Assembly (NCBI GenBank): GCA_021849505.1
Contig: JAJZSW010000015.1
Span: 1-41,906 of the forward strand
DNA: 41,906 nucleotides
Reading direction: 5' to 3'
From: Pseudomonadota bacterium
GTDB lineage: Bacteria > Pseudomonadota > Gammaproteobacteria > Burkholderiales > Rhodocyclaceae
The notes under the pieces are model-generated. The model was given only the letters and a program-made list of their open reading frames with translations. It did no database searches and was not told the origin of the DNA. Shown one piece after another: positions 1 to 41,906 of the stretch (positions are counted from its first letter, which is position 1; each line of letters opens with the position of its first letter). The position numbers and the translations under genes were made by a program.

Positions 1-713
1 GCAGCGTTACGGGTATGCGCGGCGAGCGCCTGGATGTAGTCGAACAACGCCGGGGCGACGTGCAGGGCGGCGGCGCGCTGCTGTGCGGCGATCAGCGTCT
101 CCGGCGCGAGGATCGGTGCGGTTTCGGCAAGGATGCTGCGGCGGTCGCGGCCTTCGAGAAGCGCGCGCTCGGCGGCGCGGTCGGGATAGCCGATCTCGAT
201 GCGCATCAGGAAGCGGTCGAGCTGCGATTCCGGCAGCGGGAAGGTGCCGAGCTGATGCGCCGGATTCTGCGTCGCGATGACGAAAAAGGGCTGCGGCAAC
301 GGCCGGGTTGCGCCCTCGACGGTGACTTGGCGCTCCTCCATCGCCTCGAGCAGTGCGCTCTGGGCCTTGGGCGTGGCGCGGTTGATCTCGTCGGCCAGCA
401 CGACCTGGGTAAAGATCGGCCCGGGATGGAAGCGGAAATCGCCGCGTTCGCGGTCGAACACCGAGATGCCGAGGATGTCGGCCGGCAGCATGTCGCTGGT
501 GAACTGGATGCGCTGGAAGTCGAGGCCGAGCAGGCGCGCCAGCGTGTGCGCCAGGGTGGTCTTGCCGACGCCGGGCAGGTCCTCGATCAGCAGGTGGCCA
601 CGCGCCAGCAGGCAGGCGAGGGCGAGGCGGATCTGGCGCTCCTTGCCGAGGATGATGCCGTTGGCGGCGGTCAGAACGGCGGTGAGCGTGGCGGAGTCGG
701 GGGTGGGGGCCAT
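1..713 (-). CDS. MoxR-family AAA+ ATPase (partial, 3' end beyond left edge)
   Basis: AAA+ ATPase of the MoxR family, thought to act as a chaperone for maturation or metal insertion of partner proteins, usually together with a DUF58/VWA protein. Translating the minus strand from the ATG at 713 gives 237 visible residues. Visible motifs are Walker A PGVGKTT (K51), Walker B VVLADEIN (104-111), sensor-1 ATQNP (147-151) and the Arg-containing LPESQLDRF (160-168). The frame stays open to position 1, so the C-terminal lid domain is off the window. It is divergent from the deacetylase-fold gene across an 80-bp spacer. Family assignment is secure from the motifs; the substrate is unknown because the usual partners would lie beyond the left edge. 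Confidence 0.93.
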   Translation of the reverse strand, partial: MAPTPDSATLTAVLTAANGIILGKERQIRLALACLLARGHLLIEDLPGVGKTTLAHTLARLLGLDFQRIQFTSDMLPADILGISVFDRERGDFRFHPGPIFTQVVLADEINRATPKAQSALLEAMEERQVTVEGATRPLPQPFFVIATQNPAHQLGTFPLPESQLDRFLMRIEIGYPDRAAERALLEGRDRRSILAETAPILAPETLIAAQQRAAALHVAPALFDYIQALAAHTRNA

Positions 714-793
714 GCGATACAATCCTGCGAACAGGTCATAATGTAATTTTGCCGATTGTAAGCTAAGCCCTTGGCCGGAAAATCCGTGACACC

Positions 794-1717
794 ATGACGA
801 TTGCCTTCATCTCCCACCGCGACTGCCTGCTGCACGACATGGGCGCGCACCACCCCGAGTGTCCCGACCGCATCGGTGCGATCCAGGACCGGCTGATTGC
901 CGCGGGCCTCGATCTCTATCTGTCCTACCATGACGCGCCGGTTGCCGAAACGCAGCATCTGCTGCGCGCGCATCCGCAGAGCTACATCGACATGATTTTC
1001 GCCAGCGTGCCTGAGCATGGCATCCACCACCTCGACCCGGACACGGCGATGAGCCCGGGGACGCTCAAGGCGGCCTTGCGCGCGGCGGGCGCCGGCGTGC
1101 TGGCGACCGACCTGGTGATGAAGAAGGAAGTGCCGGCGGCGTTCTGCGCAGTGCGGCCGCCCGGCCACCATGCCGAACGCGCGAAGTCGATGGGCTTCTG
1201 CTTCTTCAACAATATCGCTATTGCCGCCCGCCATGCACTGGATGCCTGGGGCCTGCAGCGCGTCGCGGTGATCGACTTCGACGTGCACCACGGCAACGGC
1301 ACCGAGGACATTCTCGCCAACGACATGCGCGCGCTGATGGTCAGCATGTTCCAGCATCCGTTCTATCCCTACTGCGGTACCGACGATCCGGCGCCGAACA
1401 TGTGCAACGTGCCGATGAAGGCTGGGCTGCGCGGCGACAGCTTCCGCGAGATGGTCGCAGAGAAATGGCTGCCGCGCCTGCGCGAGTTTGCGCCCGAGAT
1501 GATCTTCATCTCCGCCGGTTTCGACGCCCACTACGAGGACGACATGGCCTCGATGGGCCTGGTCGAGGCCGACTATGCCTGGGTGACCGAACAGCTGCTG
1601 CAGGTCGCCAAGGAAAGCGCCCAGGGCCGCATCGTCTCGATGCTCGAAGGCGGCTATGCGCTTTCCGCGCTGGCGCGCAGCGTATCGGCGCACATCAAGG
1701 CCCTGGCTGAAATCTGA
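794..1717 (+). CDS. Histone deacetylase-family (arginase/deacetylase fold) hydrolase
   Basis: Zinc-dependent amidohydrolase of the HDAC/acetoin-utilization/acetylpolyamine-amidohydrolase superfamily; 307 residues, a normal length. The RPPGHHAE block (121-128) carries the paired catalytic histidines H125/H126. The zinc-site block [10 protein letters not shown] (161-170) supplies D163 and H165, SAGFDAH (240-246) supplies D245, and LEGGY lies near the C-terminus. No signal peptide is seen, so it is probably cytoplasmic. In bacteria such enzymes deacetylate small molecules such as polyamines, or acetyl-lysine; the substrate cannot be read from sequence. The ATG at 794 is the first start after the divergent spacer. 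dapA follows 37 bp downstream, so co-transcription is possible. Confidence 0.9.
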
Positions 1718-1754
1718 TTTCCCGCATACCCACTTTCCGATCCGGACAAACATC

Positions 1755-2633
1755 ATGATTCGAGGTTCCATTCCCGCCATCGTCACTCCCATGCAGGAGG
1801 ACGGTTCGCTCGACCTGGCTGCTCTGCGGCGCCTGCTCGACTGGCACATCGCCGAGGGCTCCGATGCCGTCGTCGTCGTCGGCACCACCGGCGAGTCGCC
1901 GACCGTCGACATGGACGAGCACTGCCTGCTGATCCGCGAAACCGTCGCGCATGTCGCCGGCCGCATCCCGGTCATCGCCGGCACCGGCGCCAATTCGACC
2001 AGCGAGGCGATCGAACTCGCGCAGTGCGCCAAGGCCGCCGGCGCGAGCGCCCACCTGTCCGTCGTGCCCTACTACAACAAGCCCACTCAGGAAGGCCTGT
2101 ACCAGCATTTCAAGGCGATCGCCGAGGACGTCGATCTGCCGCTGATCCTCTACAACGTGCCCGGCCGCACGGTCGCCGACCTGAGCAATGACACGACGCT
2201 GCGGCTCGCGCAGGTGCCCGGCATCGTCGGCATCAAGGATGCGACCGGCAATCTCGAGCGCGGCATCGAGCTGATCAGGCGCGCGCCGCCCGGTTTCGCC
2301 ATCTACAGCGGCGACGACGCGACCGGCCTGCTGCTGGTGCTGATGGGCGGCCACGGCGTGATCACCGTGACCGGCAACGTCGCGGCGAAGCTGATGCACG
2401 AGATGGTCGCCGCCGGCCTCGCCGGCGATGTGAAGGCCGCGCGCGAGATCAACAATCGCCTGCTCGGCCTGCACAAGCAGCTGTTCTGCGAGGCCAATCC
2501 GATACCCGTCAAATGGGCCTGCGCGCGCATGGGCCTGATCAAGGACACCCTGCGCCTGCCGCTGACGACCCTTTCGGCCGATTGCCACGAGCGCGTGCTC
2601 GTCGCGATGCGCGCAGCCGGCATCAACCTCTAA
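1755..2633 (+). CDS. dapA: 4-hydroxy-tetrahydrodipicolinate synthase
   Basis: Condenses pyruvate with aspartate semialdehyde, the first committed step of lysine and meso-diaminopimelate synthesis in the cytoplasm. The 292-residue TIM barrel carries the Schiff-base lysine K161 in GIKDAT, the catalytic Y133 and Y107, T44/T45 in VVGTTGES, and R138 in NVPGRT. All fall at the same numbering as in the E. coli enzyme. The start is set at [10 protein letters not shown] (ATG 1755), the conserved N-terminus of the family; the longer frame from 1656 lies inside the upstream gene. bamC begins 3 bp after the stop, the arrangement also known in E. coli (dapA-bamC), which suggests one transcript. Confidence 0.98.
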
Positions 2634-2636
2634 TTT

Positions 2637-3794
2637 ATGAGCATGAACGAAAACCTGTTCCGCATCACCGCCGCCCTGACCTGTGCCGCCCTGCTGTCCG
2701 CCTGTACGGGCAATATCCTGCCCGAGTCGAAGAAGATCGACTACAAATCGGCGGGCAAACTGCCTTCGCTGGAGGTGCCGCCCGACCTGACCCAGCCGAC
2801 CCGTGACGACCGCTACGCGGTGCCTGACATCAGCCCCAAGGGCAGCGCGACCTATTCCGAATACGCCGGCGAGCGCAAGGCCGGCACGACGGCGTCCACC
2901 GCGCCGGCCGTCCTGCCGAGCGTCGACAAGGTGCGCATCGAGCGCGCCGGCACGCAGCGCTGGCTGGTCGCCGGCGGCACCCCGGAACAGCTCTGGCCGC
3001 AGATCAAGGAGTTCTGGCAGGAAACCGGCTTCATCGTCGATCTCGAAGTGCCCGAAGCCGGCGTGATGGAGACCGACTGGGCGGAAAACCGCGCCAAGCT
3101 GCCGCAGGACATCATTCGCGGCACGCTCGGCAAGGTGTTCGACAGCCTTTACTCGACTGCCGAGCGCGACAAGTTCCGCACCCGCATCGAAAAGGGCGCC
3201 GAGCCGGGCACCACCGAGATCTACATCAGCCATCGCGGCATGTACGAGGTGTACGTCACCGAGGGCAAGGACCAGACGCGCTGGCAGCCGCGCCCCGCCG
3301 AACCTGAGCTCGAGGCCGAGATGCTGCGCCGTCTGATGGTGCGCCTCGGCGTCGAGGAGCAGCGCGCCAAGACGCTGCTCGCCGCCGACAAGCAGCCGGA
3401 CCGCGCCAGCCTGGCGCGCGCCACGGACGGCGCCGGCACGCTGACGATTCAGGAGACCTTCGACCGTGCCTGGCGGCGCGTCGGACTGGCGCTCGACCGT
3501 GTCGGCTTCACCGTCGAGGACCGCGACCGCTCGCAGGGCATGTACTACGTGCGTTACATCGATCCCGAAGCCAGCGTCAGGAAGAAGGATGAAGGTGAGG
3601 GCTGGCTCTCCAAGCTCAACCCCATGAAGATCTTCAAGGGCAAGCCGGATGTCGATCCCAAGCAGCAGTACCGCATCCATGTGCAGGGCGACGGTCCCGA
3701 CAGCAAGGTGCGCGTGCTGACCCGGGAGGGCGGCGTCGACAACTCGGAAACCGCGCGCAAGATCCTCGGCCTGCTGCACGAGCAGCTCAAGTAA
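2637..3794 (+). CDS. bamC: Outer membrane assembly lipoprotein BamC
   Basis: Accessory lipoprotein of the BAM complex that inserts beta-barrel proteins into the outer membrane (NlpB/DapX family). The N-terminus is a lipoprotein signal with lipobox LSAC; C23 would be the lipidated cysteine. It is followed by an extended segment rich in proline and charge (including KLPSLEVPPDLTQP), as in BamC, then two helix-grip-like domains to residue 385. Two in-frame ATGs, 2637 and 2643, are both plausible; neither has a strong ribosome-binding site, so translation is probably coupled to dapA. The BAM core gene bamA is also in this window, at 21372. Confidence 0.93.
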   Translation: MSMNENLFRITAALTCAALLSACTGNILPESKKIDYKSAGKLPSLEVPPDLTQPTRDDRYAVPDISPKGSATYSEYAGERKAGTTASTAPAVLPSVDKVRIERAGTQRWLVAGGTPEQLWPQIKEFWQETGFIVDLEVPEAGVMETDWAENRAKLPQDIIRGTLGKVFDSLYSTAERDKFRTRIEKGAEPGTTEIYISHRGMYEVYVTEGKDQTRWQPRPAEPELEAEMLRRLMVRLGVEEQRAKTLLAADKQPDRASLARATDGAGTLTIQETFDRAWRRVGLALDRVGFTVEDRDRSQGMYYVRYIDPEASVRKKDEGEGWLSKLNPMKIFKGKPDVDPKQQYRIHVQGDGPDSKVRVLTREGGVDNSETARKILGLLHEQLK

Positions 3795-3804
3795 GCGCGG
3801 CGCG

Positions 3805-4560
3805 ATGCGCTTCGCTTCCCTGGGCAGCGGCAGCAAGGGCAACGCCTTGCTGGTCGAGTCGGGCCGCACGCGCGTGCTGCTCGACTGCGGCTTCGGGCCG
3901 CGCGAGCTGGCGCGGCGGCTCGCGCGACTGGAAGTCGCAGCGGAAAGCATCGCCGCCGTGCTGGTCACCCATGAGCATGCCGACCATGTCGGCGGAGCGG
4001 CACGCTGCGCCGCGCGTTACGGCTGGACGGTGCATGCGAGCCACGGCACCGCGGCGGCGGCGGGGCTGGACGCGATCGGCGCGCGCCGTTTCGACAGCCA
4101 TGCGCGCTTTGCGATCGATGATCTGGAAATTCATCCCTATCCCGTGCCGCACGATGCGCGCGAACCGACCCAGTTCGTTTTTTCCGACGGGGCGGCACGG
4201 CTCGGCGTGCTGACCGATGCGGGCACGATCACGCCGCACATCGTCGCGATGCTCAAGGATTGCGCGGCGCTGGTGCTCGAGTGCAATCATGATGCCGGCA
4301 TGCTTGCCGAGGGCCGCTATCCGCCCCCGCTCAAACGGCGCATCGCCGGCGAGTTCGGCCATCTCGACAACGCGGCCGCGGCCGACTTGCTGAGAACCAT
4401 CGACGGCCGGCAACTGCGGCACGTCATCGCGGCGCATCTCTCTGAAGAGAACAACACGCCGGAACTCGCGTGCGCCGCGCTGGCGCAGGCGCTCGGCTGT
4501 TCCGCCGACTGGATCGGCGTGGCGACCCAGTCGGACGGTTTCGCGTGGCGGGCAATATGA
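3805..4560 (+). CDS. Metallo-beta-lactamase-fold hydrolase (YycJ/WalJ-like)
   Basis: Binuclear-metal hydrolase of the metallo-beta-lactamase superfamily, 251 residues. The N-terminus [13 protein letters not shown] and the metal motif [10 protein letters not shown] (HxHxDH) are typical of the YycJ/WalJ-like subfamily of putative phosphoesterases or nucleases. Further candidate ligands are the aspartate in TDAG and the histidine in AAHLSEENN. No signal peptide is present. It starts 10 bp after bamC, and its stop overlaps the rlmD start by 4 bp (ATGA at 4557-4560), indicating translational coupling. The fold is certain; the substrate is unknown. Confidence 0.88.
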
Positions 4561-5852
4561 ATATCGCGCTGATCGAATCGCTGGACCACGAAGGACGCGG
4601 CGTCGCGCACGTGGAGGGCAAGGCCATTTTCATCGAGGGCGCGCTGCCGGGCGAGCGCGTGAGCTACACGAGCTTCCGCCGCAAGCCGACCTTCGAGAAC
4701 GCGCGTGTCGATGAGATTCTCAAGACTTCCAGCCAGCGCGTGACGCCAGTCTGTCCGCATTTCGGCATCTGCGGCGGCTGCAGCATGCAGCATCTCGAGC
4801 CGCTGGCGCAGGCCGCCGTGAAGCAGCGCGTGCTGGAGGATGCCTTCTGGCACATCGCGCGCCTGCGGCCGGAGTCGATCCTCCCGCCGATCATCGGTCC
4901 TGCCTGGGGCTACCGCCGCCGTGCGCGGCTGACCGTGCGCAAGGTGGTGAAGAAGGGCGGCGTGCTGGTCGGCTTCCACGAGAAGCGCAGCAGCTACGTG
5001 GCCGACATGACATCCTGTGCCGTCCTGCCGGCGCCGATTTCCGCCCTGCTGCCCAAGCTGCGCGTACTCGTCGGCGCGCTGTCGATTGCCGAACGCCTGC
5101 CGCAGATCGAGGTCGCGGCGGGCGACGGCCCGACCGTGTTGGTGCTGCGCATCCTCGAACCGCTGACCGCGGACGACGCAACGAAGTTGCGCGCCTTTGC
5201 CGCTGCGGAGGGGGTGGTGCTCTGGCTGCAGCCCGGCGGGCCGGATACCGCGGCACCCTTCCATCCGCCGGAAGCGAAGCAGCCGTTCTATCGGCTGCCC
5301 GATTACGACGTGACGCTGCATTTCCGGCCGACCGACTTCACGCAGGTAAACCACGACGTCAACCGCGTGCTGGTGCGCCGTGCGCTTGGGCTGCTGGAGG
5401 TCCAGGCCGGCGAAAGCGTTGCCGACATGTTCTGCGGGCTGGGCAATTTCACGCTGCCGCTCGCGCGCCTTGGGGCGCGCGTCGTCGGCGTCGAGGGGAG
5501 TGCCGCCCTCGTGGCGCGGGCGCGCGAGAACGCGGTCTTCAATGGCCTCGACGAGCGCATCGATTACCATGTCGCCAACCTCTTCGCGGTGACGCCGGAA
5601 CAGCTTGCGGGATGGGGGCGTTTCGCCAGGATGCTGATCGATCCGCCGCGCGAAGGTGCCGTGGAGCTCGTCAAGGCGCTCGATGAACAGGCGCCGACGC
5701 GCATCGTTTATGTCTCATGCAATCCGGCGACGCTGGCGCGCGATGCGGCCGTGCTGGTGCATGAAAAGGGCTATCGGCTGGTCTCGGCGGGCATCGCGAA
5801 CATGTTCCCGCACACTTCGCACGTCGAGTCGATCGCGCTGTTCGAACGTTAA
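4557..5852 (+). CDS. rlmD: 23S rRNA (uracil-1939-C5)-methyltransferase RlmD
   Basis: SAM-dependent methyltransferase that makes m5U1939 in 23S rRNA (RumA/TrmA family). The 431-residue protein has an N-terminal TRAM domain (about 1-60), the Fe-S cysteine cluster [10 protein letters not shown] plus the later TSC, the SAM-binding [13 protein letters not shown] motif, and the catalytic [11 protein letters not shown] block. The chosen ATG at 4557 gives the standard N-terminus [15 protein letters not shown] and a 4-bp overlap with the preceding gene. Its TAA (5850-5852) overlaps the stop of the convergent DsbA-like gene within a TTAA, with no terminator visible between them. Confidence 0.96.
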
Positions 5853-6496
5853 CTGCCGTGTAGTGCCGCTTCCACGGTCTGCTTCAACACGCTGAAGCCG
5901 AATCCCGGCAGCGGCTTGCCATTGACGTAGAAGGTCGGCGTCGTATCGACTTTCAGCTGCGCCGCGTCGTCCTCGTCCTGCTTGATGCGCGCGGCGATTT
6001 CCGGATCGGCCATGTCCCGGCGCAACCGCTCCAGATCCAGTCCCAGCCCGGCGAGGTGTTTCCATGCGAGGTCCAGCTCGGCTGCGTGCTGCGGTTTCCA
6101 GTCGTCCTGTGTTTCCATCAGGACGTCGAGAACCGGCCAAAGCTTGTCCTGCCGGCGCGCGGCTTCGAGCAGCGCCACGATCTGTTCCGACCCGACCTGG
6201 AATGGCGCCCAGCGCAACACGAGTTTGAGCTTGCCGGGATGTTTCTGGATAAGATGTTGCAGCGGGACGTGGAAGGCCTGGCAGGTGCCGCAGGCTGGAT
6301 CGAAGAACTCGACGATCAGCACCGTGGCATCCTCCGCGCCGAGTGTCGGCGAGTGGGAACGGACGAGATGCGTGCTGTGCTGGGCGGCCAGCTGGACGGC
6401 GGCGGCAGCCTGGCTGCGCTTGTAGATCAGGGTGGCGCTGGCGAAGATCAGCAGCAACAGCGCCGCCGTGGCGAGCAGCACGGTCTTCTGTTTCAT
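5849..6496 (-). CDS. Membrane-anchored DsbA-like thiol:disulfide oxidoreductase
   Basis: Thioredoxin-fold periplasmic protein of the DsbA/BdbD type, 215 residues. An N-terminal hydrophobic segment (about 6-25, uncleaved anchor or signal) is followed by the active site FDPACGTC with C69/C72 and a cis-proline region TTPTF. The dipeptide between the cysteines is Gly-Thr, unlike the Pro-His of classical DsbA, so the redox potential may differ. The gene overlaps the upstream DsbB-like gene by 4 bp (ATGA at 6493-6496), so the two form an oxidase/reoxidant pair. It probably introduces or shuffles disulfides in exported proteins; specific clients are unknown. Confidence 0.88.
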
Positions 6497-6921
6497 TCAT
6501 CCCTCCGGAAATGCGCCAGCAGCAACAGGCCGATGATGGCCGAGAAGGCGGCGATCGACAGCCAGGGAATGGTCAGGAAGCCGAACAGTTCGATGACCGT
6601 CTTCGAGCAGGGCACGCCGCGCGCGCAAGGCTCGAAGTCCCTCGGAACCCAGCCGTCGACCAGCAGCTGGTGGAAGACGGCGATCCCCCAGCCGATCACC
6701 GCCAGCGGCAGGGCATAGCGGATGATTTTCCGGTCGTAGGGCGCGAGGCCGAGCGGCAGGAGCAGCGCCAGCGGGAACATGAAGATGCGCTGATACCAAC
6801 AGAGCAGGCAGGGCGGCAGCTGCATCACCTCGCCGAAAAACAGCGCGCCCAGCGTGGCGCTGGCGGCGACGACCCAGGCCGCATAGACGAGCCACCAAGC
6901 GGAGGTGCAGCGGCAGTTCAT
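6493..6921 (-). CDS. DsbB/BdbC-like disulfide bond formation membrane protein
   Basis: Four-helix inner-membrane quinone reductase of the DsbB/BdbC family, 142 residues. Two cysteine pairs are visible: C38/C41 in the CLLC motif after the first helix, and C99/C105 in PCARGVPC in the second periplasmic loop. Two extra cysteines (C3, C5) sit at the cytoplasmic N-terminus. Known family members pass electrons from a DsbA-type protein to quinones. The ATGA overlap with the downstream thioredoxin-fold gene supports a dedicated pair, as in BdbC-BdbD. A hairpin terminator immediately upstream isolates it from the Bax-inhibitor gene, so its promoter must lie in or near that short spacer. Confidence 0.9.
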   Translation of the reverse strand: MNCRCTSAWWLVYAAWVVAASATLGALFFGEVMQLPPCLLCWYQRIFMFPLALLLPLGLAPYDRKIIRYALPLAVIGWGIAVFHQLLVDGWVPRDFEPCARGVPCSKTVIELFGFLTIPWLSIAAFSAIIGLLLLAHFRRDE

Positions 6922-6922
6922 G

Positions 6923-6953
6923 CAAACGAAAACGGCGACCTTGCGGTCGCCGT
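6923..6953 (-). terminator. Intrinsic terminator of the Bax-inhibitor-1 family gene
   Basis: A perfect inverted repeat pairs 6932-6940 with 6945-6953 (stem ACGGCGACC, 4-nt loop). Read on the minus strand it is followed by a T-rich tract (TTTTCGTTT, 6931-6923). It lies 45 bp past the stop of the minus-strand gene at 6998-7687 and ends only 2 bp before the DsbB-like start codon. Confidence 0.75.
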
Positions 6954-6970
6954 CCGTGCTTTCGGGCTAG

Positions 6971-6997
6971 ATGCCGTCCCGTCAGCGCCGACTTTCA
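6971..6997 (-). repeat. Dispersed 27-bp repeat, copy 1 (at Bax-inhibitor gene stop)
   Basis: On the minus strand this copy reads TGAAAGTCGGCGCTGACGGG and then ACGGCAT. It begins directly after the TGA stop (7000-6998) of the Bax-inhibitor-1 family gene. It differs from the consensus (copy 4, at 28554-28580) at two positions. Confidence 0.8.
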
Positions 6998-7687
6998 TCA
7001 GTCGCGCTGTCCGGTGAAGGCCAGCAGCAGATGCACGAGGCTGACGAAGATGTTGTAGATGCTCAGATACACCGACAGCGTCGCCGTGACGTAATTGTCT
7101 TCGCCGCCCTGCACGATGCGGTTGATGTCGTAGAGGATGTAGGCGGAGAAGATCGCGACGGCCAGCGCCGAGATCGCCAGCGACACGGCGGGAACCTGGA
7201 AGAAGGCGTTGGCGAGTGCCGCGACCAGGATCAGGATCACGCCGGCGAACAGGAACTTGCCGAGGCCCGAGAAATCGCGCTTGGTCGTCGAGGCGATGCC
7301 GGCCAGCACGAAGAAGATCGCGCCCGTGCCGCCGGCGGCCATGGCGATGATGCTGCCGCCGTTGGAAAAGCCCAGCGCCACCTGCAGGATGCGCGACAGC
7401 ATCAGGCCCATGAAGAAGGTGAAGGCGAGCAGCAGGACGACGCCCATGCCGCTGTTCTTGGTCCTCTCGATGCCCCACATGAAGCCCCAGGCGACACCGA
7501 GGAACAGCAGGAAGGCCATCACCGGGCTGCCGGCGAAGAAGGAGAACTGCATCTGGATGCCGAGCAGGGCGCCGAGTACGGTCGGGACCATCGACAGCGC
7601 CAGCAGGGCATAGGTATTACGCAGCACGCGGTTCTGGCGGACTGCGTATTCGGCGGTACTCTGTTGGGCAATTTGGAACGGTTGCAT
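6998..7687 (-). CDS. Bax inhibitor-1 (YbhL/YccA) family membrane protein
   Basis: Seven-helix integral inner-membrane protein of the BI-1/UPF0005 family, 229 residues, almost wholly hydrophobic after residue 25. The start was set at MQPFQIAQQS (ATG 7687) because an AAAGGGAA ribosome-binding site lies just upstream and the N-terminus matches family members; the frame itself opens further upstream. Bacterial members include YccA, an FtsH modulator, and calcium-leak channels such as BsYetJ; which applies here is unknown. A sigma70-like promoter (7725-7753) and a terminator (6923-6953) bracket the gene, so it is probably monocistronic. Confidence 0.92.
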   Translation of the reverse strand: MQPFQIAQQSTAEYAVRQNRVLRNTYALLALSMVPTVLGALLGIQMQFSFFAGSPVMAFLLFLGVAWGFMWGIERTKNSGMGVVLLLAFTFFMGLMLSRILQVALGFSNGGSIIAMAAGGTGAIFFVLAGIASTTKRDFSGLGKFLFAGVILILVAALANAFFQVPAVSLAISALAVAIFSAYILYDINRIVQGGEDNYVTATLSVYLSIYNIFVSLVHLLLAFTGQRD

Positions 7688-7724
7688 GGACGATTCCCTT
7701 TCTGTTGTGGAACAAGCAGAACTA

Positions 7725-7753
7725 AGACTATCGGAAGCCCGTGAAAGTTTCAA
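7725..7753 (-). promoter_or_regulatory. Sigma70-like promoter of the Bax-inhibitor-1 family gene
   Basis: The minus strand shows TTGAAA (7753-7748), a 17-bp spacer and TAGTCT (7730-7725), about 38 bp upstream of the start codon. The -35 and spacing are good; the -10 is moderate. Confidence 0.45.
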
Positions 7754-7820
7754 GCTCTCAGTGCCTTGAAAATACGGGTGAATTCGCTGAATTCAAGCCT
7801 GGCTATCCCGGGGCGGCCAG

Positions 7821-9641
<1,821 letters not shown>

Positions 9642-9724
9642 CGTGGGTGGCGCGGAAAGCGCGGTCAAGAGAAGGGCGCGCATTCTAGCAGAGCACCATG
9701 CCCGAATTCATGAAGGAGATCAGA

Positions 9725-10480
9725 ATGTTGGCAATCATTGGCGGGAGCGGGCTGACACAGTTGGCGAGCCTGGAAGTGGCGCGGCGCGAGGTCGTCCGCA
9801 CGCCCTACGGCGAACCTTCCGGGACGCTGGCGTTCGGGCGCATCGGCGCGCAGGAGGTGGTCTTCCTCGCCCGCCACGGCCATGGCCACACGATTCCGCC
9901 GCATCGCGTCAATTACCGTGCGAACCTCTGGGCGCTGGTGAAGGCGGCCGGTGCCGAGGGCATCATCTCGGTCGCCTCGGTCGGCGGCATCCGGGATGAT
10001 CTCGGGCCAGGCGCGCTGGTGGTGCCGCACCAGATCATCGACTACACCTGGGGCCGGATGCACAGTTTTTTCGACGGCGGCGATGCGCCGGTGGTGCATG
10101 TCGACTTCACCGAACCCTACGACCGCGCCTTGCGCGAACGCCTGCTCTGTGCCGCCGCTGCAGCGGGCCTCAAGACCTCCGGCGCTGCCGTGTATGCCGC
10201 GACGCAGGGGCCGCGACTGGAGTCGGCGGCCGAGATCGAGCGGCTGGCGCGCGACGGCGCCGACATCGTCGGCATGACTGGCATGCCCGAAGCGGCGCTG
10301 GCGCGCGAGCTGGAAATACCCTATGCGGCGATCTGCGCGGTGGCCAACTGGGCGGCCGGGCGGGGCGATTCGGCGAGTACGATACATTTCGACCGTCTCG
10401 AGGCCGTGTTGCAGGAAACGCTCGGCCAGGTGCGCCGCGTGATCGAGCAACTGTGCGCAACCAGAGTTGCCGCGCCATGA
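9725..10480 (+). CDS. Probable S-methyl-5'-thioinosine phosphorylase
   Basis: MTAP/PNP-family phosphorylase that cleaves 5'-methylthio-nucleosides with phosphate in the methionine salvage branch. It has 251 residues from the ATG at 9725, chosen because AAGGAG (9713-9718) lies 6 bp before it. Motifs are IIGGSGL, ARHGHGH, NYRAN, MTGMPEA and NWAAGRGD. The asparagine in NWAAG stands where adenine-specific MTAPs carry an aspartate (TDYD-type), which favours a 6-oxopurine such as methylthioinosine, as in the Pseudomonas aeruginosa enzyme. That is inference from the motif; methylthioadenosine cannot be excluded. It converges on glnD, and the intervening space is filled by a dispersed repeat. Confidence 0.85.
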   Translation: MLAIIGGSGLTQLASLEVARREVVRTPYGEPSGTLAFGRIGAQEVVFLARHGHGHTIPPHRVNYRANLWALVKAAGAEGIISVASVGGIRDDLGPGALVVPHQIIDYTWGRMHSFFDGGDAPVVHVDFTEPYDRALRERLLCAAAAAGLKTSGAAVYAATQGPRLESAAEIERLARDGADIVGMTGMPEAALARELEIPYAAICAVANWAAGRGDSASTIHFDRLEAVLQETLGQVRRVIEQLCATRVAAP

Positions 10481-10507
10481 GTGCCGTCTTGCCAGCGCCG
10501 CTTTTCA
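10481..10507 (-). repeat. Dispersed 27-bp repeat, copy 2 (spacer between phosphorylase and glnD stops)
   Basis: The minus strand reads TGAAAAGCGGCGCTGG, then CAAGACGGCAC. The first TGA is the glnD stop codon, and the copy ends one base after the TGA of the convergent phosphorylase gene. The whole 24-bp spacer is therefore this repeat. It shows a few differences from consensus. Confidence 0.75.
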
Positions 10508-13096
10508 CTGAATCCGCAAGGTATCCAGTAGTTCCTGTTCGAGTTGCACCAGCGTGGCAGTCTTGCCCAGCTCCGCGCCGGTGATGAGAAAGGTGTCTTC
10601 GACCCGTTCGCCCAGCGTCATGATCTTCGCGCTGGAGAGGGAAATGCCATGCCTGGCCAGCACCAGTGCAATGGCATAGAGCAGGCCGGCGCGGTCGGCA
10701 GCGGTGAGCGACAGCAGGAAGTTCTTGCCGCCCTCGTCAACACGGACGGAGACTTCCGGGGTGAGCGGCACGTGCTTCACTTGGCGCGATAGCCGGCCTT
10801 TCGGGGGCGGCGCGAGCGGCGGCAGCCGCTTCAGGTTGTCGGCCAGTTCGTGCTCGATCAGACTGATCATGTCGCGGTAGGGGAGTTGGTTCTCCGGGTC
10901 GAGCAGGACAAAGCTGTCGAGTGCGTAACCGTGCCGGCAAGTGTGGATGCGGGCGTCAACGATGGAGTAGCCGAGGCGGGCGAAGAAGCCGCAGATGCGC
11001 GCGAACAGCGCCGGCTGATCCTTGACGTAGATCATCACCTGCAGGCCGGCGCCGACCGGGTTCAGGCGGGCGCGCACGACCGGTTCGGGGCTGTCCGGGC
11101 GGTAGTAGAGCGTCTGCGTGTGCCAGGCGATTTCCTCGCTGTCGTGGCGCATGAAATAGGCGGTGTCGAGCTGATCCCATAAATCGGTTTCGACGCCCGG
11201 CCGCAGGCCGCGCAGGCGCAGCTTGCCGCGTGCTTCCTCCTGGCGCTCCTCGATGCCGCCCAAAACACTGGTGGGGCTGGTGGTTTCCCCCGTCAGCAGG
11301 CGGCGCGTCATGCGATAGAGGTCCTCGAGCAGCTTGGCCTTCCAGAGGTTCCAGACCTTCGGGCTGGTGCCGCGGATGTCGCACATCGTCAGCAGGTAGA
11401 GTCCGGTCAGGCGTTCCTCGGTGCGCACGATGTCCGCAAAACGGCGGATCACCTCGGGGTCGGTCAGGTCGCGCTTCTGCGCGTAGGTCGACATCGTCAG
11501 GTGATGTTCGACCAGGAAGACGATCAGGTCGGTGTCGTGCCTGTCGATGCCGTGGGCGCGGCAGAAACGGCGCGCGTCGCTCATGCCCAGTTGCGAGTGG
11601 TCGCCGCCGCGCCCCTTGGCAATGTCGTGGAACAGCGCGGCGACATAGAGCCGCCAGCGCTCGGGGAAGGCCGCCATCAGGCGCGAGCAGTACGGGTATT
11701 CGTGGGCGAATTCGGAAAGCGACAGCCGGCGCAGGTTGCGCACCACCTGCAGGATGTGCTGGTCCACGGTGTAGACATGGAACAGGTCGTGCTGCATGCG
11801 CCCGACGATGCGGCCGAAGGCGGGCAGGTAGGCGCCGAGGATGTCGAACTGGTTCATGCGCCGCAGTTGGTGCGTGAGGCCGCGCTTCGCCTTGAACAGG
11901 GCGAGGAAGTTGGCACGGTTGGCCGGATCGCGCCGGAAGCCGGCGTCGATGCGGTCGCGCGCGTGCCAGAGCGCGCGCAGGTTGCGCGGGGTCAGGCCCT
12001 TCAGATCCGGCCGCTGGGAGAGCAGCAGGAAGCTTTCGAGGATGGCTGCCGGTTTGCGCTCGTAGAGGTCGTCGTCACGAATGTCGATCAACTCGTGGAC
12101 CAGCTGGAAGTTGTCGTCGATGACGATTGGCGCAGCGGCAGGATGGCGTTCGATGCGCGCTGCGAGCTCGATCAGGATCAGGGTGTTCAGCTGCGTGACC
12201 TGCTTGGCGTTGCGGTAGTAGCGCTGCATCAGCACTTCAGAGGTGCGGCGATGGGCGGTCGCGGCGATGCCAAGCTCCTTGGCCAGTGCTTCCTGGTGAT
12301 CGAACAGCAGGCGGTCTTCGCGCCGGTTCGTCAGGTAGTGCAGGGCGATACGCACGCGGCGGACGAAATTTTCGGTGCGTGTCAGCTGCTGCGCTTCCGT
12401 GGGCGAGATGAAACCGAACTCGGCAAGTTTGCGCCAGCCATCGGCCAGCGTCGCGGCGCGCCCGACCCAGAGAATGATCTGCAGGTCGCGCAGGCCGCCG
12501 GGATTTTCCTTGCAGTTCGGTTCTAGGTTGTAGGGCGTGTCGTTGTACTTCGCGTAGCGCTCTTCCTGCTCGAGCCGCTTGGCCTTGAGGAAGGCCGCCG
12601 GATCGAGCGCTTGCTGGAACTCGGCATGGAAGCGCGCGAACAGTGCACGGCTGCCGCAAAGAAAGCGCGCTTCCAGGAGGGCGGTCTGGATCGTGATGTC
12701 GCCGGCGGCCTCGGTCAGGCATTGTTCGACGGTGCGCACGCTGTGGCCGATATCGAGGCCGATGTCCCAGAGCATGCCGACCAGTTTTTCCAGGGCGTCC
12801 GCGTAAGTTTCATTCCCGGCATCCGGCAGCAGGATCAACAGATCGACATCCGAAGCCGGGTAGAGTTCGCCGCGGCCATAGCCGCCCACGGCGACCAGGG
12901 CCAGTTGCCGGTCCATCGCCGCGGTCTGCCACAGATGGGACAGGACCCGGTCGACCAGACTGGCGGTGCCGCGCAACAGGGCGGCCGGATTGCCGCTGGC
13001 GAGATATTTTTCCTTGAGCGCCTGGCGCCCGGTCAGCAGGGTTTCACGGCAGTGCGGAATCAGGTCGGGGCCGGGCGGCGGGCAGGCGGCATCCAC
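10505..13096 (-). CDS. glnD: Bifunctional PII uridylyltransferase/uridylyl-removing enzyme GlnD
   Basis: Nitrogen-status sensor that uridylylates PII proteins (GlnB/GlnK) at low glutamine and deuridylylates them at high glutamine. The 863-residue order is canonical: nucleotidyltransferase domain with GGYGRGELYPASDVDLL (71-87, metal aspartates D83/D85), a linker, an HD hydrolase domain (ALFHDIAKG and surrounding His/Asp), and two C-terminal ACT domains that bind glutamine. Translation starts at a GTG (13096) 16 bp after the map stop, consistent with a map-glnD operon. Its stop codon is part of a dispersed repeat. Confidence 0.97.
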   Translation of the reverse strand: MDAACPPPGPDLIPHCRETLLTGRQALKEKYLASGNPAALLRGTASLVDRVLSHLWQTAAMDRQLALVAVGGYGRGELYPASDVDLLILLPDAGNETYADALEKLVGMLWDIGLDIGHSVRTVEQCLTEAAGDITIQTALLEARFLCGSRALFARFHAEFQQALDPAAFLKAKRLEQEERYAKYNDTPYNLEPNCKENPGGLRDLQIILWVGRAATLADGWRKLAEFGFISPTEAQQLTRTENFVRRVRIALHYLTNRREDRLLFDHQEALAKELGIAATAHRRTSEVLMQRYYRNAKQVTQLNTLILIELAARIERHPAAAPIVIDDNFQLVHELIDIRDDDLYERKPAAILESFLLLSQRPDLKGLTPRNLRALWHARDRIDAGFRRDPANRANFLALFKAKRGLTHQLRRMNQFDILGAYLPAFGRIVGRMQHDLFHVYTVDQHILQVVRNLRRLSLSEFAHEYPYCSRLMAAFPERWRLYVAALFHDIAKGRGGDHSQLGMSDARRFCRAHGIDRHDTDLIVFLVEHHLTMSTYAQKRDLTDPEVIRRFADIVRTEERLTGLYLLTMCDIRGTSPKVWNLWKAKLLEDLYRMTRRLLTGETTSPTSVLGGIEERQEEARGKLRLRGLRPGVETDLWDQLDTAYFMRHDSEEIAWHTQTLYYRPDSPEPVVRARLNPVGAGLQVMIYVKDQPALFARICGFFARLGYSIVDARIHTCRHGYALDSFVLLDPENQLPYRDMISLIEHELADNLKRLPPLAPPPKGRLSRQVKHVPLTPEVSVRVDEGGKNFLLSLTAADRAGLLYAIALVLARHGISLSSAKIMTLGERVEDTFLITGAELGKTATLVQLEQELLDTLRIQ

Positions 13097-13112
13097 GCTG
13101 GCGGGCTTCAGG

Positions 13113-13916
13113 CTACTTGAACGGATTGGGCGGCGCTCCGGCGGAGAGAGTCAAAACCTCGACGCCGGATGCGGTGACGCAGACCGTATGCTCCCACTGC
13201 GCGGACAGGCTGCGATCCTTGGTGACGATGGTCCAGCCGTCCGGGAGTTCGGAAACGGCGGCCTTGCCCGCGTTGATCATCGGCTCGATGGTGAAGACCA
13301 TGCCCGGCTCGAGCCGGATGCCGTCGCCGCGGCGGCCATAGTGCAGCACCTGGGGTTCCTCGTGGAATTTTCTGCCGATGCCGTGGCCGCAGAATTCGCG
13401 CACGACGGAAAAGCCGTTCGTCTCGGCATGGCGCTGGATCGCGGCACCGATGTCGCCCAGGCTGGCTCCCGGCCGCACGGCATTGATGCCCAGCCAGAGG
13501 CACTCATGCGTGATCCGGATCAGCCGGTTGGCGAGGATGGAACCTGCCGTCGTGCCGCCGGTGACGAACATGCGGCTGGTGTCACCGTGCCAGCCATCCT
13601 TGATGGTGGTGATGTCGAGATTGACGATGTCGCCCTTTTTCAGCGGGCGGTCGTTGGGTACGCCATGGCAGACCTGATGGTTGACCGAGGCGCAGATCGA
13701 CTTCGGATAGGGGGCATAACCCGGCGGGGCGTAATTGAGCGGGGCGGGAATGCAGCCCTGCACCTTGACCATGTAATCGTGGCAGAGCCGGTCAAGTTCC
13801 TCGGTCGTGATCCCGGGCTTGACGAAAGGTTCGATATAGTCGAGCACCTCTCCCGCCAAGCGGCCGGCGATGCGCATGTTTTCTACTTCTTCCGGGGTCT
13901 TGATCGTGACGCTCAT
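13113..13916 (-). CDS. map: Type I methionine aminopeptidase
   Basis: Removes the initiator methionine from nascent proteins. The 267-residue pita-bread fold contains the five metal ligands D101, D112, H177, E210 and E241, and the substrate-binding histidine in VCHG (H84). There is no N-terminal zinc finger or extension, consistent with type Ia. Start ATG 13916. It is divergent from rpsB, the usual betaproteobacterial arrangement, and glnD follows on the same strand. Confidence 0.97.
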   Translation of the reverse strand: MSVTIKTPEEVENMRIAGRLAGEVLDYIEPFVKPGITTEELDRLCHDYMVKVQGCIPAPLNYAPPGYAPYPKSICASVNHQVCHGVPNDRPLKKGDIVNLDITTIKDGWHGDTSRMFVTGGTTAGSILANRLIRITHECLWLGINAVRPGASLGDIGAAIQRHAETNGFSVVREFCGHGIGRKFHEEPQVLHYGRRGDGIRLEPGMVFTIEPMINAGKAAVSELPDGWTIVTKDRSLSAQWEHTVCVTASGVEVLTLSAGAPPNPFK

Positions 13917-13990
13917 GCTCTATGGGGCTTGAATTGGGGCCTTCGATTGTAACCCGCCATGGCCGAGGAGCAGGACAGGACAGGAGAGCC

Positions 13991-14020
13991 TTGCGGTTGG
14001 GCGCAAAATTCATTTATAAT
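13991..14020 (+). promoter_or_regulatory. Sigma70 promoter of the rpsB-tsf transcript
   Basis: TTGCGG (13991-13996), an 18-bp spacer and a perfect TATAAT (14015-14020). The predicted start near 14027 leaves about a 100-nt leader before rpsB. Confidence 0.75.
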
Positions 14021-14026
14021 CCGCTG

Positions 14027-14129
14027 CTTGCCTTGTGATGCAGGGCAAAATTCACACACCCGGCGCCGAGTGGGTGCCCTGTAGCGGGGAACCGGCCGGG
14101 TGGCGGACCAACCCATATCGGAGATATCG
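14027..14129 (+). promoter_or_regulatory. Structured rpsB leader, candidate S2 autoregulatory element
   Basis: The predicted 5' leader can fold. CAGGGC (14041-14046) pairs with GCCCTG (14076-14081), and inside it ACCC (14058-14061) pairs with GGGT (14072-14075). A GC-rich CCGGCCGG palindrome follows before the ribosome-binding site GGAG (14120-14123). In gammaproteobacteria S2 represses rpsB-tsf through its leader, so a similar role is plausible. Homology to those leaders was not tested. Confidence 0.35.
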
Positions 14130-14882
14130 ATGAGCACAACCATGCGCCAGATGCTGGAGGCCGGCATTCATTTCGGCCACCAGACCCGTTTCTGGAACCC
14201 CAAGATGGCCCCGTACATTTTCGGCCATCGCAACAAGATCCACATCATCAACCTCGAGAAGACCCTCGCCAAGTACAACGAGGCGATGGGTTTCGTCAAG
14301 AAGATGTCCGCCAAGAAGGGCACCGTCCTGTTCGTCGGTACCAAGCGCCAGGCGCGCGAGATCGTCGCCGAGGAAGCGCAGCGCGCGGGCATGCCCTATG
14401 TCGATGAGCGCTGGCTGGGCGGCATGCTGACCAACTTCAAGACCGTCAAGCAGTCCCTCAAGCGCCTCAAGGACATGGAGCAGATGGTCGAGGATGGCTC
14501 CATCGAGAAGCTGAACAAGAAGGAAGCGCTGATGATGCAGCGCGAACTGGCCAAGCTGCAGCAGAGCCTGGGCGGCATCAAGGACATGACGGCCCTGCCG
14601 GACGCGATCTTCGTCATCGACGTCGGCTATCACAAGATCGCCATTACCGAGGCCAACAAGCTGGGCATCCCGATCGTCGGCGTGGTGGATACCAACCATT
14701 CCCCGATCGGCATCGATTACCTGATCCCGGGCAACGACGACTCGTCGCACGCCATTCGCCTCTACGCGCGTGGCGTCGCCGACGCGGTGCTGGAAGGCAG
14801 GAGCCAGGCGATCAACGAAGTCGTGCAGCAGATGGCCGGCGACGACGAGTTCGTCGAGGTCGAGGAAGAAGCTAAAGAGTAA
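14130..14882 (+). CDS. rpsB: 30S ribosomal protein S2
   Basis: Component of the 30S subunit, 250 residues. The N-terminus [19 protein letters not shown] and the block [10 protein letters not shown] are diagnostic. The ATG at 14130 is preferred over an in-frame GTG at 14100 because GGAG lies 6 bp before it and the family begins there. It is the first gene of the rpsB-tsf-pyrH-frr run and sits behind a strong TATAAT promoter and a structured leader. Confidence 0.98.
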
Positions 14883-14899
14883 CCAGGGAGTAAATGAGG

Positions 14900-15793
14900 A
14901 TGGCTGAAATTACTGCAGGCATGGTCAAGGAACTGCGCGAAAAGACCGATGCGCCGATGATGGAATGCAAGAAGGCGCTGACGGAGGCGGGCGGCGACCT
15001 GGCCAAGGCGGAGGAAATCCTGCGCGTCAAGCTGGGCAACAAGGCGACCAAGGCGGCGACCCGTATCGCCGCCGAGGGCGTCGTCGGCATGTACCTGTCC
15101 GCCGACGGCAAGCTGGGCGCCGTCGCCGAAGTCAACTCCGAGACCGACTTCGTCGCCAAGAACGACGAGTTCATCGCGCTGGCCAAGGGCTGCGCGGAAC
15201 TCGTCGCCACCAGGAACCCCGCGGATGTTGCCGCGCTGTCGGCCCTGCCGATGGGCGCAGGCACGGTCGAATCGACCCGTGCCGCGCTGGTCGGCAAGAT
15301 CGGCGAGAACATGACGATCCGCCGCTTCGTGCGCATCGAGGCGAAGGGCCGGCTGTCCTCCTATGTTCACGGCGGTTCCAAGATCGGCGTGCTGGTCGAC
15401 GTGACCGGCGGCGACGAGACGCTCGGCAAGGACATTGCGATGCACATCGCCGCGTCCAAGCCGAAGGCGCTGGATTCCTCCGGCGTGCCTGCCGAACTGC
15501 TCGACACCGAGCGCCGCATCGCCATCGAGAAGGCGCGCGAGTCCGGCAAGCCGGAAGCGATGCTCGAGAAGATCGCCGAAGGCACGGTCCAGAAGTACCT
15601 GAAGGACGTGACCCTGCTTGGCCAGGTCTTCGTCAAGGCCGAGGACGGCAAGCAGACCATCGAGCAGCTGCTCAAGGCCAAGGGCGCGACGGTCAACGGC
15701 TTCACGCTCTACATCGTCGGCGAAGGGCTCGAGAAGAAGGTCAACGACTTCGCCGCCGAAGTGGCCGCCCAGGCAGCGGCCGCCAAGAAGTAA
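14900..15793 (+). CDS. tsf: Elongation factor Ts
   Basis: Guanine-nucleotide exchange factor for EF-Tu. The 297-residue protein has the N-terminal UBA-like region [12 protein letters not shown], the core [12 protein letters not shown], and the coiled-coil/subdomain C regions of a full-length EF-Ts. Of two close ATGs (14894 and 14900), the second is chosen because GGGAG (14886-14890) is then 9 bp upstream rather than 3 bp, and [13 protein letters not shown] is the family start. It lies 17 bp after rpsB. Confidence 0.98.
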
Positions 15794-15810
15794 CGGGCGG
15801 GAGGAGCATC

Positions 15811-16533
15811 ATGACCGCCGCCACGCCAGCCTACAAGCGCATCCTGCTCAAGCTTTCGGGCGAAGCCCTGATGGGCGACGATGCCTACGGCATCAACCGC
15901 GAGACCTTGTGGCGCATCGTCAATGAAGTCAAGACGGTGAGCGACCTCGGCGTCGAGGTCGGCGTGGTGATCGGCGGCGGCAACATCTTTCGCGGCATGG
16001 CTGGGGCATCCTCCGGGATGGACCGCGCCACGGCCGACTACATGGGCATGTTGGCGACCGTGATGAACGCCATGGCCCTGTCCGACGCGATGCGCCAGGC
16101 GGGCATGAATGCCCGCGTGCAGTCGGCGCTGACCATCGAACAGGTCGTTGAGCCCTACATCCGCGGCAAGGCGATCCGTTATCTCGAAGAGGGCAAGGTC
16201 GTCATCTTCGGCGGCGGCACGGGCAATCCCTTCTTCACGACCGATACCGCGGCCGCGCTGCGCGGCTCGGAAATCGGCGCCGAGATGGTGCTCAAGGCCA
16301 CCAAGGTCGATGGCGTGTATAGCGCCGACCCGATGAAGGATCCGACCGCGACGCGCTATGCGCGGATCAGCTTCGACGAGGCGATCGGCCGTGGGCTGGG
16401 CGTCATGGATGCCACGGCCTTCGCGCTCTGCCGCGACCAGAAACTGCCGATCAACGTGTTTTCCATCTTCAAGACCGGCGCATTGAAGCGCGTGGTCATG
16501 GGAGAAGATGAGGGCACGCTGGTCCATTGTTAG
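15811..16533 (+). CDS. pyrH: UMP kinase
   Basis: Phosphorylates UMP to UDP with ATP in pyrimidine nucleotide synthesis; hexameric amino-acid-kinase fold. The 240-residue protein shows KLSGEAL (about 14-20), [27 protein letters not shown] and [10 protein letters not shown]. The start at ATG 15811 follows a strong GGGAGGAG. The frame continues upstream antisense-like through tsf, but that is not coding. It lies between tsf and frr, the conserved order. Confidence 0.98.
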
Positions 16534-16542
16534 GAGTTTTCC

Positions 16543-17103
16543 ATGATCATTGTGGAACTGAAGAAAACCACCGAACACAAGATGCAGAAGAGCGTCGAGG
16601 CGCTCAGGCACGATCTCGCCAAGGTGCGTACCGGCCGGGCGCATACCGGCCTGCTCGATCACGTGATGGTCGATTATTACGGCAGCCCGATGCCGATCAA
16701 CCAGGTGGCCAATGTCACCCTGCTGGATGCGCGCACCATCGGCGTCCAGCCGTGGGAGAAGGGCATGAGCGCCAAGATCGAGAAGGCGATCCGCGATTCC
16801 GATCTGGGCCTCAATCCCGCCGCGCAGGGTGATGTGCTGCGCGTGCCGATGCCGATGCTGACCGAGGAGCGGCGTCGCGACCTCACCAAGGTGGTCAGGC
16901 ATGAAGGTGAGACCGCCAAGGTGGCGGTGCGCAACCTGCGCCGCGATGCGATCGCCCACCTCAAGGACGCGCTCAAGAAGCACGAAATTCCCGAGGACGA
17001 GGAACGCAGGGCGCAGGATGACGTGCAGAAGTTGACCGACAAGTATGTCGCCGAAATCGATAAGCTGTTGGCCGAAAAGGAAAAGGATCTGATGGCCGTC
17101 TAG
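16543..17103 (+). CDS. frr: Ribosome recycling factor
   Basis: Splits post-termination ribosomes together with EF-G. The 186-residue protein has the conserved KVRTGRAH block, the [14 protein letters not shown] segment, and the C-terminal helical arm with [21 protein letters not shown]. An AGGAG (16532-16536) overlaps the pyrH TAG and sits 6 bp before the ATG, which points to tight coupling. Confidence 0.98.
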
Positions 17104-17139
17104 GTCGTCGGCATAGCGGCGTTAGCCGGAGGGTTCCCG

Positions 17140-17937
17140 ATGTTCGCCAGCGCCACCCACAGCATTCCCGAGCAGCGCAGTGTGCCGCGCCATCTCGCCA
17201 TCATCATGGATGGCAACGGGCGCTGGGCGAAGCAGCGCTTCCTGCCGCGCGTGGCGGGCCACAAGCAGGGCGTCGAAACGGTCCGCCAGGTCGTCAAGGC
17301 CTGCATCGAGCGTGGCATCGAGTACCTGACGCTGTTCGCCTTCAGCTCAGAGAACTGGCGCCGGCCGCCGGAAGAGGTCAGTTTCCTGATGAACCTCTTC
17401 GTCACCGCACTCGAGCGCGAGGTCGGCCGCCTGCACAGCAACGGCGTGCGCCTGCGCGTCGTCGGCGATCTGGCCGCCTTCGAGCCGCGCCTGATCGACC
17501 TTATTCGCCGCGGCGAAAACCTCACGGCGGAAAACAAGAAGCTCACCCTGACCGTGGCCGCCAACTACGGCGGCCGCTGGGATCTGATGCAGGCCTTCAA
17601 CGGACTCGCGCTGGCCTATCCCGAAAAGGCGGGTAACTACACCGAGGCCGACCTCGAGCCCTTCCTGTCGATGAGTTACGCGCCCGAGCCCGACCTGTTC
17701 ATCCGCACCGGCGGCGAACAGCGCATCAGCAACTTCCTGCTCTGGCAGCTGGCCTACTGCGAGCTGTACTTCACGCAAAAGTTCTGGCCCGATTTCGACG
17801 AAGCCATGCTGGAGGAGGCGATCGACAGTTTCCGCATGCGCGAGCGCCGCTTCGGGCGCACCAGCGAGCAACTGACGGCCGGTCCGGGTGCCGTCCGGCC
17901 AGCGCCGACTTTTGCGGGTTCGAGCGGCAATGCTTAA
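17140..17937 (+). CDS. uppS: Undecaprenyl diphosphate synthase (C-terminal tail from a repeat)
   Basis: cis-Prenyltransferase that makes the C55 carrier lipid for peptidoglycan and O-antigen synthesis. Motifs are [11 protein letters not shown] (catalytic Asp), [18 protein letters not shown] and the C-terminal [15 protein letters not shown]. Ribosome-binding site GGAGGG (17128-17133). At 265 residues it is slightly long. The last 20 or so residues are a low-complexity tail in which residues 250-258 (GAVRPAPTF) are encoded by a copy of the dispersed repeat. Its 3' end overlaps the cdsA start by 8 bp. Confidence 0.96.
17888..17914 (-). repeat. Dispersed 27-bp repeat, copy 3 (in-frame in uppS)
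   Basis: On the plus strand the copy reads GTGCCGTCCGGCCAGCGCCG, then ACTTTTG; that is the complement of the consensus orientation. It has three mismatches to copy 4. It encodes GAVRPAPTF, residues 250-258 of UppS, close to the C-terminus. Confidence 0.75.
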
Positions 17938-18709
17938 AGCGCGGGTCGTCACCGCGCTGTTCCTCGTTGCCGGTTTTCTTGCGGTTCTCTTCCTGTTGCC
18001 GCGGCAGGCTGCAGGGATCGTGTTTGCAATGGTGGCCGCACTGGCGGGCTGGGAGTGGGCCGGACTGATGCAGGCGCCGGGACGCGGGCGCATCGTCTTC
18101 GCGCTGCTGGTTTTCGGCCTCTGCCTGCTGTTCTGGACCAGCCCAGCCGAAGGTTTCCCCTTGCTGTGGGGACTGTCCGTGTTGTTCTGGATGGCTTTCG
18201 CACCTCTCTGGATGGGGCGGCAATGGTCCACCGCCTGCGCAACCCTGGGGTTGGTCATTCTCGTTCCGACCTGGGCGGCACTCGTCGCGCTGCACGAACG
18301 CAGCCCGCTGTTGCTGCTCGCGGTGATGGCGCTCGTCTGGGTCGCCGACATTGCCGCCTATTTCACCGGCCGCGCCTTCGGCAAGCACAAGCTCGCTCCG
18401 GCGATCAGTCCAGGCAAGACCTGGGAGGGAGTGGCGGGCGCCGTCGTTGCTGTACTGGTTTATGGCATGGTGGTCGCGCCCTTCCTGCCAGTGGTGCAAA
18501 ATCTCGACCGCTTCGTTCTGGCCGGCTGCCTGCTGCTGCTCACGGCGCTATCCATCGTCGGTGACCTGTTCGAGTCGCTGGCCAAGCGCCAGGCCGACAT
18601 GAAGGACAGCAGCCAGCTGCTGCCCGGCCATGGCGGCATCCTCGACCGCATCGACAGCCTGACCTCGACGCTGCCCGTCGTCGCCCTGGGCCTATACTTG
18701 ATCGCGTGA
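17930..18709 (+). CDS. cdsA: Phosphatidate cytidylyltransferase
   Basis: Integral membrane enzyme that makes CDP-diacylglycerol from phosphatidic acid and CTP, the branch point of phospholipid synthesis. The 259-residue protein has multiple hydrophobic helices and the CDS signature near the C-terminus: [13 protein letters not shown] followed by [22 protein letters not shown] marks the cytoplasmic active-site loop. The start MLKARVV (ATG 17930) lies inside the uppS 3' end with an 8-bp overlap; the frame opens upstream within uppS. The stop overlaps the dxr start (TGATG). Confidence 0.96.
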
Positions 18710-19974
18710 TGAAGAGGCTGACTGTCCTTGGCGCGACCGGATCGATTGGCGTCAGCACGCTCGACGTGGTGGCGCGCCATCCCGACCGTTTCGAGGTCGT
18801 GGCCCTGACCGGCAACAGCCGCGTCGATGCGCTCTATGAGCAATGCCTGCGCCATCGTCCGCGCTATGCCGTGGTTGGTCGGGAACAGGATGTCGCCGGG
18901 CTGGCCGAGCGCCTGTGCGCCGCAGGCCTGCAAACCGAGGTCATGGCCGGGCCGCAAGCCCTGGCATTCGTCGCCGCGCTGCCCGAGGTCGATGCCGTGA
19001 TGGCGGCGATCGTCGGCGCGGCGGGCCTGCAGCCGACGCTCGCCGCCGTGCGTGCGGGCAAGCAGATCCTGCTGGCCAACAAGGAAGTGCTGGTGATGGC
19101 CGGCGCGCTGTTCATGGCCGAGCTGCAGGCGCACGACGCGACGCTGCTGCCGATCGACAGCGAGCACAACGCGGTGTTCCAGTCGCTGCCCGCCGATTAC
19201 GCGGGCGCGCCGGCGCGCGCGGGTGTCAGTCGTATCCTGCTGACTGCCTCCGGCGGGCCGTTCCGTGCAGTGCCTCTGGAACAGCTGAAAACCGTCACGC
19301 CGGACGAAGCCTGCGCGCATCCGAACTGGTCGATGGGCCGCAAGATCTCGGTCGATTCGGCGACCATGATGAACAAGGGTCTCGAAGTCATCGAGGCCCA
19401 CTGGCTGTTCAACGTCGCGCCCGACCAGATCGAGGTGGTCGTGCATCCCCAGAGCGTGATCCATTCGCTGGTGCAATACGTCGATGGCTCGGTCGTCGCC
19501 GAGCTGGGCAATCCGGACATGCGCACGCCAATCGCCCATGCGCTGGCCTGGCCGGAGCGCATCGCGGCGGGCGTCGCGCCGCTCGACCTGCCGGCGCTTG
19601 CCCGGCTGGATTTCGAGAAGCCCGATTTCGAGCGCTTCCCTTGCCTCGCGCTGGCCTACCGTGCGCTGCGCGCCGGCGGCAACGCGGCCGCCGTGCTGAA
19701 TGCCGCCAACGAGGTGGCCGTGGCGGCATTCCTCGCCGGCCGCCTGCCCTTCCTCGGCATCGCCGGCCTGATCGCCGCGACGCTGGATGCCGTGCCGGTC
19801 TCGGCGGTGCCCGACCTGGAAGCGATCCTGGCCGCGGATGAGGAGTCGCGCGCGGTGGCGACTGAACTTCTGGGGCGTTGGCAGCCTCAAGAAACACGCA
19901 GGGCCGCCCCAAGTGTTTCTTGGCCCCTTGAGGGGAGATCGCCGCGCAGCGGCGATTTCGGGGTGGGCTCGTGA
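18709..19974 (+). CDS. dxr: 1-deoxy-D-xylulose 5-phosphate reductoisomerase (extended C-terminus)
   Basis: NADPH-dependent second enzyme of the MEP isoprenoid pathway. [14 protein letters not shown] binds [17 protein letters not shown] carries the metal and substrate ligands, and ASGGPFR plus [13 protein letters not shown] complete the site. ATG 18709 overlaps the cdsA stop; a GTG one codon earlier is less likely. At 421 residues it is about 20 longer than typical. The excess (from about residue 392) is encoded by a hairpin-rich repeat at 19885-19956, not by family-conserved sequence. The stop overlaps the GTG start of rseP. Confidence 0.96.
19885..19956. repeat. Hairpin-rich repeat element at the 3' end of dxr
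   Basis: Three inverted repeats are packed together. CAAGAAACAC (19888-19897) pairs with GTGTTTCTTG (19913-19922). CCCC-TTGA-GGGG occupies 19924-19935. ATCGCCGC (19938-19945) pairs with GCGGCGAT (19949-19956) over a 3-nt loop. CCTCAAG (19885-19891) can alternatively pair with CTTGAGG (19927-19933). The arrangement resembles REP-like intergenic repeats of betaproteobacteria, but here it lies inside the reading frame. No second copy is visible in the window. Confidence 0.75.
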
Positions 19975-21344
19975 ATTTCGAGGGAGCCTTCTGGGTGGTC
20001 GGTGCGTTCGTGCTGGCCCTCGGCGTGTTGATAACGGTGCACGAACTCGGTCACTACCTGGCCGCGCGCCTCTGCAACGTCAAGATCCTGCGCTTCTCGG
20101 TCGGCTTCGGCAAGCCGCTCTGGCTCAGGCGTTACGGGCCGGACCAGACCGAATGGGCGCTGGCGGCCTTCCCGCTCGGCGGCTACGTCAAGATGCTCGA
20201 CGAGCATGAGGGGGCGGTTGCGGAGCATGAACTGCAGCGCGCTTTCAACCGGCAGAGCCTCGGCAAGCGCAGTTTCATCGTGGTGGCCGGGCCGCTGGCG
20301 AATCTGCTGCTGGCAGTCGTGCTCTACTGGTTCCTGTTCCTGTCGGGCGTCGAGGAGCCGCGCCCGATCATCGGTGCCCCGCCGGCCGGCACGCTGGCGG
20401 CGGAAGCCAAAGTCGGCGCCGGCGTGACGGCACGCAGCGTGTCCGGCACCCCGGTGGCGACCTGGACGGAGCTGCGTTGGGAAATCCTCCGTCATATGCT
20501 GGACCGGGACGCGGTCGTTCTCGAAACCATCGATACGCGGGGCAACATCGAATTCCATCGCATCGACCTTGCGCGGCTCGATAGCGCGGTGCTGGATGGC
20601 GATGTGATGCAGGCGCTCGGCCTGCGCCTGCACCGTCCCGATTTGCCGGGGGTGATCGGCAGGGTCCAGGCCGACTCGCCGGCGGCGCGCGCCGGCGTGC
20701 TGGCGGGCGACAAGGTCGTCGCCATCGACGATCGGCCGGTGGCCAACTGGCATGACGTGGCCACGGCAATCCGCGCCGCCGGGACACGCGAGCTGCTGCT
20801 CGAAGTCGAGCGCGGCACTGAAATCCTTCAGATTCCGGTCATGCCGGAACTGGTCGATGAGGGCGGCAAGCCGGTCGCGCGTATCGGCATCGCCGTGCGT
20901 GATGACCCGGATTGGCGGCGCGACATCATGACGACGGTGAGCTATGGCCCAGGGGAATCCTTGCAAAAGGCGCTGGCCCAGACCTGGGATACCTCGATAC
21001 TCAGCCTGCGCATGATCGGCCGGATGATCGTCGGCGAACTGTCGGTGAAGAACATCTCCGGGCCGGTCACGATCGCCGACTACGCCGGCCAGTCGGCCCG
21101 CATGGGCGGCGATCATTACCTGCGTTTCCTCGCCCTCATCAGCATCAGTCTCGGCGTGCTGAATCTGCTGCCCATCCCGGTTCTGGATGGCGGGCACCTG
21201 ATGTATCATCTCGCCGAACTGATCAAGGGTGGACCGCTCTCGGAACGCGCGATGGAAATTGGCCAGCAAATCGGCCTGACCTTGCTTGCATTGCTGATGG
21301 GACTGGCACTCTACAATGACATCCTCCGCTTGGTTTCCAACTGA
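19971..21344 (+). CDS. rseP: Site-2 protease RseP (regulator of sigma-E protease)
   Basis: Inner-membrane zinc metalloprotease that cuts anti-sigma factor RseA within the membrane, after DegS, and clears signal peptides. The 457-residue protein has HELGH (H24, E25, H28) in the first helix, two PDZ domains (about 115-200 and 205-290) and the C-terminal [13 protein letters not shown] ligand motif. It starts at GTG 19971, overlapping the dxr stop (GTGA). Residues around AKVGAGVTA are encoded by a sequence 23/25 identical to the dispersed repeat. The stop lies in a 12-bp tandem repeat before bamA. Confidence 0.96.
20409..20433 (+). repeat. Possible sixth copy of the dispersed repeat, inside rseP
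   Basis: AAAGTCGGCGCCGGCGTGAC followed by GGCAC matches the 25-bp core of copies 4 and 5 at 23 of 25 positions. It encodes AKVGAGVTA in the first PDZ domain. This segment is the same length as in ordinary RseP proteins, so it may be coincidence or gene conversion rather than insertion. Confidence 0.35.
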
Positions 21345-21368
21345 GTTTCCAACCGAGTTTCCGGCTGA
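21333..21368 (+). repeat. 12-bp tandem repeat x3 across the rseP stop codon
   Basis: GTTTCCAACTGA (21333-21344), GTTTCCAACCGA (21345-21356) and GTTTCCGGCTGA (21357-21368) are consecutive. The first copy contains the rseP TGA, and the third also has an in-frame TGA. The array ends 3 bp before the bamA ATG and occupies the position of its ribosome-binding site. Confidence 0.85.
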
Positions 21369-21371
21369 CGC

Positions 21372-23660
21372 ATGAAATATTCTGTTCTGGCAGGCCTGGC
21401 AGCGGCGCTGATAGCATCGGGCGCGGCCGCCTTCGATCCCTTCGTGGTGCGCGACATCCGTGTCGAGGGCATCCAACGCACTGAGGCGGGTACCGTGTTC
21501 AGCTATCTGCCCGTCAAGGTGGGCGACACGCTTACCGATGACAAGGCCAGCCAGGCGATCAAGTCGCTGTTCGGCACCGGCTTCTTCAAGGACGTGCGCC
21601 TCGAGGTCGAAGGCAACGTACTCGTCGTGCTGATCGAGGAGCGGCCCGCCATCGCTTCGCTCGAATTCGTCGGCACCAAGGCCTTCGACAAGGAAAACCT
21701 GCGCAAGGGCCTGCGCGAGGTGGGCCTCGCCGAATCGCGCATCTTCGACCGCGCCCTGGTCGAACGCGCCGAACAGGAACTCAAGCGCCAGTATCTGTCC
21801 CAAGGCTATTACGCGGCGCAGGTCACGACGACGGTGACGCCGCTCGAGCGCAACCGCGTCGGCATCACCTTCGCGGTCGATGAGGGCGAGATCGCCAAGA
21901 TCCGCCAGATAAACATCGTCGGTGCCAGGAACTTCAAGGAGAAAGATCTCCTCAATCTGTTCAACCTGCGCACACCGGGCTGGCTGACCTGGTACACCAA
22001 GAACGACCAGTATTCGAAGCAAAAACTCTCGGCCGACCTGGAGACCCTGCGCTCCTACTACCTCGACCGCGGCTTTGTCGAATTCAACATCGAGTCGACG
22101 CAGGTGTCGATCTCGACGGACAAGCAGGACATCTACATCACGATCAACATCAGCGAGGGCGATCAATACACCGTTTCCGGCGTGAAGCTGGCCGGCGAAC
22201 TGCTGTTGGCGGAGGAGGAACTGCTGAAGCTGGTGACGATCAAGCCCGGCAGCCTGTTCTCGCGCGAGCAGGTCACCGCGACGACCAAGGCGATTGCTGA
22301 CCGGCTCGGCAATGAGGGCTATGCCTTCGCCAACGTCAATGCCGCACCCGAACTGGACAAGGAAAAGAAACAGGTCGCCTTCACGCTGTTCGTCGATCCG
22401 GGCCGGCGTGTTTACGTGCGCCGCATCCAGGTGCAGGGCAATACGCGCTCGCGCGACGAAGTAATCCGCCGCGAAATGCGCCAGATGGAAGCGGCCTGGT
22501 ACGACGGCGAAAAGATCAACAAGTCGCGCACGCGCGTCGACCGCCTGGGCTACTTCGACGAGGTGACGGTCGAAACGCCGGCGGTGCCCGGCACGACGGA
22601 TCAGGTCGACCTCAACGTCAATGTCAAGGAAAAGCCGACCGGCAACCTGATGATCGGCGCGGGCCTGTCAAGTTCGGAAGGCCTGGTCTTCTCCGGGTCG
22701 GTCAACCAGCAGAACCTGTTCGGCAGCGGCAAGCATGTCGGCGTCGGCTTCAACACCAGCAAGATCAACAAGCTGTACTCGTTCTCGTATACCGACCCGT
22801 ATCACACGGTGGATGGCATAAGTCGCGGTTTCGACCTCTACATGCGGGATACGGACACGTCGCAGCTGAACACCATCGCTACCTATGCGACGAAGTCGCT
22901 CGGCGGCGGCGTGCGCTACGGCATTCCGATCGGCGAGGACGATACGGTCAATTTCGGCCTGGCCTACGACAACACCCAGATCAAGACCACCACATATACG
23001 CCACAGCGATTCAAGGATTTCCTGACCCAATACGGCGACAAGTTCTCCGGCCTGATCGGCACGCTTGGCTGGTCAAAGGAAACGCTGGATAGCCGCATCT
23101 ACCCGATGAAGGGTTATGTCGCGAAAGTCGGCGGGGAAGTCGGGCTTGGCGGAACATTGCGCTATTACCGGACCAACCTGCAATACCAGCGTTATTTCCC
23201 TGTCGGTCGCGACACCACGCTGATGCTCAACGGCGAATTCGGCCTGGCGGATGGTCTGGGCGGCCGCCCCCTGCCTTTCTACAAGTACTACTATGCCGGC
23301 GGTGTCGGCTCGGTGCGGGGCTACAAGGCTGGCTCCCTGGGGCCGATCGCGGACGATGCGACCAATACCGAAGAGCGCCTGGGTGGCGATCGGCGCCTGA
23401 TCGCCAACGCCGAATTCCTGTTCCCCATGCCGGGCGGCGGGCTGGACAAATCCTTCCGGCTGGGCGCATTCGTCGATGCCGGCTGGGTCTGGGGCGTCGG
23501 CCAAAAGATGAATGTCGGCGACATGCGTTATAGCGCGGGTCTCTCGCTGGCCTGGACCTCCCCGCTCGGCCCGCTGAAGTTCAGCCTGGCCCAGCCGCTC
23601 AACAAGAAGGACACCGACAAGACTCAGCGTCTGCAGTTCCAGATGGGAACGATATTCTGA
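21372..23660 (+). CDS. bamA: Outer membrane protein assembly factor BamA
   Basis: Essential Omp85-family barrel that inserts outer-membrane proteins. The 762-residue precursor has a signal peptide (1 to about 20, ending GAAA), five POTRA domains (about 21-420) and a C-terminal 16-strand barrel. The conserved loop-6 motif is VRGY (in GSVRGYKAG) and the chain ends in phenylalanine (MGTIF). No clear Shine-Dalgarno is present before the ATG at 21372, where a tandem repeat sits. It is followed by skp and the lpx genes, the usual envelope cluster, and partners with bamC at 2637. Confidence 0.97.
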   Translation: MKYSVLAGLAAALIASGAAAFDPFVVRDIRVEGIQRTEAGTVFSYLPVKVGDTLTDDKASQAIKSLFGTGFFKDVRLEVEGNVLVVLIEERPAIASLEFVGTKAFDKENLRKGLREVGLAESRIFDRALVERAEQELKRQYLSQGYYAAQVTTTVTPLERNRVGITFAVDEGEIAKIRQINIVGARNFKEKDLLNLFNLRTPGWLTWYTKNDQYSKQKLSADLETLRSYYLDRGFVEFNIESTQVSISTDKQDIYITINISEGDQYTVSGVKLAGELLLAEEELLKLVTIKPGSLFSREQVTATTKAIADRLGNEGYAFANVNAAPELDKEKKQVAFTLFVDPGRRVYVRRIQVQGNTRSRDEVIRREMRQMEAAWYDGEKINKSRTRVDRLGYFDEVTVETPAVPGTTDQVDLNVNVKEKPTGNLMIGAGLSSSEGLVFSGSVNQQNLFGSGKHVGVGFNTSKINKLYSFSYTDPYHTVDGISRGFDLYMRDTDTSQLNTIATYATKSLGGGVRYGIPIGEDDTVNFGLAYDNTQIKTTTYTPQRFKDFLTQYGDKFSGLIGTLGWSKETLDSRIYPMKGYVAKVGGEVGLGGTLRYYRTNLQYQRYFPVGRDTTLMLNGEFGLADGLGGRPLPFYKYYYAGGVGSVRGYKAGSLGPIADDATNTEERLGGDRRLIANAEFLFPMPGGGLDKSFRLGAFVDAGWVWGVGQKMNVGDMRYSAGLSLAWTSPLGPLKFSLAQPLNKKDTDKTQRLQFQMGTIF

Positions 23661-23673
23661 TTCAGGAGAGAGA

Positions 23674-24183
23674 ATGAAAACTTTAGCGAAAACCCTTTTG
23701 CCCGTTCTGCTCATGGCCTTCGTTACCCCGGCCCTGGCGGAATTCAAGATCGGCTTCGTCAACGGCCAGCGCGTGGTGAATGACTCCCCGCAGGCCAAGC
23801 GCGCGAAGCAGAAGCTTGAGAAGGAATTCGAGAAGCGCGACCAGGAACTGCAGCAGCTTTCCAAGCGCTTGCAGTCGATGCAGGAAAACCTCGAAAAGAA
23901 TGGCGTGACGATGGCGGAGAGCGAGCGGCGCAACAAGGAGCGCGAGTTCAACGAACTCAACCGCGACTTCCAACGCAAGCAGCGGGAGTTCCGCGAAGAC
24001 CTGAACCTGCGCCAGAACGAGGAAATGGCTGGCATCTTCGAGCGCGCCAACAAGGTCATCAAGCAGATCGCCGAAGCCGAGAAGTTCGACCTGATCGTTC
24101 AGGAAGCGGTCTATTTCAGCCCGCGCATCGACGTCACCGACAAGGTGATCAAGGCCCTGAGCAGCGAAGCGCCTGGCAAATAA
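23674..24183 (+). CDS. skp: Periplasmic chaperone Skp/OmpH
   Basis: Trimeric holdase that carries unfolded outer-membrane proteins across the periplasm to BAM. The 169-residue precursor has a signal peptide (1-22, cleavage after PALA), then FKIGFVNGQRVVNDSP, and a long charged alpha-helical hairpin (about 45-145) that would form the tentacles. A strong AGGAGAG ribosome-binding site precedes the ATG. It follows bamA by 13 bp and precedes lpxD, the conserved order. Confidence 0.95.
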   Translation: MKTLAKTLLPVLLMAFVTPALAEFKIGFVNGQRVVNDSPQAKRAKQKLEKEFEKRDQELQQLSKRLQSMQENLEKNGVTMAESERRNKEREFNELNRDFQRKQREFREDLNLRQNEEMAGIFERANKVIKQIAEAEKFDLIVQEAVYFSPRIDVTDKVIKALSSEAPGK

Positions 24184-24198
24184 CCCGTTCCCTGAGTC

Positions 24199-25185
24199 GT
24201 GGCCCGCACCCTGGCTGACATCGTCGCGCACTTCGGCGGCGAGTTGAAGGGTGACGGGGCGCGCGTCGTCACGGGCCTGGCCACGCTGGAAGCGGCGACC
24301 CCCGGCCAATTGAGCTTCCTGGCGAATCCGAAGTACCGCAGCCAGCTGGCCGCCACACGGGCTGGCGCGGTCATCCTGGCGGCCGAGACCCTGGCGGCCT
24401 GTCCCGGCGACGCGATCGTCACGCCCCAGCCCTATCTGTATTTCGCGCGCGTATCCCAGTGGCTGGCGGCAGGGCAGGCGCCCGCGCCGGGCATCCATCC
24501 GTCCGCCGTCGTCGAAGCGCCGCTGCCGCCGTCGGTCAGCGTCGGCGCGCATTGCTGGATCGGCGCCGACGTCGACATCGGGGAAAACAGCGTGCTCTAT
24601 CCAGGCGTCAGGATTTATCCCGGCTGCCGCATCGGCCGGCGGGCAATCGTCCATTCCGGCGCCGTGATCGGCGCCGACGGCTTCGGCTTCGCGCGCGAAG
24701 CGACGGGCGAGTGGGTCAAGATCGCCCAGACCGGCCGCGTCGTCATCGGCGATGACGTCGAGATCGGCGCCAACACCACGATCGATCGCGGCGCGCTCGA
24801 GGACACGGTGATCGAGGACGGCGTCAAGCTGGACAACCAGATCCAGGTCGGCCATAACGTACGCATCGGTGCGCATACCGCGATCGCCGGCTGCGTGGGC
24901 ATCGCCGGCAGCGCCCGGATCGGCGCGCGCTGCACCATCGGCGGTGCCGCGGTCATTCTCGGCCACCTGGAGCTTGCCGATGACGTCAATGTCTCGGCCG
25001 GGACGCTGGTGGGAAAGTCGATCGCCCGGCCCGGCAACTACACCGGCACCGTGCCCTTCATGGCGCATGACGAGTGGCAAAAGAACTTCGCCCGCCTGCG
25101 CCATCTCGATGCGCAGGCCGATAAAATACGCGCCCTCGAAAAGCGCCTGGCTCATTTGGAACAATTGCTGGAGAAAAAGTCATGA
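24199..25185 (+). CDS. lpxD: UDP-3-O-acylglucosamine N-acyltransferase
   Basis: Third enzyme of lipid A synthesis; adds the N-linked 3-hydroxyacyl chain to UDP-3-O-acyl-glucosamine. The 328-residue protein has an N-terminal uridine-binding domain (about 1-100), a left-handed beta-helix of hexapeptide repeats (about 100-290) with the catalytic-histidine segment QVGHNVRIG, and a C-terminal helical tail. It starts at GTG 24199, giving [16 protein letters not shown]. The 4-bp ATGA overlap with fabZ (25182-25185) suggests coupled translation. Confidence 0.97.
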
Positions 25186-25658
25186 CCGTCCCGACGCCCG
25201 CACCTGCCGTTACCTCGATGGATATCCACCAGATCCTCGAATACCTGCCGCATCGCTACCCGATCCTGCTGGTGGATCGCGTGCTCGACGTCGTGCCGGG
25301 CGAGCGCATCACCGCGCTCAAGAACGTCAGCATGAACGAACCTTTCTTCCCGGGCCACTATCCCCACCACCCGGTGATGCCGGGCGTGCTGATCGTCGAG
25401 GCGATGGCGCAGACGGCGGCGATCCTGTCCTTCAAGACCATGGGCGGCAAGCCGGACGACAAGTCCGTTTACTACTTCGTCGGCATCGACGGCGCGCGCT
25501 TCAAGCGGCCCGTCAGTCCCGGCGACCAGTTGATCATGGAAGTCTCGATCACGGCCAGCAAGCGCGGCATGTGGAAGTTCGCCGGGCAGGCGAAGGTCGA
25601 TGGCCAGGTCGCCTGCGAAGCCGAGCTGATCTGCACCGTGCGCAAACTGGAAGACTGA
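25182..25658 (+). CDS. fabZ: 3-hydroxyacyl-[ACP] dehydratase FabZ
   Basis: Dehydrates beta-hydroxyacyl-ACP in fatty-acid elongation and competes with LpxA/LpxD for 3-hydroxyacyl-ACP, hence its place between them. The 158-residue hot-dog fold shows the active-site region [20 protein letters not shown], with the catalytic histidine of GHYP and the glutamate of VEA. The ATG at 25182 overlaps the lpxD stop; an internal ATG at 25218 ([10 protein letters not shown]) matches the most common family N-terminus and would give 146 residues, so the first 12 residues are uncertain. Confidence 0.96.
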
Positions 25659-25659
25659 G

Positions 25660-26448
25660 ATGTCTTCCAATATTCACCCGACCGCGCTGATCGACCCGGG
25701 CGCGCGGCTCGGCGCGAACGTCAGCGTCGGCGCCTATTCGATCATCGGCCCCGATGTCGAGATCGGCGACAATACTTGGGTCGGCCCGCATGTCGTGATC
25801 AACGGCCCGACCCGCATCGGCAACGACAACCGCATCTTCCAGTTCTCCTCGCTCGGCGAGATGCCGCAGGACAAGAAGTATGCCGGCGAACCGACCCGCC
25901 TCGAGATCGGCGACCGCAACACGATTCGCGAGTTCTGTACCTTCAACCGCGGCACGGCCCAGGACGCCGGCGTGACCCGCCTCGGCAACGACAACTGGAT
26001 CATGGCCTATGTGCATCTCGCGCACGACTGCCAGATTGGCGACCACACCATCTTCGCCAACAATGCGCAGCTCGCGGGTCACGTGCATGTCGGCGACTGG
26101 GCGATATTGGGTGGGTTTACGGTGGTGCACCAGTTCGTGCGCATCGGCGCGCACTGCATCACCGGCATGGGCTCGATCCTGTTCCAGGACGTGCCGCCCT
26201 TCGTCACTGCCGCCGGCAATCCGGTCGCGCCGCACGGCATCAACAGCGAAGGCCTGAAGCGCCGCGGTTATGCCCCGGAAACCATCGCCGGCCTGCGGCG
26301 TGCCTACAAGACGCTCTACCGCAGCGGGCTGAAGCTCGAGGAAGCGGCCGTGGCGATCGCCGCCGAGGCGCAGACCCAGGGAGACCTGGCGCCGCTGACT
26401 GTGCTGGCGGACTTTCTCACAGCGCCCGGGCGCGGCATCATTCGATAA
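25660..26448 (+). CDS. lpxA: UDP-N-acetylglucosamine acyltransferase
   Basis: First enzyme of lipid A synthesis; transfers 3-hydroxyacyl from ACP to the 3-OH of UDP-GlcNAc. The 262-residue protein has a left-handed beta-helix of hexapeptides (about 1-190), catalytic H122 in HLAHDC, and a C-terminal helical domain with [12 protein letters not shown]. It starts 1 bp after the fabZ stop, and lpxB begins immediately after its TAA. Confidence 0.97.
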
Positions 26449-27672
26449 ATGACGCGCATTGCCTTGGTGGCGGGCGAGGCCTCGGGCGACCTGCTGGCAG
26501 CGCACCTGATCGAGGCGCTCAAGCGCCGCTTGCCGGACGCCGAGTTCTTCGGCATCGGCGGCCCGAAGATGCAGCGCACCGGTTTCGATGCCTGGTGGCC
26601 CGCCGAACGGCTGGCGGTGTGCGGCTATGCCGAAGTGCTGCGCCATTACCGCGAAATCACGGGCATCCGGCGTGCCCTGCTGGCGCGGCTGCGCGACGAG
26701 AAGCCCGATGTGTTCATCGGCGTCGATGCGCCCGATTTCAACCTCTGGCTCGAAAGACGTCTCAAGCGGGCCGGCATCCCCACGGTACATTACGTCAGCC
26801 CGTCGGTCTGGGCCTGGCGCGGCGGTCGGATCAACAAGATCGCCCGCGCCTGCGACCGCCTGCTGGCGCTGTTTCCCTTCGAGCCGCCGCTCTACGAGAA
26901 AGCCGGCCTGCCGGTCGATTACGTCGGCCATCCGCTTGCCGACGTGCTGCCGCTCGAGTCCGGGCGCGAGGCGGCACGCGAACGCCTGGAACTCAACGGA
27001 CGCGGCCCGGTGATCGCGCTCTTGCCCGGCAGCCGCCAGTCGGAGGTCGGCATGATGGCCGAGCTGTTCATCCAGACGGCCCGGCTGTTGCGCGAACGCT
27101 TTCCGCAGGCGGTGTTCCTCGTGCCGCTGGTGTCGCGCGAAACGCGTACCCTCTTCGAGGAAGCGCTCTGGAAGCTCGGCCACCAGGACTGGCTGATGAT
27201 GGATGCTCCCGTGCGGTCCGGTTTCGAGATCACCCATGTCGAGCTCGATGCCGCAGTGAATCCTTCCGCGGGTTGTCTGAAGCTGCTGTTCGGTCATGCA
27301 CAGGATGCGCTGGCGGCCTGCGACGGGGCGCTCGTCGCCAGCGGTACCGCGACGCTCGAAGCGGCTCTGCTCAAGGCCCCGCACGTGATCACCTACCGCA
27401 TGTCGCCCTGGTCGTGGCGGCTCATGAAGCGCATGCGCTACCAGCCCTGGGTCGGCCTGCCGAACGTCCTGGCCGGCCGCTTCGTCGTGCCGGAATTCCT
27501 GCAGGACGAGGCGACGCCGGCGAACCTCGCGCAGGCGCTCGGCAACCTCGTCCTCGACGGCGAGGTGCGCCAGCGCCTGACCGGCTGCTTCACCGACATG
27601 CACCGGCAGCTGCGGCAGAACACCGCGGAAAAGGCGGCGGCGGCGATCCTGCCGCTGCTGCAGTCGGCATGA
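26449..27672 (+). CDS. lpxB: Lipid-A-disaccharide synthase
   Basis: GT19 glycosyltransferase, peripheral on the inner membrane, that joins UDP-2,3-diacylglucosamine to lipid X. The 407-residue protein begins [19 protein letters not shown] and contains [29 protein letters not shown] and [10 protein letters not shown], all characteristic. Start ATG 26449 directly follows the lpxA TAA. Its stop overlaps the rnhB start (ATGA, 27669-27672). Confidence 0.97.
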
Positions 27673-28226
27673 TCTGCGGCGTCGATGAAGCCGGCCGCGG
27701 CCCGCTCGCCGGGCCGGTCGTCGCGGCGGCGGTGATCCTCGACCCGGCGCGGCCGATCGTCGGGTTGGCCGATTCGAAAAAGCTCTCGGCACGGCGGCGC
27801 GAAATTCTGACCTTCGAGATTCGGCAAAAAGCGCTAGCCTGGAGCGTTGCAGAAGCCACCGTCGAGGAAATCGATGCGCTCAACATCCTGCAGGCGACCC
27901 TGCTGGCGATGCAACGCGCCGTGGCCGGCCTGGCGGTGATGCCTGTGGAAATTCTCATTGACGGCAATCGTTGCCCGCAGCTGGCTCTCCCGGCACGCGC
28001 CATCATCGGCGGCGACGCGACGGTGGCGGAAATCTCGGCCGCCTCGATCCTCGCCAAGACCGTGCGCGATGCCGGGATGCGGGTCATGGACGAGCGGTTT
28101 CCGCAGTACGGCTTCGCACGCCACATGGGCTACGGCACGGCGGCGCATCTCGCCGCGCTGCGCGTCCACGGGCCGTGCCCGGAGCATCGCCGCAGCTTCG
28201 CGCCGGTGCGCATTCTGCTGCCATGA
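27669..28226 (+). CDS. rnhB: Ribonuclease HII
   Basis: Endonuclease that nicks the RNA strand of RNA/DNA hybrids and removes misincorporated ribonucleotides. The 185-residue protein begins [18 protein letters not shown], with catalytic D6 and E7; the third acidic residue lies in LIDGNR and the next near SILAKTVRD. The C-terminal segment includes [11 protein letters not shown]. The ATG overlaps the lpxB stop by 4 bp, and its own stop overlaps the next start by 4 bp, so lpxB-rnhB-methyltransferase are translationally coupled. Confidence 0.96.
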
Positions 28227-29035
28227 AGACGATTACATCACGCGACAATCCGACACTGAAATCCCTGCGTGCCTTGCTGACTGATACGCGCAAGCAGCGT
28301 GCGAGTGGACAAGCAGTGCTCGAAGGGCCGCATCTGCTGGCGGCTGCGCTTGACCATCAAGTACGGCCCGACCTCATCGTGGTCTGCGAGGGGGCGTGCA
28401 CCAACCCCGAGGTGACGGGGCTGCTCGCACGTGCGGGCAAGGTCGAAACGCTCTGCCTGCCCGATCCGCTGTTCCGCAGCCTGAGCGAATTGGCTGCCCC
28501 GGTCGGTATCCTCGCCCGCATTGCCGTCCCCATCAACGCGGCGGTTCCGGCGGGTGCCGTCCCGCCAGCGCCGACTTTCATGCCAGATGGCGACTGCCTG
28601 CTGCTCGACGCGGTGCAGGATGCCGGCAACGTCGGCACCCTGCTGCGCACCGCCGCCGCCGCCGGCGTGCGGGACGTGCTGCTCGGCCCGGGTTGCGCGG
28701 GCGCCTGGTCGCCGCGTGTGCTGCGCGCCGCGCAGGGCGCACACTTCGGCCTGTGCATCCGCGAGCAGGCCGATCTGGCCGGCTTCCTGAAGCACTATTC
28801 CGGCAACCCGGTCGCCACCGTGGCGCGCGACGGCGCTTCCCTGTATGCGCTTGACCTGCGCCAGCCGGTCGCCTGGCTGTTCGGCAACGAAGGGGCCGGG
28901 CTCGCTCCCGAACTGGTCGCGCTGGCGAAACGGCGCTCGACGATTCCGCTCGCAGCGGGCAGCGAGTCGCTCAATGTCGCGGCCGCGGCGGCGGTCTGTC
29001 TGTTCGAAATGCGCCGGCAGCGTGAATTCCGGTAA
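28223..29035 (+). CDS. TrmH/SpoU-family RNA 2'-O-methyltransferase with repeat-derived linker
   Basis: SPOUT-class RNA methyltransferase, 270 residues. It has an N-terminal substrate-binding domain (about 1-95, starting with the typical [12 protein letters not shown]), a linker, then the SpoU domain: [18 protein letters not shown] (motif 1), [10 protein letters not shown] (motif 2) and [18 protein letters not shown] (motif 3). These knotted domains bind SAM. The linker contains GAVPPAPTF (residues 111-119), encoded by a perfect copy of the dispersed repeat, and a second, inverted copy starts at the stop codon. The RNA target (rRNA or tRNA) cannot be assigned. The start overlaps the rnhB stop by 4 bp. 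Confidence 0.93.
28554..28580 (-). repeat. Dispersed 27-bp repeat, copy 4 (in-frame in the RNA methyltransferase)
   Basis: Reference copy. The plus strand reads GTGCCGTCCCGCCAGCGCCG, then ACTTTCA. It encodes GAVPPAPTF in the linker between the two domains of the methyltransferase. It shares 25 identical bases, inverted, with copy 5 about 450 bp downstream. Confidence 0.85.
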
Positions 29036-29058
29036 AGTCGGCGCTGGCGGGACGGCAC
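29032..29058 (+). repeat. Dispersed 27-bp repeat, copy 5 (at methyltransferase stop)
   Basis: Bases 29034-29058 (AAAGTCGGCGCTGGCGGGAC then GGCAC) are the exact reverse complement of 28554-28578. The methyltransferase TAA (29033-29035) lies within the first bases. The nfeD ribosome-binding site begins a few bases after the copy ends. Confidence 0.85.
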
Positions 29059-29073
29059 TGCAAGGAGAAAAAC

Positions 29074-29514
29074 ATGGAACTCGCATGGTGGCACTGGGCA
29101 GTCGGCGGCATCGTCCTGATCGTCGCGGAACTGGTTGTTCCCTCGTTCGTGCTGATCTGGTTCGGGCTGGGCGCGCTCGTCGTTGCGCTCGCGGTGGCCA
29201 TGGCGGCGATCGGCTTCACGGCGCAGCTGGGCCTCTGGCTGATTGTTTCGCTGGTGCTCGTGGCCGGCTGGTTCAAGCTGTTCAAGCCGAGCATGCACAA
29301 GACGAAGGTCGGCATGGCGGATGCGAACGTGATCGGCGAGATCGGCATGCTGGTGCGCGACGTGGCGCCCTTCGAGAAGGGCGCGGTGCGCTTCCAGAAG
29401 CCGCTGCTCGGCGACGATGTCTGGGAGTGCATCGCCGATGAGGCGATCAAGAGCGGCGAGCGCGTGCGCGTCGTCGCGGTCGAGGGCAGTTTCCTGAAAG
29501 TCGGGAGGGTTTGA
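29074..29514 (+). CDS. NfeD-like membrane protein (short form)
   Basis: Short NfeD (YbbK/NfeD1b-type), 146 residues. Two to three hydrophobic segments span about 8-70, and a C-terminal OB-fold domain (about 80-146) holds IGEIGMLVRDVAPFEKGAVRF. Short NfeD proteins accompany SPFH/stomatin partners, and here the paraslipin gene starts 1 bp after the stop. The pair probably forms a membrane microdomain scaffold or protease-regulating complex; no enzymatic residues are seen. A clear AAGGAGAAA ribosome-binding site precedes the ATG, separate from the upstream gene. Confidence 0.9.
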   Translation: MELAWWHWAVGGIVLIVAELVVPSFVLIWFGLGALVVALAVAMAAIGFTAQLGLWLIVSLVLVAGWFKLFKPSMHKTKVGMADANVIGEIGMLVRDVAPFEKGAVRFQKPLLGDDVWECIADEAIKSGERVRVVAVEGSFLKVGRV

Positions 29515-29515
29515 C

Positions 29516-30367
29516 ATGGACATGATGATTTTCGTCATTGCGCTGCTGGCCTTCGCCGGCATCACGCTCGCCAAGGGCATCCGCATCGTGCCCCAGGGCG
29601 AGGAGTGGATCGTCGAGCGGCTCGGCAAGTACCACGGCACGCTGCACCCGGGCCTCAACATCATCATTCCCTATCTCGACAACATCGCCTACAAGCTGGT
29701 CACCAAGGACATCATCCTCGACGTGCAGGAGCAGGAGGTGATCACCAGGGACAATGCCGTGATCGTCACCAACGCGATCGCCTTCATCAAGGTCACCGAT
29801 CCGATCAAGGCGGTGTACGGCGTGACCGATTTCGCCGAGGCGATCCGCAACATGATCATGACCACCTTGCGTTCGATCGTCGGCGAGATGCAGCTCGACG
29901 AGGCGCTGTCGAATCGCGACCGTATCAAGGCGCGATTGCGCGAATCGATCGCCGACGAGGCGATCGACTGGGGGCTGACGGTCAAGTCGGTGGAGATTCA
30001 GGACATCAAGCCCTCGCCCTCGATGCAGAAGGCGATGGAGATGCAGGCCGCCGCCGAGCGGGAGCGCAAGGCGATGGTGACCAGGGCCGAAGGCGAGAAG
30101 CAGGCGACCATTTTGCAGGCCGAGGCGCGCCTGGAGGCGGCACATCGGGACGCCACCGCACAGGTGACGCTCGCCGAGGCGAGCGCCGAGGCCATCAAGC
30201 GCGTGACAGCGGCGATCGGCGACCAGGAAGGCCCGATGCGCTACATGCTCGGCGAAAAATACATCATGGCCATGACCAACCTGGCCGAGTCGCCCAATGC
30301 CAAGACCATCCTGATTCCGGGCGACCTGCAGGAAACGATTCGTTCGGTGCTGGGCAGGAAAGCCTAA
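29516..30367 (+). CDS. SPFH/Band 7 paraslipin (QmcA-like)
   Basis: Membrane-anchored SPFH-domain protein, 283 residues. A single N-terminal hydrophobic helix (about 2-18) is followed by IVPQGEEWIVERLGKYHGTLHPGLN, split here as the typical SPFH entry (residues 24 onward), then the Band 7 core to about 180. An alanine/glutamate-rich coiled coil (about 180-240) ends in a conserved tail. It resembles E. coli QmcA, which associates with FtsH-type protease complexes. Coupled to nfeD by a 1-bp spacing. Its TAA overlaps the TAG of the convergent transporter gene by 4 bp. Confidence 0.9.
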   Translation: MDMMIFVIALLAFAGITLAKGIRIVPQGEEWIVERLGKYHGTLHPGLNIIIPYLDNIAYKLVTKDIILDVQEQEVITRDNAVIVTNAIAFIKVTDPIKAVYGVTDFAEAIRNMIMTTLRSIVGEMQLDEALSNRDRIKARLRESIADEAIDWGLTVKSVEIQDIKPSPSMQKAMEMQAAAERERKAMVTRAEGEKQATILQAEARLEAAHRDATAQVTLAEASAEAIKRVTAAIGDQEGPMRYMLGEKYIMAMTNLAESPNAKTILIPGDLQETIRSVLGRKA

Positions 30368-31551
30368 ACAACGGCGGCGGCGCGCTGCCGCCGTAGCGCC
30401 CAGGTGCTGCCGAACAACAGCAGGCCGAGCGTTGCCGAGGTGAGTGCCAGCGGCACGAGCGTGCCGTCGTGGCTCATGCCGACCCAGGTGCCGGTGACGA
30501 GCGCGGCCACCATCGTGAAGAAGCCCAACAGGCCGGCCGCCGCGCCCGCCTCGCGCGGGAAGGGCGCGATCGCCCCCGACTGCGCGCAGGGAAAGTTGAT
30601 GCCGTGCGCGCCCATCGTCAGGAACTGGCAGAGCAGCACCACCGCCCAATGCTGCACGCCGCCGAGTACGAGCGTTGCGAACAACAAGCCGGAAAACAGC
30701 GAAAGGCTCGCGCCGAGCATCAGCGAACGCGGCAATCCCCATTTGGAAAGCAGACGCCGGCAGACGATGGTGCCGAGCAGGTAGCCGGTCACGCCGAAGG
30801 CGAAGCAGTAGCCGTAGTAGTGCGTCGGCACGCCGAGCACGTCGATCAGCACGAAGGACGAGCCGGAGATGAAGCTGAAGATCGCCGCATAGGACAGCGC
30901 GCCCGGCAGCATCCATGCCCAGAAAAAATCGGTGCTGGCGATCCGGCGATAAGTCGCGAACAGGCCGCCGATGCGCGTCGCTTCCGGATTCAAATGCAGG
31001 TTGGTCTCGCGGAACAAGCGCGCCGTGGTGATCATCAGGGCGATACCGAACAGCGTGTGGAAGACGAAGGCCGCCCGCCAGCCGAACCACACCTGCAGAT
31101 AGCCGCCAAGCACCGGACCGAACAGCGGTGCGAGGGCGAGCAGCGTGCTGGCCTTCGCGAGCATGCGCGCGCCATCGGCGGGGGCGAAGGCGTCACGCAC
31201 CATCGCGCGCGCGATGACTGCCGCCGTGCAGCAGCCGATCGCCTGCACGAAGCGGGCGGCGATCAGCCATACGAGGGTCGGCGCCAGTGCGCAGGCCAGG
31301 CTTGCCGCGATGTAGATGGCGAGGCCCCAGAGCAGCACCGGCCGGCGGCCGAAGCGGTCGGACAACGGCCCGCTGATGAGTTGCGCGACGCCGAAGCCGA
31401 TCACGAATAGCGAGAGCGTCTGCTGGACGGCGGCGGGCGTGACACCGAAGTCCGTGGCGAGATGCGGCAGCGAGGCGAGGTAAAGGTCGGTCGACAGCGG
31501 CTGCAGCATCAGGCTGCCGGCGATCAGCCAGAGCAGAAGGGTGGGTGGCAT
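30364..31551 (-). CDS. Bcr/CflA-family MFS multidrug efflux transporter
   Basis: Twelve-helix major facilitator of the DHA1 drug:H+ antiporter group, 395 residues. Helix 1 carries LMLQPLSTDLYLASLP; the loop 2-3 signature is GPLSDRFGRRPVLLWG; the antiporter motif C region is LAPLFGPVLGGYL. The ATG at 31551 (MPPTLLLWLIAG) is chosen over a frame opening at 31653 because helix 1 begins there and the extra residues are not hydrophobic. The substrate is unknown. It is divergent from the rhodanese-fold gene over 144 bp and convergent with the paraslipin gene. Confidence 0.9.
   Translation of the reverse strand: MPPTLLLWLIAGSLMLQPLSTDLYLASLPHLATDFGVTPAAVQQTLSLFVIGFGVAQLISGPLSDRFGRRPVLLWGLAIYIAASLACALAPTLVWLIAARFVQAIGCCTAAVIARAMVRDAFAPADGARMLAKASTLLALAPLFGPVLGGYLQVWFGWRAAFVFHTLFGIALMITTARLFRETNLHLNPEATRIGGLFATYRRIASTDFFWAWMLPGALSYAAIFSFISGSSFVLIDVLGVPTHYYGYCFAFGVTGYLLGTIVCRRLLSKWGLPRSLMLGASLSLFSGLLFATLVLGGVQHWAVVLLCQFLTMGAHGINFPCAQSGAIAPFPREAGAAAGLLGFFTMVAALVTGTWVGMSHDGTLVPLALTSATLGLLLFGSTWALRRQRAAAVV
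30371..30394. terminator. Hairpin at the paraslipin/MFS convergent 3' ends
   Basis: ACGGCGGC (30371-30378) pairs with GCCGCCGT (30387-30394) over an 8-nt loop, just past the paraslipin stop and inside the last codons of the transporter. No T-run follows, so a terminator role is only possible. Confidence 0.3.
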
Positions 31552-31695
31552 CGTGGGCAGAAGGAAAAGTTGCTGCGGCAAAATGTTTCTGCTGCCATGA
31601 TAAACCGTCTCAATAGCGCTATCATTAATCGGCACGCAAGAGGCTCGTCTCATCCCCGTGCCATCCCGTCATTTATCTCAATAAGGAGTGAAGTT

Positions 31696-32136
31696 ATGCT
31701 GAAACGGATTTTTGCCATGTTTATGCTGTCTTTCCTGGCCGTCACCGGCGTCATGGCTGCGGAAACGCCCAGCACCGTGCCCGGCGTCGAGATCATCGAC
31801 GTCGCCAAAGCCAAGGACCTGATCGCCAAGGGCATCAAGTACTACGATGTGCGGGTGCCTTCCGATTTTGCCGAGGGTACCATCAAGGGAGCGGTCAGCC
31901 TGCCCTACACCAATGTCAGCGCCAATGCTCCTGATTTCGACGCCAGCAAGGATAAATGGGCGGTCGAGAAACTGCCCGCCAACAAGGCCGAGCCGATCCT
32001 GATCTTCGGTAACGGTCCCTCCGGCTGGCGGCATTACAAGGCGGCCGTGCTGGCGGCCAAGGCGGGTCACGCGAAGGTGTATTGGCTGCGCCCTGGCGTC
32101 GATGGCTGGAAGGCCGCCGGCAACAAGCTCGATTGA
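31696..32136 (+). CDS. Secreted rhodanese-fold protein lacking the catalytic cysteine
   Basis: Periplasmic single-domain rhodanese-like protein, 146 residues. The signal peptide is residues 1 to about 21 (cleavage after VMA), followed by the rhodanese core: EIIDVAKAKDLIAKG, YYDVRVPSDFAEGTIKGAVSLPY and the C-terminal GHAKVYWLRPGVDGWKAAG. The active-site loop reads IFGNGPSGWRHY (104-115). Homologues commonly have a cysteine at G105 and often a second at G110, so sulfur transfer should be impossible. It may bind a ligand or partner instead. Ribosome-binding site AAGGAGTG (31683-31690). A chemoreceptor gene follows 87 bp downstream on the same strand. Confidence 0.85.
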   Translation: MLKRIFAMFMLSFLAVTGVMAAETPSTVPGVEIIDVAKAKDLIAKGIKYYDVRVPSDFAEGTIKGAVSLPYTNVSANAPDFDASKDKWAVEKLPANKAEPILIFGNGPSGWRHYKAAVLAAKAGHAKVYWLRPGVDGWKAAGNKLD

Positions 32137-32223
32137 GGTTAGATAGAAGGCACCCACGACCGGGTGGCGGGTGTTCCCGTCGCCCGGCGGCTGATTCATA
32201 ACAAGAGCAAGAGGTGGTCGGAA

Positions 32224-33849
32224 ATGAAAATGTCTCTGCGCATGCTGATGGTGCTGGGAATGGGCACCGGCTTGATATTGGCTGTTGTTCTTGGCGGCGC
32301 CGCGGTATGGAGTGGGCGCCAGGGCGTTGCCCAGCTCGAGGAACTGCAGTCGAAGGTGCTGGCTCCCGTCATGTTGCTGAACAGCATCGACCAGCGTTAC
32401 AAGGATATTCGGTTTCGGCTGGTGGCCACGACTTTCGGCGTTGTGCCCGTCGCCAGTTCGAATAGCCGCCTGAAGGAAATGCGCGCGGCCCTGCCCGACG
32501 AATGGCGGCGCCTGCAGGAAATAATAAAAGCGAAAACCCTTTCGCCGGAAGAGCAGGGCCTGTTCGATGCTCTGCAGACGGGCGTCCAGACACTCGCCCC
32601 CTTGCTGGAGCGTATCGCCCAAGTGTATGCGAAGGACGACCGGGGCGCCATGAAGGAGATTCTGGAAAACGAATGGCCGCTGGCGTACCGGGCGGTCAGC
32701 AAGCCGCTCGATGAAATTATTCCGGCTTACCAGTCGCGAGCGGATATGATGCAGGAACAGGCGCGGGCCAGCGCCAACCAGCGGGTGATCTGGCTGGCCG
32801 GGATCGCGCTGGCGATGGCGGTGGTTATGCTCGTGGTCGGCGTATTCATGGTGCGTAGATTGCAGGCTCGCGTCGCGATGGCGACGTCCCTGGTGGACGC
32901 GATCGGTAAACTGGATTTCTCGAAAAACGTCGTCGTCGCGGGCGACGACGAACTGGCCGCACTGGTACGCGACCTGCTGGGCATGCAGGAACAAATCCGT
33001 GCGGTCGTGGCGCAATTGAAATCGCACGCCGTATCCCTGTCCGGCATGTCCTCCCAGCTGTCGGGGGTCAGCGACGAAGCCGCACAGGCCTCCCAGACAG
33101 AGTCCGATTCGGTCTCGAGCATGGCGGCGTCGATGGAGGAGCTTTCCGTTTCCATCGACCAGGTGGAAGGCTATGCGCTGGAGGCGGGCAAAGTGGTGCA
33201 GGACTCCGGCGAGCAATCGGAAAAGAGCGGACAGGTCATTCACGAGGCGGCCAGCGAGATGTCGCGCATTGCCGAGGCCGTCATGGCCACGGCGGGCAGC
33301 ATCCGCGAACTGGAAAGCTATACCGGGCAAGTCTCCGGCATCGTCAATATCATCAAGGACATTGCCGATCAGACCAACCTGCTCGCCCTGAATGCCGCGA
33401 TCGAAGCCGCACGCGCCGGGGAACAGGGCCGTGGTTTTGCGGTGGTGGCGGACGAGGTGCGCAAGCTCGCGGAGCGTACCGCGCAATCGACCGTGGAAAT
33501 CACCGGCGTGATCATGAAAATCCAGGAGGGCGCGAAAACCGCGGCGCATGACATGGAAATGGGGGTGGCGCGCGTCGGCGAAGGCGTGCAGCTGGCCCAT
33601 AAGGCAGGGGATAGCGTGAAGGACATCCGCGCCAATTCCGAGCGCATTTTGCACTCGGTGAACGAAATCCATTCAGCCCTGAAAGAGCAGTCGCTGGCCG
33701 CGCGGGAAGTGGCTGCCGCAGTCGAGCGGATTGCCCAGGGGGCGGAAACGAACAGCGGCGCGGTGAAGCAGGTGGCCTCCTCGGCAGGCGGCTTGAAGGA
33801 GGTGGCGACGCAGATCGACCGCTTGGCCGCAAAATTCCGCACTGACTGA
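32224..33849 (+). CDS. Methyl-accepting chemotaxis protein (4HB-type sensor)
   Basis: Transmembrane chemoreceptor, 541 residues. TM1 spans about 10-30; a periplasmic four-helix-bundle-like domain of about 160 residues follows; TM2 lies at about 197-217 ([19 protein letters not shown]); then a HAMP region and a long MA coiled coil. The hairpin tip matches the conserved signalling segment [20 protein letters not shown] with [21 protein letters not shown]. No C-terminal NWETF-type pentapeptide is present, so CheR/CheB would not tether there. The start MKMSLRMLM at ATG 32224 is chosen; a GTG at 32164 would add 20 non-conserved residues. No che genes are in the window. Confidence 0.93.
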
Positions 33850-33860
33850 GGCGCGGCTTG

Positions 33861-33896
33861 CCGGCGCAGGCAGATCGCGTGATCGACCTGCGCCGG
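33861..33896. terminator. Bidirectional hairpin between the chemoreceptor gene and smpB
   Basis: CCGGCGCAGG (33861-33870) pairs perfectly with CCTGCGCCGG (33887-33896), and GATC/GATC pairs inside the loop, giving a long stem. It occupies the 57-bp gap between the convergent stops at 33849 and 33907. No T-run flanks it. Confidence 0.5.
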
Positions 33897-33906
33897 ATCA
33901 GCCGGT

Positions 33907-34356
33907 TCATCTGAGCTTCGCCTTCATGAGCTGGCTCTTCTCGCGTTCCCAGTCCTTCTGCTTTTCGCTTTCGCGCTTGTCGTACTGCTTCTTGCCCTTG
34001 GCCAGGCCGATCTCGAGTTTCACCCGGCCCTTGGCGAAATGCATGTTCAGCGGCACCAGCGCATAACCCGCGCGTTCCACCTTACCGATCAGTCGGGCGA
34101 TCTCGCGCTCGTGCAGCAGCAGTTTCCGGGTCCTGACCGGGTCGGGCTTGACGTGGGTCGATGCCGTCGTCAGCGGGCTGATGTGGCAGCCGAGCAGCCA
34201 GACTTCGCCGTCCTTGAGGATGACGTAGGCTTCCTTGAGCTGCACGCGGCCGGCGCGGATCGACTTTACTTCCCAGCCTTCGAGGACGAGGCCGGCCTCG
34301 AGTTTTTCCTCGATGAAATAGTCGTGGAAGGCCTTCTTGTTTTCGGCGATGCTCAT
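33907..34356 (-). CDS. smpB: SsrA-binding protein SmpB
   Basis: Binds tmRNA and delivers it to stalled ribosomes for trans-translation. The 149-residue OB-fold protein shows [35 protein letters not shown] and [15 protein letters not shown], and ends in the basic C-terminal tail ([11 protein letters not shown] and beyond) that enters the decoding site. The ssrA gene itself is not in the window. It is divergent from ratA, as in E. coli. Confidence 0.97.
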
Positions 34357-34390
34357 GGTGGCAGGGCGTGGAGGCTGCAGCGCGGAGCGC

Positions 34391-34408
34391 TAGAATGGCC
34401 GCATTCTA
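34391..34408. promoter_or_regulatory. Symmetric divergent promoter core between smpB and ratA
   Basis: TAGAATG (34391-34397) and CATTCTA (34402-34408) form a perfect inverted repeat around GCCG. Each arm contains TAGAAT, a good sigma70 -10, one on each strand, in the 67-bp spacer. The -35 regions are poor on both sides. Confidence 0.45.
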
Positions 34409-34423
34409 AAGCAGTGCTCCACC

Positions 34424-34855
34424 ATGGCCCTTGTCGAAAAGTCGGTACTGATCATGCGCACGCCCGAGCAGATGTTCGCGCTCGTCGATCACGTCGAGGA
34501 TTACCCGAAATTCCTGCCCTGGTGCGGCGGCGTCGAGGTGCTGGATCGCACGGTCGACAAGACAGCCGCGCGCATCCACATCCACTATCACGGCATTCGA
34601 GCCCATTTCGCGACCGAGAACAGCAAGGAAGCTCCGCACCTGATGAAGCTGGCGTTTCGCGAGGGTCCGTTCCGCCGCCTCGACGGCAGCTGGCGCTTCA
34701 CGAAACTAGGGGACCACGGCTGCAAGGTCGAATTCCAGCTGCACTACGAGTTTTCCAACCGCCTCCTCGAGAAGGCGCTGGGGCCGGTATTCGGTCACAT
34801 CGTCGGCACCTTCGTCGATTCCTTCGTCAAGCGCGCCCATCAAATCCATGGCTGA
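34424..34855 (+). CDS. ratA: RatA-like START-domain (coenzyme Q-binding) protein
   Basis: Polyketide-cyclase/START-fold protein of the RatA/Coq10 family, 143 residues. MRTPEQMFALVDHVEDYPKFLPWC and the C-terminal helix GHIVGTFVDSFVKRAHQI are characteristic. In E. coli RatA was reported to inhibit 70S ribosome association; Coq10-type members bind ubiquinone. Which role applies is unclear, and a toxin function is not implied by sequence. The context smpB/ratA-rnfH is conserved in proteobacteria. Its 3' end overlaps rnfH by 8 bp. Confidence 0.9.
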   Translation: MALVEKSVLIMRTPEQMFALVDHVEDYPKFLPWCGGVEVLDRTVDKTAARIHIHYHGIRAHFATENSKEAPHLMKLAFREGPFRRLDGSWRFTKLGDHGCKVEFQLHYEFSNRLLEKALGPVFGHIVGTFVDSFVKRAHQIHG

Positions 34856-35174
34856 CAGCATTCACATCGAAGTCGTCTACGCCCTCGCCGAGCGGCAGGA
34901 CGTGATTCCTCTGACCGTCGCGGACGGGACGACGCTCAGGCAGGCCGTCGAGGCTTCCGGCCTGCCGGCGAAATACCCGGACATCGACCTTGCCAAGGGC
35001 AAATTCGGCATCTACAGCAAGCTGGCAAAGCCTGACACGGTGTTGCGCGACCGGGACCGCGTCGAGGTCTACCGGCCGCTGATCGCCGACCCGAAGGAAG
35101 TACGCAAGCAGCGCGCCGCCGAAGGCAAGGTCATGAAGAAGGGCGGCGGGGCGGCGGAAACCGCCGAGGAGTAA
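34848..35174 (+). CDS. rnfH: RnfH family (UPF0125) protein
   Basis: Small beta-grasp, ubiquitin-like-fold protein, 108 residues. IHIEVVYALAERQDVIPL, then GTTLRQAVEASG, GKFGIYSKL and DRDRVEVYRPLIADPKEVR, match the RnfH/UPF0125 family. A charged C-terminal tail rich in Lys, Gly and Glu follows. Its function is unknown; despite its name it is not part of an rnf cluster here. It overlaps ratA, and its TAA abuts the stop of the DUF4124 gene with no gap. Confidence 0.9.
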   Translation: MADSIHIEVVYALAERQDVIPLTVADGTTLRQAVEASGLPAKYPDIDLAKGKFGIYSKLAKPDTVLRDRDRVEVYRPLIADPKEVRKQRAAEGKVMKKGGGAAETAEE

Positions 35175-35651
35175 TTACTTCGTCACCGGAGGTTTGCACC
35201 AGTCGTCGACCGATTTTCTCGCCCGCGCAAGCTCAGCCTCGCGGACGCTCCCGTCAAGAGCGACACGTTCGCCTTTGTCGTTGGTGCTGAAACGGATCTG
35301 GCCCGATTCCAGAGCCGCCAGATTGGCTTTCGCCTGCCGGCAATTTGCTTCGCGCTGCTTCGCCTGGGCCGGGTCTTCAGCCGGTTTTTTGGCCCCTTCT
35401 TCCCCCTTGGCCTGCTTTTCGCGTTCGTCGAACTGACGCTCGGCAGCGGACTTGCGCGCATTCGCGACATCGCTCGTTTCGCTCGGTGCGCCCTGCACCT
35501 TGCGTGCCTGCGACTGCTTCTCGGCCGGCGGCCGGTCGCCGTAATGCACCTTGCCGCTGGCGTCCTTCCATGAGTACATCTGGGCCTGGCTGGCCAGCGG
35601 CAGACCGAGCGCGAACAGGCTGGACAAGGAGAGGATGAGGGCTCGGCGCAT
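35175..35651 (-). CDS. Secreted DUF4124-domain protein
   Basis: Predicted periplasmic protein of unknown function, 158 residues from the ATG at 35651. The signal peptide is residues 1 to about 23 (cleavage after SQA). The DUF4124 motif QMYSWKDASGKVHYGDRPP follows directly; then a charged, probably coiled region rich in Lys, Glu and Ala, and a C-terminal segment with two cysteines. Such proteins are common in beta- and gammaproteobacteria. It is divergent from guaB, and its start lies about 80 bp from the guaB start. Confidence 0.85.
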   Translation of the reverse strand: MRRALILSLSSLFALGLPLASQAQMYSWKDASGKVHYGDRPPAEKQSQARKVQGAPSETSDVANARKSAAERQFDEREKQAKGEEGAKKPAEDPAQAKQREANCRQAKANLAALESGQIRFSTNDKGERVALDGSVREAELARARKSVDDWCKPPVTK

Positions 35652-35677
35652 GGGAATTCCTCGCAACGGTAAGTGAT

Positions 35678-35706
35678 TTGCCGGGGTCTGGCGACCTCCG
35701 TATAAT
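35678..35706 (+). promoter_or_regulatory. Sigma70 promoter of guaB
   Basis: TTGCCG (35678-35683), a 17-bp spacer and a perfect TATAAT (35701-35706). The predicted start near 35713 gives a 20-nt leader with AAGGAT (35721-35726) as the ribosome-binding site. Confidence 0.8.
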
Positions 35707-35732
35707 ACGTTTTTGGATACAAGGATAACAGC

Positions 35733-37193
35733 ATGCGACTCCTCAAGAAGGCCCTGACCTTCGACGACGTTCTCCTGGTTCCCGCCCATTCGGCGATCCT
35801 TCCCCGCGACGTTTCCCTGGCCACGCGCCTGACCCGCAAGATCCGGCTGAACCTGCCGCTGGTTTCCGCGGCGATGGACACGGTGACCGAAGCACGCCTC
35901 GCGATCGCCTTGGCCCAGGAAGGCGGTATCGGCATCATCCACAAGAACCTCGAGCCCGCGGCGCAAGCCGCCGAGGTGGCAAAGGTGAAACGCTACGAAT
36001 CCGGAGTATTGAAGGATCCGATCACCATCCCCCCGACGATGACCGTGCGCGATGTGCTGGCGCTGACGCGCACGCACAAGATCTCCGGCCTGCCGGTCGT
36101 CGAGAATGGCAAGGTCGTCGGCATCGTGACCAACCGCGACCTGCGCTTCGAAACGCGCCTCGATGAAGTGGTTGGCACCATCATGACCCCGCGCGAGCGC
36201 CTTGTCACCGTGAAGGAAGGTGCCACGCTCGACGAGGGCAAGGCGCTGATGCACAAGCATCGCCTCGAGCGCGTGCTGGTCATCAACGATGCGTGGGAGT
36301 TGCGCGGCCTGATGACCGTCAAGGACATCCAGAAATCCACCGATCATCCGCTCGCCGCCAAGGACGAGTTCGGTCGCCTGCTGGTCGGTGCCGCGGTCGG
36401 CGTCGGCGAGGGCACCGAGGAGCGTGTCGCTGCGCTGGCGGAAGCCGGCGTCGACGTGATCGTCGTCGATACCGCGCATGGCCATTCGCAAGGCGTGCTG
36501 AAGCGTGTCGAATGGGTGAAGAAGAACTATTCGAACATTGAAGTGATCGGCGGCAACATCGCCACGGGCGCTGCCGCACGCGCGCTCGCCGACCATGGAG
36601 CCGATGCCGTCAAGGTCGGCATCGGTCCCGGCTCGATCTGCACCACGCGCATCGTCGCCGGAGTCGGCGTGCCGCAGATCAGCGCGGTGGACAGCGTTGC
36701 CACGGCGCTCGCCAACACAGGCATCCCGCTGATCGCCGATGGCGGCATCCGCTTCTCCGGCGACATCGCCAAGGCCATTGCCGCCGGCGCGCATGCGGTG
36801 ATGATGGGCGGCCTGTTCGCCGGCACCGAGGAAGCCCCCGGCGAGACGGTGCTATACCAGGGCCGCTCCTACAAGTCTTATCGCGGCATGGGTTCCCTCG
36901 GTGCGATGCAGAAGGGTTCCTCGGACCGCTACTTCCAGGAAAACGAATCCAACGTCGAGAAGCTCGTCCCCGAGGGCATCGAGGGTCGCGTGCCCTACAA
37001 GGGCCCGGTGACGGCGGTGATCCATCAGTTGATGGGCGGCCTCCGTTCGAGCATGGGTTATCTCGGCTGCCCGACCATTGCCGAGATGCACGACAAGGCC
37101 GAGTTCGTCGAGATCACCTCGGCAGGCATCCGCGAATCGCATGTGCATGACGTGCAGATCACCAAGGAAGCGCCGAACTATCACGTCGAATAA
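35733..37193 (+). CDS. guaB: Inosine-5'-monophosphate dehydrogenase
   Basis: Oxidises IMP to XMP with NAD+, the rate-limiting step of GMP synthesis. The 486-residue TIM barrel has tandem CBS domains inserted at about 93-205 and the active-site loop [15 protein letters not shown] with catalytic C303. The flap region carries [10 protein letters not shown], and RVPYKGPV lies towards the C-terminus. It has its own strong promoter. A hairpin terminator separates it from guaA, so guaA may be expressed by partial read-through or from its own promoter. Confidence 0.98.
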
Positions 37194-37210
37194 GGCAACG
37201 ACCACACCAG

Positions 37211-37237
37211 CGGGCGGCTCACCAGGCCGCCCGTTTT
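37211..37237 (+). terminator. Intrinsic terminator between guaB and guaA
   Basis: CGGGCGGC (37211-37218) pairs with GCCGCCCG (37226-37233) over a 7-nt loop, followed by TTTT (37234-37237). It ends 17 bp before the guaA start. Confidence 0.7.
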
Positions 37238-37254
37238 ACATTTGAGGCTCGTCC

Positions 37255-38820
<1,566 letters not shown>

Positions 38821-38828
38821 TTTAGCGT

Positions 38829-38854
38829 CTGGCAGCAACTGGCAGAGTCAGGCA
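38829..38854 (+). repeat. 10-bp-phased hexamer cluster 1 (attL arm region)
   Basis: CTGGCA (38829-38834), CTGGCA (38839-38844) and CAGGCA (38849-38854) are spaced exactly 10 bp apart, 9 bp after the guaA stop. AAG follows the third hexamer minus one base, as in cluster 2. Confidence 0.85.
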
Positions 38855-38866
38855 AGATAAACACAG

Positions 38867-38892
38867 AAGCCCGTGATTTCACGGGCTTTTTT
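38867..38892 (+). terminator. Intrinsic terminator downstream of guaA
   Basis: AAGCCCGTGA (38867-38876) pairs with TCACGGGCTT (38879-38888), followed by a T-run (38887-38892). It lies between the two hexamer clusters. Confidence 0.9.
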
Positions 38893-38913
38893 GTTTTATT
38901 GTCGTATGGTGGT

Positions 38914-38939
38914 CTGGCATTGTCTGGCAACAACAGGCA
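38914..38939 (+). repeat. 10-bp-phased hexamer cluster 2 (attL arm region)
   Basis: CTGGCA (38914-38919), CTGGCA (38924-38929) and CAGGCA (38934-38939), the same three hexamers with the same 10-bp pitch as cluster 1, 85 bp downstream. The 4-bp spacers differ between clusters. Confidence 0.85.
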
Positions 38940-38960
38940 AGGGCAAGCACGTTTTACAGA

Positions 38961-39142
38961 GGGTATTCTCATGGGTATCATTCCTTTGGTCGGCTACGAA
39001 ATGACCCAATACCCAGCTTTAATGATGCGATTGGGCAGGGTATACGGGAGTTAATAAATTATAAAAAACAGATAGATGTATGCCTTTTTCTCAGTATTCT
39101 GGTGCAGGGTATTAGGTGGCTACTGTCGGTTGGATGATACCC
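38961..39142. repeat. Six GGGTAT boxes upstream of the integrase gene
   Basis: GGGTAT occurs on the plus strand at 38961, 38973, 39038 and 39107, and as ATACCC at 39009 and 39137. The last two form an inverted pair, CAGGGTAT (39105-39112) and ATACCCTG (39137-39144). They fill the AT-rich spacer before the integrase and could be integrase arm sites or operators. Apart from these, the hexamer clusters, the terminator and one small reading frame, I see nothing else in the 373-bp spacer 38821-39193. Confidence 0.6.
38971..39054 (+). CDS. Possible 27-residue small ORF in the attL spacer
   Basis: ATG at 38971 opens 27 codons (start MGIIPLVGYEMTQYP, end GRVYGS) to a TAA at 39054. AGAGGG (38958-38963) lies 7 bp before the ATG, a reasonable ribosome-binding site. 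It resembles no family I recognise and overlaps several GGGTAT boxes, so it may be chance. Confidence 0.2.
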   Translation: MGIIPLVGYEMTQYPALMMRLGRVYGS

Positions 39143-39193
39143 TGGTGCCTAGGCTAAAAATAATTTAAGTGTTTGGAAGAAAAGGAAAATGTA

Positions 39194-40492
39194 ATGCTTA
39201 CTGATACCCGGCTACGCAACCTGAAACCTGGTGATAAGCTTTACAAAGTCCGTGACCGGGAGGGGCTTTATGTCGCTGTCACCCCCGCAGGAACCATTTC
39301 GTTCCGGTATGACTATGCGATCAATGGTCGGTACGAGACGATCACGTTTGGACGCTACGGCGCTGGTGGTATGACTCTCGCTGAGGCGCGTGTGGCGTTG
39401 CACGAGGCGAAGAGGCTGATTGCTGCTGGCAAGTCTCCAGCTCAAGCGAAGGCAAGGGCGAAGAAGAAGGACAGCTCCTCGAAATCATTCGACGATTGGG
39501 CGCAGGCATGGCTGCGTGGGTATGAGATGGCCGAGTCCACACGCGATATGCGTAGAGCCATCTACGAGCGCGAATTGAAACGACCGTTCGGCAACAAGCG
39601 CCTGACGGAGATCACGGACGATGACCTTCGGCAACTAACCGATATGATCGTCGACCGGGGGGCCCCGGCGACCGCTGTCCACGCACGGGAGGTGGTGTTG
39701 CAGGTTTATCGCTGGGCCAATGAGCGCGGACAGAAGGTCAAGAATCCGGCTGAGGAGGTTCGTCCATCGACCATCGCGAAGTTCCAGCCTCGTGATCGTG
39801 CCTTATCGCCAGAAGAGATAGGCTTAATGTATGAGTACATGGATCGTATCGGTACATCGCCGCAATTTCGCGCTGGAGCCAAACTGCTGTTGCTGACGAT
39901 GGTCCGTAAGTCGGAGTTGTCCAATGCGAAATGGTCGGAGGTGAATTTTAGTGAGGCTGTCTGGACGATCCCAAAAGAAAGGATGAAGCGCCGGATGCCC
40001 CACAACGTTTATCTATCGCGCCAAGCGCTCGATATCCTAGTCGCGCTTAAAACGTTTGCGGGTGGTTCAGAATACGTCCTTCCATCGCGCTACGACTCGG
40101 ATTTGCCGATGAGCAGCGCAACCTTCAATCAGGTGCTGACGCTGACATACAAGGCAGCGCAGAAGGATGGAAAGCCTCTCGGAAAATTTGGTCCCCATGA
40201 CCTGCGTCGAACGGCTAGCACATTGCTGCATGAAGCTGGTTACAACACCGACTGGATCGAGAAGTGTCTTGCTCACGAGCAAAAAGGGGTCCGGGCGGTC
40301 TACAACAAGGCGGAATACGCTGAGCAGCGCCGAGCGATGATGCAGGATTGGGCCGACATGATCAACCATTGGGCGCAACAAGCTACTAGGCCGGTTGAAG
40401 CCCAGGAGCCAGCGGTTGTACTGCAGCTTCCTTCCTTGCGTCAATCCAAGCCTCGACTTCCCGCAGATCCCATGCAACCAGGCGTGGAGTGA
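39194..40492 (+). CDS. int: P4-type tyrosine integrase of the guaA-associated island
   Basis: Site-specific recombinase for integration and excision of the element, 432 residues. It has an N-terminal arm-binding DUF4102 domain (about 1-85: LRNLKPGDKLYKVRDREGLY), a SAM-like core-binding domain (about 95-185) and a catalytic domain with R238 (MVRKSEL), K261, H335-x-x-R338 (HDLRR), H361 (LAHEQ) and Y370 (AVYNKAEY). The start at ATG 39194 has AAAGGAAA upstream; a TTG at 39173 is rejected. The last 36 codons overlap the convergent AlpA-type gene. GC content and codon use are visibly lower than in the chromosomal genes. It directly follows guaA, its likely target. Confidence 0.95.
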   Translation: MLTDTRLRNLKPGDKLYKVRDREGLYVAVTPAGTISFRYDYAINGRYETITFGRYGAGGMTLAEARVALHEAKRLIAAGKSPAQAKARAKKKDSSSKSFDDWAQAWLRGYEMAESTRDMRRAIYERELKRPFGNKRLTEITDDDLRQLTDMIVDRGAPATAVHAREVVLQVYRWANERGQKVKNPAEEVRPSTIAKFQPRDRALSPEEIGLMYEYMDRIGTSPQFRAGAKLLLLTMVRKSELSNAKWSEVNFSEAVWTIPKERMKRRMPHNVYLSRQALDILVALKTFAGGSEYVLPSRYDSDLPMSSATFNQVLTLTYKAAQKDGKPLGKFGPHDLRRTASTLLHEAGYNTDWIEKCLAHEQKGVRAVYNKAEYAEQRRAMMQDWADMINHWAQQATRPVEAQEPAVVLQLPSLRQSKPRLPADPMQPGVE

Positions 40493-40634
40493 TCGCGAAA
40501 CGCCTAGGGAATTCGCCACGCTTTTCCATCTCGAGGATGGTTCGTTCGGATAAAGGGACGATCTTCAGAAGTTGCTTCCGGTTGATAAGAACTCTACCTA
40601 CTGAAAGGAATTCGTCATCTGAAATGGTACGCAT
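40386..40634 (-). CDS. AlpA-family DNA-binding regulator/excisionase-like protein
   Basis: Small helix-turn-helix protein, 82 residues from the ATG at 40634. LLKIVPLSERTILEMEKRG followed by EFPRRFAITPRLVAWDLREVEAWI matches the AlpA/MerR-like winged HTH, including the typical W at the end of the wing. AlpA-type proteins activate excision or regulate integrase genes in P4-like elements. The frame can be extended to 40712, but GGAA 8 bp before 40634 and the N-terminus favour the shorter form. The 3' 107 bp are antisense to the end of the integrase gene. Its start codon is preceded by a cluster of 10-bp-phased repeats. Confidence 0.82.
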   Translation of the reverse strand: MRTISDDEFLSVGRVLINRKQLLKIVPLSERTILEMEKRGEFPRRFAITPRLVAWDLREVEAWIDARKEAAVQPLAPGLQPA

Positions 40635-40639
40635 CGCAT

Positions 40640-40665
40640 TTCCGGTAGTTGCTGGTAGTTGCCAA
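40640..40665 (-). repeat. 10-bp-phased repeat cluster 3, upstream of the AlpA-type gene
   Basis: On the minus strand TTGGCA (40665-40660), CCAGCA (40655-40650) and CCGGAA (40645-40640) are 10 bp apart. GCAACTACC is repeated exactly at the same pitch. It resembles cluster 2 in sequence (TGGCAAC then GCAA) and lies 6 bp before the gene start. Confidence 0.6.
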
Positions 40666-40724
40666 AAATCTACCGACTGACAGCGCCATTTCGACGGGTC
40701 AAAAGCGCACAAACCCGACGCATT

Positions 40725-41906
40725 TCACTCTAGTCCGGCTTCCTCCAGAAACCGCGACTCCAACCCTTCCTCCATGGCGCTGCTCAGGATCAGTCGGTGC
40801 CGAGCCCGCGTCATGCCGACATAGAGGAGGCGTCTTTCATCCTCCTCCGTCGAATCCGTGTGCGGCAGGTTGCCATCCTCGCAACCCATGATCCAGACGT
40901 TGTCGAATTCGAGGCCTTTCGAAGCGTGCAGCGTCATGATCTGCACGGCGGGCTTCTGGCGATTCGGACTGGATCGTCCTAGGATCGAAAGCCGCTGGGC
41001 AAGCGAACCGGGCATCCTGGCAATGGATGCCTCCAGCTTTCTCAATAGATTCGCCTGGTTTGGCTTGCAGTAATCGAACAGGAAAGCGGCGACGCCATGG
41101 ACGACGAGCGTCGGCCGCCCCTTCGCCGCCTGGTCGCGCCACGAGGCAAGCCCCATACGGAGGCGCAGAAGCGCCTTCCGGGTGCCATCCTCTTCCGGGG
41201 CCTGTTCGATGGCGGATTCCAGACGGGCAGCGCAGCCTCCGAACGAACGCCGCGAATGCCCATTGACCCACTCAGCCTGGATGCCGCAGAAAGAGAGGGC
41301 GTTCGCCAGTCCGGTCCAGGAATCATCCACGACTGAACGTAACAGGCCGGAAAATACGCTGCCAATCGAGTGTTCCCAAACGCTCTTGCCACCGGAGCGG
41401 ACGCATGGCCTGTCGATGTCGGACAAGGCCAGCTCGACTGCATCGAGGATCAGATTGGTTCGGGCGAGGATTGCCCATTCATCGTCCTGAGACCCATTCC
41501 TGATGGTCCTGACGATCTGATCGACCTCGGCCCAGCGGTCAGGGGCGCGGATTACCCGGATCTCGCCAGCATCTTCACGGTGAGCGGTGATCTTTTTGGC
41601 GGCCCGGTTGCGGTTGTGGGCGATCAGCTTGGCGGCATGGCCAAGGATGTTTGGTGCGCACCGGTAATTGACCGGCAGGGTAGTCTCGGTCGCTGACAGC
41701 GCGAATGTGATTTTCTGCAACCCGGCGTATCCCAAAGCGTGGCGGAAAGCGTACAGGCTTTGGTCGTCGTCACCAACCAAAGTGATCTCGGCGCCGGCGC
41801 GGCCGTGGAGCAGAATCCACTCCATCTGCACTTCGTCCATGTCCTGCGCCTCGTCCACCAGCAGCCAGCGGATCGGAAGTGGTGGCATGTCCCCACGTGC
41901 CATTCG
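40725..41906 (-). CDS. UvrD/Rep-like superfamily 1 helicase (partial, 5' end beyond right edge)
   Basis: C-terminal 394 or so residues of a UvrD-type ATP-dependent DNA helicase. Visible in order: Walker B/motif II LLVDEAQDMDEVQ, motif III VGDDDQSLYAFRHA, motif IV NYRCAPNI, motif V MTLHASKGLEFDNVWIMG and motif VI ERRLLYVGMTRARHRL. Walker A must lie upstream, beyond the window; the codon before the ATG at 41903 is in frame and open, so that ATG is internal. It is the first cargo or backbone gene after the integrase module and reads toward the AlpA-type gene. It could serve element transfer or replication, or belong to a defence system; the missing neighbour decides this. Confidence 0.9.
   Translation of the reverse strand, partial: RMARGDMPPLPIRWLLVDEAQDMDEVQMEWILLHGRAGAEITLVGDDDQSLYAFRHALGYAGLQKITFALSATETTLPVNYRCAPNILGHAAKLIAHNRNRAAKKITAHREDAGEIRVIRAPDRWAEVDQIVRTIRNGSQDDEWAILARTNLILDAVELALSDIDRPCVRSGGKSVWEHSIGSVFSGLLRSVVDDSWTGLANALSFCGIQAEWVNGHSRRSFGGCAARLESAIEQAPEEDGTRKALLRLRMGLASWRDQAAKGRPTLVVHGVAAFLFDYCKPNQANLLRKLEASIARMPGSLAQRLSILGRSSPNRQKPAVQIMTLHASKGLEFDNVWIMGCEDGNLPHTDSTEEDERRLLYVGMTRARHRLILSSAMEEGLESRFLEEAGLE

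Follow-up and report, generated by a model that had tools for sequence, protein, structure and literature searches.

We propose that a short repeat dispersed through a Rhodocyclaceae genome is a DNA uptake signal that works like the DUS of Neisseriaceae and the USS of Pasteurellaceae, a reading to which sequence comparisons lead us to give a probability of about 0.7. An initial annotation of a stretch of 41,906 nucleotides (the window) had described a handful of copies. Genome-wide, 466 copies with at most 3 mismatches to the 25-mer occur in 2.75 Mb, i.e., one copy per about 5.9 kb, and the reversed pattern gave 0. The repeat is real and far more extensive than that annotation described. Because its abundance, spacing, placement, in-place evolution and dialects are published hallmarks of DUS and USS, it is likely best read as a third, independent uptake-type signal, the main rival being a set of sites for an intracellular DNA-binding protein.

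Five copies with up to 3 mismatches lie in the window, compared with 0 in 100 dinucleotide shuffles, which upholds the early claim that their number is far beyond chance. The copy reported at the end of glnD is also real, though at 4 mismatches, and a seventh, equally weak copy was found at 5017-5041 (Table 1). As had been described, the copies at 28554 and 29034 do not differ at any of 25 bases, and the three at stop codons (6971, 10481 and 29034) each run in the sense of their gene. The remaining four are intragenic, the rseP copy in sense and the others antisense. One of the gene calls in the window (6511-7017, no Pfam match) is likely false.

Table 1. Motif copies in the window, with mismatches to the 25-mer and the state of the same site in related genomes (G numbers).
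Feature	Position	Strand	Mismatches	Location	Same site in relatives
Weak motif copy	5017..5041	-	4	Antisense in a tRNA (uracil-5-)-methyltransferase-like gene (4470-5852)	Present in 5 of the 7 relatives whose alignment spans it, at 3-4 mismatches
Motif copy	6971..6995	-	2	Starts two bases past the TGA (6998-7000, -) of a Bax-inhibitor family gene	
Motif copy	10481..10505	-	4	Overlaps the TGA (10505-10507, -) of glnD	Same place in G004, G002 and G017 with 1-3 mismatches; not in G006
Motif copy	17888..17912	-	1	Antisense, 3' end of uppS	
Motif copy	20409..20433	+	2	Sense, in frame in rseP, reads AKVGAGVTA	Same place, at most 4 mismatches from consensus, in 10 of 11 relatives with spanning alignment
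Motif copy	28554..28578	-	exact	Antisense, linker preceding the SpoU domain of an RNA methyltransferase	Gapped, variable loop; differences of 20 bp and more
Motif copy	29034..29058	+	exact	Overlaps the TAA (29033-29035, +) of the SpoU methyltransferase; NfeD-like gene just downstream	Site retained in recognisable form by 10 of 14 aligned relatives; diverged in G001, G004, G006 and G012

The consensus, AAAGTCGGCGCTGGC-nnn-ACGGCAc, is bipartite, non-palindromic and about 24-25 bases long, with sharp edges, a tolerant 3-bp spacer and little conserved flanks. No palindrome was seen, in agreement with the first description, nor was a terminal inverted repeat. The 466 copies are divided between the strands as 247 and 219. 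Among 100 sampled copies with up to 7 mismatches, 70 had 0-3, 14 had 4-5 and 16 had 6-7; since most cluster at 0-3 mismatches, the copies look actively kept and not decaying. Sub-words of the motif rank top among the enriched 12-mers in samples of G000 and G017, and figure in the lists of 12 for G002 and G010. Within the genus of the window's genome, 18 of 19 genomes hold 53-564 copies each. The one motif-free member, G006, shows no trace of the motif at aligned sites, and a 305-kb sample of it revealed no alternative over-represented word of comparable standing. Of 18 other genera of the family, two (represented by G019 and G026) have hundreds of copies, and G063 is a further carrier.

Placement was analyzed for 261 copies in genome samples. 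Intragenic copies numbered 170 (65%) versus about 220 expected, genes filling 84-87% of the DNA, with 97 in sense and 73 antisense. Reading frames were strongly unequal, the KVGAGGTA frame accounting for 70 of the 97 sense copies and the AVPPAPT frame for 46 of the 73 antisense ones. A protein-coding coincidence was rejected, as the motif is kept antisense, between genes and in several frames. The excess at gene ends seen in the window was borne out, 37 of the 261 copies lying at -3 to +10 bp of a stop compared with about 1.7 expected; the small intergenic counts are approximate because gene classes came from a simple purpose-made gene caller. The single orientation relative to the gene did not extend beyond the window, these after-stop copies being on the same strand in 18 cases and on the opposite strand in 19. 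The earlier idea of a binding site linked to the ends of genes is half upheld: the motif looks like a recognition site, but gene ends seem to be just the places where it is best tolerated.

Copies were spaced more evenly than random in all four genomes analyzed (CV 0.56-0.64 versus simulated 0.83-0.88, P <= 0.008 each), and close pairs (<1 kb) were significantly rare in three of them, the exception being G010 (P 0.113). The two copy-free 20-kb samples of G017 correspond to the ribosomal-protein operon and a prophage. Motifs of the KOPS or Chi type have a strand bias that switches between replichores. A polar chromosome motif of this kind was rejected, because in samples of two single-chromosome genomes the repeat was on both strands with no such switch; the strands were uneven in the G002 sample (23 versus 39). 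Even spacing would suit sites of an intracellular DNA-binding protein involved in chromosome organisation, replication, repair or global regulation, each site being kept by selection, as would the sharp bipartite motif with its tolerant spacer and the conservation of positions. Karlin viewed DUS and USS themselves as replication, repair or compaction sites, according to a passage of PMC1939737. Such a protein fits less well with the missing replichore switch, with copies placed where genes tolerate them (after stops and in certain frames) and with G006, a member of the genus in which the motif is absent and aligned sites show no sign of it.

Across genomes, the 3' half of many copies has changed in concert, giving rise to dialects: in samples, the motif mostly ends in ACGGCA in G000, G002 and G017 and in ACGGCG in G010; of 50 matches drawn from G005, 46 have T at position 22 and 43 have ACGGTG; and position 18 is G, not A, in 25 of 28 copies of G016. 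These figures come from samples and subsets of matches in which the 5' half, itself abundant in all dialect genomes, was fixed by the search pattern chosen. Concerted change at many places is hard to square with a cellular protein because each of its sites needs selection. We consider protein-binding sites an unlikely explanation, if the strongest competitor of an uptake signal.

Evolution at orthologous sites was followed in 473 spanning alignments. The motif was kept in 224 and had diverged with at most 3 gapped bases in 154, larger small gaps were present in 89, and 6 lacked at least 12 motif bases. Some sites thus involve indels, with more than 3 gapped bases in 95 of the 473 alignments. 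In the 314 gapless alignments, identity was 0.867 in the motif versus 0.763 in the flanks. The initial suggestion of a mobile short repeat is not supported, because in-place substitution, rather than insertion, prevails at these sites. In-place evolution by point mutation, a hallmark of DUS and USS, was what we found, the 28554 site being an exception.

REP/RAYT and MITE-type repeats are dispersed, short and present in many copies, often near gene ends. The motif shares these traits, and a very short mobile or selfish element (REP or MITE-like) inserting near gene ends could account for hundreds of near-identical copies, the excess directly after stops, the indels around some sites and the longer, 56-bp composite forms present in some relatives. 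It departs from such repeats in that no palindrome was found, most sites are without an insertion signature and orthologous positions are kept. Neither a conserved flank nor a terminal inverted repeat was seen, many copies are shared at orthologous positions between relatives with a mean flank identity of about 76%, with change mostly by substitution, and about two thirds of the copies are intragenic in preferred frames. The alignments of orthologous sites largely contradict a mobile repeat, which we regard as very improbable.

A hairpin-capable inverted arm lies upstream of 7 of 62 copies in G002, 7 of 63 in G017, 3 of 75 in G000 and 0 of 61 in G010. About 10% of DUS and USS occur as inverted repeats. 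The least probable explanation is a transcription terminator or RNA-level 3'-end signal, which would agree with the 37 copies just past a stop and with the arms in G002 and G017, but not with the rarity of arms in G000 and G010, the equal strands of after-stop copies, the intragenic position of most copies, or the folding of the single motif tested (a 33-base strand with the 29034 copy), which was no better than that of shuffles (z = +0.94).

The motif has features in common with both known systems. It resembles DUS, as described in PMC3630211, in that copies number at least hundreds, occur on both strands, evolve in place and, in some genomes, form inverted pairs. Each genome has its own dialect built on a constant part, and encodes a pilin of the ComP_DUS family. 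It differs in belonging to another family and in being bipartite and about 24 bp long, versus about 9-12 nt in an excerpt of PMC12616744; moreover, the ComP-type pilin is here also present in motif-free relatives, and receptor and uptake bias are putative. According to PMC1939737 and PMC2346458, about 65% of the USS of H. influenzae lie in ORFs, about 86% of the genome being coding; these USS are biased with respect to gene termini and frame but not orientation, are evenly spaced and originate by point mutation. The motif is alike in its intragenic share, gene-terminus and frame bias, even spacing, lack of a general orientation bias and point-mutation evolution. USS is gammaproteobacterial, with a 9-bp core, AAGTGCGGT or ACAAGCGGT, according to PMC3630211 and PMC12616744, whereas the motif here is another sequence, longer than the USS core or a DUS. 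That it might be DUS or USS proper was rejected by inspection, its consensus being different and longer.

In the mechanism that we propose, a DNA receptor on the cell surface, part of the competence machinery based on type IV pili, would favour fragments with the motif, and these, once taken up, would recombine into the chromosome. Because of this recombination, copies nearer to the receptor's preference would spread and be kept at hundreds of gene-tolerated places by molecular drive. A shift in receptor preference would then cause copies to drift jointly to a new dialect. We infer all three elements, namely, reading of the motif by a competence receptor, biased uptake and maintenance by drive.

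Competence genes failed as a discriminator of carriers, because motif-free genomes have them and a few carriers are without a match. ComEC was found in 36 of 37 genomes and a ComP_DUS-type pilin in 34 of 37, and DprA in 21 of 23, with no match in two carriers, G014 and a genome with a completeness rating of 99%, G019. A ComEA-like domain was detected in 19 of 23 genomes, always below the cut-off, and was not found in four carriers. Motif-free G006 has ComEC, DprA and the ComP_DUS-type pilin, and most motif-free genera also have ComEC and that pilin. When the ComP_DUS-type pilin of the window's genome was compared with the PDB, general type IV pilins were the best matches and no ComP was among the 17 listed, a result that bears neither way on uptake. 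A pilin-like cluster is present in L044.

In a Dxr tree of 30 genomes, all abundant carriers belong to a single clade with 23 members (support 91/88), which also takes in G006 and G024, both without the motif. The tree excludes eight genera with no or almost no motif copies, and the placement of G006, on a long branch, is tentative, so that counts of motif gain and loss are provisional. To our knowledge, sequence-tagged self-DNA uptake has until now been attributed to just two families of bacteria besides this one. We rate at slightly better than even a wider scenario in which a third family independently evolved it, with an unusually long two-part motif of ~24 bp whose 3' half switches dialect between species. 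A single gain of the system close to the base of a few Rhodocyclaceae genera would have been followed by its loss from fast-evolving G006, with no trace left; mobile DNA sharing these environments, such as cassette-like arrays on viral-labelled contigs, would have acquired the tag beside its recombination sites. If so, Rhodocyclaceae would represent a third unrelated case, and the trait would not be confined to two families. A new dialect series would be at hand for testing receptor co-evolution, transformation would become accessible to study in bacteria for which assembled genomes are part of what is known, and presence or absence of the tag might flag foreign DNA in carrier genomes.

Some carriers are of groundwater origin according to their records. 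Viral-classed contigs also carry the motif, further copies being sparse there (62 in 1.13 Mb). The possibility that a recurrent KVGAG..VQG tail represents one conserved phage gene was dropped, as the upstream parts differ. This tail recurs in viral-labelled contigs, with attC-like pairs after some of its occurrences.

The dispersed repeat described in the initial annotation was present in the window where it had been placed: five copies match AAAGTCGGCGCTGGCGGGACGGCAC with 3 mismatches or fewer, whereas 100 dinucleotide shuffles yielded no match of this kind. The copy reported at glnD also exists, but at 4 mismatches it falls outside that set. Pfam supported the gene names used for the window (Bax1-I, GlnD, SpoU methylase, prenyltransferase for uppS, peptidase M50 with PDZ for rseP, and NfeD-like). 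Throughout the genome to which the window belongs (G000; 2,749,208 bases in 161 contigs), we counted 466 copies at ≤3 mismatches, 247 and 219 on the two strands and 59 of them exact; the pattern read backwards, used as a control, gave 0 matches. The coordinates of the window features are collected in the table.

Motif sites and a second repeat in the window
Position	Strand	Feature	Observation
5017-5041		additional motif copy	4 mismatches
19886-19970		second, unrelated dispersed repeat of ~85 bp	between dxr and rseP; strong hairpins (z = -3.7)
28523-28578	-	56-bp form	31 bp beyond the motif, with a second GGGGACGGC half-site at their end
28554		site compared among relatives	variable linker; gaps of ≥20 bp among relatives
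29034		site compared among relatives	position clearly shared; 10 of 14 aligned relatives show a recognisable site, and G001, G004, G006 and G012 a diverged one

Conservation in 75 copies (≤4 mismatches, 406 kb of the genome) lay in positions 0 to 24, with little beyond. Positions 4 to 10 (TCGGCGC), 12, 14 and 18 to 22 (ACGGC) were near-invariant; positions 15 to 17, 3, 11 and 13 were the least constrained within 0 to 23, and position 24 was loose too. The logo is somewhat sharpened because copies were picked by mismatch count. Mismatch classes 0 to 7 held 13, 13, 30, 14, 6, 8, 7 and 9 copies, with background from class 8 on (33). This is unlike an old, decaying repeat, for which a broader tail would be expected. 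With 8 flanking bases included, the motif folded no better than shuffles. The 56-bp form was found again in several relatives (e.g., G009, G011, G014 and G015) at about 80 to 96% identity, and suggests composite sites.

The search covered 61 genomes. Of the 19 from the same genus, our own included, all but one carried the motif, with 53 to 564 copies in these 18 and none in G006. Two of 18 genomes from other genera of the family had many copies (G019, 169; G026, 441), six had 1 to 4 and ten had none; in the rest of the order (24 genomes), 4 copies occurred in G047 and none elsewhere. Reversed-pattern controls gave 0 in all 61. Seventeen genomes were reached through named loci: that of L237 (uncultured Rhodocyclaceae bacterium Ja_bin-2460; probably identical to G014, as strand counts are equal) had 488 copies, that of L197 (a groundwater Rhodocyclales bacterium; G063) 63, that of L211 (a Thiobacillus) 1, and the other 14 none. 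Most genomes are drafts, examined by samples. Samples devoid of copies included one of 16 kb from our genome (L057) and two of 20 kb from G017, representing a ribosomal-protein operon and a prophage.

Placement was analyzed for 261 copies in samples of four genomes (G000, 75; G002, 62; G017, 63; G010, 61), using a simple gene caller whose calls are approximate. The preference for stop codons proposed initially is real, as 37 copies lay between -3 and +10 bp of one against ~1.7 expected, but it holds for one copy in seven and favors no strand (18 on the gene's strand, 19 on the opposite one). Intragenic copies numbered 97 sense and 73 antisense, versus ~220 expected in all; 1 copy lay directly ahead of a start and 53 elsewhere. 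Reading frames were highly skewed in both orientations, the consensus frame KVGAGGTA accounting for 70 of the 97 sense copies and the consensus frame AVPPAPT for 46 of the 73 antisense ones. Copies in each of the four genomes were spaced more evenly than under random placement (CV of 0.56 to 0.64 versus 0.83 to 0.88; P = 0.001, 0.003, <0.001 and 0.008, from 1000 simulations per genome), and pairs less than 1 kb apart were significantly rare in three, G010 being the exception (P = 0.113). No strand switch between chromosome halves was detected in the G002 and G017 samples; the minus strand was in excess in the G002 sample (39 versus 23; 137 versus 114 in the whole genome). A composite hairpin with a motif copy as its right arm (approximately CCCGCCGGGCGCCGACT, 10 bp, AGTCGGCGCTGGCGGG) involved 6 of 62 copies in G002 and 7 of 63 in G017 (e.g., L063:6159 and L138:9869), resembling paired DUS at terminators.

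The 5' half of the motif, AAAGTCGGCGCTGG (≤1 mismatch), was found 529 times in G005, 237 in G016, 590 in G019, 630 in G026 and 405 in G063, with 3 to 11 matches for the reversed control. The full motif was scarcer there (148, 53, 169, 441 and 63, respectively) because of altered 3' positions in the listed matches; G000, by contrast, had 442 halves for 466 full motifs. Among the first 50 of 161 matches in G005, 46 had T at position 22 and 43 read ACGGTG, and 25 of 28 in G016 had G rather than A at position 18. Position 23 was A in G000 (31/34), G002 (17/18) and G017 (27/27) and G in G010 (39/42), these four sets being preselected at ≤5 mismatches to the G000 consensus. The 3' ends were mixed in G019, where 9 of the 22 places listed, out of 220, carried T at position 17. 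Many dispersed copies have therefore shifted jointly within individual genomes, while one half stayed constant. A variant half-motif, AAAGTCGACGCTGG, in 8 of 14 matches in G034 (C162, C212, C220, C221 and others), two as a close inverted pair, may be one more dialect, used beyond the clade of carriers.

Change at orthologous sites was followed through the syntenic region of 13 genomes, starting from 74 copies. These 888 comparisons yielded 473 site-spanning alignments and 415 not spanning. Among the former, the motif was kept (≤4 mismatches) in 224 and diverged with ≤3 gapped bases in 154; 89 had larger small gaps, and at least 12 motif bases were absent in 6. Identity in the 314 gapless alignments was 0.867 in the motif versus 0.763 in the flanks, the motif being higher in 256. 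Against the motif-free G006, 26 sites were aligned; the 10 gapless ones showed 0.568 identity in the motif versus 0.70 in the flanks, with 10 to 15 of 25 positions off consensus. The 28554 site is the strongest evidence against a history of pure substitution.

In a Dxr tree of 30 genomes, a single 23-member clade (support 91/88) contained all abundant carriers. This clade also includes G006, on a long branch of uncertain place, and the motif-free G024, which branches next to the genus (96/87). One gain and two losses is the simplest reading, which a single gene, with eight family genera left out, cannot settle. G006 (loci L168 to L187, L397) showed no other strongly enriched 12-mer in a 305-kb sample, and it retains ComEC, DprA and a ComP-type pilin.

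We favor a DNA uptake signal of the DUS/USS type. Of 37 genomes, 36 have ComEC and 34 have a pilin of the ComP_DUS family. DprA was matched in 21 of 23, the carriers G014 and G019 giving no match; ComEA-like domains were matched in 19 of 23, always below the cut-off. The pilin of our genome lies within a cluster of frames that look pilin-like, together with a long frame resembling PilY1. As these genes also occur in G006 and most motif-free genera, they permit the uptake reading and are no proof of it.

The properties analyzed match published uptake-sequence features. Passages of PMC1939737 and PMC2346458 place 65% of Haemophilus influenzae uptake sequences within ORFs (~86% of the DNA being coding) and 35% of those of Neisseria gonorrhoeae. 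According to them, copies in Pasteurellaceae are biased towards gene ends, and uptake sequences favor one orientation of the reading frame, lack a general orientation bias, are evenly spaced and evolve by point mutation, not insertion; dialects are described in a passage of PMC3630211. An excerpt of PMC12616744 (2025) names Neisseriaceae and Pasteurellaceae as the only families known with the trait. Among the titles and abstract starts listed from open-licence PubMed Central, none reported an uptake signal in Rhodocyclaceae, Rhodocyclales or Accumulibacter, and likewise none did for the group under the motif's own letters, novel uptake sequences or metagenome-assembled genomes.

Other repeats were encountered. 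The ~85-bp repeat has many copies throughout the genus and supplies about the last 27 to 30 residues of the dxr frame in our genome; dxr matches in other genus members stop at residues 393 to 407. An AT-richer word around CAGATTGTCCATTAG occurs ~10 times in 380 kb of G002 samples (L059 to L077), far over expectation, and is another repeat family. IMG/VR contigs classed as viral (L276, L286, L292, L307, L317 and others) carried at least 174 motif copies in at least 120 stretches. Complementary attC-like pairs followed 14 of the 174 copies listed, versus 51 of 3480 random places, and 0 of 76 in the sample of our genome. Five copies lie within 1.4 kb on L292, with three of the four intervals being 316 bp, and a pair of this kind comes after every one of the five. 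Several unrelated reading frames on the viral-classed contigs share a terminal KVGAG..VQGDMLLPAN tail.
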